Assembly: GCA_027475525.1 (NCBI GenBank)
Contig: JAMWFC010000120.1
Location: 62,001-126,000, forward strand
Length of the DNA stretch: 64,000 nucleotides
Source: Macrolepiota albuminosa
Taxonomy: Eukaryota > Basidiomycota > Agaricomycetes > Agaricales > Agaricaceae
Direction of reading: 5' to 3'
Shown: piece by piece, positions 1 to 64,000 of the stretch
Layout of the letters: every line of letters begins with the position of its first letter
How positions within the stretch are numbered: the first letter of the stretch is position 1
Translations under genes and position numbers: made by a program
The notes under the pieces: model-generated
Databases searched by the model: none
Seen by the model: only the letters and a program-made list of their open reading frames with translations
What the model was told of the DNA's origin: nothing

Positions 1-1163
1 TGCGAGGCTTGCCGCCTCAATCACGAGCGCTGTTCCGTGTCGGCGCTGTGGAGGGCGCGTTCTGTCGCCCGGGAGCAGGGATGGCCGCTGGGGGGAGTTA
101 CCCGGAGGATGGCGTGTCGGCGCTGTGGAGGGCGCGTTCTGTCGCCCGGGAGCAGGGATGGCCGCTGGGGGAGTTACCCGGAGGATGGGGGTTGAGGAGC
201 GCGATTGGGTGGCGGAGCCGGCGGGGGAGGCGGTGGAGCCGGTGGGGGAGGGGCCTGCAGCGTCCACGGAGGTGCCCAGTGGGGGTTCGGGGAGTCGGGG
301 AGTCGTCCGAGTGGGGGGCCAGGGCCGGCCCGTGGTGTTGATCACGCGCCAGGCCCCTCGGTCCATTGCCTGGGGGCAGGGGGGCCACCTGGACAAGGGG
401 AAGCGGCGGGCGTCGCCCAGTCCCTCCCTGGGGCCTTCCAAGAGGGCGCGCCTGTTCCTGGGGACCCCTTCCCCGATATCTCCCCCACGCCTATTCCCGG
501 CGGTGTTTTCCCCCCTGTCTGGGGGCCTCCTAGCAGGCAAAGTCGAGACCCTGCAGGGGCAGGTCAGGCGAGAGGGGGGGGGCCACGAGGAGGGGGTGGG
601 GGAGGAGGCAGTGGTTGGAAGGAGCCCGGAGGGGGATCGGGAGGCCAGGGTTGCCCAGGGAGAAGGGGAGGCCGGGCTGGAGGCGTTACAGGCGGGGCTG
701 GGGCAGGGAGTGGGGATCCCAGAGAGGATCCCTTCGGGGCAGGAGTTGGCGGAAGGCCTGCGTCGCGACGTGGTAGTCGTGCGTATGGCATCTTTGAGTA
801 AGTCCTCCGTTGCCAGGTTCGATCTTCCTGCTGACTCCTTCAGGTTGGGCCCGGGAGCACCGTCTGCTCCTGGATGGGGTTGCCTCGGCGCTGGCTTTGT
901 TCCAGGAGGGGCATCGCCCAGAGGTGACGACCTCCGGGATGGAGCGCGGACTGGATCTCCTGGGGCGGCTGGTGGCCGCGCACCGGCGAAGAAACGTACC
1001 TGCCCTGGGGTCCTGGTTCGAGCGGGTGTTGGATGAGGGCGAGCCCCTCCCGTCCTGGGAGATGCTGGCCGAGGAGGTGTGGCGGGAGCACGGGCCGGAG
1101 GGGATGGGGAAGGGCTTCCGGGGTTGGCCAGGGGGAGGGGATGGCGAAGGAAGTTCCGGCTAG
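1..1163 (+). pseudogene. 3' part of the antisense Zn-cluster gene of Ty3 element A' (cut by window edge)
   Basis: This is the second copy of the gene at 31015-32841. The window opens inside the cysteine cluster (CEACRLNHERC, the last CX2CX6C half) and runs into the SALWRAR segment. A 77-bp tandem duplication at 37-190 breaks the frame. The reading then continues from about 188 (MGVEERDW) to 797. A 46-nt GT-AG intron (798-843) joins to a last exon 844-1163 with the conserved segment WAREHRLLLDG and FERVLDEGEPLPSW. The C-terminal exon is well conserved with the other copy, while the middle coiled-coil part has diverged. The gene converges on the element's own pol. Function is unknown; a DNA-binding role is inferred only from the cysteine spacing. 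Confidence 0.7.
37..190. repeat. 77-bp-offset tandem duplication, likely assembly artefact
   Basis: The stretch beginning GTGTCGGCGCTG at 37 starts again at 114, an offset of 77. The copies differ by one G in a G run and at the end. It breaks the antisense gene of A'. Confidence 0.75.
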
Positions 1164-1445
1164 GGGCGGCGTCTTCTTCGCGTTTTCTTGTTACTTCTTG
1201 TTCGTCTTGTCATCCCAGTCGCTACTGTAAAATATGTAAAAATAGAAAAATGTATATACTTGGTTTCCCGGGGTAAAGGGTGATGTAAGGGGCGGAAGAA
1301 GACTGAAAAACAGAAGGCACCCTGCCCAGGTTCCGGGATACCACTATGAAATGATACTAAAAGAGAGTAAGATCTAGAAAGGGAAAGTAGAAAGTAAACA
1401 TGGGAGTTGAATCCCTACTGAGCCCAGAGGCGGGGGTTACGCCCA
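1164..1445. other. Spacer between convergent antisense gene and pol of A'
   Basis: No gene is seen. The stretch holds the presumed 3' ends of two convergent transcripts. It includes an A/T-rich tract around 1208-1260 with the word ATGTATATACTTG, which recurs in the equivalent spacer of element A (about 32907). Confidence 0.5.
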
Positions 1446-3893
1446 CTACTGCCGTCTGTGAGTCCTGCGCCTGGGAGGGTCGTTTCCCGAGTGCCGTTGT
1501 TGGAAGTCCCAGAGTTTGTCGAAGGCGCCTTCAAGGTTTCCGCGCGGTTCCCAAGTGTCGTCTTCCGGGCCGTATCCCTTCCATTGTACGAGGAAGTGGG
1601 GCCGTCCACAAATGTTCCGGGAGTCGAGGATGTCTTCAACCTCGTAGTGGTACTCGTCCTCGACCTCGACCAGGGGAGGGGGCTCGGGGCGTCGTTCAGG
1701 GAAGGGATCCGGGGGGTGTCGTTCCAGGAGGCGGACGTGGAATACCGGGTGCAGACCTTTTAGTCCTGGGGGGAGCTCGATCTTGTAGGCGTGGGATGAG
1801 ACCTTCTTCAATATTTTGAACGGGCCGAGGCGCTTGTGATCGAGTTTTGGGGAGGGCCGGCGGGTGCGGAGGTGGCGTCGATCTAACCATACCTTTGTCC
1901 CGGGGGTCCAGTCGGGGGTGTCTTCCCGTTTCCGGTCGGCGTGTTTCACGTAGGCCCGGTTCGCGGTGTCGATCTCTTCCCGGAGAAACTCGTGAAGGGA
2001 TTGGAGATCCCGGGCGACCTCGTGGGCGGCGTGCGACGGGATGTCCCGGAGCGAGAGCGTCAGTCGAGGGTGGTATCCCTTGTTGGCGAAGAAGGGCGAT
2101 ACCCCGGTGGCAGAGTGCGGCGTGTTGTTGTAAGTGAATTCGGCCAGGGGGAGCTTGGTGCGCCAGTCGTCCTGCAAGTAGTTGACATACAGTCGGAGGT
2201 ACTGCTCGAGAGACTGGTTGACCCTTTCGGTTTGGCCGTCGGTTTCGGGGTGGTAGGCGGTAGAGAGGTTAGTCTTTACTTCAAGTGCCTTACACAGGGA
2301 AGTCCAAAACTTGGATACAAAGAGAGGGCCACGGTCGGAGACGATGTCGTCCGGGAGTCCATGCTTGGCGAAGACGTGCTCGAGGAACAGCCGGGCGAAG
2401 TCCAGGGCGGTGTCCGTGGTGTGGCAGGGTAGGAAGATGCCCTGTTTGGTTAGCCTGCACACAACAACGAGAATGGCATCGAACCCTTCAGACTCTGGGA
2501 GTTCGACGATGTGGTCCAGGGATATGGAGGGCCAGGGGTGTCGTCCGACTGGTAGGGGTTTCAGGAGTCCGTATGGTCGGTGTCGGGGGACCTTGGCCCG
2601 GAGGCAGGGTTCACATGATCGAATGTAGCGGGTCACGTCCTTCTTCAACCCTGGCCAAAAGTAAGTCCGGGAGATGAGCTGGAGGGTCTTACGTATTCCA
2701 GGATGTCCTCAGAGCTTGTGGTCGTGGTGTTGACGGAGGACGTCGTAGCGAAGTCAGGCGTGATCCGGGACGTAGATGCGGCCGTCCCGGAGGAGGAGTT
2801 TTTTATCGGGGGACAGGGAGAAGGCGGGGTCCCGGTCGGTTCCATCGGAGGGTTTGCGGGGGTCATGGTCGGTGAAGTACTTGTCTCGGGGGGCGTGGCG
2901 GATCTGACTCAGGGTCCCTTCCTTGTTTAAGATCAGTAAGGCATTCAAATGTTCGGGAGGGATCACCACGCAATGATTGAACGCATTGCGTTCCGCCTCG
3001 AATGACTTCTTGGGGTAGACGTCCGGTCGACGGGTGAGGGCATCAGGCTTGGCGCCAAGTCGTCCCGGGCGGTACTGGATCGTGAAGTCGTACTCCGAGA
3101 GGATCTCGGACCATCGGGCCTGTCGTCGACTGAGTTGCTTGGTCGTGGTGAAGTACTGCAGGTTATTATGATCCGAATAGACCTGGATCCGGTGCCGGGC
3201 TCCCTCGAGGTAGGCCCGCCATTGCTTGAAGGCTTCGACAATGGCGAGGAGTTCCTTGTCGTAAATGTCGTAGTTGAGCTCGGCGTCGATCATGGACCGG
3301 GTGTAGAAAGCGACTGGCCGGGGCTCCCCACCGTCAGGCTCCATCTGTGAGAGGATCCCGGCGATGGCGTAGTCGGACGCGTCACATTCCAGGATGATCG
3401 GGAGGGCCGGGTCGTAGTGCCGGAGTACCGGGGCGACTGTGAAAGCCTCCTTGAGCAGGTTAAAGACGCTCTGGCACTTACTGTCCCAGTTCCAGGCGAT
3501 GTCCTTACGCGTGAGCCGGTTGAGGGGTTTCGTGATCCCAGAGTAGTTGTCTATAAACCTCCGGTAGAAGTTAGCGAAACCCAGGAAGGACTGTACTTCC
3601 TTCACGTTCCGGGGCTGCGGCCAGTTGACGATGGCCTCGACCTTGTGGGGATCCATGCGGACGCCGTTCGGGGATACGATGACGCCAAGATACTCGACCT
3701 CTTCCGTGTGGAACGAACACTTCTTGGGCTTGGCGTGGAGATTGTGCTCCCAGAGGCGTTTGAGGACTTGCCGGACATGCTTCTGGTAGTCTTCCTTCGA
3801 GTCGGAGTAGATGAGTATGTCGTCCAGGTAGACTATCACGAAGACGTCGCTCATGTCGTGGAAGATGTCGTTCATGAAGTATTGGAACGTGGC

Positions 3894-4047
3894 GGGGGAG
3901 TTAGTCATTCCGAAAGGCATTACAAGGTACTCAAACAGACCATACCGCATGCGGAACGCGGTTTTCCACTGGGGGAGTTAGTCATTCCGAAAGGCATTAC
4001 AAGGTACTCAAACAGACCATACCGCATGCGGAACGCGGTTTTCCACT
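3894..4047. repeat. Exact 77-bp tandem duplication in RT, likely assembly artefact
   Basis: 3894-3970 is repeated without change at 3971-4047, starting GGGGGAGTTAGTC. It splits the reverse transcriptase of A' in a region that is continuous in element A. Confidence 0.9.
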
Positions 4048-5118
4048 CATGTCCTGGGGCGATGCGAACATTGTTGTAACCGGAGCGGAGGTCGATCTTC
4101 GTGTAGACCTTGGCGCTGCGGAGTCGATCGACCAGGTCGCCGATGAGCGGGAGCGGGTAGCGGTTCTTCTTGGTGATCTTATTGAGTCCCCGGTAGTCGA
4201 CGCAGAGTCGGAGCGAGCCATCCTTCTTCTTGGCGAATAGAACCGGGGCTCCAGCGGCGGAGGCGGAGGGTCGGATGAATCCCTTACCGAGCATTTCGTC
4301 GAGGTAGTCCTTGAGAGCCCGGAGTTCGACCTCCGACATGTTGTAGACCTTGCCGAAAGGGGGGGTGGCTCCTTCCTCGAGGTCGATGGTGTGATCATAG
4401 GGGCGGTGAGGGGGGATCTCCTTGGCATCTCCTTCGGAGAATACGTCAGCGAACTCGTGATACTCCGGGGGAACTACTTCTCGGAGGATCTGCTCCTCGG
4501 TTTTCGGTTCTGGGGGAATAGCGTCCCCTCGTAGGTGTTCTTCCGGGAGAGAAGGCGAGGTGTGCAGCTGAAACATGGGAGTTCCATCCCTCGTGAGGCG
4601 GGCAAAGGGGGCGGCCCCAATGATCCTAATGTCGAGTGCGCTCGGGTCGATCGGTGTCACGGAATCATCGGCCGGAACGGGTGTGACGCATGTCTGAGAC
4701 CAGCAGGGGTAGTTCGGCCCCTTGTACTTGTTCCGAGGAATGTTTGGGGGTCGATCGGGGGCCTTGCGGTCTCGGATGGGCGGGGGTGGTGCATGCGTGG
4801 GGGGCGCGGCAGTCGTCCCGGGGGTGTCGGGCGTCGGGTCGCTTCCTAGAGCCCGGAGGTGCACGGCGGTTGAGAGGTGGTCTTCGGGTCCTGGGAAGGT
4901 CATGGTGAGCGTCTTCCAATCGATGTCGGGGTTCGTGTCGTGCAGCCAGGGTAGTCCCAGCACCATCGGAGTCGATTCGTGAAGTCGCGTGACCAGGAAG
5001 TTGGAAGTGAACTCGTAGTTGTTGTCCAGGGTCACGCGTCCCGAGTGAGACCTTTGGATGGGGCCGGAGGAGGAGGGGGTGCCGTCGAGGCGTTGCAGGC
5101 GGAGGGGCTGGTCGAGGG

Positions 5119-5272
5119 AGTCGTGGGGGAGGTCGAGGGTGTCGCTGATGAAAACCCCGGTGGCTCCGCTGTCGATAAGGGCCGATATCGGTCCGAGTCG
5201 TGGGGGAGATCAAGGGCGTCGCTGATGAAAACCCCAGTGGCTCCACTGTCGATAAGGGCCGATATCGGTCCC
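5119..5272. repeat. 77-bp-offset duplication in second protease domain
   Basis: AGTCGTGGGGGAG occurs at 5119 and 5196. The two copies differ at several positions, as if two diverged element copies had been stitched together with the same 77-bp overlap. Confidence 0.8.
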
Positions 5273-6056
5273 GGGGCGCCATCCAGCCTGGCATTGATGA
5301 CAAAGGATCGGGACAAACGAGACTGGAGTCCGGGGGGTGGTGGGGGCTCGTCCGGGGGTCCTTCGGAGTTGGATTTGAGGAGTGGGGGATGTCGAAGGGG
5401 AGTTGCTGGTCGTCAGGGATCGGGTCCTGGGTCAGGCGAAGGGTGAGGTGTCGCCAATCGATGCGGGGGTTGGTGTCTCGGAGCCACGGAAGCCCTAGGA
5501 CCAGGGGTGCGGAAGGGTGAAGTTTGGTCACCAACATCCGGGGGGTGTGAGTCTGTCCGTTGGCGAAAGTGATGGGCATACGCACGAAGTGGGTGATGTC
5601 CCCTGCCGTAGAGGCGTCTCCGTCGAAGAGGCAGAGCCGTACCGGGACCGGGAGTCGCTGGGCGGGTTCCGGGGCAAGGGTAGACCATGCTTCATCGATG
5701 AAGTTGTCGGTGGCGCCACTGTCGATGAGGGTGTTGAGGGGAGTTCTGGAGGGGGTGAGGCGGGTTTTGAGGAGGAGGGAGTGCGAAGAGTGGGAGGGTA
5801 GATAAGCCGTGAGGGTGTCCTGTATGAGTGTCGTAGAGCGAAGATGTGAGACCGGGGCGGAGAAGACGTCGGGGTCGATTCCGCGATTTAGGGCGTCTTC
5901 TGGGTCTAAATCGCCGGGTCGTTTTCCGAATACTCGTAGGTGGCGTCCTCCCCTTCGAAGGTCCAGGTGGCACGTCCCATGACCTGTTGTTTGGGGCACT
6001 CGGAGATGAAATGGTCTTTCTCACCACAGAGTATGCAGATACCCTCCCTTCTCCAT

Positions 6057-6210
6057 TGTTCCTGCACATCCGTCAGGACTTCGATCCAGGGTCGTCCCTT
6101 CTTTTGAAGCCGGTTGGCTCGGAGGGCCTCCTTTGTTCCTGCACATCCGTCAGGACTTCGATCCAGGGTCGTCCCTTCTTTTGAAGCCGGTTGGCTCGGA
6201 GGGCCTCCTC
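6057..6210. repeat. 77-bp-offset duplication in gag, likely artefact
   Basis: TGTTCCTGCACATCC occurs at 6057 and 6134; the copies are identical except at the last base. Confidence 0.85.
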
Positions 6211-6307
6211 GTCCCGTTCGTCGTCGAAGTCGAAGTCTTCGGGGTCTTCCGGGGGTTCCTCGGGGCTTGGCGTGTCGCCCGGGTCGGGGGCGGCCACGGC
6301 GGCGTTT

Positions 6308-6461
6308 AGTTGGGCCTGGGGGCGGGCGCCGCTGCCAGGGTTAGCATTGGGCGGGCCGCGACTCACTGGGGGTCGGCCGCCAGGAGTTGGGCCTGGGGGC
6401 GGGCGCCGCTGCCAGGGTTAGCATTGGGCGGGCCGCGACTCACTGGGGGTCGGCCGCCAGG
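6308..6461. repeat. 77-bp-offset duplication in gag, likely artefact
   Basis: AGTTGGGCCTGGGGGCGG occurs at 6308 and 6385. The equivalent place in element A (37699) is also duplicated. Confidence 0.85.
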
Positions 6462-7284
6462 GAATGCGGGGGGACCGGGGTTTCGACCTTGGGGGTTGGG
6501 GGCTTCGCCGGAGGGCCAAGGGGGTCCTCCTCTAGGGTTCCAGGGGGGTCGGAAATTCGAATACTCGCTGCGGTCTTCCCAGTAGCGTTGGTCGATCTGC
6601 ATGACGAGGGCCTTGTATCCGTCGTAGGAGGGTTGTTTCGGGGCGAGTCGGAGGACGTCCTTGATGCGTTGTGGCAGGGCGCGGCGGAGGGCGTACCGGA
6701 GGGCGCTGTAGTTCCAACCTGTTTCGTAAGCTTCCTTCTCAAAACGTACGATAAAGGTGGTGAAACGTTCTTCCGAGCGCATCCGGAGGTTGAAGAGGTT
6801 GTCCTCGGCCTCGGCCACGGTGTCGTAGATTCCGAACTTCCCAGAGAACTCGTCGACGAAGGCTTGCCAGCGAGCGAGTGCCGGGTTGTTGGGGTCGAAC
6901 TGGATGAGGGCCGTGTAGTGATCGAAGGCGATCCCCTGGAGGTACGATGCGGCAAAGGCCACCCGGGAGCTGTCAACCTGAAACGTGAGCGGCTTTGCCT
7001 GAAATGTATTGAGACACTGAGTGAGGAAGGTACGCCATTTTTGGGGGTCCTGGCCCGTGAAAGCGTCAGGCTTTTGGATGTCCAATCGTCCTTTGCGGGC
7101 GAGGGCGTCGCGAGCGTCGTCCGGTCCGGCAGCGTTACGGGGAGGAGGGCCAGCATTGTAATAGTAGTAGTAATGATTACCCCCCCCTCCTTGAGGAGGA
7201 AAAGCACCAAGGGCGGGACCCCACCCGCCGGGAGGTCCTCCTCCGGGTGGCTCACCTGGGGGTCCACGCCTGGGAGGCCCGTTG

Positions 7285-7438
7285 TCCCAAGGGGGTTCGT
7301 TCCTGCCAGGAGGGGGCCCGGGTCTCCACACAGGGAGTGGCGGAGGTGGAGGGCCTGGGGGTCCCAAGGGGGTTCGTTCCTGCCAGGAGGGGGCCCGGGT
7401 CTCCACACAGGGAGTGGCGGAGGTGGAGGGCCTGGGGG
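7285..7438. repeat. 77-bp-offset duplication in proline-rich linker of gag
   Basis: TCCCAAGGGGGTTCG occurs at 7285 and 7362. Confidence 0.85.
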
Positions 7439-8227
7439 TCATCCTCAAGGTTCGGCTGGGGGTGGCGGGGGTGGTCGGAGAGGGTTCGGCGGTGTCAGGT
7501 TGGGCGGAGGGGGGTCGGGTACTGGGTTGCGCGGGGGACGTTCAACCCGGGAGGGTCGTGCTTGTATCGAGGGTCGCGGGGGGTTTCGTAGGTCGAAGTG
7601 GGGTGGCGGATCGCGGCAGAAGTTGCGTTCCAGAGGGACCGGGGCTGACGTAGGGGGTGGTACCGGGGCGGGCGCAGGCGCAGGCGCGGGACGTGGTTCG
7701 TTGTTGCCACGCGTAAGCTCGTTGATGTAGCACAGCGTGTCGTCCATGCTAGGGGTGTCCACGCGGGGTCTGCCGGAGTTCGCCGGGGCCGGGGGTCGGG
7801 CGTTGTCTGTTCGCGGGAGGGGTTCCAGGGGTCTTTGGGGCTGTCCCCAGGTCTCGAAGGTACTAGGAACGGAGTTAGCTCTGCGGCGAGTTGACAAGCC
7901 TACCGTGCGGGCCGCGGGTTGATCGAAGAGGCCTCCAGCCGGGTTGAGGGACCGCAACATGGCTGAGGCGTTTTGTCGTTCTTTTCATTGTCGTTGCTCC
8001 GGAGTGGGGACTGTGGGGGCTGCTGGGGCCGGTTCCGGGGGTCCCTGTCGAATGTGAATTGAGCGACCTGGGTCCGCGGGGTCGTTGAGGGGCTGAGGGG
8101 AGGGGGACATGTGGACTTCGTCGAGCAGTTGCTGTAATTCTTCCCAGAGGATCGTATTGCGCCTATACTTTACCATGGTTTGCTCCAGGAGTTCTCCTCG
8201 TGTGAGGCGATCCCCGAATTTGACCAG

Positions 8228-8381
8228 GCAGTGAGCCCATTCCTCCGGAGTGCCTTCGAAGTCGTCGTGTCCGAATTCCACTAGCAGCGTCCTTGTCCGT
8301 TGCGGCAGTGAGCCCATTCCTCCGGAGTGCCTTCGAAGTCGTCGTGTCCGAATTCCACTAGCAGCGTCCTTGTCCGTTGCG
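8228..8381. repeat. 77-bp-offset duplication in N-terminal gag
   Basis: GCAGTGAGCCCATTCCTCC occurs at 8228 and 8305. Confidence 0.85.
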
Positions 8382-8939
8382 CGAAGTCCTCCGGTGAGAT
8401 CCTGAGGGAGCGGAGTACCTCATCCCATTGCCGTTCATACTCCTCAAGGCGTCGTCGTCCCATTGGCGAGGGAGGGGTTCGAGCGGGTGGAGCGGCGGCC
8501 AGGTAATGACGAGGGGGGTAGTCGGGGTAGGGGGGTCCTTGGGGTTCTCGGGGTTGGGGGACGGTGCGCTGATAACCGTAGTAGGGGGTAGGTGCAAAGG
8601 GGCCCTCGCTGGGGGAAATCGGGCGAGGTCCACTGGGTACAGGTGGGGTCTCCGGCAGGCCCCCGGGGATGCTCCGGTACGAGGGGACCTCCACGGGTCA
8701 TGCCATGGCTAAGTTGGGCGGAGGGGCCCAGCTGGCTGAGGGCCCCAGATCATAGAGGGATGGGTCGGGGGCCCAGTGGCGGTGGAGGTACTGAGGTTCG
8801 TATGGGAGGGGTGGGTAGACAGGGCGGGGGGTCTGCGCGGAGTAGTGGTCGGGTACCGGGCGTCCGTAAGGGTCGGTCTGGTACCCCGTGGGGTAGTAAG
8901 TGTGAGTATACGTAGCCATCAAGAACGGTGTAAGGAGGG

Positions 8940-8952
8940 AGTCTTGATATTA
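8940..8952 (-). promoter_or_regulatory. Self-primer binding site of element A'
   Basis: TAATATCAAGACT lies directly after the 5' LTR on the minus strand. It is the perfect complement of AGTCTTGATATTA inside the LTR (plus-strand 9668-9680), the predicted 5' end of the RNA. No TGG-type tRNA site is present. This is the arrangement known for Tf1 of fission yeast. Confidence 0.75.
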
Positions 8953-9089
8953 TGTCAGGTTCCGCTGAGTCAGGGGCTTTCCGGGAAAGCAACGCCCTTA
9001 CAATGCGGACTTGACCTACGAATACTCGGGTGTCTGGAACTCCGGGGCTAGGACTCCAGGGTTCAAGACGAGGACAGGGGTAATCCCGG

Positions 9090-9346
9090 TGATGATGCCA
9101 ACTGTGGTTGGGTGCGCTGGACGTATACGCAGTACAACGCCGTCTCCAGCGCTTGGCGTACGTAGTTGTGAGGNNNNNNNNNNNNNNNNNNNNNNNNNNN
9201 NNNNNNNNNNNNNNNNNNNNNNNNNNNNNNNNNNNNNNNNNNNNNNNNNNNNNNNNNNNNNNNNNNNNNNNNNAGTCCTGCGTACGTCAAGTGTCGGTTG
9301 GCCTATAATGTCCCTTGATGCGCTCAGTCCGAGTAGAAGCCTATCA
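9090..9346. mobile_element. Insertion with B-like LTR ends inside the A' LTR
   Basis: Sequence absent from the A LTRs. It starts TGATGATGCC, ends CCTATCA and is flanked by CCGG on both sides (9086-9089 and 9347-9350), a 4-bp duplication. Element B also has TGATGACGCC and CCTATCA ends and a 4-bp duplication. The 100-N gap hides its middle, so solo LTR and full element cannot be told apart. Confidence 0.65.
9174..9273. other. Assembly gap of 100 N
   Basis: Exactly 100 N, a conventional placeholder size. The true length is unknown. Confidence 0.98.
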
Positions 9347-9379
9347 CCGGGATAGGGGACTAGAGTCCGGGGGTTTTGG

Positions 9380-9533
9380 GGTTGGAGGTAACTGAGGTTA
9401 GAGGGGGTCGAGTCGTGAACCGGGGGTTCTAAGACGAGACCAAGTTAGTAAATCAGGGTTGGAGGTAACTGAGGTTAGAGGGGGTCGAGTCGTGAACCGG
9501 GGGTTCTAAGACGAGACCAAGTTAGTAAATCAA
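9380..9533. repeat. 77-bp-offset duplication in LTR, likely artefact
   Basis: GGTTGGAGGTAACTGAGG occurs at 9380 and 9457. The A LTRs have a single copy of this stretch. Confidence 0.85.
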
Positions 9534-10046
9534 GAGTTGCAAAGTGCGTACCAAAACTTAGAGCACGCGAATACTTAGGCGTGCCAGTCGAAGCGTACCA
9601 ATCAAGGCGTACCAGTCAAGCAAAAGGGCACGCAAATAACCAAAGTAAAGCAAAGTAACAGTGTAGGTAATATCAAGACTACCGAATACAACAGGGAGCT
9701 ACACTATAAGTACTACGGGACCGGGTCTCGGGATTCCGGGGTGTCTGGGATGGGTTCCGGGAGTCATTGAGTAGTGGGCAGGGACTGTATACCAGGATCG
9801 CGCGTGTGGGGCGTGCAATCAATTGACACGGGGGGAGTCGTGATGCGTGATGCGTGATGGCCGGGAACGAGTCGCGTGATCCGATCGTTGATCGGGGCTG
9901 GTGGCAGCTGATGGCGGTCCTTGATGCGCATGATGGCGGTGTCGGCGGTCGTGATGGCGGGGCGTGTCCTGTGGGGTCGGAGGGAGGGTCCCGGATGGTG
10001 TTCCGGGGGTGTCCCGGGGTGGGCCCGGAGGGGAGGGGTCGTGACA

Positions 10047-12578
10047 GTTTCAGTACAATGTATGTAATCTGATGATGCTCCTTCAGAGTCTTGGTATAGA
10101 TGAGGAAATCATCAAGATATACACATACAACATCTTCCGCTATGAGGTCTCAGAAGATGTTGTTCATTATGGTCTGGAAAGTGGCTGGGCTATTAGTGAG
10201 GCCAAAGAACATCACCAGAGGTTCAAAGAGTCCACAATTTGTTCAGAATGCTGCCTTCCACTCATCATCTTCTTTGATGCACACATTGTTGTAGCTCCAG
10301 CAGACATCCAACTTGGTGAAGTAGCATGCACCTCAGAGGTTGTTGACAAGCTCTGGAATGAGTGGTAAGGAGTAGCAATTCTTTTCAGTCATTGCATTCA
10401 AGACTCAGTAGTCCTGAACTAAACATAGAGATCCATCCTTCTTCTTAATGAAGACTGGAGAGGCAATTGGAGACTTTGAGGGATAGATGCAACCAGAGTC
10501 TAGATTTTCCTGCAAGAAGGCATTAAGCTCATCCTGTTCTTTATGAGAGAGAGGATAGACCTTGCAGCTAAAGGGCTCTGCATTGGGCATGAGTGCAATA
10601 GCATGGTCTCACTGCTTATGCTCTGACAGAGAATTGAATGACACTTTGGAAAAAATATCCTCAAAGTCCTGCAGGTGATGAGGAACTGCATCTTGGAACA
10701 ACTTAGGAGCAGAGTTAGCAGCAAATGCCTGAGCTAGCCACTAGAAAGTAGTTTGGCTAGCTCTGCCACAGTTGGTGAAGATTGTAACATAGTTGCATGA
10801 ATCCTATCACCTGTCTCAATAGCCTCGTCTGGAGACTCTGAATCAGAAGCGTACCCAAATTCACCTTCACATCCATTTTCCATCTGGGCTTTGCTCACTA
10901 CACCTTGAATGTCCTCATAGAGGGCCTCTCTATAAGGAAATGCCAAGGAGGGAGGATCCAGTAGGTCAAGGTCTGCAAAGGAGAGGTGCCCAACTTGGCA
11001 GGCCCATATAGCAGCACACTCATGGACCAACGCTCTATGCTTCTCCCTAACTTCCTTGGCACATGTGGAACACCATTGAGGGCAGCAGCTCATGCTTATA
11101 TTACCCTTGGTCTAGTCAATCTCAGGATTGTGGTCACACAGCCAGGAGAATCCAAGTATCATGTCCTGCTTTCCTAGGCTGGTAACCGCAAAAACAGCAC
11201 ACTCAGAATGAGTCTGGTAACAAAGGACTAAATCCACCACTGAGCAGATGGATTCAGCTTTATTGAGCATACTATTGATGTTGTGGACTGGAATAGGATA
11301 AGAGAGAGGCTGGGTAGTGAGTTGGTCATTCCACAATGGTTGGTATCCAGGAAGAGTCCAGTAGCACCACTGTCCAAGAGAGCCACAACACTCTGAGTTT
11401 GCTGAGTATCAGTTGTCTCAATCTCCACATTTAGATACAGAGAGTTGGAAGAAGGAGTGGAGGCAACAACATAGTGACAAGGAAGGTGTTGTTCCCAAGC
11501 TGGGACATGTGGGTACTGGACAGGAGGAGGAGAAGAGGAGGTCTTAGCTGAGGCTTTGACCAAGGGGGTATTTTGTACATTGAAGGGGATGCTTACAGTT
11601 TCAGTCAGAGAATTATTAACAGGGAGTGATATATTGGGTGATTCTACTGATAGACATGCAAACTGATTAGCACCAGACAGCAGAGGCATACAACTCATCC
11701 ATCACTCTACTGAAAACCCTCCCCTGCAGGACCAAAGGACTGCTCCAATGGTTCTGCTACAGCCTCTACAGGACCTAAGGACTTCTCCAAAGATTCTGTC
11801 ACAGTCTGTATGTCTGAGAAAGGGTTTTCCCAAACATCTTGGACAGCCAGGAGCTGGAGAAGGAGCTCTTCCTGCTCTAAAGCTGAGAGATAGTGCACCT
11901 CCAACCCCTGAGGGCAATATTGAATGTGACCAGGCTTCCCACAGTGATGGCAGAGGAGAGGAAGAGAGGAATGTTGACAAGAGGCATCAACATCCATCGG
12001 AACTCCAAGAGGAAGGGGACATGCTGCAGGTACCTGAGCTGGGGGTGGAGTGCAAAATTGAAAGGAAGGCTGAATAGGAGGATGAGCAGAGAGAGATGCC
12101 TGTGAGGTGGGGCATGGAGTTCCATGGTGGAGCTCATGTTGTAACTCCATGAGCTGCCACTGATCACATGCTACCTGATACCAGAACTTGATACTCACAT
12201 TGTCAGGTTGTCTCTCAGCCATGCTGTCAATCCAGTCCATGAGAGAGGGAAGGAGGCCATCTCAGATCACTATTGAATGCATCTAGAAGTGCTGGGCAAG
12301 GAATATTGGCATGAATTGAGTGAGGAGGAGGCCTCAAAGCAAGGGACTGGAGGCACCTGGAGAGGGGTAGGAGTGAGAGGGAGGCACTCTAAGAGGGCCT
12401 GAAAGAAATAGGAGATGGTGTCTGTGACCTGATATAATCCAGCAAGTTCAGTGATGTGGAGGGTGAAGGAAGCTTGAGTAGTCTGTATCTGAGTCTCCAG
12501 AGCAAGCAAGCAACTCCAGGCATCATCCTGAGGGGCAGAAGCATCCAGGGGAGTGTCTGAGGAGGCTGGTTGGGTCAT
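10047..12578 (-). pseudogene. Decayed Ty3/gypsy element C, gag to RT
   Basis: Read from right to left: a gag N-terminus at 12578-12270 (MTQPASSDTPLDASAPQDD), and more gag at 12240-11707 with a CCHC knuckle (CHHCGKPGHIQYC). A protease follows at about 11340 (ALLDSGATGLFLDT), then a linker at 11093-10734. The RT starts near 10590 (FIKKKDGSL) and reaches the catalytic YLDDFLIYT near 10100. Stops and frameshifts are spread throughout and CpG is scarce. It is cut at 10046 by insertion of A'; RNase H and integrase are not in the window. The family is distinct from A and B. Confidence 0.8.
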
Positions 12579-12765
12579 AGAAGCAACAAAGGGGCAGGGA
12601 GTAATCCAGTGGGGGAGTGACCTAAAGGGGCAAGAGAGGGCTCAAGCAGGCTGAAGGGGGCTCTCAGACCAAAATGTAGAGACTTGTTCTGCTGTAAGGG
12701 CAACCTCTGGAGGCTGTGGCTCAGTCACACAGCTGGCAGAGGGAGATCCAAAGTGTATTAGAATA

Positions 12766-12987
12766 CTGTGGCTCAAAAAACTGTCCCAATGTTTCATACT
12801 TTTTGAAAGATGACATTGGCATGAAGGATGGGAAGTACCTGTGATCCTGATAAAATCAGGTAAAATACTTTGGTATTGTAGCTACAAAATAAACTTAAGC
12901 TTATGTAATTGAAATCAAAACTGATGGAGCAATAGGCATTTTAAAATATTCACTCATTGAGACAGTTTTTTGAGCATCTCTAATTTT
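12766..12987 (+). repeat. Left 222-bp terminal inverted repeat of Tc1
   Basis: Carries the site GCTCAAAAAACTGTCCCAAT at its outer end (from 12771) and the inverted near-copy ATTGAGACAGTTTTTTGAGC at its inner end (to 12975). The repeat therefore itself has inverted ends. Confidence 0.9.
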
Positions 12988-13125
12988 TCAGGTTTATCTC
13001 TATTTTACTCAGAAATAAAGAGTAAGTTGCATGTGGGAATATAAACAAAGTCATGTAACCATGTTTAGATATATTTGGAAGTAGTTCAAGCTGGTTGAAC
13101 CACATCTTGACCTTCAACCACTATC

Positions 13126-14072
13126 ATGAAACCTATTCCTCCAGCACAATGCTCTACTGTTGCTTCTCTCCTTGCTCAAGAGTATTCTCTGCATCAGATT
13201 GGGGCTCAAACTGGTCTAGTGAAGTCTACTATTAGGAGAATTGGTAGAGAGTTGGAGATGGACAAGGAAAACCATCCTAGAGGCTGTCCTGCTAAGCTTA
13301 CTCTACATAATAAACAGGCTATTGTTCAACAAATCTCAACTGGGAGACCTGATACGGCTGTCCAGGCCACCGATTTTATCAACAACATCATTTCCAACCC
13401 TGTCTCTCCCCAGACTGTCCAGAATGTATTGAAGGAGGGGTATTGGTCTGCTACCAAGAGAAAATTTCTTATGCTCAAAGCTGGACATTGACAACTATGG
13501 CTTAAATGGGCTCAGGAGCATCAGAACTGGACTATATAGGACTGGAAAAAGGTGTTGTGGACAGATGAGACAAAAGATTAACAGGTTTGGGTCAGATGAA
13601 AAGTGTGGAAGCTACAAGGAGAAGGTATTTTAGACTGAACAACTACACCTACTGTGAAGCATGGAGAAGGGAATGAAATCTCATGGTATGGAGCTGTATG
13701 GGTTGGAATGGGGTAGGAAAGCTTGTGGAGGTGGTGGGGATCATGAATGCAGAGCAGTACTATGAAATTTTGGATGATGGAGCAAAAGAGAGCTTTGAGA
13801 AGTTGGAGATGGGGGGCCTGCTACTTTCAACAGGACAATGACCCCAAACACAACTCCAAGAGGGCTGACAAGTGGTTTGAGGACAACAACTTTGATGTCC
13901 TTTGGTGGCCAGCCCAATCCCCTGATCTCAACCCTATTGAACATCTCTGGGAGTACCTCAAGGAGCAACTTAGGCAGTATGAAACACCTCATGGTATGCA
14001 TGAATAATGGGAGAGGGTTGCAAAGGAGTGGGATGAAATATCACCAGAGGTATGCCAAAGACTAATAGAAAG
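13126..14072 (+). pseudogene. Tc1 transposase, decayed
   Basis: The N-terminal part (13126-13491) has helix-turn-helix-like features of Tc1 transposases: SLHQIGAQTGLVKSTIRRI, then RGCPAKLT and a second helical part. The first catalytic Asp is in LWTDETK near 13565. The second is in FQQDNDPKH and the catalytic Glu is in SPDLNPIEHLW, 34 residues apart (DD34E). A stop after KAGH at 13489, further stops near 13540-13635 and frame changes before 13747 inactivate it. The enzyme would cut at the inverted repeats and insert at TA. Confidence 0.88.
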
Positions 14073-14132
14073 CATGCTTAGAAGTATTCAAGCAGTTATC
14101 AAGGCAAATGGAGGACATACATCTGAGATACT

Positions 14133-14354
14133 AAAATTAGAGATGCTCAAAAAACTGTCCCAATGAGTGAATATTTTAAGATGGGCATTGCTCCATCAGT
14201 TTTGTTTCAAATTACATAAGCCTAGGTTTATTTTGTAGCTACAATGCCATAGTATTTTACATGATTTAATCAGGATTCTAAATACTTCCCATCCCCTGTG
14301 CCAATGTCATTTTTCAAAAAGTATAAAACATTGGGACAGTTTTTTGAGCCACTG
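14133..14354 (-). repeat. Right 222-bp terminal inverted repeat of Tc1
   Basis: Reverse complement of the left repeat with scattered differences. Inner site at about 14145-14165, outer site at 14329-14350, in opposite orientations. Confidence 0.9.
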
Positions 14355-14617
14355 TATATACTGACAATATCATGATAACTACTCACCTGGCAGAGAAAGG
14401 TCCAAAGAAAACAAGTCTAGGAATTCCCTATGCCAGGTTGGATACTTCTGGGGCCTCTGAAGCATGGGAAACAACTGTACAATACAACAAAACCTTAAAA
14501 ACTCAAAAATTGCCTACACAAACAATTGCACAAATAAGAGGCAGATTCTGGCAAACTCTGGCTTATGTAGGCAGTCTGGAAGTGGTGCTGAAGGGCCCAC
14601 ACTTGTTTGAATGGTAG

Positions 14618-14880
14618 CTAAAGAACCAGAGCACTTCAAGAGCTGAGAATAGTACTAACAAATAGTATTGAAAGAATAGAAACAGTAAAATGAGATAATG
14701 TCAGAAGAAATATCAAGAGCTGAGAATAGTACTAACAAATAGTATTGAAAGAATAGAAACAGTAAAATGAGATAATGTCAGAAGAAATAAGAGAATGAAT
14801 GAAAGAAGAGTGAAGAGATAAGGAGCAAAAGAAGGAAGAAATGAGGAGTCTTCTGACAGTCAATTGTGCTGAAGTCAAAA
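14618..14880. other. Non-coding stretch with a 77-bp duplication
   Basis: Apart from the duplication at 14636-14789 nothing is recognised. It is purine-rich (AGAATAGAAACAG, GAATGAAAG). Confidence 0.4.
14636..14789. repeat. 77-bp-offset duplication, likely artefact
   Basis: TCAAGAGCTGAGAATAG occurs at 14636 and 14713, in non-coding decayed sequence unrelated to A or B, with the same 77-bp offset. Confidence 0.85.
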
Positions 14881-14899
14881 CTTTATTGCCACCTCCTGA

Positions 14900-15862
14900 C
14901 ATCTTTGACAGTTAATTTGTGCTGATATTGATGACATTCTTCAATTGAGATTTTGATAAGGCCACAATGGCTGCTGCCAAGTGCTTGCTAATTTGTGCCT
15001 TATATGCTGCCAACACAACATCAAGGTCAGCTATGGTATGAAACCACCTCAAAAACTCCTTGATTCCATTATAAAACCTGTCTTTATTCCCAATGTGATA
15101 TTTCTGCTGAAGGTTATCATTGCAATGCAGCAAGAGGTAGTTCCACATCTTGTCAGGACTGATATAAAAGCAAGGATCAGAACTTAGCATATTCTAAGAT
15201 TACTCACCCATTCTGCAAACCTCTCCTCTTCTCTTTGTTTCTTCATCAGCACCTGCACAGTTTCCCACATCCAATCCATTGCCAAAACCTCCTCCCTAAG
15301 CCATGCCATAAAAACAGGAAATGTCAAGGACTTAAGCTCAGACTTGTTCTCTTTTATGCATGCCTGCACGTTGCTGGAATCAATATTATAGAGGACCTTT
15401 TCAACCTGTCTTTCTGCCTCTATCTCTTTATGACTGAAATATCTCTTAGCATAATGTGTGAAGGCATCAAGTTAGTGAGGACCAATGGTGCCCCATGTGA
15501 TAAGCGGAGTGTGATTTGCCAAAGCCTGGGTGACTTCTGCTGTATAGACTGTGCCAAACATTGAAGACATTCTGATCTGCAGAGACCCTGACTCCTCTGA
15601 TGACAAACTCAATGTTGAGAGAGCTAGAGAGGTTGGGTGGGAAATGTTAGGTGTACATGGAGGATTCAACAAACTTGAGGATCTGACCATAGAGCAAGAA
15701 CATGAGGGTAGTACAGATACTGAGTACAAATCTAATGCTGACACAGGACAAGAATGAGGGTAAGACTGGGAACAAGAATGAGAGCATGAACAAGAGCATG
15801 AACAAGAAGATGAACAAGGATGGAGATGCTGGACCTGAGAATGAGTATGTGCCAGGTTGAAC
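14900..15862 (-). pseudogene. Retrotransposon gag-like fragment, decayed
   Basis: One minus-strand frame runs from about 15744 through LITWGTIGPH, a TAA, then LDAFTHYAKRYFSHKEIEAE and SLTFPVFMAWLREEVLAMDW to RFAEWVSNLR near 15190. A second piece runs 15190-14912 (DPCFYISPDKMWNYLLLHCN to HLAAAIVALSKSQLKNV). The pattern (a short helical segment, then PVFMAWLR..VLAMDW and FAEWV) recalls gag-like proteins common beside fungal retrotransposons, recognised by eye only. AATAAAG on the minus strand downstream (about 14880) could be a polyadenylation signal. It abuts the copia integrase at 15862, so a junction or deletion lies there. Confidence 0.45.
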
Positions 15863-16128
15863 TCATGTCTCTTTTGGATGTAAAACGAAACACTGGCAAC
15901 CCCAGACTTGTAGATCCGATAGGTCCAGTTTTTTGCCCTCCATGATCTCGAATAGAGTCGTGATGTTCGAAAGTGTCGAAGTCGGTAGTCTATTCCAAAG
16001 ATATTGAGCCGTTAGAATTGCATCACCCAGAAATGACATAGGTAAGCCCGATTCTGCCATCAAGGTTTGTGCTGTATCTTCAATTGTACGTATATAGTGT
16101 TCCGCCTTCCCGTTTTGTTGATGTGCGT
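15863..16128 (-). pseudogene. Ty1/copia integrase, C-terminal piece
   Basis: Continues the integrase at 27597-28031 once element B is removed. It starts AHQQNGKAEHYIRTIEDTAQ, holding the catalytic Glu (KAEHYIRT), and runs through SFLGDAILTAQYLWNRLP to VWGCQCFVLHPKET. It ends where similarity passes abruptly to the gag-like fragment, so reverse transcriptase and RNase H of this copia are missing from the window. Confidence 0.85.
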
Positions 16129-17075
16129 TGATGACGCCCAAAGTTTGGTCAGTAACAAATGTAACTGGAGTGTTACCGTACCAAGAGTGTGCGTTGGGCG
16201 CGCTATAAGTGATTTGAGGAGTCCCGGGCAGGTCCCAGAGAACGCGTCTGTGAAAAAGGGTAAAAGTCGGTAACGGGGTCGGCAAGTGTAAAGCGCTAAG
16301 GTAAAGCGCCTAGGAAAGAGCGGTAAGCGAACACGGCAAAGGTAAGCGGCAAGAGCACGGTAAGCTTAGCGAAGTCTAAGCGTCGATAATGCCTGCCGTA
16401 GTTGCAAGGCGCGAGTGTGTCGAGTGTTGGCGAGCGTCTGTAACTACCGATGAGTTTTGACGTTGCCGACCGTAGCGTAAATGAGCTCTTGAGCGTAAGG
16501 GAGACTGAGGAAAGGGGAGTAAACTGTGGTCTATTGTTCTGCTCTATGTACAAGTCGGTAAGTACTTTTATACTACAATGAGTTTGCCGTCGCCAGTGGC
16601 TAATGACGCCAGAGTGCGGTAAACTGGAAAATTTCAAAGGGGCTGCTCCAACGGTTTCCGATCCCTACCGTCCTTTGAGGACCCTTGGCGCCACCAGGCG
16701 GCAGATCGCGGTGCTAAACCATCAATCCATCACCCTTCTGTCTGTCAAAACACCTAAGCGACGTTGGGCGCCAAATCGAGACGGTAAGCGGTGTCAGACG
16801 CCAAGGTCAAACGCCAAGCTGTCCGTCAGTTTTTGATAGATCATCAGGCTTCTCGCTAAGCGCTGTCGTCAGTGACTGATGCCATCTGTCAGTTGTCATT
16901 CTGTCTGCCGATCGGCGCTATCACTGATTGGATCTGCTTCTTGCCGTGCGCGGCCGTCAGAAATGGCTTAAAATAGGTAGAACGCGTGCGCTAAGTTCGG
17001 AACGAGTGCGGCAAGGTTTCCGGGGCCGGTGCCGAGCCTGCCGTTGATGCGCCTAACCTGTATAGGGTCCTATCA
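16129..17075 (-). repeat. 3' LTR of element B
   Basis: Starts TGATGACGCC and ends CCTATCA on the plus strand, 947 bp. The minus strand carries TATAAAAG at 16572-16565, the likely core promoter. It is rich in GCTAAG/GGTAAG/GGCAAG words. Confidence 0.95.
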
Positions 17076-17084
17076 TCTCCCCCC
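17076..17084 (-). promoter_or_regulatory. Polypurine tract of element B
   Basis: GGGGGGAGA on the minus strand, directly upstream of the 3' LTR, as needed to prime plus-strand DNA synthesis. Confidence 0.8.
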
Positions 17085-17245
17085 AACTGAAAAATTGACT
17101 GTCCTCAGTCACCAAATAAGGCTACCGTTACCGCTTTTGTGACAAGTGGTCCGTGCGTTCTTGAGATTTAGTTTATAGTCCTGGCGCATGAGTTTGGACT
17201 TCGTTTCTTCTCCCCCTTTTTTACCTGGCGCTCAGAAATTAAAAT
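17085..17245 (+). promoter_or_regulatory. Putative promoter region of the B antisense gene
   Basis: About 160 bp between polypurine tract and ATG. It ends in a pyrimidine-rich stretch (TTTCTTCTCCCCCTTTTTT near 17204-17222), typical of fungal promoters near the start site. No clear TATA box on this strand. Confidence 0.4.
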
Positions 17246-19651
17246 ATGTCCTTCCGAATTCCAACTCCGCCCCCAGTACCGTCCCGCGAGGCTCAAGACG
17301 CTGCCTCCGCATACATTGACAAGGCGAACCGCTTTATCCGGCGGATCGAGGGTGTTGGCGCCGAAGCGCCTGCAAATCTGGTCGTTGGCGTAATGAGATT
17401 ATTGGAGCGGTGGTATGAGGTGCGAGTACTTGGCGTTGGGTGGGATCGGGAGATTGAGGTGCGAGAGTGGTGCCGGGCGCGGTACGTAGACAATCGTGGC
17501 GCTGAGTGGTTAGCGCCTTTCTCCCGTTTTGTGAGTGCTTTCAGTCCTTGCCGTGTCGCTAGCTGATCGAGTTGCCAGGCGCCCCCTCCCGTCCCGACAA
17601 TCGAGGACGAACTGGAGGATATTTTGTCTGGCGCCTTGCCGATGACGGTAAGCGCTCCCGCGCCTGAGTAAGTATCTCTGATTGTTATTTCTAACTTTAG
17701 CTGTGGTCTGATTTGTCTCCTAGCAGTAAGCAAGAGGTATTGGCGCCTCTCGCCAACCTTCAGGTTGATGCCGAGATGGCTGCCATTCGTGAGGAAGCGT
17801 TTGCCGAGGCGTCACGGGATGCCCAGGAAAGGCTCCAGGCGCAAGAAGGGCGCGAAGTCACTGGTGAGGAGGAGGTCGTCGGCAAGGGGAAGGCGCCTGC
17901 TACGAAAAGGCAGGAGTCCGCAGTCGCTGGGTCGAGTAAAGATTCCCGCGCCGGCAGTGCCCAGAACCCAGCACTGCCGGCAAGCAGCATGGGTTCCCCA
18001 GTTAAGCCGGGCAAGACTTTGAAAAAGAAGGTAAGTCTCCTCCTTTCTTACTGTTGGCGACCGCTGTTCATCCTATTTCAAGTCTCGTAAGGCTGCCGCC
18101 CCTCGCTACGCGGTAAGCTCGTCGCGCCAAGGTACTTCCCCTGCTAACCAGCTAGTTGACAGGTACCAACACAAACCTCCTTTAGCGACTCAGAGCTGAA
18201 GGGTCTGTTGGTGGCGCGACGAGATGAGGCGGTTTTAGATGAAGGATTGGAGGCGGGGGTGGTCTTGCCGGAGATGAAGGACAAGAAGACGGCAAGTCCG
18301 GCGGCAAGACGGGAGTTCAAGGACTCCCAAGGAGCGGTAAGGGTTGTAGCTCTTCTTACCGCGTTTGTTAACACTTCTGTAGTGCGACAAGTGCTGGGCC
18401 GACAACGACCCAGAGGGGTGTTGGTACCCCACCGGTGGCCAGCCCTGCTACCGGTGCGGGACGCTAAAACGAGCTTGCACTTTGGACGGCGCCAAGAGTC
18501 GTGAACGCGGTGGGGCTCCCGACGCGGTAGTGGAGCGCACTTTCAAGCGTGCCGTACTCGTAAGAAGGGCGCGGGAGTTCGTCGAGGGGGAGAGGAAGAA
18601 GCAGGCCGCTGGCGACGCGGCCTTAATCAGCAAGAGTTCCCTGGCGCTGCCGACGCGTCAAGGGGATGAAAACGAAACGGTCGGCAATCGTGGCGCCGGA
18701 GAGCGCCAAGGGACTGCGGTCCCCACAAAACGACAAGCCCCTTCCCCCAGCAAAGGGAAGGGCAAGGCAAAGCGACCTCGGGTGGTCTCTTCACCTCCCC
18801 CCTCGCCAGCCCCTCGCGACACCGAGATGGAAGACTTGCAGAGGGCATTAGCGGCGAGTCGCCTGCCCCCTCAAGATTCCGAGGCAGGCCCAAGTGGCCT
18901 CTTGTCGCCCATCCATTTGGCGGCGAGGTCCCTTGGCGGGGGGGAGGAGGTGGGAGAGCGGGCAGCGGTTGGCGACTCGGCGCCACCAGAGGAGCGGGAA
19001 GAGGTCCCTGCAGATGTGGAGATGGAGGATGAAGAGAAGGCCGAGAAGGCGGCAACGGGAGGGACTGAGGACGCCGAGGGTGAAGAAGAAACCTTGGCGA
19101 CTCAACGCGAAAACGACGAGGCGGGAACCGCGGCTAGGGAGCCAGTGGCAGAAGAGGTGGTAGAGGGCGAAGGGGCGATGGAAGAGACTTTGCGGGACTT
19201 CCCTGGCGAGTCCCAGGAGTTGCCGGCAGTGGAGCCTGCCGCCCCCTGGGTAAGTGAAGGTGACTTGGCGACGCAGCTTTGGACAAGCTCGAGTGGGCCT
19301 TCATCGTGGACCCCCCAGCCTCAGCCAAGAGTCACTGGCGACACTTACGAGTGGCTGGGGGAAGACCTCGTCTATCCGGTGGTGGCTTTGTACCCCCCTC
19401 AAGTGATAGAGCGGATGGCGACGCGTGCGGCAAGTATGCAAGCGGTACTGGGTCGCGAGCGCGAGCGGGTGCGGCAACAAATCATGGCCTCTCGCCTTCG
19501 ATACGCCAATTTGACTCGTAGCATGGACGCCCTTCAAGAGTACCAGGCGGACTGCAACGAGGCGCTAGAGTGGCAGGCCCTCAACCACGTGCAAGTTGGC
19601 GATCTCTTGCCGCTCGACGACTCGATGTCGCTTTCAGAGGATGATGACTGA
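17246..19651 (+). CDS. Spliced antisense Zn-cluster protein of element B, six exons, about 717 aa
   Basis: Proposed exons: 17246-17530, 17579-17667, 17724-18030, 18083-18112, 18163-18336 and 18383-19651. All five introns are 46-56 nt with GT-AG ends; CTAAC branch words are visible in two. The spliced frame is open throughout. The N-terminus is MSFRIPTPPPVPSREAQ, with helical EIEVREWCRARYVDN and acidic stretches. A cysteine cluster at about residues 296-327 reads CDKCWADNDPEGC, then CYRCGTLKRAC: CX2CX8CX8CX2CX6C, like fungal Zn(II)2Cys6 domains with a longer first loop. Acidic/low-complexity sequence follows, then a C-terminal helical region (YPPQVIERMATRAASMQAV to SLSEDDD). It ends 428 bp before pol, convergent. 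Spliced here by eye; function unknown, DNA binding inferred. The gene at 31015 in element A shares the plan. Confidence 0.75.
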
Positions 19652-20078
19652 CGGACCTTAGGGTAGATAGGCCGTCTTGTTTATATTTTCTCTTGCCGTT
19701 TCGATATATATTTGTTTTTGCCGCCTCCTTGCCGAGTGGACGGATGAGTCTAGTAATCTGAGTTAACGCAACGGCAGAGATCAAGAAATGTATGGCAACG
19801 AGAAAGCAAGCGGTAAGTGTTCTAAAGTAAGTTTTTAGCAAGAGGAGTAGTAGGTGTGGGACTTAGACAAATTTTTGAGAAAAGGGAAACGCTCAGTAAA
19901 TCATCATGGCGAAAAACCCTTGGCGAGAGTTGCGCAATGCGCTAAGCGTTGGCGACACGCTAGCGCTGCGACTTGACTACGTAAGGAATTGTCTGTTGAA
20001 TATAGTATGGTAAGTATCGGCAAGAAAGATAAGTAAAGTAAGTAATAGAAAGAAAGAGCTTATCAATAATATTCTTTT
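19652..20078. other. Spacer between B antisense gene and pol
   Basis: No gene seen. Holds the 3' ends of the two convergent transcripts; T-rich and TATATAT words near 19680-19715. Confidence 0.5.
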
Positions 20079-23000
20079 CTAATCGTTTTCTTCTTCTTCA
20101 ACTAAAGTCGGCAAGTCATCATCGTCCAATAGTTCGGTTTCTTCAAGTTCTCTCAGCTTGGCGGTGTCGATATCTAGCGCTTCAAGCGGCAAGTCAATGT
20201 GTTCTCTGGCGAGATATGGCAAGAGGCGAAAAGCGGCAACAGGTCGATGCAGTACTGAACCATCTAATTCACAGAGCACGTAAGCGCCTCCACGGTTACG
20301 AGCGATAACTACCAAAGGTCCTAGATAGCGCGGGCGCATTTTCTTGTTGTATGAGGTTTCAATTTTGGAGTTACGCATGAGTACTAGCGCGCCCCTCGGG
20401 AAGTTGTAATCCTTGATAGTGGCGCTATGCTCGGTTTCGAATCGTAATGCTGCTTGGCGACGTGCGCTAAAGACTGCCTCGTGGAGTCGCTCTAAATCTT
20501 CCTTCCTTCGTTGGAGATCAATGGCTCGTCTGGCGATAAGGTCGGTAGTCGCTAAGATACTGTTGGGTGCTGGTTGAAGATAGGTCGCTTCTATGATGTC
20601 GGCAGGGAGTAAAGGATGGGTGCCAGTAGCCGCGTAATAGGGAGAGCAACCCATGCGCTTACGAATAGTAACTCTTTCCGACCAGAACACTGAATAGGTC
20701 GCTTCGCTCCAACGAGACTCGTCGCCATCGACTGCCTTGAAGAGTGCTTGCCGAACGTCAAAGTGGGGTCTCTCTACCAGGCCATTGGCGCGTTTGTTGT
20801 AGCCAGACACTCGAATGTGGTGAATGTTGTATTTCTTGGTGAGGTAAGTTAGCGCTTTGATGATGGGCGCACCGTTATCCGTGACGATCTCTCTTAGCGC
20901 TCCCCAACGGCAAATGACGTCCTCAAATAGCCACTTGGCGACCGCCTCGGTATTTTCTCTTTGAAGCATTCGAAATTCAGGCCAGTGGATTAGCGAGCAA
21001 CGACCTTGAATGATGTACTTGTAGCGACCAGACTTGGGCATATGCATGGTGTCGACGTAAATTTTGCTAAAGAGTGGAGCTGGCGTTGCAACGGTTGGCG
21101 GAATGAGCACTTGGCGCGTTTGTTGGATTTGGCAGAGGTGGCAAGTGCTGATGTACCAGGCGATGTCGGCGCTAGCGTGTGGCCACCAAAATCGTTCTAG
21201 CAGAGAAGCTCGAGTAGCGTACAGACCTCTATGTCCTAGCTCGTCATGCATAGCGCGCAAGACTCGTAAGCGACCTTCTGGCTTGATGATCAGCTTGTGA
21301 GCGCCATCTCGATTTCGTCGCCAAAGTCGGTTGTCGGTAAAGAAGAAGTGGGTAGCATAGCGGATAAAGGTAGCGTATTGTTTGTCGGTAAGGTCTGGGG
21401 GTCGCTTAAGGTCTTGTATCCATTGCTCGACTACCAATAGGCGACTATCTTCCGCCTTTGCCTTGGCGGATCGGGGAACGGCATCGTAGGTCAGGTTTTT
21501 GCTGTCTTCTCTTAGCGACTGAGGTTCCTGTACGACTTTTACTGGAGGCAAGTTTTGACTGTGGATGCTTGCCGTGTAGAACGTGAGGGGTGCGCTAAAG
21601 GTCTCGGGGCGGTAAGGGACTATGGGATGTAACAGGATGCTGGTAGGCTGTTGCCGTCGTAGTAAGGGAATTGGCTGTTGAATGAGGTGCACGAAACCAT
21701 GTAGTCGGTCGATCCAGTCCTCGAAATCGCTATCAGCCTGTGGGTCCACTGCCGGGTCGCCAGGCTGCCGTGGTCGCCTAGAGAGTCCATCTGGGCCGTG
21801 GAAAGAGCTCTTGACGTGTACCAGCTCAAAGTGAAACATGAGGATAGCGACTACCCACCGATTCATGCTAGCGGATGGCTGGATATCGGGATTCTGCAGC
21901 ATGCCTTTGATGTACCTAGCGTCGACCTCAACGATAAGGTTGCGCACGCCAATCAAATACATCTTTAGCGACCGGAAGGCTTTGAAGAGCCCATAGAGTT
22001 CTAGCTTAGGCTGGCTGTAGCGAGACTCTCTGTCGTTTAGCGTGATAGACCCAAAGCGGTTGTAGCGTCGCTGTTTTCTAGCTTAGGCTGGCTGTAGCGA
22101 GACTCTCTGTCGTTTAGCGTGATAGACCCAAAGCGGTTGTAGCGTCGCTGTTTCCAATTGTCGCTAAGGCACTGGCACAAGAAGTAGCCAACAGCAATGT
22201 ACGAGGTATCCACCGCCAAGATAACAGGGTCGGCAGAGGTATAATCGATGGGGACTAGGGGCTTGGCGTCCTGCAGAGCTTTTACTAAGTCGCGTTGTGC
22301 GGTAACCTGGTCTGGCCCAAATTCGAAGGGCTCGTTGGCGCGGGTGAGTCGGTTAAGAGCATGTGCGCGATGGGCAAAGTTTTTGACGAATATCCTGAGA
22401 ACGCCAACGGTGCCAAGAAAGGCGCGAACTTCAGATAAGTCGCGGCAAGGACCCCATCGCTCTAGGAGTGCTAAGCGAGACTCGTCGGGAACGCGACCGT
22501 CGGGAGTGCAGATGTGACCAAGTATTTTGAACTTAGGCGCGCAAAGGAGGAGTTTGTGACCGCTAAAGGTACCACCGCTATACTTCATACGTTGGAGAAC
22601 TCGGTTGAGCAACTGGAAAAAGTCCCATAACGCTAAGCGAATATTGGGGTTCTCGGGATGGGTCGCCGGTAAGCCGTTAACGAGTCGCCAGTCTTTGGGG
22701 CCTTTGACGCCAACGTCATCGATGAAGCTAAGGACTTTATGCGGTATCTCGGGTTGGAGGATGAAAGTGATGTCGTCATGGAATATGGGGACTGAGTTTG
22801 TCCAGCCCATCGGCAAGGTAACTAGGCGCAAGGCGCCAAACGGAGTTTGAAAGGTAGTGAGATCGGGACTGAGTTTGTCCAGCCCATCGGCAAGGTAACT
22901 AGGCGCAAGGCGCCAAACGGAGTTTGAAAGGTAGTGAGATCCGGGAAGAGGGGTGTATCAGGTGTTCGTCGTAGCCAACGTAGAGATCAAGGGTGGCGCC

Positions 23001-23981
23001 ACAGATACGCCCGGCAAAGGACTCGGCAAAGTGGTCAGGGAAAGGCGGTACGCCAGAGTGTCGTATGGTTACTCTATTCAGCGGCTCAAGACTGTGAACT
23101 ATGCGTAGATTGCCGTTCTTTTTGAGGACACAGAACCAACGGGAGCGGTAAGAACTGTTTGAGGGCTCGTAGATGCCAGCCTGTATCTTAGTCCTAATAA
23201 TCTGACAGACCTCGGCTTCGATCCCAGGCGGTAACGGTCGGTTGTGCTCAGTCCACGGCACGTGAGGAATAGTCGGGATTACAACAGGCGGGAAGAAATC
23301 TGTACGTAGGCTGCCGCGTTCGGAGTCCTCCCAAGCGAAGGCTTTGTCTTGCTTAGCGACAAGATCGGTAAGGACGTTTAACTCATCTTTGGTCAAAAAT
23401 CCTGTGTCGTGCTCCTTGGCGAACTGCTGTTGGCGTTCCTCGGTAAAACGTCCTGTGGGCTGAAAGGGTGGCGGATTCGGTGATAAGGCCGGCATGTCGG
23501 CAAGAGGGTCGCCAATGATCTGGCGCTCGATTCTGAAAGTCTCGGGAGAGTGCGTAGCGATGGGTTTTGTTTTAAGCGCAACTGGCTTATATTTCTTTTT
23601 AACTTGAACCCCTTTCCTTTTGGGAGCGTTAGCTTGGTTATACACAGATGTGGAAAGGGGAACTGTAGCCTGAGGAGCGGCAAGTCCAAGAACGGCAGGA
23701 GGCGAGGCTCCGGGGAGAGTGGTGAGATAAGTATCGGTAGACGCTATATTTTGAAACGATTCAGAGGCGGTAAGATATAAGTACGCTAGAGCTGAGTCGG
23801 TAATATCTGGGTTTTTCTGAGAAAGCTCAGCGTCGGTAACGGTCGAGGAAAGTAAAACTTCTTTGTCAAGATATGCGGTAGACAAAATATTTACAAGACC
23901 AGTTGAATGGTCATATTCCAGCGTTAGCGCCACATCTCCGTGATCGTCGCCAATCACCTCCTCGATGGTCTGTGAAAACAC
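20079..23981 (-). CDS. Ty3/gypsy pol of element B (RT, RNase H, integrase)
   Basis: Minus-strand frame in the -1 register to gag-protease, overlapping its end. An N-terminal linker leads to an RT with WFCVLKKNG and the catalytic FIDDVGVKG (Phe in place of the usual Tyr). RNase H has AVDTSYIAVG and SLKMYLIGV, then VKSSFHGPDGLSRRPRQ. The integrase has a zinc finger (HDELGH, CHLC) and a DDE core: Asp in VDTMHM (21051-21053), Asp in TDNGAP (20877-20879) and Glu in LVERPH (20772-20774), 34 residues between the last two. The C-terminal part has RPRYLGPLVVIAR; no chromodomain is seen. It is interrupted only by two 77-bp duplications (21999, 22788), which split it into three frames and are probably artefacts. 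Otherwise it looks intact. Confidence 0.9.
21999..22152. repeat. 77-bp tandem duplication in RNase H of B, likely artefact
   Basis: TTCTAGCTTAGGCTGGC occurs at 21999 and 22076. One copy has to be removed for the RNase H frame to run on. Confidence 0.9.
22788..22941. repeat. 77-bp tandem duplication in RT of B, likely artefact
   Basis: GGGACTGAGTTTGTCC occurs at 22788 and 22865. It splits the RT between its N-terminal third and the catalytic part. Confidence 0.9.
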
Positions 23982-26266
23982 CGGTGTGGAGGCTCGTTGG
24001 CGTGTTGGTCGGTAAACTCCGGGGGCTTAGCGCGGGCGCCTTTTCGTTGTCCCCTAGGGAACGTTGGCACCGTTCGTCGGATTCCGGAGTTGGGGTCGCT
24101 AATTGTGAGGGTCGTTTCCTCGTCGGTAACTGTCTTGACGACTGATCGCGCCAAGACGTCGAAGGGTCTGCCCAGTAGTAGGTCGTAAGCTGGTGAACGT
24201 AAGATGTGGATCTGAAGATAAAACGTGATGTCGCCAAGGGTGCACGGCACATTCTTGGCGAGGCCTAGGGATCTGTCTACCGTACCGTTAGCGCTCTGCA
24301 TATTTAGTATCACCGTAGGGTCGTAAATGAGGCCTAGATCGTTAGCGACTTCTGCTGCCATAGAAATAATCTGAGACCCGCTATCCACGATTGCCTCTAC
24401 TTCGTGCTTGTTGTCTACGGTTAGCGCTACTGAGCGGATAGCGTGTGATTCTTGAGCGACGGTAAGGATGGCGGGGTCCTCTCCATGGTCCACAGATCTA
24501 AGGTAGGTCTCCACTGGGTCCACCGAGGTGGCGTTAGCGATGGGGTCGGCAAGAGGTTCATTGGTGTCGGGAGCGTCGATGGTAACAGAGAAACCAGGAA
24601 GCGCATCGTCTAGTTCATCAACCTCGGCAACGGCTGTCGCCAAGGGTCGTCGAGGAGTGACTGCCGTTTTGACCTGGTTGCGGACGTCGGGAGCAATACT
24701 ACAAAGTTCTTCTACTGACAAGGTGACGGCGGTTTTCATAATACGGTTGAAGACGTGGTTGGATTTTTCTATGTCGAAAATTGGCGCGGTAGGTCGGTAG
24801 CCACCCTCAGGGCGTTTCTCGGGAGCGGCAAAGTTTCGTTGTGCTGGAGCATGGTAACGGTCGGGAATCCCTGAATAGGGATGGAGAGGCGGCAAAGGCG
24901 GTTCGGGAGCGGTAGCGGACGACGAGGGTTCTGGTGCAGGTGCAGGGGCAGTAGCGGGCGGTGCGGCAGGAGCGGGAGTCGGTAACTTGCTAGCGGGGGG
25001 CATCGGCTTATATCCTTTAAGAGGTTGTTTGGGCTGCTTAACTTCAACCCCATCAAAAACCTGATTCTTCAGCGAATCCAATTCCTGCTGTAGCTTGGCG
25101 ATCCGCTCTTCACGCGAGAAGGTAGAATGGTCGCCAACGCTGTCGAAGTGTAAAACCTCGTGAATCATCTGCTGTTGAGTTGCCTGGTCTGGGTCGGGGT
25201 TGGCGTTGCCAGATAGCGTGCCGGTAACGATTTGTCCTGGATTGCGCCTATGCCATTCATCAACTCTCTCCTGGAAGGACTTCTTGTCGGGGTAGTTGGG
25301 AATAGTGGCGCCAGAGGTAAGAACTATCTTGCCGTCGATAGCCCTACGGATTCTTCCTTGCCGAATATAGTTTTCGAGGGTAGCGCAGCGTCCTCTAGTC
25401 ATAGTATGGCCAATTTCCCCACAGAAGTGGCAAGGGCCAGGTGCGGGTACGTTAGCGGGTCGGTTAGCCGTGAGGTTGGTGGTAATCATAGTTTCGATAC
25501 GTGTCATCGCGGAGGCGACAGCGGCGGTAATAGCAGCATTGAGCTCTTCTTTCTTAACGAAGTCGGCAACAGGAGGCGGGATGGGAATGATACCGTTAGT
25601 TCGCTCAGGGGGTGGGCTCGTCCTAGCGCGCTGCAGTCCAACGCCAGTGTCCGTTCCCTTGAGAACCCATTTACCGGCTTCAAAGACGTCGGCAACGTTA
25701 TAGGGCTCGTCTGGGTGATGAGCCTGATGAACTATCTCTAGGCGACGAGCAATACGCGTCCACAGTGAAGTCGGGATGCCCTGCTGAAATAGGCGACGCT
25801 CCTCGTTAATATAGAGCTTGCCGTTCTGCAGAAGCCACCTAGCGACTTTCTGGAATTCGCGGTAATATGTAGAGAATGCGCCAAGCGACGATGTGCCACT
25901 GTCGAAAGATTCCTGTACTAGTTTCTGTAACTCGTTTACCGTGTATCGGGTAGCCTCCTCGGCGCCAGGGTACAGCTGGATAACTGCCGTCTTCCAGTCC
26001 TCATACGAAGCGCCTTGAGCTGGAGCTGGCGGTGCGGCAGGGACAAAGGCGGCAAACTCGGTCAAACCTGTCCACGTCTCTGCCGTGTCATACGACACGT
26101 ATCTTGCCGCATACTCCTTCATCTGCGTGTGGTCGGTAATGTTACAATCTCTGAATAGATACTCCAATGCTTTAAAATACTGGGAGAGCTCCCGTGGCTT
26201 GGTCTCGTCCCATTTCGGTGCCGAGAAGTGGTTGCGTGGCGGCATGCGCTGGACTTGTTGTTCCAT
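23954..26266 (-). CDS. Ty3 gag-protease of element B, 770 aa
   Basis: The ATG at 26266 (MEQQVQRMPPRNHFSAPKWD) opens a capsid region with KPRELSQYFKALEYLFRD and TYYREFQKVARWLLQNGKLY. A zinc knuckle follows (CHFCGEIGHTMTRGRC, with six rather than four residues before the last Cys) and a basic YIRQGRIRRAIDGK. After a proline-rich linker, a retropepsin-like domain is marked by AIVDSGSQIISM and, downstream, YDLLLGRPFDVLA. The stop at 23954 lies inside the pol frame, so pol expression needs a -1 frame change or separate initiation. The same frame stays open about 340 nt upstream of this ATG to a stop at the primer site, so the true start could lie upstream at a non-ATG codon. Confidence 0.92.
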   Translation of the reverse strand: MEQQVQRMPPRNHFSAPKWDETKPRELSQYFKALEYLFRDCNITDHTQMKEYAARYVSYDTAETWTGLTEFAAFVPAAPPAPAQGASYEDWKTAVIQLYPGAEEATRYTVNELQKLVQESFDSGTSSLGAFSTYYREFQKVARWLLQNGKLYINEERRLFQQGIPTSLWTRIARRLEIVHQAHHPDEPYNVADVFEAGKWVLKGTDTGVGLQRARTSPPPERTNGIIPIPPPVADFVKKEELNAAITAAVASAMTRIETMITTNLTANRPANVPAPGPCHFCGEIGHTMTRGRCATLENYIRQGRIRRAIDGKIVLTSGATIPNYPDKKSFQERVDEWHRRNPGQIVTGTLSGNANPDPDQATQQQMIHEVLHFDSVGDHSTFSREERIAKLQQELDSLKNQVFDGVEVKQPKQPLKGYKPMPPASKLPTPAPAAPPATAPAPAPEPSSSATAPEPPLPPLHPYSGIPDRYHAPAQRNFAAPEKRPEGGYRPTAPIFDIEKSNHVFNRIMKTAVTLSVEELCSIAPDVRNQVKTAVTPRRPLATAVAEVDELDDALPGFSVTIDAPDTNEPLADPIANATSVDPVETYLRSVDHGEDPAILTVAQESHAIRSVALTVDNKHEVEAIVDSGSQIISMAAEVANDLGLIYDPTVILNMQSANGTVDRSLGLAKNVPCTLGDITFYLQIHILRSPAYDLLLGRPFDVLARSVVKTVTDEETTLTISDPNSGIRRTVPTFPRGQRKGARAKPPEFTDQHANEPPHRCFHRPSRR

Positions 26267-26628
26267 AGCGACTGGGTTGGCGAGTTCGGTTAGCGGTGGT
26301 GGGGAAGGGGTTCTAGGTATTGGCGACGGGGTAAGAGAAATGGCGAATTGTGAAAGCGGTGTTAACGGAGTGATAGGGGTAACTGATTGCGGTAAGGTAA
26401 AGGGCGACGCTAAGGGGTCGTCGGTACTATAATCGAGGGAATGCGGGAAGAGATCAGGAAAAGCGTCTGCAGTGGCGTTCTGTAGTTCCTGGGCTAGAGA
26501 GAGACCCGGTAAGGCACCAGGTGGTTGTGGAGTTGATGGGTGGGAAGGAGCTATGCCTTCTGCCGACTGATCTAGCAGGCGGCGCCTACGCTGGAGACGG
26601 GTTTCTGGCGGAATTCTGCCCTAGAGAT

Positions 26629-26646
26629 CCCTCGCGGTGGGCTCCA
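26629..26646 (-). promoter_or_regulatory. tRNA-type primer binding site of element B
   Basis: TGGAGCCCACCGCGAGGG on the minus strand, three bases after the 5' LTR. The complementary tRNA end would be ...GGTGGGCTCCA. The tRNA is not assigned here; yeast lysine tRNA also ends GGGCTCCA. Confidence 0.75.
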
Positions 26647-26649
26647 ATT

Positions 26650-27596
26650 TGATGACGCCCAAAGTTTGGTCAGTAACAAATGTAACTGGAGTGTTACCGT
26701 ACCAAGAGTGTGCGTTGGGCGCGCTATAAGTGATTTGAGGAGTCCCGGGCAGGTCCCAGAGAACGCGTCTGTGAAAAAGGGTAAAAGTCGGTAACGGGGT
26801 CGGCAAGTGTAAAGCGCTAAGGTAAAGCGCCTAGGAAAGAGCGGTAAGCGAACACGGCAAAGGTAAGCGGCAAGAGCACGGTAAGCTTAGCGAAGTCTAA
26901 GCGTCGATAATGCCTGCCGTAGTTGCAAGGCGCGAGTGTGTCGAGTGTTGGCGAGCGTCTGTAACTACCGATGAGTTTTGACGTTGCCGACCGTAGCGTA
27001 AATGAGCTCTTGAGCGTAAGGGAGACTGAGGAAAGGGGAGTAAACTGTGGTCTATTGTTCTGCTCTATGTACAAGTCGGTAAGTACTTTTATACTACAAT
27101 GAGTTTGCCGTCGCCAGTGGCTAATGACGCCAGAGTGCGGTAAACTGGAAAATTTCAAAGGGGCTGCTCCAACGGTTTCCGATCCCTACCGTCCTTTGAG
27201 GACCCTTGGCGCCACCAGGCGGCAGATCGCGGTGCTAAACCATCAATCCATCACCCTTCTGTCTGTCAAAACACCTAAGCGACGTTGGGCGCCAAATCGA
27301 GACGGTAAGCGGTGTCAGACGCCAAGGTCAAACGCCAAGCTGTCCGTCAGTTTTTGATAGATCATCAGGCTTCTCGCTAAGCGCTGTCGTCAGTGACTGA
27401 TGCCATCTGTCAGTTGTCATTCTGTCTGCCGATCGGCGCTATCACTGATTGGATCTGCTTCTTGCCGTGCGCGGCCGTCAGAAATGGCTTAAAATAGGTA
27501 GAACGCGTGCGCTAAGTTCGGAACGAGTGCGGCAAGGTTTCCGGGGCCGGTGCCGAGCCTGCCGTTGATGCGCCTAACCTGTATAGGGTCCTATCA
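26650..27596 (-). repeat. 5' LTR of element B
   Basis: Same length (947 bp) and, in all stretches compared, same sequence as 16129-17075. TATAAAAG at 27093-27086 on the minus strand. Confidence 0.95.
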
Positions 27597-28031
27597 GCGT
27601 ACGCCACCGTAGACTGCAAAGTTATACCTTTTTCCTCCAAGTGCTCCTTTAACCTCCCTTCAACAAACTCCTTTGCACCATCACAACGGACATTCTTCAC
27701 TCTGTTTCCCAACTTAAGCTCCCATTTTGCTTGTATCCTTTTGAAATGCTTCAACGCCATGTTCTTCTTTGATAAAAGCTCTGTACTTCCAAAGTTCGAA
27801 TGGTCGTCTAAAATTGTGTGGAAAAGGCTGGTATTTCCATTCGAAAAACGTGTTGGAAACGGTCTGCAAGAATCCATATGTAGTAATTCGCAAATAGTAC
27901 TAGCTCGACGTTCATGATTGTCAAACGGTCGGGCAGGTTGTTTTCCTATAATGCATGGAATGCACTTCTCGTCTTCAAATGAGCCTGTATAATGCACGCC
28001 TTCAACATATCCTTTTGTCAGAACCGCCCAC
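27597..28031 (-). pseudogene. Ty1/copia pre-integrase and integrase, N-terminal piece
   Basis: Read right to left: WAVLTKGYVEGVHYTG, CIPCIIGKQPARPF (Cys pair of the integrase zinc finger), then the DDE core. The first Asp is in LLHMDSCRPFPT, the second in VRCDGAKEF, ending TLQSTVAYA, where element B interrupts. The next residues (HQQNGKAEHY) are at 16128. On the right it stops against the reversed B-type LTR, and a stretch expected between the protease and this point is missing or lies in the N gap. Confidence 0.88.
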
Positions 28032-28920
28032 TGATAGAACCCCATACAGGATCAGCGCATCAATGGCAGGCTGCGGCAACGCGGCACAGGCTCGGAATAT
28101 CTTAGCGCACGCTAACTAACCAATTTTGGCAATATTTGATGGCCGCACACGGCAAGAAGCAGATCCAATTAGTGATAGCGCCGATGGCAGATACAATGAC
28201 AACTGACAGATGGCATCAGTCACTGACAACAGCGCTTAGCGAGAAGCCTGATGATCTATCAAAAACTGACGGACAGCTTGGCGTTTGACCTTGGCGTCTA
28301 ACACCGCTTAGCGTCTCGATTTGGCGCCTGACATCGCTTAGGTGCTCTGACAGACAGAAGGGTGATGGAGTGATGGTTTAGCTTCGCGATCTGTCGCCTG
28401 GCATCGCTAAGGCTCTTGAATGGACGGTAGGGATCTGAAATGGTTGGAGCTACCCCTATGAAATTTTCCAGTTTACCGCACTCTGGCGTCATTAGCCACT
28501 GGCGACGGCGAACTCATTGTAGTATAAAAGTACTTACCGACTTGTACATACAGAACAGAATAACAGACCAGAGTTTCCTGCTCCCCTTTCTTCAGTCTCC
28601 CTTACGCTCAAGAGCTCATTTACGGTCGGCAACGTCAAACTCATTGGCAGTTGCAGACGCTCGCCAACACTCGACACCTTTGCGCCTTGCAACTACGGCA
28701 GGCATTATCGACGCTTAGACTTTGCTAAGCATACCGTGCTCTTGCCGCTCACATTGCCGTGTTCGCTTACCGCTTCTTCATAGGCGCTTTACCTTAGCGC
28801 TTGACACTTGCCAACCCTGTTACCGACTTTTACCCCTTTTCATAGACGCGTTCTCTGGGACCTGCCCGGGACTCCTCACATCACTTAAAGCGCGCCCAAC
28901 GCAAACTCTTGGTACGGTAA
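28032..28920 (+). repeat. Reversed, diverged B-type LTR
   Basis: Runs opposite to the B LTRs: starts TGATAGAACCCCATACAGG (compare TGATAGGACCC, the reverse complement of the B LTR end) and continues to the N gap at 28921. Only the last ~45 bp of the LTR would fall in the gap. Differences from B are many and often at CpG, so it is an older insertion. It is probably a solo LTR, but the gap could hide more. Confidence 0.85.
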
Positions 28921-29020
28921 NNNNNNNNNNNNNNNNNNNNNNNNNNNNNNNNNNNNNNNNNNNNNNNNNNNNNNNNNNNNNNNNNNNNNNNNNNNNNNNN
29001 NNNNNNNNNNNNNNNNNNNN
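28921..29020. other. Assembly gap of 100 N
   Basis: Exactly 100 N. It lies between the reversed B-type LTR and the copia protease; the missing piece of copia may be here. Confidence 0.98.
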
Positions 29021-30161
29021 AAAGAAGATTAATCGGTGCGTCCGGAGCATGTAAACAATCTTTGAGAACTAATATTCTTGTTATGCCATTGATGCACAAT
29101 TGAAATCGAACGTCGCCGCATGCTAAGGTGTTAAGAGTCCCACAGTTCGCAGTCCCAACGGGAACAGCTAAAGCTGTATTGTACGTCCAAAAATGTTTCC
29201 TATCTCTGATGATATGTGTTGTGCACCCGGAATCGAGAATGGCGTTAAATTGACCAGTGATACTTGCGAAGGCAAGGTATGGCATAGAGTTCATGAAAGC
29301 GGAAAAAGCTGATACTCCTTCAGTCTTATCGCCCTGAACGTCATAAAGGTGGAAATCGATGTCATTTTCCTCATCCTCGGTAATTGTAGAGAGTACAGAA
29401 TTATCAAGGTCGTCTGTAATAAAATCTGGGGTCAGCGTAGTAGGTTCTGTAGCTGATTCTAAAGTCGAAGCTTCCGTCACGGCAATATTAGCCCTTGGTC
29501 GGTTCATGTGGTCCTTCTGGCCATCATTCAAAGTGCCTCGTTTAGACTCGCTAGTCGGAGTATTGGACCTTGTCATAGTCTGTGTATTGGTAGAAGAGCG
29601 CTGAGAGGTGCGATCTCGAGGCTGAGAACCTGAGACAGCCATTCTGCATTGAACATCAACGTCGATATCGAGGATAGTATTGGCGAGGTGGAAAAAGTCA
29701 AAAGTACCGTCCGGATTGTTGTCCCAAGAACGACGAACTTCTTCACGTAACACATTGAAGGCTCTGTGATCGGCAATGTCATCCATAAAGCGCTGAATTT
29801 TCTTGTACTGAGTAAAATCCCAGGGGGTGGTAGAAAGTTGATTTACTGCTATACGCCAAGCCTGCACATAGGCTGGTATGGTATTCGGTGCGCAGGTAAG
29901 TTTGAACACAGAATCTTTTATACGCTGGGCAGAAGCTGCGCTACCAACACTGAAACGTTTGCGGAGAAAGTCGAGGAGATCATGCACCGTCCGCGTTGGG
30001 AAATTATATGGACCAGTTCGCGCCGGAGGTAAGGAATTAAAAATTTCGGCAGACAGTCATCCCGAGATGATGTATGAACAAACATTGTCGTTCTTCCAGA
30101 ACGTTTCGTAAGCTTGTCAAGTGTGGTGGATAGGATGGTGGCAAAGCCAATCGACACGTAG
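29021..30161 (-). pseudogene. Ty1/copia gag-protease, second piece
   Basis: Continues the copia gag from 41966 after removing element A and one CGTAG. Gag reads on through the site to a frameshift near 30045, after which it continues in another frame as the segment before PTRTVHDLLDFLRKRF. The protease follows: ILDSGCTTHIIRDRKHFW (DSGC motif of copia proteases), then ILVLKDCLHAPDAPINLL up to the N gap. No CCHC knuckle was seen in this gag. The single frameshift and the insertions inactivate it. Confidence 0.85.
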
Positions 30162-30888
30162 TGTCAGGTTCCGCTGAATCGGGGGCTTTCCGGGAAAGCG
30201 ACGCCCTTACGATGCGGACTTGATCTACGGATACTCGGGGGTCTGGAACTCCGGGGCTAGGACTCCGGGGTTCAAGACGAGGACAGGGTAATCCCGGGAA
30301 AGGGGACTAGAGTCCGGGGGTTTTGGATGAAAGTGGCTGGGAGTTAGAGGGGGTCGAGTCGTGAACCGGAGGTTCTAAGACGAGACCAAGTTAGTAACTT
30401 AAGAGTCGCGAAGTGCGTACCAAACTTATAGCACGCGAATACCAAGGCGTGCCAGTCGAAGCGTACCAAACGAGGCGTACCAGTCAAACAAGAGGGCACG
30501 CAATAACCAATGTAATATCAAGACTACCGAATACAACAAGGGACTACGCTATAAGTACTACGGGATCGGGTCTCGGGGTTCCGGGATGTCTGGGATGGGT
30601 TCCGGGGGTTATTGAGTAGCGGCAGGGGCTGTATACCGGGATCGCGCGTGTGGGGCGCGCGATCAATTGGCGCGGATGGAGCCGTGATGCGTGATGCGTG
30701 ATGGCCGGCACGAGTCGCGTGATCTGATCGTTGATCGGGGCTGGTGATGGCTGATGGCGGTCCTTGATGCGCGTGATGGCGGTGTCGGCGGTCGTGATGG
30801 CGGGGCGTGTCCTGGGGGTCGGAGGGAGGGTCCCGGAGGGTGTTCCGGGGGTGTCCCGGGGTGGGCCCGGAGGGGAGGGGTCGTGACA
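30162..30888 (-). repeat. 3' LTR of element A
   Basis: 727 bp. Contains the 13-nt self-primer partner at 30513-30525, a TATA-like word at 30549-30555, a 14-nt repeat around 30415-30490 and a TGATG-rich tract at 30684-30800. Confidence 0.96.
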
Positions 30889-30900
30889 TCACCCCCCCCT
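30889..30900 (-). promoter_or_regulatory. Polypurine tract of element A
   Basis: AGGGGGGGGTGA on the minus strand, directly upstream of the 3' LTR. Confidence 0.85.
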
Positions 30901-31014
30901 CAGCGCCGAGACCCTCCGAGGCGCGCGTAGCCGGTGGTTCGGACCGGGGGTCAACCGTGGGATCCGGCGCCTGACCTGCCACGTATCGAAAAAAATTTCC
31001 CATCAAACTCAACC

Positions 31015-32841
31015 ATGTCGCGCACCCCGACGCATTCCCCGACGCCCCCGCCCACCAACGAAGTCGCGCCTTTGGTCATATGGGAGGCCCGGGACGCCCG
31101 GTATCGGCTCCGCCTGGATCAGGAGCGTGTCGCGGCGCTATTTCAGCAACGTAGGTGCATTCGCGTGTGTTTTGCTTGGCCTGATCAACCTCCCTTTTCT
31201 AGAACAACAAAACGCACCTGTCCCGGAGGCGGGACCCAGTCGCCTGCCGGAGGCTGCCCCGGAGGCACCGGCCAGTTCCCCGCCGTCGGTTCCCGCGGTA
31301 GCCCCTCAGGCGGGTCCTAGTCGCCCCGCGCCCACTGTCGCGCGGATGACCGTCCGACCCCCCCGCCCTCCCCCTTCGCCTCGCCCCCGCTTGGTCGCCC
31401 CGCGTTTTCGTCGATCGGGGATGGCCCCCGGCACCGTGTCGGTGGTCCCGGAGGATCTTCGTATCCCGTGGGCCGCCGTGTCGCAGTCGGTGTTCGAGCA
31501 GGCCCTTGAGAGGCCCCGGGGGTTGCCTACCCATGCGTGGTGCGTGAGTAACGGGCCGGTGAGTGACTTTGTACCTTCGTGGCCGCCGCTAACGTCGACC
31601 CAGTGTGTGCACTGCGCTCGCCGGATGGTGCCGTGCCATTTCGAGGCCCCCAGCCCGTCGTCCCGGAGAGACTCGTCGGTGTGCGAGGCGTGTCGCGACA
31701 ACCACGAGCGCTGCTCCGTTTCCGCTTTGTGGAGGGCGCGTTGCATGGCGCGGGAACAGGGGTGGCCGCTGGGGGGTTTGACACGCCGAATGGGGGTGGA
31801 GGAGAGGGACTGGGTGGTCGAGCCGCCGGTGGGAGCGCCGGAGGGTTCCGGGGGAGGCGCCGCCCCGACGAGGGGGTCTCGGGTCAGGGGGGCGGCGGGG
31901 GTGGGGAGTCGGGGCCGGCCCGTGGTCCTGATCACGCGCCGGGCAACCCGGGCCGGGGCGAGTCGTGCCGACAAGGGGAAGCGGCGGGCGTCGCCCAGTC
32001 CTTCCCCCGGCCCTTCCAAGCGGCCACGGCTCTCCCGGGAGTCCCCTTCCCCGGCCCCTTCCCTGCGCCTGTCTCCGGCGGTCTTCTCCCCCTTGTCGGG
32101 GCGGCCGCTGGGCGTGGACGTGAGGGCGCTCCAGGAGCGCGTGGATCGGGCCGAGCGGGAGAGGCAGGAGCTGGTTGACCGCCATCAGGTCACAGCTGAA
32201 CACCTGCAGGGGGTTCGGACGTCCCTGGCCCGGAGCGAGGAGGCGGTGAGGCAGGAGGCGGCAGCTAGGCGGTGGATGGAGGAGGACCGGGGGGCGGCAG
32301 CTCGGGAGCTGCAGGAGGCGCGGGTTGCACGAGGGGCGTTGGAGGCCGAGCGGGACGCGCTACGGACCCGGCTGGAGCAAGGGACGGGTCATCCGGAGCC
32401 GGCCCCCCAGAGCCTGCAGGACGTGGTCGTCGCCCGGATGGCGGCTTTGAGTGAGTGGTTGGAGCCCCTCTACTGAGTTCCCGTGCTGATTTCCTAGGTT
32501 GGGCCCGGGAGCACCGCCTGCTCCTGGACGGGGCGGCTGCGGCGCTGGCTTCTCTGCAGGAGGGTCAGCGGCCCGAGTTGGCAACCCCCGGGGTGGAGCG
32601 CGGGTTGGACCTGCTGGGGAGGCTGGTCTCGGCGCACCGGCGGAGGAACGTCCCAGCGCCGGGCACCTGGTTCGAGAGGATTCTGGACGAAGGCGAGCCC
32701 CTTCCGTCCTGGGACCAGCTGCTGGAGGAGGCGTCGCGGGAGTACGTTCCGGGGGAGCGGGAGGGAGAGGAGCCTCGGGGTTGGCCGTCGCGGTCCAGCG
32801 GGGGAGAGGGAGGGGAGGGGGGCCCGGAGACCCCTCACTAG
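31015..32841 (+). CDS. Spliced antisense Zn-cluster protein of element A, three exons, 575 aa
   Basis: Exons 31015-31150, 31203-32450 and 32498-32841. Introns of 52 and 47 nt have GT-AG ends and the spliced length is an exact multiple of three. The ATG sits in a good context (CTCAACCATGTCG) 127 bp past the LTR. The N-terminus is Pro/Thr-rich with EARDARYRLRLDQERVAALF. A cysteine cluster at residues about 180-216 reads CVHCARRMVPC, 15 residues, CEACRDNHERC: CX2CX6CX15CX2CX6C, close to Zn(II)2Cys6. A basic Ser/Pro region follows (DKGKRRASPSPSPGPSKRPR, a possible nuclear signal), then a coiled coil at about 346-440. The conserved C-terminal domain holds WAREHRLLLDGAAAALASLQ and GLDLLGRLVSAHRRRN. 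It converges on pol with a 265-bp spacer. Function unknown; a nuclear DNA-binding regulator is inferred. A' at 1-1163 is a second copy. Confidence 0.82.
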
Positions 32842-33105
32842 CAGTCTTTTTGCCGGACTTTCTTGACAGTCTCGTTATGTATCCTATAGTGTAGCGGTAA
32901 ACCAAAATGTATATACTTGTTCTGCCGAGGTAAGTAAGTAAAGAGAGAGAGGAAAGACAGAAACATCGCAAGTAATTTGGCGAGAGAGAGAAATTCGGGT
33001 GCTACGATGGGAGAGGGTAATCAAGAGGAGCGAGAAAGAAGGAAAAACAGAAAGTATACATGGGAGTTGAATCCCTACCGAAGCCAGAGGCGGGGGTTAC
33101 GCCCA
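32842..33105. other. Spacer between A antisense gene and pol
   Basis: No gene seen. Contains ATGTATATACTTG, shared with A' at 1250, and purine-rich runs near 32938-32990. Confidence 0.5.
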
Positions 33106-36100
33106 CTACTGCCGTCTGTGAGTCCTGCGCCCGGGGAGGCCGTTCCCCGGGTGCCGTTGTTGAAAGTTCCGGAGTTTGTCGAGGGCGCCTTCGAGGTTTC
33201 GGCGCGGTTCCCAAGTGTCGTCTTCCGGGCCGTACCCCTTCCACCGTACGAGGAAGTGGGGTCGTCCACGAATGTTCCGGGAGTCGAGGATGTCTTCGAC
33301 TTCGTAGTGGTACTCGTCCTCGACCTCGACCGGGGGAGGGGGCTCGGGGCGTCGTCCAGGGAAGGGATCCGGGGGGTGTCGTTCCAGGAGGCGGACGTGG
33401 AATACCGGGTGCAGACCTTTTAGTCCCGGGGGGAGCTCGATCTTGTAGGCGTGGGATGAGACCTTCTTCAATATTTTGAACGGGCCGAGACGCTTTGTCC
33501 CGGGGGCCCAGTCGGGGGTGTCTTCCCGCTTCCGGTCGGCGTGTTTCACGTAGGCCCGGTTCGCGGTGTCGATCTCCTCCCGGAGAAACTCGTGAAGGGA
33601 TTGGAGATCCCGGGCGACCTCGTGGGCGGCGTGCGACGGGATGTCCCGGAGCGAGAGCGTCAGTCGTGGGTGGTATCCCTTGTTGGCAAAGAAGGGTGAT
33701 ACCCCGGTGGCAGAGTGCGGCGTGTTGTTGTAGGTGAACTCGGCCAGGGGGAGCTCGGCGCGCCAGTCGTCCTGTAAGTAGTTGACGTACAGTCGAAGGT
33801 ACTGCTCGAGAGACTGGTTGACCCTTTCGGTTTGGCCGTCGGTTTCGGGGTGGTAGGCGGTAGAGAGGTTAGTCTTTACTTCAAGTGCCTTACACAGGGA
33901 AGTCCAGAACTTGGACACGAAGAGAGGGCCACGGTCGGAGACGATGTCGTCCGGGAGTCCATGTTTGGCGAAGACGTGCTCGAGGAACAGCCGGGCGAAG
34001 TCCGGGGCGGTATCCGTGGTGTGGCAGGGTAGGAAGATGCCCTGTTTGGTCAGCCTGCACACAACGACGAGAATAGCATCGAACCCTTCAGATTCCGGGA
34101 GCTCGACGATGTGGTCCAGAGATATTGAGGACCAGGGGCGTCGTCCGACCGGCAGGGGTTTCAGGAGTCCGTACGGTCGGTGTCGGGGGACCTTGGCCCG
34201 GAGGCAGGGCTCGCATGATCGAATGTAACGGGTCACATCCTTCTTCAACCCTGGCCAAAAGTAAGTCCGGGAGATGAGCTGGAGGGTCTTACGTATTCCA
34301 GGATGTCCCCGGAGCTTGTGGTCGTGGTGTTGACGGAGGACGTCGTAGCGAAGTCGGGCGTGATCCGGGACGTAGATGCGGCCGTCCCGGAGGAGGAGTT
34401 TCTCGTCGGGGGACAAGGAGAAGGCGGGGTCCCGGTCGGTTCCGTCGGAAGGGTTTCGGGGGTCGTGATCGGTGAAGTACTTGTCCCGGGGAGCGCGGCG
34501 GATCTGGTTCAGGGTTCCTTCGTCGTTTAAGATCAGTACGGCATTCAGGTGTTCGGGAGGGATCACCACGCGATGATTGAACGCATTGCGCTCCGCCTCG
34601 AATGACTTCTTGGGGTAGACGTCCGGTCGACGGGTGAGGGCATCGGGCTTGGCGCCAAGGCGTCCCGGGCGGTACTGGATCGTGAAGTCGTATTCCGAGA
34701 GGATCTCGGACCATCGGGCCTGTCGTCGACTAAGCTGTTTGGTCGTGGTGAAGTACTGCAGGTTGTTGTGATCCGAGTAGACCTGAATCCGGTGTCGGGC
34801 TCCCTCGAGGTAGGCTCGCCACTGCTTGAAGGCTTCGACGATGGCGAGGAGCTCCTTGTCGTAGATGTCGTAGTTGAGCTCGGCGTCGATCATGGACCGG
34901 GTGTAGAAAGCGACTGGCCGGGGCTCCCCACCGTCAGGCTCCATCTGTGAGAGGATCCCGGCGATGGCGTAGTCGGACGCGTCACATTCCAGGATGATCG
35001 GGAGGGCCGGATCGTAGTGCCGGAGTACCGGGGCGACTGTGAAAGCCTCCTTGAGCAAGTTAAAGACGCTTTGGCACTTACTGTCCCAGTTCCAGGCGAT
35101 GTCCTTGCGCGTGAGCCGGTTGAGGGGTTTCGTAATCCCGGAGTAGTTGTCTATAAACCTCCGGTAGAAGTTAGCGAAACCCAGGAAGGACTGTACTTCC
35201 TTGACGTTCCGGGGCTGCGGCCAGTTGACGATGGCCTCGACCTTGTGGGGGTCCATGCGAACGCCGTTCGGGGATACTATGACGCCAAGATACTCAACCT
35301 CTTCCGTATGGAAGGAGCACTTCTCGGGCTTGGCGTGGAGGTTGTGCTCCCGGAGGCGTTCGAGGACCTGCCGGACATGCTTCTGGTGATCCTCCGGTGA
35401 GTCGGAATAAATGAGGATGTCGTCCAGGTAGACGATCACGAAGACGTCGCTCATGTCGTGGAAGATGTCGTTCATGAAGTATTGGAACGTGGCGGGGGAG
35501 TTAGTCATTCCGAAAGGCATCACAAGATACTCAAACAGACCATACCGCGTGCGGAACGCGGTTTTCCACTCGTGTCCCGGGGCGATGCGGACGTTGTTGT
35601 AACCGGAGCGGAGGTCAATTTTCGTGTAGACCTTGGCACTGCGAAGTCGATCGACCAGATCGCCGATGAGCGGGAGCGGGTAGCGGTTCTTCTTGGTGAT
35701 CTTGTTGAGTCCCCGGTAGTCGACGCAGAGTCGGAGCGAGCCGTCCTTCTTCTTGGCGAATAGAACCGGGGCTCCGGCGGAGGAGGCGGAGGGTCGGATG
35801 AATCCCTTACCGAGCATTTCGTCGAGGTAGTCCTTGAGGGCCCGAAGCTCGACTTCCGACATGTTGTACACCTTGCCGAAAGGGGGGGCGACTCCTTCCT
35901 CGAGATCGATCGTGTGGTCGTAGGGTCGATGAGGGGGAATCTCCTTGGCGTCTCCTTCGGAGAATACGTCAGCGAACTCATGGTACTCCGGGGGAACTAC
36001 TTCTCGGAGGATCTGCTCCTCGGTTTTCTTCTCCGGGGGAACAGCGTCTCCTCGTAGGTGCTCTTCCGGGAGAGATGGCGAGGTGTGTAGCTGGAACGTG

Positions 36101-37458
36101 GGAGTTCCATCCTTCATGAGGCGGGCGAAGGGGGCGGCTCCAATGATCCTGATGTCGAGTGTGTCCGGGTCGATCGGGGTCGCGGGAGTGTCGGCTGGAG
36201 CGGGTTTGACCCGTGTCTGGGATCGGCCCGGGTAGTTCGGCCCTTTGTACTTGTTCCGAGGAATGTTTGGGGGCCGATCTGGGACATTTCGGGCTCGGCC
36301 GGGAGTGGGCGAGGACGTGGGTGGTGTAGATGGAGAGGGCGCGGCGGTCGTCCCGGGGGTGTCGGGTATCGGGTCGCTTCCGAGGGCCCGGAGGTGCACG
36401 GCGGTCGTGGGGTGGTCTTCGGGTCCCGGGAAGGTCATGGTGAGCGTCCTCCAATCGATGTCGGGGTTTGTGTCGCGCAGCCAGGGTAGTCCCAGCACCA
36501 TCGGGGTCGATTCGTGAAGTCGCGTGACCAGGAAGTCGGAGGTGAACTCGTAGCCGTTGTCCAGGGTCACGCGTCCTGAATGAGACCTCTTGATGGGGCC
36601 GGAGGCGGAGGGAGTGCCGTCGAGGCGCTGCAGGCGAAGGGGCTGGTCGAGGGGGTCGTGAGGGAGGTCGAGGGTGTCGCTGATGAAAACCCCGGTGGCT
36701 CCGCTGTCGATGAGGGCCGATATCGGCCCGGGGGTGCCGTCCAGCCTGGCATTGATGACGAAGGACCGGGACGAGCGAGACTGGAGTCCCGGGGGTGGTG
36801 GGGGTTCGTCCGGGCAGTCCTTCGGGGTTGGTCTTGGGGGGTGGGGGATGTCGAAGGGAAGTTGTTGGTCGTCGGGCGTCGGGTCCCGGGTCAGGCGAAG
36901 GGTGAGGTGTCGCCAATCGATGCGGGGGTTGGTGTCCCGGAGCCATGGGAGCCCTAAGACGAGGGGTGTGGAGGGGTGAAGTTTGGTCATCAACATCCGC
37001 AGGGTGTGAGTCTGTCCGTTGGCGAAAGTAACGGGCATACGCACGAAATGGGTGATGTCCCCCGCCGTGGAGGCGTCTCCGTCAAAGAGGCAGAGTCGTA
37101 CCGGGACCGGGAGTCGTTGAGCGGGTTCCGGGGCCAAGGCAGACAATGCTTCGTCGATGAAGTTGTCGGTGGCGCCACTGTCGACGAGGGTGTTGAGGGG
37201 GGTTCCGGAGGGGGTGAGGCGGGTGTTGAGGAGGAGGGAGTGCGAGGAGTGGGAGGGTAGGTAAGCCGTGAGGGTGTCCTGTACGAGTGTCGTGGAGCGA
37301 AGGTGGGAAACCGGGGCGGAGAAGACGTCGGGGTCGATTCCGCGATTTAGGGCGTCTTCCGGGTCTAAATCGCCGGGTCGTTTTCCGAGTACTCGTAGGT
37401 GGCGTCCTCTCCTTCGAAGGTCCAGGTGGCACGTCCCATGACCTGTCGTTTGGGGCAC
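33106..37458 (-). CDS. Ty3/gypsy chromovirus pol of element A, about 1450 aa
   Basis: One open minus-strand frame in the -1 register to gag, overlapping its end by roughly 120 nt; the annotated first codon is GTG, inside the overlap. Domains: retropepsin-like 1 (Asp93 in [10 protein letters not shown], later [11 protein letters not shown]), retropepsin-like 2 (Asp251 in [10 protein letters not shown], again [11 protein letters not shown]), RT (YLDD at 677-680), RNase H ([16 protein letters not shown]), integrase finger (CEPC) and DDE core (Asp1115, Asp1175, Glu1211; 35 residues between the last two). A GPF-type motif ([11 protein letters not shown]) and a chromodomain ([17 protein letters not shown]) end the protein. 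Compared with A', 20 residues just before the GPF motif are missing in frame. Pol copies and inserts the element; the chromodomain would steer insertion to marked chromatin. Confidence 0.93.
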
Positions 37459-38546
37459 TCGGAGATGAAATGATCTTTCTCACCACAGAGTATGCAGACG
37501 CCCTCCCTTCTCCGTCGTTCCTGCACATCCGTCGGGACCTCGATCCAGGGTCGTCCCTTCTTTTGAAGCCGGTTGGCTCGGAGGGCCTCCTCGTCCCGTT
37601 CGTCGTCGAAGTCGAAGTCTTCGGGGTCTCCCGGGGGTTCCTCGGGGCTTGGCGCGTCGCCCGGGTCTTGGGTGGCCACGGCGGCGTTGAGCTGGGCCTG
37701 GGGGCGGGTGCCGCTGCCGGGGTTAGCATTGGGCGGGCCGCGACTCACCGGGGGTCGGCCGCCAGGGAACGCGGGTGGGGGCGGGTGCCGCTGCCGGGGT
37801 TAGCATTGGGCGGGCCGCGACTCACCGGGGGTCGGCCGCCAGGGAACGCGGGGGGCCTTCGGGGTTGGTCTTGGGGGGTGGGGGATGTCGAAGGGAAGTT
37901 GTTGGTCGTCGGGCGTCGGGTCCCGGGTCAGGCGAAGGGTGAGGTGTCGCCAATCGATGCGGGGGTTGGTGTCCCGGAGCCATGGGAGCCCTAAGACGAG
38001 GGGTGTGGAGGGGTGAAGTTTGGTCATCAACATCCGCAGGGTGTGAGTCTGTCCGTTGGCGAAAGTAACGGGCATACGCACGAAATGGGTGATGTCCCCC
38101 GCCGTGGAGGCGTCTCCGTCAAAGAGGCAGAGTCGTACCGGGACCGGGAGTCGTTGAGCGGGTTCCGGGGCCAAGGCAGACAATGCTTCGTCGATGAAGT
38201 TGTCGGTGGCGCCACTGTCGACGAGGGTGTTGAGGGGGGTTCCGGAGGGGGTGAGGCGGGTGTTGAGGAGGAGGGAGTGCGAGGAGTGGGAGGGTAGGTA
38301 AGCCGTGAGGGTGTCCTGTACGAGTGTCGTGGAGCGAAGGTGGGAAACCGGGGCGGAGAAGACGTCGGGGTCGATTCCGCGATTTAGGGCGTCTTCCGGG
38401 TCTAAATCGCCGGGTCGTTTTCCGAGTACTCGTAGGTGGCGTCCTCTCCTTCGAAGGTCCAGGTGGCACGTCCCATGACCTGTCGTTTGGGGCACTCGGA
38501 GATGAAATGGTCTTTCTCACCACAGAGTATGCAGACACCCTTCCTT
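36819..38546. repeat. Block of about 690 bp repeated at 37856, probable misassembly
   Basis: 36819-37509 and 37856-38546 are nearly identical (offset 1037), starting CCTTCGGGGTTGGTC. 38625-38885 likewise repeats about 37512-37775. The join points lie next to 77-bp duplications. Element A' has a single copy of this region. Confidence 0.8.
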
Positions 38547-41205
38547 CTCCCATGACCTGTCGTTTGGGGCACTCGGAGATGAAATGGTCTTTCTCACCAC
38601 AGAGTATGCAGACACCCTTCCTTCTCCGTCGTTCCTGCACATCCGTCGGGACCTCGATCCAGGGTCGTCCCTTCTTTTGAAGCCGGTTGGCTCGGAGGGC
38701 CTCCTCGTCCCGTTCGTCGTCGAAGTCGAAGTCTTCGGGGTCTCCCGGGGGTTCCTCGGGGCTTGGCGCGTCGCCCGGGTCTTGGGTGGCCACGGCGGCG
38801 TTGAGCTGGGCCTGGGGGCGGGTGCCGCTGCCGGGGTTAGCATTGGGCGGGCCGCGACTCACCGGGGGTCGGCCGCCAGGGAACGCGGGGGGACCGGGGT
38901 TTCGACCTTGGGGGTTGGGAGCTTCGCCGGAGGGCCAAGGGGGTCCTCCTCTAGGGTTCCAGGGGGGTCGGGAGTTCGAATACTCGCTGCGGTCTTCCCA
39001 GTAGCGCTGGTCGATCTGCATGACGAGGGCCTTGTATCCGTCGTAGGAGGGTTGTTTCGGGGCGAGTCGGAGGACGTCCTTGATACGTTGTGGGAGGGCG
39101 CGGCGGAGGGCGTACCGGAGGGCGCTGTAATTCCAACCTGTCTCGTAAGCTTCCTTTTCAAAACGTACGATGAAGGTAGTGAAACGTTCTTCAGAGCGCA
39201 TCCGGAGGTTGAAGAGGTTGTCCTCGGCCTCGGCCACGGTGTCGTATATCCCGAATTTCCCGGAGAACTCGTCGACGAAGGCTTGCCAGCGAGCGAGTGC
39301 CGGGTTGTTGGGGTCGAACTGGATGAGGGCCGTGTAGTGATCGAAGGCGATCCCCTGGAGGTACGACGCGGCAAAGGCCACCCGGGAGCTGTCAACCTGA
39401 AACGTGAGCGGCTTTGCCTGAAACGTATTAAGACACTGAGTGAGGAAGGTACGCCATTTCCGGGGGTCCCGGCCCGTGAACGCATCAGGTTTCTGAATGT
39501 CTAGGCGTCCTTCGCGGGCGAGGGCGTCGCGAGCGTCGTCCGGTCCGGCAGCGTTACGGGGAGGGGGGCCAGCGTTGTAATAGTAGTAGTAATGATTACC
39601 CCCCCCTCCTTGAGGAGGAAAAGCACCAAGGGCGGGGCCCCACCCGCCGGGAGGTCCTCCTCCGGGCGGCTCACCTGGGGGACCACGCCCGGGAGGCCCG
39701 TTGTCCCAAGGGGGTTCGTTCCTGCCAGGAGGGGGGCCGGGTCTCCACGCCGGGAGTGGCGGAGGTGGAGGGCCTGGGGGCCGTCCTCGAGGTTCAGCTG
39801 GGGGTGGCGGAGGCGGTCGGGGAGGGTTCGGCGGTGTCGGGTCGGGCGGAGGGGGGTTAGGTGCTGGGTCGGGTGCCGGGTTGCGCGGGGGACGTTCATT
39901 CCGGGAGGGTCGGGCTTGCATCGGGGGTCGCGGGGGGTTCCGTAGGTCGAAGTGGGGTGGCGGATCGCGGCGGAAGTTGCGTTCCGGAGGGGCCGGGGCG
40001 GACGTGGCGGGCGGTGCTGGTGCCAGGGCGGGCGCGGGCGCGGGACGTTGTTCGTTGTTATCGCGCGTGAGCTCGTCAATGTAGCATAACGTGTCGTCCG
40101 TACTAGGGGTGTCCACCCGGGCTGTACCGGGGTTCGTCGGGGCCGGGGGTCGGGCGTTGTCTGTTCGCGGGAGGGGTTCCAGGGGTCTTTGAGGCTGTCC
40201 CCAGGTCTCGAAGGTACTAGGAACGGAGTTAGCCCTGCGGCGAGTTGACAAGCCTACCGTGCGAGCAGCGGGTTGATCGAAGAGGCCTCCCGTCGGGTTG
40301 AGGGACCGTAGTATGGCTGAGGCGTTCTGCCGTTCTTCCCGTTGCCGTTGCTCCGGAGTGGGGACCGTGGGGGCTGCCGGGACTGCTGGGGCCGGTTCCG
40401 GGGGTTCCCGTCGAATGTGAATCGAGCGACCTGGGTCCGCGGGGTCGTTGAGGGGCCGAGGGGAGGGGGACGCGTGGACTTCGTCGAGCAGCTGCTGTAA
40501 TTCCTCCCGGAGGATCGTATTGCGCCTATACCTTACCATGGTTTGCTCCGGGAGGTCTCCTCGCGTGAGGCGATCCCCGAATTCGACCAGGCAGTGAGCC
40601 CATTCCTCCGGAGTGCCTTCGAAGTCGTCGTGCCCGAACTCCACAAGCAGCGTCCTTGTCCGTTGCGCGAAGTCCTCCGGTGAGATCCTGAGAGAGCGGA
40701 GTATCTCGTCCCGTTGCCGTTCATACTCCTCGAGGCGTCGTCGTCCCGTTGGCGAGGGAGGGGTCCGAGCGGGTGGAGCGGCGGCCGGGTAATGACGAGG
40801 GGGGTAGTCGGGGTAGGGGGGTCCTCGGGCTTCTCGGGGTTGGGGGACGGGGCGCTGGTAACCGTAGTAGGGGGTGGGTGCAAAGGGGCCCTCGCTGGGG
40901 GGAATCGGGCGAGGCCCACTGGGTGCAGGAGGGGTCTCCGGCAGGCCCCCGGGAATGCTCCGGTACGAGGGGACCTCCACGGGTCGTGCCATGGCTAGGT
41001 TGGGCGGAGGGGCCCAACTGGCTGAGGGCCCCAGATCATAGAAGGATGGGTCGGGGGCCCAGTGGCGGTGGAGGTACTGAGGTTCGTATGGGAGGGGTGG
41101 GTAGACAGGGCGGGGGGTCTGCGCGGAGTAGTGGTCGGGTACCGGGCGTCCGTAAGGGTCGGTCTGGTACCCCGTGGGGTAGTAGGTGTGAGTATACGTA
41201 GCCAT
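37365..41205 (-). CDS. Ty3 gag of element A, interrupted by assembly duplications
   Basis: Starts at the ATG at 41205 ([19 protein letters not shown]), 21 nt after the primer site. An N-terminal Tyr/Pro-rich part is followed by [21 protein letters not shown] long proline-rich linker leads to a Ty3-type capsid with [19 protein letters not shown] and [16 protein letters not shown] sequence. An acidic segment precedes the zinc knuckle [14 protein letters not shown] (CX2CX4HX4C). It stops at 37365 after [10 protein letters not shown]. The frame is continuous from 41205 to about 38550; the remainder is confused by the 77-bp duplications at 38471 and 37699 and the 690-bp block. The protein, some 900 residues if these are removed, is long for a Ty3 gag because of the proline-rich part. 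Confidence 0.85.
37699..37852. repeat. 77-bp tandem duplication in gag, likely artefact
   Basis: TGGGGGCGGGTGCCGCTGCC occurs at 37699 and 37776. Confidence 0.88.
38471..38624. repeat. 77-bp tandem duplication at zinc knuckle of gag, likely artefact
   Basis: TCCCATGACCTGTCG occurs at 38471 and 38548. It duplicates the CCHC coding stretch. Confidence 0.88.
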
Positions 41206-41225
41206 CAAGAACGGTGTAAGGAAAG

Positions 41226-41238
41226 AGTCTTGATATTA
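41226..41238 (-). promoter_or_regulatory. Self-primer binding site of element A
   Basis: TAATATCAAGACT on the minus strand, touching the 5' LTR. It is a perfect 13-nt complement of AGTCTTGATATTA within the LTR (plus-strand 41590-41602). This would let the RNA 5' end fold back as primer, as shown for Tf1. Confidence 0.8.
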
Positions 41239-41965
41239 TGTCAGGTTCCGCTGAATCGGGGGCTTTCCGGGAAAGCGACGCCCTTACGATGCGGACTTGA
41301 TCTACGGATACTCGGGGGTCTGGAACTCCGGGGCTAGGACTCCGGGGTTCAAGACGAGGACAGGGTAATCCCGGGAAAGGGGACTAGAGTCCGGGGGTTT
41401 TGGATGAAAGTGGCTGGGAGTTAGAGGGGGTCGAGTCGTGAACCGGAGGTTCTAAGACGAGACCAAGTTAGTAACTTAAGAGTCGCGAAGTGCGTACCAA
41501 ACTTATAGCACGCGAATACCAAGGCGTGCCAGTCGAAGCGTACCAAACGAGGCGTACCAGTCAAACAAGAGGGCACGCAATAACCAATGTAATATCAAGA
41601 CTACCGAATACAACAAGGGACTACGCTATAAGTACTACGGGATCGGGTCTCGGGGTTCCGGGATGTCTGGGATGGGTTCCGGGGGTTATTGAGTAGCGGC
41701 AGGGGCTGTATACCGGGATCGCGCGTGTGGGGCGCGCGATCAATTGGCGCGGATGGAGCCGTGATGCGTGATGCGTGATGGCCGGCACGAGTCGCGTGAT
41801 CTGATCGTTGATCGGGGCTGGTGATGGCTGATGGCGGTCCTTGATGCGCGTGATGGCGGTGTCGGCGGTCGTGATGGCGGGGCGTGTCCTGGGGGTCGGA
41901 GGGAGGGTCCCGGAGGGTGTTCCGGGGGTGTCCCGGGGTGGGCCCGGAGGGGAGGGGTCGTGACA
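41239..41965 (-). repeat. 5' LTR of element A
   Basis: 727 bp, in all stretches compared the same as 30162-30888. Confidence 0.96.
41590..41632 (-). promoter_or_regulatory. Core promoter and predicted RNA 5' end of element A
   Basis: CTTATAG (41632-41626 on the minus strand) lies about 28 nt before AGTCTTGATATTA (41602-41590). If self-priming is right the transcript starts at 41602, giving a TATA box at the usual distance. The same pair is in the other A LTRs at 30555/30525 and near 9680. Confidence 0.65.
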
Positions 41966-43054
41966 CGTAGGATCATAGGACGCCCCCATTAGAGGTAACG
42001 GACAAACGTGACCATTGAGACCAAGGTGATCAATGAGTGCCATCACTGGATTTATCCATAAACCCCAGTCGGCAGAAGACGTGAAGCGAGGAATCGTGGT
42101 AAGGAGGGGCAACTTGGAGTCAATAGAAGCTGGCGCAGGTACTGGATTGGGAATTGCAATTGCTGGTGCGTAGGCATGATTGTAATTGGGTTGAGGTACA
42201 GGGGGATGTATCTCGTCGTAATGATTTGGGGGTGCCTGAGGTTCTACCCTGACTAGAGGAATTATAGGCTGATTTACAGCGGGAATATGTTGTGGGGCTG
42301 CAACGAATTGATTATGCAAAGGAAAAACCCCCACAAAATGACCAGCTATCGGTGCTTGGTGCGGAAGATGTGCAGCCTGCTGTGCTTGAAATTGATGAGG
42401 ATCTTGTTGAGCCAGAGGGTTGTTTATATGTTGATGAACGGGGAATGGAGCAGGAGCAGGCTGAGGCGTAGAGAGTGGAACAGCAGCAGGCCGAGGCGTA
42501 GTGTTGTAGAAGGCAGAAGGAGGGCGTGAAACTGGAATTGGAGAAGACCTGTGCTGGAATTGGGGAATGAAAGGACGAACAAAAACCAAGAGAGGACGAT
42601 AAAAATTCGGAACGGGAGAAGGAGGTGTAAACGTTGTATTGGGCAAGTGATTAACAGTAACAGACGGAGGGGAAGAATTAAGTTGTACTACAGTCAGAAC
42701 ACGAGGAAGTACAGGAGAAACATGAGAGACACGGACTGGAGTAGGAGCATGCAAAGGGTGAGAAGGGGGAACATTAGGTGCTGGTGTAGGTGTAATCGGT
42801 GATTGATTGTGAAAAGAAGCGGAAAAAGTAGACACTGCATGAGGAATGTAAGAACGAAAACGTTTTGGAGCTTCTGTATGGGAAGTTAAGACTAAAGTAT
42901 TCGCCGAATCAGGAGGAAAGTTGGCTATATGCGGAGGCAAATGACGAATGAAAGTTGATTGCGTGTTGGAACCATTTGAAGATGTCCCCGGCATTGGTCC
43001 TGAAGACGACGACGCTACCGGAGAATAATGACGATGATGAAAAGGATCAGTCAT
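41966..43054 (-). pseudogene. Ty1/copia gag, N-terminal piece
   Basis: The ATG at 43054 (MTDPFHHRHYSPVASSSSGP) opens a proline/serine-rich, long N-terminus. The conserved gag segment follows: SKLPLLTTIPRFTSSADWGL and ALIDHLGLNGHVCPL, then MGASYDPT. At 41966 element A interrupts; the frame reads on at 30156. The same frame is open upstream to 43129 without an ATG. Confidence 0.88.
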
Positions 43055-43179
43055 TGTGATGACTCTGAAAAATGAGATAACGACTGGGATATGTTCTGCA
43101 AAATCAAGTATATGCGGTGAATAAACCAAAAGGAGTGGCCTCTGGCTTCAAAGATAGTACAAGCAATCCATTAAAGGAT

Positions 43180-43189
43180 GCCCATAACC
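43180..43189 (-). promoter_or_regulatory. Ty1/copia primer binding site
   Basis: GGTTATGGGC on the minus strand, directly after the LTR. It matches the primer site type of Drosophila copia, complementary to the anticodon region of initiator methionine tRNA (half-tRNA priming). Confidence 0.7.
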
Positions 43190-43490
43190 TGTTGTACCAA
43201 TCTAATAGCCTAAGAGGATGCACGATCTAATAGCAACATAACAAGCCTCAGAGTCAATCAATGATGATAGAAAACCACTAAGATTATACCTAATAGCAAC
43301 ATAACACTAAGTCATAAGCTATTAGACATGTATCAATCATAAAGTATGGAGAACAGTCACTTACAGCCTCAGAGTCAATCAATGATGATAGAAAACCACT
43401 GAGGCTGTTTGAGACGTGACTGTGAAGTTGTAACTATAAGTCATGTGACCATATTCAAGCTGACCCAATCGTATAGTCTCCCGGCCAACA
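43190..43490 (-). repeat. 5' LTR of the Ty1/copia element
   Basis: About 301 bp. Minus strand starts TGTTGGCCGGGAG and ends GGTACAACA, an inverted TGTTG/CAACA pair. It has an internal duplication of about 36 bp, GCCTCAGAGTCAATCAATGA at 43245 and 43365. It abuts a C-type LTR at 43491. No 3' LTR of this copia is in the window. Confidence 0.75.
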
Positions 43491-43870
43491 ACTACTATTC
43501 AAACAAGTGTGGGCCCTTCAGCACTGCTTCCAGACCACTTATATAAGCCAGAGTTTGCCAGAGTTTGCCTCTTATTTGTGCAATTGTTTGTGTAGGCAAT
43601 TTTTGAGTTTTTAAGGTTTTGTTGTACTGTACAGTTGTTTCCCATGCTTCAGAGGCCCCAGAAGCATCCAATCTGGCATAGAGAATCCCTAGACTTGTTC
43701 TTTTTGGATCTCTCTCTGCCAGGTGAGTAGTTATTATGATATTGCTAGTATATATTCTAATACACTTTGGATCTCCCTCTGCCAGCTGTGTGACTGAGCC
43801 ACAGCCTCCAGAGATTGCCCTTACATTGACTTGTATCTACATTTATGCACTTATGACTGAGGAATGAAAC
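43491..43870 (+). repeat. C-type LTR without Tc1 (empty site)
   Basis: Reverse complement of the LTR at 12675-14617 without the Tc1. TATATAAG at 43540-43547. The region GTATATATTCTAATACAC near 43750-43767 is the unoccupied target. It may be the 5' LTR of element E or a solo LTR; the 3' edge (43841-43871) is uncertain. Confidence 0.7.
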
Positions 43871-43899
43871 ATTTTGGATGAGCACTGAGGTTGTTATTA

Positions 43900-46800
43900 G
43901 TGTTGACACTTATATGTTGATCATCATGCTAGAGATTGTCCTGAGAAGAGAAAAGCACTGACCTTGGCAGAATATAACAAGCAAAAACTGACATAGGCAA
44001 AGGCTGAGTTTTTGGGCAAGGGAAAGACAGAGAAGGAGAAGATTAGTAGTGTGTCCATCACAGTGGCAGCAGTGTTTGAGGAGTCCAATTTAGAGGAGTC
44101 CAGCAGTGATAGTGGCAGTGAATACATTATTCCATGGCATATCACTTACCCCTTGTTTTGTGTCAGAGCCTTATTGACACCAGCTCTCCTCCAGCATTGA
44201 TTTCTTCAACATTGGTGAAGACCTTGAAATTGAAGATGCATAAACTGGAGAGGCCATTAGCAGTGTCAGAAGTATTTTTTTCACAAGGATCTGAGTCACA
44301 AAGTCTGCTTTTAAAATACATCAAACTTGTAATAATATCACTGTATTCTCAATGGCAATCATACTCCCAAGTATTTATTGTATGTCTAAAATTACACATA
44401 GATATCATTCTTGGTTTCTATTTTTTAAAACGCAATAGATTAATCATTGATTCTGAGGCTGGCTCATTGACAGATAGATTAACAGGATTTGATTTGTTGT
44501 ATCTATCAGCTGCAAATGGTGTTCTTCCAAGAAAGACTAAAGAGCATTTTTAGATTTATCAGAGCAATTTAAAAACTCAGGATAAGAATAAAAGAGTATG
44601 GATATAGGAGAGACAAAAAGAAATAAAGAACCATTGGAAGCTTGTACATTTCAAATTAAATGCACTATTTGCAAAGCAAGCAGAGAAATTTGGAAAGCTA
44701 GAGGAACACACAGTGATAGGGGGCCTACAGTTGTTAGAGATAGTTTGTATCTGGATTGAGCAGTTAGCATGGAAAGAGAAGCTGAAAAAAATGTGTGTGT
44801 TAATAAAATATTGTTTTAAAAACTTGTTTCTAGCAGGGATTTCTCATGCAGACAAACTTCTGAATAGCGTCTATCATAAAATTCAGATTAAGCCCTTGGC
44901 AAAGATTATGGTGGCTTAGTTTTATTTCTGTCCATAGAAATATTGCAATAAATGGAAGACCTTAATTGATCAGCATGTTGCAGCAAAAAGAATCAGACCA
45001 TCATCCTCACCTTATGCAAGCCCTTTATTCATGATTCTTAAATTGAATCCAACTATTCTTCCTAAATAGGTAAACAATTACTGTTGCTTAAATACAAGCA
45101 TGGTTTCTGATTATTTTCTATTACTGTGAATTGATGACATCTTGATGGACTGCACTATGCTAGAGATGAAGGTGTGAAGAAAGATTGATTTGACAGATGT
45201 ATTTTTTCAAACCTTGATATACCTGGACAATATTAAGTATACAGCTATACTAACTCCATTCAGATTATGAGAATAGATTGTCATGCTGATAGGACTTCAA
45301 AATGCATCTGCCACACAACAACGTTGTGTCACACTCACTCTGTGAAAATACATTGGCAAGATTTGCCATGTCTATCTTGATGATGTCATAATTTGGTTGT
45401 TGTCAATCAAAGATCATGAGAAGAATGTTGCATTGATGTTGCAAGCATTGAAGGAAGCAAGTTTATTCTGTTTAATGAAAAAGAGTGACTTCTTTTGCAC
45501 TGAAATTGACTTTCTAGGTCATTATATTTGAAAAAGGGATATTGAGGCAAACTTGTCAAAGATGGAGAAAATATTGAACTAGCTGATTTTCAGGAAAGCA
45601 AAGCATGTTAGGCAGTTCCTTAGTTTGGTGCACTATATAGCAGTGTTTCTACCAGCTCTTGCAGAGCACACCTCTGTTCTCACATCACTTATATAGAAGA
45701 AGTTCAATGGCAATTTTCTGCCCTGGATGAAGACTCATCAGATTGCCTTTAATGGAATTAAAGCTCTTATTGTTGGATGTGATTATCTCATGACAATTAA
45801 TCATGAGACACCAAATATGAACAAGATTTTTGTTACGTGTGATGTGAATAAGAGGAGGACAGGAGCTGTGTTGTCATTTAGAAAGATATGGGAGACAGCA
45901 TGGCCTGTGGCTTTTGATTCACAACAATCAATACCAGCAGAGAAGAATTATCCAACATATGAGCATGAACTTTTAGTTATTGTCTGCACATTATACAAAT
46001 GGCATTCTGATTTGCTTGGCTTGACTTTTTCAATTTACATGGATCATAAGATGTTAAAGAACTTTGATACTCAAAAAAAACTATCAAAGAGACAAGCAAG
46101 ATGAATAGAATATATGTCACAATATAAGTATGACATAAATTATATAAAGGGCAAGGATAATACTGTGGCTAATGCATTGTCAAGAATACCAGATGGGAAT
46201 GAGGTTATGATGGAACAAGTTTTGATATTAAGAGAAGAGGAAACGATGTTAGAAGATATGAAGAAAGATTATAAAGAAGACCTGTATACACAATGGTTGC
46301 TTGCAGATGCTAAAGTGGATTTACTTAGAAATAGCATGAAACTATGAAATGGCCTGTTATTTGTAGAGAAACATTTAGTTGTGCTAAGATATAAGCAGTT
46401 GAGAAAAAGTTTGTTCAGAATTGCATATAATGAACTAGGACATTTTAGCACAAATAAAACTTATGCATCTCTGTGATACTCATCCTATTGGCCAAACATG
46501 CGGCAAGATCTGATTAATGGCTATATCTCATCCTGTATAGATTGTTAATGTAACAAAAGTCAAACTACAAAATCAAGAGGTCCTCTGCACCCTCTTTCTG
46601 TTTTTTATTATCATGTCAATTATATTCAAATAGTTTGGATGAAGGCCTTGCTGCAGATTTATTTTGGAATCATAAATATGGTAAACACATCTACTGGCTT
46701 TTCTTCATTTCAACTTAAATTGGAATTTTCTTCTCATGTTTTGTTACCTTTATATCTGCCACTACCCACAGACATGCTGGCAAAAGACCTTGCTCTCTGT

Positions 46801-47050
46801 ATATTGCAAGAAATTGAATTGAATTATTTAGAAGCTATAGACAATCTAATTATGTTCAAGATTAATCATGCAAATATACATTGTTTGCCTAAAATCAAAT
46901 ACAAGGTAGGGGATAAGATGATGCTGTTAACAGCCAATTGGCAAAGAAAATACATTCAGAAAAAGGATAGCTGGGTAGCAAAGTTTATGCTGAGATAGAA
47001 TAATCTGTTTGTAGTCCTTAAAGCTTTCTCTGAATCTTCATAATATGTTT
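43900..47050 (+). pseudogene. Decayed Ty3/gypsy element E, gag-protease to integrase remnant
   Basis: Plus strand. Basic/acidic gag end with GKGKTEKEKISS near 44010. Protease near 44170 (SLIDTSSPPALISS in place of DTG/DSG, then LDIILGFYFLKR-like sequence). The RT lies between 45000 and 45600 (PSSSPYASPLF, catalytic HVYLDDVIIW near 45370, FLGHYI). RNase H is at 45727-46190 (VTCDVNKRRTGAVLSF, AEKNYPTYEHELLVIV, IKGKDNTVANALSRIP). The integrase finger remnant (ELGHFSTNKTY, SSCIDC) is near 46430-46545. The integrase catalytic core is absent: after PLHPLSVFY the sequence jumps to the C-terminal part (PKIKYKVGDKMMLLTANW). Many stops. Confidence 0.82.
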
Positions 47051-47400
47051 TGGACTTATTACCATTAATAAGGATTTTGAATTGTTTCCATTTTATTGTT
47101 TGGAGATGCCAGAACCAATTGTTATAGAAGGCCAAAAGGATATAACAAAGTTACAGTTTTAATGAGAGCTTAAGTTCACACAGTACAGAATCACATCAGA
47201 CCGGTCTATTGACTATGTAGTGTAAAACAAAAATAAGCTGCTTAATAAGCAGCATATATCTAAATATTTATAATAATGTAAATAAAATTATATTATAATT
47301 AATTAATATATATATAATTTTATCTAATTCTACTAACTAAAAGCTATATGGCCTTGGCCACATAGTGCACTATGCTACACACTCCTCAATCAGACTGAGT
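47051..47400. other. Non-coding, with an A/T-only core
   Basis: No gene seen. Strongly A/T-rich tract at about 47230-47345, including TAATTAATTAATATATATAT. Confidence 0.5.
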
Positions 47401-50400
47401 TATAGTCTTGAAGCACCACAATAGTCAAACCATCAGTAAGTCTGGAACAGAGGCTATAGAAGAGTCCTTCAAAATGGATCGGCAGTTGTATTGTCTATGT
47501 TATAGTCGAGGAGGTTATCTTTAAGTGTGGGCTTGTGTGAGGTGCCTAATGGCCCTGTCTGAGGCAGAGAGTTGTCATAGTTCTGGAGTGAGGTCAATAG
47601 TTTGACCTATCATTGGTTCTTTGGGCTCAGGAAGAGCTCCATCATCAAATGGATAGTAGCACATCCAAAGCTTATAAGCATAAATGTCTTGCCTAATGAA
47701 GAGGTGCATTTCATTTTGGAATGCATCATCAAAAACACAACAATTTTCTTGCTGCTGTAGCAGCAGGCATTGACAATCACCAATGATGGCCTTGTGCTAC
47801 CCATCTTTCTTAGCAAGGAACTGGGGAGTCCTGTAGTGATTGAGGCATTAGAGCCTCTCATCATTGATCTCAGCAGCTTTTTGCTATAGCCAGTGGTCAG
47901 CAAAGAATATGTAGGCCAAGAAAATGACCCATAGGTGTATGCATAATTAGCCCAGCTGACCAGAATCTGATTGTGAATGAGGACACATAACATGTCTGAG
48001 GTGATGAAAACAGAGGAGGATTTTTTCAGGATGTCAACAGCCTGAGCCTTGAAATTAGAGTCTTGAGATTGGAGGAGCATAAATGGCTGCCTAAAACTGC
48101 CTTGTAGTCAGCAATGGCCTCCTTGTAGAGGCTGGGCTACACAAATACATATGCCATGTCTTTATACACTGTGAACTTGGAGGATCAGCTGGTGCAAATA
48201 GCACAAACAAGCACAAATCTGAATAGGCTGCACCAATGAATGTGCATGGCATGGTCCATGGCCAGACTAGTCCACATGTTGGGTATTTTAAAATGCCCAT
48301 ATGGTAGGGTGTAGGAGCCCAGATAATCCAAAGCAAATAGCTGCTTTGAGTCAGGAGAGTTCAGACCTACAAAGGTTAGTCTTTTATTTTCCTTGCAGTG
48401 ATAATCCATGAAGGAACAATCATACATGGGACTTGCTTCTACTCCTCGGCACTCACAAAAAGTACTGTGATTGTCCTGTATTGGACTTCACCAAGTAATT
48501 GGAATATTGTCCTGTCCTGGGCTGTAGAGTGACAATTGAGGATCACCCAATTAAACTTGATATCCTGCTTGATGCTGATGAATCAGCATAAACTAGTTGT
48601 TAATCAGTGCATAGAGCTGGCAGAGCTTCTGAGAGTTATAGGAGAATTTCTGAGATGCAACTTGATACACCTTGCTGTTGTGGGGGTGTCTATGCAATAT
48701 TGCCCAGTTTTTTGGCCTTAAAGGCCCTGGCTGCACAGGCCTCTTGTCTGATGAAGATAGTGTTGGTTGCTTGCAATTAGTAAAATTAAAGACTCAACAT
48801 TATACCAAAGAATGAGTTCTGGCACTTAATAGTGTGATTATAATAGATCACAATGCTGAGTGCATCAGAAATACACCCAGTTTCTTCTTTGAGGAGGGCA
48901 GTTCCTTGTTTGGTGCTCTTCTGCACACAACAGTCCATCTTTGCTTATTGATTACTGTTGTACTATTTATGCACCATATGTTGTACTGCAGTCTCATGCA
49001 GTACTAGAAATTCTATATGAGTCTCTTCAGGCTCCTCATACCACTTGTTATTGAAGGACGGTGATGGCAGCCTCTTTAGGACAGAACTTTTAGAATATAG
49101 GTCTATCACCCATACAAATTGAGGGCACCAGGCAGCTGGAAGGCCCTCCACCAATATAATGGGCAAAAAGGGAATGTTGGCTCCAGAAGCCCCTTTTGGA
49201 GCATCTTCAAAAAAGTGCACATTGATGTATGTATGCCCCTTCAGTTGCTTATCACAACAATCTTTTTAGGGTTGAGAAGCCTTAGTTTCAATGGAGTGTG
49301 CACTGATGCTTCAGGAACTCTGCTCCTCAGAGTGCATGGTAGATACCATGGATAGAGGTTGCAAAGACATGACCTCGGATATGCCACTGGCTAAGCACTG
49401 AATCAGCCAGGGAGTGGCTGGAACAGGGACATCATTGTAAAGGAGAATGTTCTGTCCTAGGCCAGCTTCCCAGCTGGAGATGGAAACACTCAACTAAGTC
49501 AAGCGGAAGAGTGTGTCCTCCACTTCTTGCTGACATGCCCTTTGACTAGAGTCAGTGTCCTGACTCAGAGGTGTTGTCTGCCATTTACAAGTGGCCAAAG
49601 GAGCAAGGAAATCAGTTTTGTGCTGTATGTGCATATGATCTATATTGTCCATCATCTAACTAATGAGAACAATGGCCTCTGCATCATGGAGAAATAACAA
49701 GTCTGCAGGTACATCGTACCTATTGTCTCCCAGACATTGGAGAAAAGCCAGGACAAGGTCTTAGTTGTGCATGGACTTGTCAGTCTGTGCTTTTTCTTTG
49801 TCATGTCAAGGACATGACTCTTTTTCTGAGCTGGGCTTGGGTTGGTGCAGCATTTTTAGCTACTGTAACAGAGAGAGCCTGGCCAGACTCTTCATGGTGC
49901 TTCACCCAGAAACTTGCTACTTGTTTCTATATTTAGAGCTTCTGTATTCTCAAATACCATTATTGCCAGCATGAGGAATGATATGCATCCCTCTGGGCTG
50001 TCAGCTGGCATTGTGGCCAACTAGAAAGCCGATTTGCCTCCCTTAGTGGGTGCCTCATACAAAGCACTATACTGAGGCATTGCACTCTAAGCTCCTGTTC
50101 AAGCTGGGGAGAACAGCATCATTGCCAGCATACCAGCCATATCTGGGTAGTGTGCCAGAGTCATAAATAGGGACAGAAATGGCAGTCCCATTGTTCTTCT
50201 CATTATTACTAGGGTTTGCCCCCATCTTGGTATTGCTTGGGGGCTAAATAGCCTCTGTACAGAACTTGCTGAGATTGGCCTCCAGCATAATGTGACGTAT
50301 ACATGCCTGCTGCTGTCTGTTAAGGTGAAAGACTGTCTGTGTATACAGGTTGGGCATAAAACTGTCCTGCATGAGTTGTTGTGGCTGATAGCTACTGATC

Positions 50401-50600
50401 ACCAGCTGCTGTGGCAGGTAGCCTGCTGCTAGTTGTTGCTGCTGCTGTAGGAAGCCCACAGCTTGCTACAATTGTTCCTACTGGGGCACATTTTAGATTT
50501 GTGGGGGAGCCATCTGCCTCTCTCTTCAGCCAACAGTATGCCTAATAGTGCAAACTCAAATGGCTGCTGCTGCTGATTCTTCTAGTCCATGATTGAAGAA
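47401..50600 (-). other. Decayed, unrecognised repeat-like region
   Basis: Minus-strand frames of 60-156 codons occur (48080-47610, 48427-48185, 49220-48963, 49493-49311), but none matches a family I know. At the right end a glutamine-rich segment (50459-50244, GFLQQQQQLAAGYLPQQL) is preceded by a CAG/CTG-rich tract near 50560-50590. CpG is scarce, as in the other decayed elements, so this is probably an old element, but the type cannot be given. Confidence 0.35.
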
Positions 50601-51755
50601 AGAAAGGAAAAAAGAAATTTTAAATTTCAAGACGTGTCTCAGCTACAGTTGCTGATCAACTCAGCTAAGCTGCAATTTGCACTGCCAATCACATTAAGTG
50701 CTAGCATGCTGATAGGCTTCTACTTGAGCTGAATGCATTAAGAGATACTATAGACCTACCAACACTTGACATACTAGAGACTCTAGCAGACTCAGGACAT
50801 TTCTGGCTTTGGTGCCCCATTACAGGCTTTACTTATTAGTCTCATCCAACATTTATCAGTCCTTCAGCACACACTATTCATTGACTTTAAGAATTTAAGA
50901 GGCTCAGAACTCGCTAGCACAACAGTGAAAAGATGACTCTAATCAAATCCTGATTAATTCCAAAAGAAGTTAGCATTAGGTGCTGCTATTTGACAAGGCA
51001 CTTCAATCAGAAGTCTAAAGAATCAATGATAACAGCACAGGATATACTCAAACCCAACATTTTAACTTATCAGAAATTGATTTAATGTTTAGTGCCAATA
51101 TTAGCGCTTATGGCATCTGTCAAGGATTTTCTGACCATACTCCAGAGTGGCCTGGCCAATCAGATTTACATTAAAAAATGAGCAAACTTGCACAATTCTA
51201 AGTAGTTTTAGAGTTACTGTGGCCAATTAGCTATAATGCTGTTGGTTGCTGTCACTCATGTATGGCTGGTCATCATTGACAGATTGCCATTAGCTAGAAC
51301 TACAAGGAGAGATGCTAATTGATAGTACTACAAATAGACTCATTTTAAATATAACAATGAATTATAACTCATTAAGTACCTAATTATACTCAGTATTCAA
51401 ATTATACTAGCTTGACCTGACTTTGTCACTATGTTGGGTGCTAGTCTTGTCTTTATTGTCTTTGTCATTTACAGTACCACCTATGGGCATATTTGCATTG
51501 TGCTATTCTTTCTCTTTCCAATATCTGTGCCTAAGCTATGGCGCTTACAGTTTGCTAGGTAGCATCTAAGGTACTATCATCTAGTGTATCATCTTATTAC
51601 ATTTGCTTGAGCACACCAGAACTCTGTCAGGACTTTTCACATACTATGCATGCCAGGTGCTAGAGATAGTGTTGTACTGTGTAACATCTAGCATACTCAA
51701 CTACAGTTGGTGTCATTATTTTGAAGCCTACTGCAAGAGGTTTTGTTAAGACAGA
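50601..51755. other. No gene recognised
   Basis: AT-rich sequence without sustained frames. It might hold a decayed LTR of the B copy that follows, but similarity to the B LTR was not evident by eye. Confidence 0.4.
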
Positions 51756-54700
51756 ATTCTGCTAGAAACTCAAGCCCAGCAACAGCACCGTCTCCTATTA
51801 AAGAGCATATTTGAACAAATTACTACCAATTCACCACATTTATCAGATATGCTACTAAGGCAGATTTTAGACCAGAAGCTTGAAGCTGCCCCAAATAGCT
51901 TAGCTGAGAGCTTTTTCTTATTTTCCTGACCTTTTGAGTACTTAGCAGGAGAAAACCATATGCCATTTATACCTTTAGAGGAGTTATCTAGATTATTATC
52001 ACCAGACTCTAGCAACTCAGAATTACTTAAATCTGTGCCTACTATATCAACGCTAAGCAACACTAGCACCACTACTATCTCCACTTCAACATATACACCA
52101 GTCACTATGAAGCAGGCAAATATTTAGTATATGCCACCCAGAAACCATTTCTTGTTGCTAAAATGGGACAAAACAAAGCCTTGCAAGCTGACACAATATT
52201 TCAGAGAATTAAAGTACTTGCTATGCAACTGTTGCATCACAGACAACATGCAGATGAAGGAGTATGCCACCAAATATGTCTTATACAATACTGCCAAATT
52301 ATGAAAAGGCTTGACTGAGTTTCAAGAATTAATAGACAAGCCAGTGCCAAGACCATTCATCTATGAGGAATAGAAAAAGGCAATTATTCACTTATATTCT
52401 GATGCCAAAGAGGCTACATGTTATATAGTAATGGAAATCCAGAAATTAGTTCAGGATACCTTCATGACTGGAATCTATACTTTGGGCACACTATCAACTT
52501 ATTATTGCAACTTTCAGCAAATTGCAAGCTGGCTGATACAGAACAGGAAGTTATACCAGAATGAGAAGTAACAATTATTCCAACAGAGTATCCTGACATC
52601 AATGTGGACTAGAATAGTGTATTGCTTGGAGATACTTATGCCTGAACACCATCCAGAGAAGCCTTATAATATAGATAAGGTGTTTGAGGCAGGCAAATAG
52701 ATGCTGAAAAGTACAAATACAGAAATATTTTTGTAGCAACTGCTAGCACAGACAATGAAGGGATGGCATCTACAGCAGGATTGCCACCTTCTAGTGCCAC
52801 TAATAACTAATAATTGCAATAGATTTGTCAAAAAGAAAAATCTAAAGAATGTGGTTAACACTATAGTTGCTAACATAATAAATAAGTTGGAAACTTTGAT
52901 CTTGGCTGGTTTCACAGCATCTAGAAACAACATGCAGACAGGACTTTGCCATTTCTATGGGGAAGCAGAACATACAATGACTAGAGATCACTGTGCTATC
53001 CTCAAACAGTATCTATGCCAAGAGAGGGCATGCTAAGGTACAGATGATAAGATAGTTCTACTTTTAGACATTAACATTTTCAACTATTCTGAGCATGAGA
53101 CTTTCCAAGAGCATATTGACAAATTGCACTAACACAATTTCAGGAACTTGGCGTCAGAAAATTTAAATAGCACAACATTGACAGAGGCAAAGATGACTCC
53201 CCAACAGGTGCTAATTTATGAAGTACTTCAGCTTAATGCCATTAATGAGCAACCTATGTTGTCACATGAAGAGAGGATCAAGATATTGAAGAGAAATAAA
53301 GTTGCTAAAGAATCAGATCTTTGACAGCATATAAATCAAGCAGAGCAAGCAGCTGTTAAAGGATTATAAGTCCTCTGATGCTACTATAGACTATGCATCA
53401 GCCAAATCCTTGACTTCTAGCACTAAAAACAACACACCAGATACAACAAAGGCACTAGCTGCAACTGAACCACCACTTCATCCATATTCAGGCCTTGCTG
53501 GTAACTATGCCCCATCTATCAATTACAACTTTGGAGCACCAGAAAAGCCTATGAGGAGCTACCAACCAATGGCTCCTATCTATGACTTAGAAAAGTCTAA
53601 AGAAGTCTTCAATCACATCATAAAAAGCCAGGTCATGCTATTAGTTGGAGAGCTATGTAGTAAAATGTAGCTAACAATGTGATGGCCATAGATAAATATG
53701 ATGATACACTACTAGTATTTGCATATATTACTAAGGCAGTAACAACTGAAATCATAGAAAAGAACAAACTACCAAAAGAAGCTATATTGGTTGATCTAGT
53801 TGAGATCTATCTAAAAGTGCTAAGAACTGATGATAATCCTGCCATCCTAACTGTAGCTCAAAACTCTCATACTATTTGTTTGATTATATTGACTATAAAT
53901 AAAAAAAACCAAGATAGAATCAATTATGAATAGTGGATCACAGATTATTTCAATAGCTGTCAATGTTACTAATGAGCTTGGCATTATTTACAATCCTACA
54001 ATAATTCTTAATATGCAGAGTGCTAATGGCACTATTGATCAATCCTTAGAAATGGCTCAAAAAATCCCTGTGCTATTGGCAACCTTATGTTCTATCTGCA
54101 AATTTACATTCTCAGATTATCTGCATACAATTTACTATTAGAAAGACCCTTTGACATGTTAGCAAGATCAGTAGTTAAAACAACATCTGAGGATGAAATG
54201 ATAGCGACCTTAATTTTGGTGTTAGAAGAATAGTACCAATATTTTCCTAAGAGAAATTTCAGAAGCCTGGATCTAAATGATGTCCATATATTACAGACAA
54301 TCCTTGCAAGTATTTTCTGGCACTATTGAGGAGATAAGTGATGAGAATTATGGAGATAAAGCACTTATTTTAGACTATAATCATTGGACTAGGCAAGTAA
54401 CTCTTATATCATATACTTTTTTAGCCCACAAAATCTTAAATTCTTCTTTGTTGCTTGCTAGCAAAGCTTTATTATATCTATACCTCACAGCTTTGAATAT
54501 TACTGAAAACTTTTCTACAAACACTTATTTCATTTCTACTTCCAATTTTAAAGAACCTTTGATATCTGCTTTTGCGAGAAATCAAAACTCTACTTGTAGT
54601 TTATTTGCTAACAATGTTGCTCCTAAATGCAAGGAAGTTCAGGTCAAAAAGAAGTATAATTCAGTAGCACTTAAGACAAAATTAGTCACAAGCACCATAT

Positions 54701-55441
54701 CTGAGGAGTTTTGCATCAAAAAAGATAATTGGCCCTGTTAGTAACCCTTTCCAAACTCAATCTGAAATCACCACCTTTCAAACTGACAGGACAATTTATG
54801 GCAAAATAAAAAGCACTATTCTTTAGCACTCATGATATGAGTTTTTTATTGATGGTGGAATTGGACATATTAGTCAACATCATGCAGAAACAATGAAGTG
54901 TTTGCTTAGAAGGACTCAGAGCATAGTAAATTAAGAACTAACTTCTTTCTATCAGTGGTTATGTTGACTATATCCCATGTACCATGGACCAAGCATAATT
55001 GATTTATACTATCAGGGATAGAAGCCAAAGTATATCAGATTATTTGCTTCAAAATAGCTGCCAGTATATATGAGTTTTCCAATTTGGCCTACCAATTGAG
55101 ATTGTTTTGTGTACTTAAGAAAAATGGAAAGCTACATATAGTTTACAGTCTATAGTCATTAAACAAAGTCATAATTTGTTATTCAGGGATATCACCTTCT
55201 TCAATCACATCACTGAGTCTTTTATAGAACACATCTGTGGTGCTACCCTAAATTTATATATTGGCTACAACAAGTGCTTAATCCACTCTTCCTCTTGAGA
55301 TTTAACAACGTTTCAAATGTCATTTGAAGCACTATGACTAGTTACACTTCCTATAGTATAAACAAACTTGGTAACTATATTTCATGATGACATTACGTTT
55401 ATTCTGCAGTCTGAGATACTCTATCATGTGCTGTATACATA
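51756..55441 (+). pseudogene. Decayed Ty3 element B copy (B''), plus strand
   Basis: Follows B gag-pol step by step. MPPRNHFLLLKWDKTKPCKL near 52130 corresponds to the start of B gag. Next come a zinc-knuckle remnant (CHFYGEAEHTMTRDHC, second Cys to Tyr) near 52948, LHPYSGLAGNYAP near 53480 and a protease (MNSGSQIISIAVNV, Asp to Asn) near 53930. Pol begins near 54277 and is lost at 55441 (FHDDITFILQS). Sequence upstream of the first gag ATG (51780-52105) also stays in the gag frame. Stops throughout, CpG nearly gone. Confidence 0.85.
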
Positions 55442-57764
55442 TTCCAGGAAGTCTGAGAGTTCAAATACTCAGTGCAGTTTTCCTAGTAGTGCTGGTCAAT
55501 CTCCATAACAAGAGCCTTGTACCTATCATAGAAGAATTGTTTTGAGGCAAGCCAGAGGACATCCTTGATGTATTGTAGCAGTGTGCAGTGGAGGGCATAC
55601 TGAAGAGTGCTGTAGTTCCTGTTGAAATTGCCTTGTTACATGCATTTCACTATCTATTATAATCATCATTCTACTCCAAGTTCATTCTATCACATGTATC
55701 CACATGTGATTATTCTTTATTCATATGTATATAGTTTTCCAGCAGTATATAAACTGTAGATAGTTCACCTGAAGTCCTCACTCTTTCTGACTTTGGACTT
55801 CAGGTTAGTAGCACTTTACTTTGCTCAATACACTCTTTCTGACTTTGGACTTCAGCTCTAGTGACAGTTTCTGTTTCCTGTGCTTTGCCTGTCTTCAATA
55901 GTTCCAACCTGTCTTATAAGCTTCCTTCTCAAAATGTACAATAAAAGTGGTGAAGCATTTTTTGAAATGCATCTGGAGGTTGAAGAGGTTGTCCTTGGCT
56001 TCAGCCATGGTGTCATAGATCCCAAACTTCCTGGAGAACTTGTCAATGAAGGCCTGCCAGCAGGAGAGTGCCAGATTGTTGAGGTTGAATTGAGTAAGAG
56101 CTATGTAGTGGTCAAAGGCAATCTTCTGGAAGTACAATGCAGCAAAGGCAACCCTGAAGCTGTCAATCTGAAACATGAGCGGCTTTGCCTGAAACATATT
56201 GAGACATTGAATTAGGAATGTACACTATTTCTAGGGATTCTGGCCTGTAAATATGTCAGGTTTCTAGATGTCCAAATATCCTTTTGCAGACAAGGGCATT
56301 ATAGATGTCATCTGGTCCTGCATTGTAGTAGTAATAATAGTGGTTATCCCTCTCTCCATAGGGAGAAAAAGCGCTGAGTATGGGGCCCCACTCTCCTGGA
56401 GGATCTCCTCTGAGTAGCTTACCTGGAGGTTTCTGGCCTGGGGGTCCATCATCTCAGAGGGGGTTATTCCTGTCAAAAGGAGGTCTGGGTCTCCACACAG
56501 GGGGTGGTAGGGGTGGCAGGCTGGTGGGCCATTCTCAGAGGTCAACTAGAGATGGCAGAAATGGTCAGGAGAAATTCTGCAGTACTGGGTTGGTTTGCAG
56601 TGTCAAGCTGAGTGCTGCTAGGTCAGGTGCCAGATTGCGTGGAGGGCATCCAACTCAGGAGGGTTTGTCAATGTAGCACAGTATGTCATCTGTACTGGGA
56701 GTGTTGGCCCAGAGTCTCCTGGAGGTTGCCAGTAGTGGGGATCAGGCATTGTCCATTTGTGGAAGTGGTTTCAGGGGTCTCTGGGACTGTCTCCAGGTCT
56801 TGAAGGTGCTAGAGACAGAGTTAGCTCTTTGGCAAGCCAACAAACCTACCATGTGGGCAGCAGGCTGATTGAATAGTCTGTCTGTTGGGTTGAGAGACTG
56901 CAGTATAGCTGAGGTGTTTTGTCGTTCTTCCCATTGCTATTGCTCTGGAGTAGGGGCCATGGAGAGTGTGGAAATCAGCTTCAGAAGTTCCTGTTAGATG
57001 TAGATCAAGCAGCCAGGGTCTGCAGAGTTATTGAGGGGTCAAGGAAAGGGAGACATGTGGACTTCATCAAGCAGCTGTTGCAATTTTTATGAAGGATTAT
57101 GTTGCACTTATACTTGACCATGGCCTGTTCTGGGAGTTTTTCCTAAGCAATTTGTTCTCTGAACTCAACCAGGCAGTGTGCCCAGTCCTTCAGGAAGCCC
57201 TTGAAGTCGTTGTGTCCAAATTCTATGAGTAACACCTTGTCCATTGTGCAAAAGTCTCTAGCAAAATCCTGAGCAAACAGAGCACCTCATTACATTGATG
57301 CTTGTACTCCTTAAAGTGTTGTTGTTTCATAGGCAATGGAGGAGTCTGTATAGGTAGGGCGGTGGCTGGATAGTATTGAGGCTAGTAGTTATAGTTGGGA
57401 GATCTATGCAGTTGGGGAGCAGAGCATTGGTAATCATAGTAGGAGATGGGAATAAAGAGATCTTCACTCAAAGGAATTGAGCAAGGCCCATTGGGAATGG
57501 GTGGGGTCTCTGGTAGACCCCTGAAGATGCTTTGGTACAAGAAGACCTCCACAGGTCAAGCCATGGCTAAGTTGAGTGGAGGGGCCCTAGGTCATAAAGG
57601 GACAGATTAGGGGCCCAGTAGTGGTGGAGGCATTGGTGTTCATACAGGAGAGGTGGATAGATGGAGTGAGAGGTCTGTGCAGAGTAGTGGTCAGGTACTG
57701 GACATCCATAAGAGTCAGTCTGATAACCTGTGGAGTAGTAAGTGTGAGTATACATAGCTATCAA
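55442..57764 (-). pseudogene. Decayed gag of a third element A copy (A'')
   Basis: Corresponds to A gag from about 38970 to 41205. TYYSTGYQTDSYGCPVPDHY near 57750 marks the start; the initiator ATG has become ATA. Capsid pieces are at 56197-55895 (FQAKPLMFQIDS, FYKFGIYDTMAEAKDNLFN-like). It is interrupted by a small insertion (55620-55900). Nearly every CpG of A is TpG or CpA here. Pol and the antisense gene are absent. Confidence 0.88.
55620..55900 (+). mobile_element. Solo LTR-like insertion, 281 bp
   Basis: Absent from A and A'. Starts TGTTGAAATTG, ends TCTTCAATA and is flanked by GTTCC on both sides (55615-55619, 55901-55905). Has a TATATAAA box near 55747 and a repeat of CTCTTTCTGACTTTGGACTT (55781 and 55833). 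Size and ends fit a copia-type solo LTR. Confidence 0.8.
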
Positions 57765-57793
57765 GCATGGTGTAAGGAAGAATCTTGATATTA

Positions 57794-58561
57794 TATCAGG
57801 TTTTGCTGAGTTGGGGGCTTTTCAGAAAAGCAACACCTTTACAAGGCAGACTTGATCTATATATACTTGGATATCTGGAACTCCAGACTGTGCTCCAGGG
57901 TTCAAGACACAAACAAAGGATTTCTGGGGTAAGAGACTTAATCCAGGGATTGGGGGAGGTCAGAAGTGTGGTGGGACTAAAGTTGAGTTGAGAATCAGAG
58001 GTTCTAAGACAAGAATGGGGTTAATAAACTTTAAGTCACAAAGTGTATACCAATCTCAAAAGCATGCATATGAGTCAAAGCATGCCAGTCAGAGCATACC
58101 AGTCAAAACCAAAGGGCATATAAACAAATCAGTGTAATATCAAGACTAATGTACTACAAGTAGGTAGCTACTCTTTAAGTACAGGTGGGGGTCACTCCAG
58201 GTTTCTGAGGAGTTCCAGGATGTCTGGGGCAGTTCTGGAAGTTAGTGGGCAGTGGTGAAAGAAGGGGGATTATATACTGGGGATTGCACATGCAGAGCAT
58301 GCAATCAATTGATGTGGAGAGATGGCTGTGATGCATAAGGTGTGATAGCTGGGGTGACATGATCTGATTGTTGATCATGGGGTAATGGCCATGCTGGCAG
58401 GTGGTCTCAGAGTCCATAATGCAGGGCTGTTAGGGGGTGTGTATGATGGCAGTTGAAGTGTGGTCATAATGGTGGAAGTTGTGTCATGGAATTAGCAAGG
58501 AGGTCCCAGATGGAGTTTTAGGGGTGTCCTAGGGTGGTTCCAAGTATGGGAGATCATGACA
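57794..58561 (-). repeat. 5' LTR of decayed element A''
   Basis: TATCAGG...ATGACA, aligned along its length with the A LTR. The self-primer pair is still recognisable: AATCTTGATATTA at the edge and TAATATCAAGACT near 58136. Inserted at the pol start of a decayed B copy. Confidence 0.88.
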
Positions 58562-60470
58562 GTTAGTGCTACATCTCTGTGATTGTTGCCAATCACCTCT
58601 TCAATGGTCTGTAAAAACACTGGTGAGGCAGCTCACTGGTGTGATGTTCAGTGAACTCAGGCAGCTTGCTGCATGTACTTTTTTGCTGTCCCCTAAGAAA
58701 AGTTGGTATGGTGCATTGGATGCCAGAATTGGGGTTGCTAATGATTAAGGTCATTTTCTTGTCAGTAAGAGTCTTGACTACAGAGCACACTAAGATGTCA
58801 AATAGTCTGCCAAGAAGGAGGTTGTAAGTGAGTGATTGGAGAATATAAAAATAAAACATAATGTTGCCAATAGTGCATGGTATGTTTTTAGCAAGTTTTA
58901 GAGATTTGCTGACAATACCATTAGCACTCTGCATATTCAGTATGATGTTGAAATCATAAATCAAGCCTAGTTTGTTGGCAACTTTGGCAGCCATGGAGAT
59001 GATCTGGGAGCCACTGTCCACAATAGCTTTGACATTACTCTTGTTGTTAATGGTAAGCATAATGGACCTGATAGCATGCAAGTCCTAATTGATAGTAAAG
59101 ATAGCTGGATCTTCTCCATGCTCTAGTGACCTCATACAAGTCTTTATGGGATCAATAAAAGTGGTGTTGGTGACAGAATCAGCAGAAAAAGTATTGGCAC
59201 TAAGGATAATGGGAGGGTCAGTAATGACACTTGGAGATGTACTCTTTCTAAGAAAAACCAGGACAGTTGCCAATGCTGTTGAAATGTAAAACCTCATAAA
59301 TCATCTGCTGCTGTGCTGCCTAGTCAGAATTAGGATTAGTGTTGCCTAAGAGGGTGCTGGTAATGATTTGTCCTAGGTTGCATCTGTGCCACTCATCTAT
59401 CTGTTCTTGATATGTCTTGAGCTCCAGGTAGTTTGGGATAATGGTGCCAGTAATTAGTACAACCTTGCTGTCAATAGCACTGTGTACTTTATAGTGTGTC
59501 CTATTTCACTACAGAAGTGGCAATTGTTAGATCCAGGCATCTTAGTGATGCAGGTGGCAGTAATCCTGATGACAATCATAGTCTCAATATAGGTCATAGC
59601 AGAAGCAATAGCAGCATTGAGGTCTTCTTTCTTAACAAAGTTGTTGGTGGGAGGCATGGCAGTGGCAACGTTGTAGGGTTTTTTTGGATGATGAGCCAGT
59701 TGTAATATGAGCCCATAGCAACATTGGGATGCCCTGCTAGAATAAGCAATGTTTCTTATTGATGTAGAGTTTACCATTCTGCAAGAGTCACCTGGAAACC
59801 TTCTGAAATTTCTGGTAGTAAGTTAAGAAGGCACCAAGAGAGTAGGTGCCACTATCAAAGGTATTCTGAATGAGTTTCTGGAGTTTGTTAACTATATATT
59901 ATGTAAATTTCTTAGTACCAGGGTAGAGTTGGATGACTGCTGCCTTCCATTGCCCATAAGTAGCACCAATAGCCAGTTGTGCACCAGGCATGGGAGCAGC
60001 AAACTCAGAAAGACTAGTCCAAGTTTCTGCTGTGTTGTAGGAAACATAGTGTGCCATGTATTCCTTTATTTGAGTGGAGTCAGTAACTTCACAGTCTTTA
60101 AACAGATATTTGAGTTCTTTGAAATATTAAAAGAGCTTATGTAGTTTAGACTCATTCTATTTTGATGCTAAGAAGTAGTTGCATGGTGGCATGTGCTGAG
60201 AAGGTGGTTCCATAGTGACTGCCTTGCTATGTAGAAGAGACAGCAATGGTAATGTGGTTCTAGAGGTTGGTAAAGGGGTATGAAAAATGATGAGTCAGGA
60301 AAGTGGTGTTAAAAGAGTAGGAGAAGTAAAAAGCTGATGATTGGCAAGAGGCAATGCTAAGGAGTCATCAGTGGTAAAATTGAGTAAGTGTGGGAAGAGA
60401 TTAGGAAAATTGTCTACAGTGGTGTTCTGTAGTTCCTGAGCAAGAGAAAGGCCCAGTAGGGGGCTCTTGA
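58562..60470 (-). pseudogene. Decayed Ty3 element B copy (B'''), minus strand
   Basis: Reads as B gag-protease from right to left. Capsid start remnant near 60200-60150. Zinc knuckle CHFCSEIGHTIKYTV (last Cys lost) near 59520. Protease AIVDSGSQIISMAAKVANKL near 59040 and NLLLGRLFDILVCS near 58800. The gag end near 58600 has the same gag/pol overlap as B. Truncated at 58562 by A'' and at about 60470 by a LINE. Confidence 0.87.
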
Positions 60471-60479
60471 TCTCTTACC

Positions 60480-63400
60480 ACCATGAGCACCACTGACACT
60501 GGATGCTGCAGCCACGTCTGACCCACTGGTTCACCTTTGTAACATACCCATATCCTCTAACAGAGGCCTTGCCATGGCAGAAAGATCATGAAGGGCCCCC
60601 CCCCATCCTCGATGCCCCTCTCCACCCAGAAGAAACCTGCTAGGACATGCTCAACCACTCCCCTTTCCCCTGGCCAGAGAAGCAAACTTTCATTCTACAC
60701 CTCTTTTGGGAATACCTTCTTTCATGGATGTCACGCAGCCCTAATAATCTCCCTATACATGGCGACTTGATTTTCAACTAGTCAATGCAAGCACCCATGC
60801 TGGGCTTTAAAGAAAAACCAATACATGGCACTATCTTTAAAAAACCACACAACAAGTAGTGGACTATTTTGCCTATATGCTCATGTCTACCCCCCCACCT
60901 GATGACGTGAGAAAAAGGTTACAGGACACAAGCCCTGAGAAGCAAGCTAGGATGTGCTGCCATAACAAAAAGAGAAGAAACACAATGACTAACCCCTCCT
61001 CTGACATGGAGGACTCAGAAAATGAATCAAACATACCCACTACCTCCTCACCACCAGCAATTTCAATCCCAGTGAACCAACTCACCCTGATTGCTAGTGA
61101 CACTTCAGATTAGCTACACAATGAAGAAGAAGACACAACCATGGTAGACTAGTTTCTGCCCTCTCCTTCCTCAGAAACACACTTGGGAGACCTCTTTGTT
61201 TTGATGCTACTCATAGAAAGGGCTAGGGCCTTTAACCCAGCTTGGATTATAAAGAAAACTAAGAGTAGTGCACAGAGCCAGGCCAATGAACTGGTTACCA
61301 GCAACCCACCAGGCCCCACCTCTAACTGTCACCCAGCATCCCCCCAGAGGCCCAGAACATCAGAACCATGCCCAGACTACTTGCTGGATTAGTCTGCTCC
61401 CCAACAGCAGTAGGAGAATTCCCCAAAATCTATCTGTCTACCTCCTGTGATACAATCTATGCCCTGAACAGAGGACTTATTTTGATCAATACCCAGATCC
61501 AAAACTCTGGGTCTATAGCTGGCAAGGCAGCAAGATGGATAATCTAGTAGCTATAAGCAAAAATCTGAAGGAATTGATCATGAAGATGACAAGAGATCTT
61601 TAAGAGCCAAGCTGTCTTCTTCTCAGCAAGAGAAAGCCCTAGCAACATCAGCAAGATTTGAATGCCAGAAGCCTCCATACCATTTCTTAGTGTCAGATAT
61701 ATCTGAAAGAGCTTTTGATGTGATTATAAACAATCACATTATCTCAACATCAGAGATGACGGCTTTCTTCCTACCATATACCTCATCAGTCCTTAGATTC
61801 TTATGCACTATTGAAGGCTTCACTCTTAGCGTAAAGGACAACACCATGATTTGAGAATCAGAGAAAAAGGTAACATGCATTGTCAATCATCTCGTCTATT
61901 GAAATCCACCATTTGAAGCCCAAAGTCCTAGTGAATCTTCCCAGAAAACAGATAGTATGTAAAATCCTATGAAACTTATACTTCTGCCACTGCCTGAACA
62001 TAACATGGCTGGGATACTTTATCCTACTTCAGAACCTATGTACAATCATCTTTTTCAACATAGATTTTGGCTGTGCCAACTTAGTAGCCAAAGAACATTG
62101 CCTATATTGTTTCAAATGCAAGGGCACAGACTACAAGCACTTTAACTGCCCATATGTGGGCAGTAGAAGGCTGGCTAGCAAATAGAAGCAATAAACTTGA
62201 GGAAATGGCAGAATTTGCCCACTCAAATTGATCCCAGAGAGGCATGTGAGAACAACATGGTTACTCCTAGGGATGGGGGCAGAGGATCTGGAAGAAGGTT
62301 CTCAAATTATGCAAACAACAGCCATGATCATGAATAACTTCATGAAAATTATTAATACTGGCCCTTTATTTTTAACTACGTACCTCACAATGTACAGACT
62401 GAGATGAATTTACTGCGTCTGCAGATGACAGGTAATCTCAATTTAGCTTCCTGACTGAGCTGAGAAATGCCCAGGTGGCATCATTTTTATGAGGGTAGTG
62501 CCGCTGGCAGCAGCCCTGCCTAAGTCTCTGATCCTGTCAGAGACACTACTCACACCAAATCCTGACACAACAAATTTTTTTGAACAATATATAAAAGATT
62601 ATACTGGCAATGGCTACTTTCCTGCCTGTGCCAAATAATGAGAGAAAATGACATAGATGTCCTGGCAATACAAGACACACACCTTAACAAGGAAAAAACA
62701 AAGGAACCAAATGACCTCTTTGATAGACAGTTACATTTCATATCTAGTCTAGATCCTGAAAAACCTAACATGAAGGGCATTGCCTTCATACTGAGCAAAA
62801 GAACAATCAAATGGTCTGAAACACAACACAGAGTACTAGAGCCAGGAAGAGTACTCATAATAGAGATACCATAATATGAAAACACTTTTCTGAATATCTT
62901 AAATATCTACGCCCAAATAGCCCCAGAAAGAATGAGAAGTTCTGGCATTCCCTGAAATCCAACTGGAATGTAAGACCCTGAACACTAGAACCAAGCATCA
63001 TGTTAGATGATACAAATATGGTGAAAGAAGCAATAGACTGCCTACCAGCATGCACAGATTTCTTTGACTATGTGAGCACCCTTCTTGATATTAAAAACCG
63101 CTTTGATCTAGCTGATGGATAGCAAAAAGAAAACCCCACAACCTTTGAATATACTTTTCAAATGCAAAATAGACTAATACAATCTCAAATAGACCATATA
63201 TACATGAAGGAGGACCTCCTGCAGTTTAGCTAGAACTGGAAGATCAAAAGAACCATATTAAACACAGACCATGCAATAATCCAAATGACCCTCATACATC
63301 TGAAAATGCTGCATGTTGGTAAAGGCAGGTATGTGATGCTGGCCCTGCTAATAAAGGATGCTAAACTGATGAAAGCCTTTACTAAGCTAAGGAGAAAACA

Positions 63401-63583
63401 CCTGACTAACCTAGAATTTTCAGTCAAAGAGAGGTGTTGCGACTTGAATTCACAGGTACTATATAAAGATTTCAAAAGGAAGCTAATAGAAAAAGTCTGC
63501 AGCCACTCAAAATTATTGAAGCCAAAAATTCTGAAGGAAATTAGTTCTCTGGTAAATGACAGAGTGGGAGCCTTGATGTAAGC
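60480..63583 (+). pseudogene. Truncated LINE (non-LTR retrotransposon)
   Basis: Plus strand. ORF1-like stretches at 60588-61113 and 61183-61392 are Ser/Pro/Thr-rich. Near 62100 a knuckle CFKCKGTDYKHFNC fits CX2CX4HX4C if Tyr stands for His. From about 62638 an APE-type endonuclease reads VLAIQDTHLNKEKTKE (Asp where the catalytic Glu is usual), then MKGIAFILSKRTIKWSE, NIYAP and finally IDHIYMKEDLLQF and NTDHAIIQ. KGRYVMLALLIKDAKLMKAF follows up to 63581. The reverse transcriptase is missing. Stops are frequent. Confidence 0.8.
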
Positions 63584-63869
63584 AAACGTAAGTTCTGCTT
63601 CACTTAGAGAAAGCGAGACAACAGAATGGAACAAAGATTGAATTTGCGGGAAAAAGTAAGTTAGTCTCGAAAATACACGAACAATGTCTAAATACCCTTT
63701 GAATTAAGGTTTTTGATTGGAGCCTCTCGATCATAAGCCCCTCAGGATCCATCTGATAACGTCCATCACATGCTCCATGATGGGATATCCGTAATGGGAA
63801 CAGTATTTGAGCAGTAATTGAGCAGTTCGAGTAAGCCTCATGCTTACACTCTCCCATGTTCTGAAAAAT
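63584..63869. other. Downstream region of the Ty3 fragment at the right edge
   Basis: No gene seen. Probably untranslated sequence or LTR of the element whose pol ends at 63870. CpG content is higher than in the decayed neighbours. Confidence 0.4.
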
Positions 63870-64000
63870 TCATTGCTCTCGCAATCTTTCCTTTCTCTTC
63901 TCCCAATCATCTAACCCCACGGTGTCCTCCATTTCTTTACCGCTCTTCTACTCGTTATGGTCAGGACCATAGCCACGCCAACGCACGAGATATTGTAATC
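63870..64000 (-). pseudogene. Chromodomain end of a Ty3 chromovirus pol (cut by window edge)
   Basis: The minus strand reads LQYLVRWRGYGPDHNE, a stop, then KSGKEMEDTVGLDDWEKRK to a stop at 63870. This is a chromodomain with the usual Trp after the Glu changed to TAG. The domain differs from that of element A, so it is another family. The rest lies beyond 64000. Confidence 0.75.

Follow-up and report, generated by a model that had tools for sequence, protein, structure and literature searches.

Reports of antisense genes in Ty3 elements go back to the 1990s (references in PMC7264820), and no function is known for them. In plants, the aORF-3R genes include Grande gene23, RIRE2 and Retand TRP28; the protein GENE23 is reported to be nuclear, and TRP28 is predicted to bind DNA (PMC7264820; PMC11963269). 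In fungi, brtn is the antisense gene of the Boty-like elements of Botrytis and Sclerotinia (Zhao et al. 2011, cited in PMC7264820, PMC8365987). The antisense layout is thus already known, being described for plants and for fungal Boty. An earlier note on the present DNA had called it known in some plant Ty3 elements, which holds for plants but leaves out the fungal case (PMC7264820, PMC8365987).

The window analysed here is the whole stretch of 64,000 nucleotides from Macrolepiota albuminosa (contig JAMWFC010000120.1). It contains two complete insertions, E1 (probably a Ty3 element) and E2 (Ty3), as listed in Table 1. E1 (B in the earlier note) is the left element of the window, and E2 (A) is the right element. 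The best overall explanation, with a probability of about 0.6, is that both carry true spliced antisense genes, and that these form an exchanged cassette which probably encodes a nuclear regulator and is under selection for rare versions.

Table 1. Positions in the window of the two elements, their antisense genes and related features
Feature	Position	Strand	Remarks
E1	16129-27596	-	complete insertion, probably Ty3; flanking repeat GCGT
E1 3' LTR	16129-17075	-	947 bp; identical to 5' LTR 26650-27596
E1 polypurine tract and adjoining block	17076-17115	-	
E1 antisense gene	17246-19651	+	six exons, 716 or 718 aa
E1 exons	17246-17530, 17579-17647 (or -17667), 17701 (or 17727)-18030, 18083-18112, 18163-18336, 18383-19651	+	
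E1 cysteine cluster	18383-18478	+	CX2CX8CX8CX2CX6C; starts with first codon of last exon
E1 pol, C-terminal part	20079-22082	-	RNase H, integrase zinc domain (Pfam)
E1 gag/protease ORF	23954-26266	-	DUF4100, one aspartyl protease stretch
E1 5' LTR	26650-27596	-	947 bp
E2	30162-41965	-	complete Ty3 insertion; flanking repeat CGTAG
E2 3' LTR	30162-30888	-	727 bp; identical to 41239-41965
E2 antisense gene	31015-32841	+	four exons, 560 aa
E2 exons	31015-31150, 31203-31558, 31604-32450, 32498-32841	+	
E2 cysteine cluster	31604-31714	+	CX2CX6CX15CX2CX6C; starts in first full codon of exon 3
E2 pol	33106-37479	-	two protease stretches, RT, RNase H, integrase, chromodomain
E2 gag ORF	38119-41208	-	Retrotrans_gag 23.2 bits, slightly below the 24.1 cut-off; CCHC knuckles likewise below cut-off
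E2 primer site	41226-41238	-	13 nt complementary to own LTR (self-priming type)
E2 5' LTR	41239-41965	-	727 bp
Antisense gene of second E2-family copy	1-1097	+	cut by window edge

The layout is common to two different Ty3 families, as had been proposed. E2 is a chromovirus (Ty3), in which RT, RNase H and integrase are followed by a chromodomain in pol (Pfam scores of 146.2 bits for RT and 51.5 bits for Chromo, cut-off 25.1). E1 is a candidate Ty3 element of the type without chromodomain. Its domain order is protease, RNase H and integrase zinc domain; the expected RT stretch has no Pfam match, and the pol frame is broken there at 77-bp duplications (21999-22153 and 22788-22941). No Pfam Chromo match was found in E1, and no stretch of at least 7 nt in its LTR is complementary to the beginning of the primer site; a putative site shows TGG 3 nt after the LTR. 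The contrast drawn earlier is confirmed: E2 has a chromodomain, two protease stretches and a self-priming site, whereas E1 has one protease stretch, no chromodomain match and no sign of a self-complementary primer site.

Both antisense genes are spliced, as the note had stated, and the GT-AG introns are kept across copies. E1 intron 2 has two overlapping in-frame choices. The E2 segment 31559-31603 (45 nt) is open by chance in the window copy, and has 44 nt in the 80-84% relatives. As the relatives stay in frame only if it is spliced, the segment is an intron, E2 has one intron more than the long ORF suggests, and an ORF read through it is ruled out. The gene starts had been placed 127-170 bp inside the 3' LTR. 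The distances from the inner LTR edge are right (171 bp for the E1 ATG at 17246, 127 bp for the E2 ATG at 31015), but the starts fall within the internal region, outside the LTR. The gene ends, given as 265-428 bp before pol, were found 427 bp (E1; 19651 vs 20079) and 264 bp (E2; 32841 vs 33106) before the end of pol.

Other copies were chosen by their match to the window antisense genes (from 1021 candidates for E1 and 735 for E2, of which 40 each were scored), so that the sample leans towards intact ones; they are part of several hundred LTR junctions counted in the genome. Among these best matches, the E1 gene is open with all five introns GT-AG in 22 of 24 distinct other copies, and the E2 gene is open with all three introns GT-AG in 8 of 14. 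The dN/dS values are 0.11-0.23 for E1 (ten copies) and 0.16-0.41 for E2 (five copies). The two other forward frames give 0.94-2.05, against 0.11-0.41 in the coding frame. Homologues of the E1 and E2 antisense proteins were found only in Termitomyces, and a region search for further E2 homologues gave 0 among 22 candidates. The concern that the frames might be random and unconserved in other copies was checked, and in the copies examined they are conserved, mostly open with their splice sites kept, and under purifying selection. At the sequence level, these comparisons support a genuine, spliced and protein-coding gene in each of E1 and E2, lying antisense between pol and the 3' LTR.

In both genes, the first cysteine of the cluster is immediately preceded by a phase-0 intron (18337-18382 in E1, 31559-31603 in E2), and a KRPR patch follows the cluster in both proteins. 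In 12 aligned E1 proteins, five of the six cysteines are invariant and one is nearly so. The usual spacing of Zn(II)2Cys6 is CX2CX6CX5-12CX2CX6-8C, which neither cluster matches. Against this Pfam family (PF00172, cut-off 21 bits), E2-type proteins scored 10.3 and 8.7 bits (E 0.8 and 2.5), and no match is listed for 12 E1-type proteins. The antisense proteins have no Pfam match to TRP28 (PF04195), and none to bZIP is listed. E1-type Pfam matches are weak (DUF3716 in 2 of 12 proteins, best E 0.12), and E2 exon 3 gives a coiled-coil match (ATG16) below the cut-off. In the predicted structure of an E1-type homologue, the mean pLDDT is 50.7 and that of the cysteine cluster is below 50; a long C-terminal helix (residues about 321-370) is predicted with pLDDT above 90. 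Along the gene, the cluster is among the more conserved stretches, whereas the linker and the C-terminal region vary most, which is unlike a changing DNA specificity in the cluster. With dN/dS well below 1, positive selection is not generally indicated; only in the E2 linker (residues 240-460) of two close copies, which differ by few changes, does it rise to 1.03 and 1.52.

In nine E2 copies, pol dS is 0.06-0.15 and antisense dS is 0.8-1.2; for L057/L059, pol dS is 0.06 and antisense dS is 0.86. The reverse is seen in the E2 copies L041/L042/L043/L044 (antisense 0.05-0.07, pol 0.13-0.18) and the E1 copies L013/L014/L015 (antisense 0.00, pol 0.15/0.08/0.26). A second E2-family copy covers about 1-10046 of the window, and its antisense protein has 45% identity over the middle part, whereas the four main pieces of its pol reach 89-94%. 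According to the divergence profile of 12 chosen E1 copies (per 150 bp), the LTR and pol differ mostly by 0-12%, the antisense block is up to 38-57% diverged in nine of them, and the divergence shifts sharply at the gene edges, about 17180 and 19850. L016 and L017 are mosaics inside the gene, and the block that is nearly identical in L013 and L015 covers the inner half of the LTR as well. AU tests of the pol and antisense trees rejected a shared grouping, with groups named after the distances had been seen and a weakly resolved pol tree (4 of 15 inner branches starred). For 33 of 40 scored E2 pol places, whose identity to the window is 97-98% where given, the 40 antisense-DNA candidates scored (of 735) include no match. 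All 12 such places that were examined encode an antisense homologue, with 54-61% protein identity in the main stretches; four of nine aligned homologues are open. These sequence comparisons support exchange of the antisense gene between copies within each family, and a hypervariable, exchangeable cassette in both families.

The E1 LTR/polypurine block has 668 genome matches (41-base pattern, at most 2 mismatches; control 0), and an E1-related family (L086) has an identical stretch of 43 bp spanning the LTR edge (17069-17111). The 3' LTR/polypurine block lies upstream on the same strand of at least 9 of 12 E1-type and at least 15 of 53 E2-type genes (exact junctions, part of the contigs). Both counts are minimum values; the misses include C6:473203, known to be an E2 copy. 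At the places checked (listed exact junctions, part of the contigs), the opposite strand showed no such block within 2.5 kb. At one locus, the same block precedes a gene of an E1-type group (420-aa frame); neither E1 pol nor E2 pol was found in the 1.2 kb from about the gene end onwards, where a further gene appears to begin on the strand of the first. The 1.2 kb examined for an E2-type group (597-aa frames) also showed neither pol.

The chance that the antisense frames are accidental is practically negligible. The region is GC-rich, the window has many other frames of at least 150 aa, and one reverse frame, with its third positions on those of the gene, also shows a lowered dN/dS (0.23-0.53). 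However, the annotated frame has the lowest dN/dS in every pair, indels keep the frame, splice sites are kept in diverged copies, and homologues occur in another genus; dN/dS and splice conservation rule out chance frames. A higher mutation rate of the antisense region without exchange, for instance through antisense transcription, would fit the pairs, the majority, in which dS is high in the antisense block only. With such a rate alone, every pair should have a higher dS in the antisense gene than in pol, but seven copies of both families have antisense dS of 0-0.07 and pol dS of 0.08-0.26, and the trees conflict; the reverse cases rule it out as sole cause, and we regard this explanation as highly improbable. 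Apparent exchange could also be produced by an assembler joining parts of different copies. The 77-bp tandem duplications, of which 13 exact ones are in the window, resemble joins at a k-mer length; one lies in the pol of L014 and L015, and one or two lie in or near the antisense region of L055, L057 and L064. Nevertheless, 29 of 39 key loci and pol pieces checked have neither duplication nor N, and, in the stretches covered, the conflict persists without either in L013, L041/L078, L042/L075, L044/L077, L054/L066, L056/L068, L059/L074, L061/L070, L063/L071 and L065/L073. In addition, the changes sit at gene edges in many copies, and the deep divergence of gene against pol needs no joins. Chimeric assembly is thus an unlikely source of the apparent exchange.

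The earlier note held that the layout was either gained twice or exchanged. Exchange holds between copies within each family, according to the dS conflict and the trees, but not visibly between E1 and E2: profile comparison of the full proteins gave no match (E = 0.24), and 30 E1 antisense loci with flanks keep the E1 LTR (30 of 30) and the E1 pol (29 of 30). The cysteine regions alone scored 14.5, within the shuffled-column control (95th percentile 15.9, maximum 19.2), so that profile homology was found at neither level. One ancestral gene, inherited by both lineages or once exchanged and then diverged beyond recognition, has a little less than an even chance. The place and strand are the same, the KRPR patch is common, and the main hint is the phase-0 intron exactly before the first cysteine, a coincidence roughly estimated at 0.002-0.01 with the anchor chosen afterwards. 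Against it, besides the profile result, the alignment pairs the second cysteine pair of E1 with the first of E2. Independent origin in both families is quite possible, though below even: the proteins show no detectable homology, the aligned parts of the two pols are merely about 24-26% identical, and antisense genes are described in several plant and fungal retroelement lineages (PMC7264820). The common intron position and the six-cysteine cluster in both speak against it. It is improbable that the transcript acts and not the protein, as an antisense RNA regulating the sense RNA via double strands and small RNAs. The RNA that this layout would yield is complementary to the genomic RNA in its 3' part, and this role is discussed for plant elements (PMC7264820). 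However, the selection is on protein coding, and frames and introns would be superfluous for an RNA role, which could exist alongside that of the protein.

In the preferred reading of an exchanged regulator gene, deeply diverged yet purified versions move between elements with much more alike LTRs and pol, as the support for exchange indicates. Template switching during reverse transcription between co-packaged genomic RNAs would be the simplest route. The integrated copy would be the source of expression, through antisense transcription followed by splicing and without dependence on the genomic RNA. The introns would be cut on the antisense strand only and therefore can persist through reverse transcription of the genomic RNA; reasoning on the strand thus bears out the earlier argument that they are retainable. 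This would illustrate how an LTR element can carry a multi-intron gene through RNA cycles. The protein, with its possibly zinc-binding cysteine cluster, basic KRPR patch and coiled coil, most probably serves in the nucleus as a regulator of the chromatin or transcription of the element itself, which may act against host silencing or in copy control. The deep pool of versions would be most easily explained by selection for rare or changing versions.

Version swapping between otherwise similar elements suggests that selection keeps the versions diverse. Old, purified, swapped versions in two families of one genome further suggest variation in what the protein recognises or evades. As a rather doubtful extension, the gene may be a polymorphic specificity gene, with antisense regulators that can replace one another and are kept diverse by selection, in parallel in both Ty3 families; the versions would either escape a silencing factor of the host or cause an element to interfere with others of its type. 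As the versions are swapped between similar elements, the function can be tested by comparing versions and not elements. Where families are delimited by the identity of pol or LTR, deep diversity at the 3' end can go unnoticed.

HBZ of HTLV-1 is a bZIP protein from a spliced transcript that starts in the 3' LTR. Like E1 and E2, HTLV-1 is a retroelement with an antisense gene, whose product is nuclear (PMC11963269), whereas the E1 and E2 antisense proteins have no listed bZIP match. The plant aORF-3R genes likewise lie antisense between pol and the 3' LTR; they are kept in most copies (PMC7264820; PMC11963269). The E1 and E2 genes differ in being multi-exon with conserved introns and in lacking a TRP28 match; no mention of introns or version swapping was found in the passages of those sources on the plant genes. 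brtn is also an extra antisense gene in a fungal Ty3-type element, a likeness drawn from the descriptions, but it belongs to ascomycetes, and no report of introns or swapping was found in the accounts cited above. The six-cysteine cluster, with a coiled coil elsewhere in the protein, resembles the fungal Zn(II)2Cys6 (Gal4-type) regulators, although the E1 and E2 proteins are below the Pfam cut-off and their cysteine spacing is off the usual pattern. In lambdoid phages, the immunity region is a diverged cassette swapped between conserved modules. E1 and E2 show a comparable arrangement, an analogy of the swapped cassette and not of repression or immunity. If the antisense gene does set specificity, it would be the LTR-retrotransposon counterpart of the phage immunity cassettes.

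The 100-Mb source genome, probably that of an agaricomycete judging by its Termitomyces protein relatives, holds the window at C101:62001–126000, where two complete LTR elements, E1 (B in the earlier note) and E2 (A), each carry a spliced antisense gene between pol and the 3′ LTR. Both insertions look recent, because the LTR pairs are identical and short repeats flank them. In the Pfam analysis, E2 pol contains two protease stretches, RT, RNase H, integrase and a chromodomain, whereas E1 shows one protease stretch, RNase H and an integrase zinc domain, with no chromodomain match and nothing listed in the stretch where RT is expected. The E2 primer site has 13 nt complementary to its own LTR, and no such complement is present at the E1 primer site. 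The contrast between the two elements drawn in the earlier note on these three features (chromodomain, second protease stretch, primer site) is thus borne out, and their pol proteins are only ~24–26% identical over the aligned parts. By eye, the insertion target of E1 is apparently an integrase sequence (window 15863–16309), which we take to be copia-like. In the C-terminal part of E2 pol, the main match starts or breaks at window ~33494 in all 39 other copies scored, and the window copy carries a short length change there relative to them.

Features of the window and of one related locus
Feature	Position	Strand	Description
E1	16129–27596	−	Complete LTR element; LTRs 947 bp, identical pair; flanking repeat GCGT
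E2	30162–41965	−	Complete LTR element; LTRs 727 bp, identical pair; flanking repeat CGTAG
E1 antisense gene	17246–19651	+	Six exons, 716 or 718 aa
E2 antisense gene	31015–32841	+	Four exons, 560 aa
13 tandem arrays	Window, from 36–188 to 38471–38627		Period 77 bp
Gaps of exactly 100 N	9174–9273 and 28921–29020		Window
E1-related group (L084, L086)	G000 C108, 84500–85100 and 87300–88500		

On sequence grounds, the antisense frames of E1 and E2 are protein genes. Other copies were picked as best matches to the window genes (E1, 30 fetched out of the best 40 scored of 1021 candidates; E2, 15 chosen out of the best 40 scored of 735), and are therefore biased towards intact ones. Excluding the window's own locus and five copies identical to others, 22 of the 24 distinct other E1 copies have an open frame and all five introns; the two exceptions, L023 and L035, are broken. 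Excluding one identical copy, 8 of 14 distinct E2 copies are open with all three introns, and six have stops. The introns of the open copies are GT-AG introns of 44–59 nt. For open representatives compared with the window copy, dN/dS is 0.11–0.23 (ten E1 copies) and 0.16–0.41 (five E2 copies), supporting purifying selection. The other two forward frames give 0.94–2.05, and one reverse frame, whose third positions coincide with those of the gene, gives 0.23–0.53, above the true frame in every pair. For the E2 linker segment, two close copies that show few changes give values as high as 1.03 and 1.52. The kept introns and the low dN/dS in the coding frame argue against random, unconserved frames, the alternative named in the earlier note. 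Its spliced E2 gene stands as well, apart from the 449-aa frame, since an intron (31559–31603) lies inside it. This continuous frame was rejected: the intron is 45 nt here and 44 nt in relatives at 80–84%, in which the frame is open only with the 44-nt intron removed.

Intron 2 of the E1 gene has two overlapping options, 17648–17700 and 17668–17726, and either keeps the frame. Both alternative peptides are conserved among 24 copies (the window included, L023 left out): the changes are mostly synonymous, and VSAPAP has a replacement in three copies and LWSDLSP in one. By eye, both kinds of intron 2 are present among Termitomyces gene models.

The six-cysteine clusters are CX2CX8CX8CX2CX6C in E1 and CX2CX6CX15CX2CX6C in E2, and a KRPR patch lies downstream in both proteins. 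The products may bind zinc or DNA. They are not classed as Zn2Cys6, because the Pfam Zn_clus match is far below the cut-off for E2-type proteins and none is listed for E1-type proteins. In the model of the E1-type homologue P0004, a long C-terminal helix has pLDDT >90 (residues ~321–370), and the cysteine cluster is modelled at pLDDT <50. Homologues, all Termitomyces hypothetical proteins, number 11 for E1 and one for E2 among the candidates scored, namely the 7997 and 7993 with the most shared words, respectively; an E2 region search found no further homologue among 22 candidates.

Within each family the antisense gene behaves as a cassette, and its exchange is supported by the sequences compared. 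In 12 chosen E1 copies, divergence from the window is mostly 0–12% per 150 bp in the LTR and pol; in nine of them it climbs to 38–57% inside the antisense block, with edges at ~17180 (rise) and ~19850 (fall). L013 and L015 are reversed: the antisense block and the inner LTR half are near-identical, with divergence of up to ~12% in the outer LTR and pol. L016 and L017 are mosaics within the antisense gene. The last pol bins (L013 14%, L015 26%, L016 55–83%, L030 23%) are piece ends or rearrangements. In eight E1 copies dS is 0.54–0.88 for the antisense gene and 0.20–0.32 for pol; the corresponding values are 0.43 and 0.23 in L017, 0.13 and 0.26 in L016, and 0.00 with pol at 0.15, 0.08 and 0.26 in L013, L014 and L015, respectively.

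For E2, nine copies picked for close pol (dS 0.06–0.15) have antisense dS of 0.82–1.17, and four selected because their antisense gene is close (dS 0.05–0.07) have pol dS of 0.13–0.18. Antisense and pol dS are 0.34–0.35 and 0.11–0.12 in L045–L047, 0.44 and 0.19 in L048, and 0.00 and 0.01 in L040, a near-identical element. The leader of the E2 antisense gene stays at 85–99%. A second E2-family copy in the window (~1–10046) is 89–94% identical in the main pol pieces in protein; its antisense gene is strongly different, with only 45% identity in its middle part, although the cysteine cluster is at 89% and the stretch near the end at 75%. By eye, the diverged E2 antisense copies L048–L053, mostly with stops, apparently have many C-to-T and G-to-A changes, which would fit methylation decay.

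The IQ-TREE AU tests, with groups named after the distances had been seen and a weakly resolved pol tree (4 of 15 inner branches starred), rejected the antisense clade that includes the window copy with the pol data (p = 1e-4) and the pol grouping with the antisense data (p = 3e-133). At 33 of 40 scored E2 pol places, no match was found among the antisense-DNA places listed (best 40 of 735 candidates scored). All 12 places fetched from these 33 encode an antisense homologue (54–61% protein identity in the main stretches); as they were chosen for absence from that listing, they show the existence, not the frequency, of such copies. Among the nine that were aligned, the frame is open in four, and eight retain the full set of three GT-AG introns.

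A chimeric assembly could also join pol and antisense sequences of different copies. Each of the 13 tandem arrays reported in the window at a score of at least 140 consists of about two copies with a period of 77 bp, which looks like an assembly artefact at joins with a k-mer length of 77, and such duplications are present in L014, L015, L016, L018, L022, L030, L055, L057, L064 and L076. In E1 and E2 of the window, the arrays lie within pol and gag, and none between the pol end and the antisense gene; as some interrupt the pol frame, broken frames in this assembly are not to be taken as decay. Of the key loci and pol pieces, 39 in all, 29 contain neither a duplication nor N, and among these the conflict is seen in L013 and, with their pol pieces, in L041, L042, L044, L054, L056, L059, L061, L063 and L065. 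A chimeric assembly is thus an unlikely cause, and exchange is the preferred reading.

The earlier note held that the shared layout was gained twice or exchanged. Exchange is supported within the families by divergence, dS and tree conflict, but none was seen between E1 and E2: all 30 E1 antisense loci with flanks have an E1 LTR and 29 an E1 pol. Protein profiles of the two genes do not match significantly (E = 0.24), and the cysteine region scores 14.5 against 100 shuffled-column controls (median 11.3, 95th percentile 15.9, maximum 19.2). In both genes an intron lies exactly upstream of the codon for the first cysteine, which speaks for a single origin.

The 3′ LTR/polypurine edge pattern occurs 668 times (E1) and 392 times (E2) in the genome with up to two mismatches, counts that are slightly too high because several places are exactly 77 bp apart; the reversed control patterns give none. 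Cysteine-cluster genes of the E1 type (best 75 of 2180 candidates scored) and E2 type (best 89 of 1466) are numerous. An E1-related group, examined at one locus, has retained this edge block together with an antisense gene of the E1 type, with neither E1 nor E2 pol found in the 1.2 kb starting near the gene's end; another same-strand gene apparently begins where pol would end. This downstream stretch also occurs elsewhere (40 of 409 candidate places scored). The group is possibly an element without pol yet with the antisense gene.

Most likely, the antisense product would function as a nuclear regulator expressed from the integrated copy. The cassette would most simply be exchanged by template switching between co-packaged RNAs, and the persistence of such diverse versions suggests negative frequency-dependent or arms-race selection, the force being perhaps host silencing or interference between same-type copies. 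By title or abstract start, the literature, in which subscription journals were thinly covered, gave no description of agaricomycete Ty3 elements with spliced antisense genes and none of such swapping, and the word 'antisense' is absent from the text of PMC2864245. According to excerpts of earlier papers, antisense additional ORFs are described in the plant elements Grande, RIRE2, Retand and PvRetro13 (PMC7264820, PMC8365987, PMC11963269), and the antisense gene brtn in Boty of Botrytis (PMC7264820, PMC8365987).
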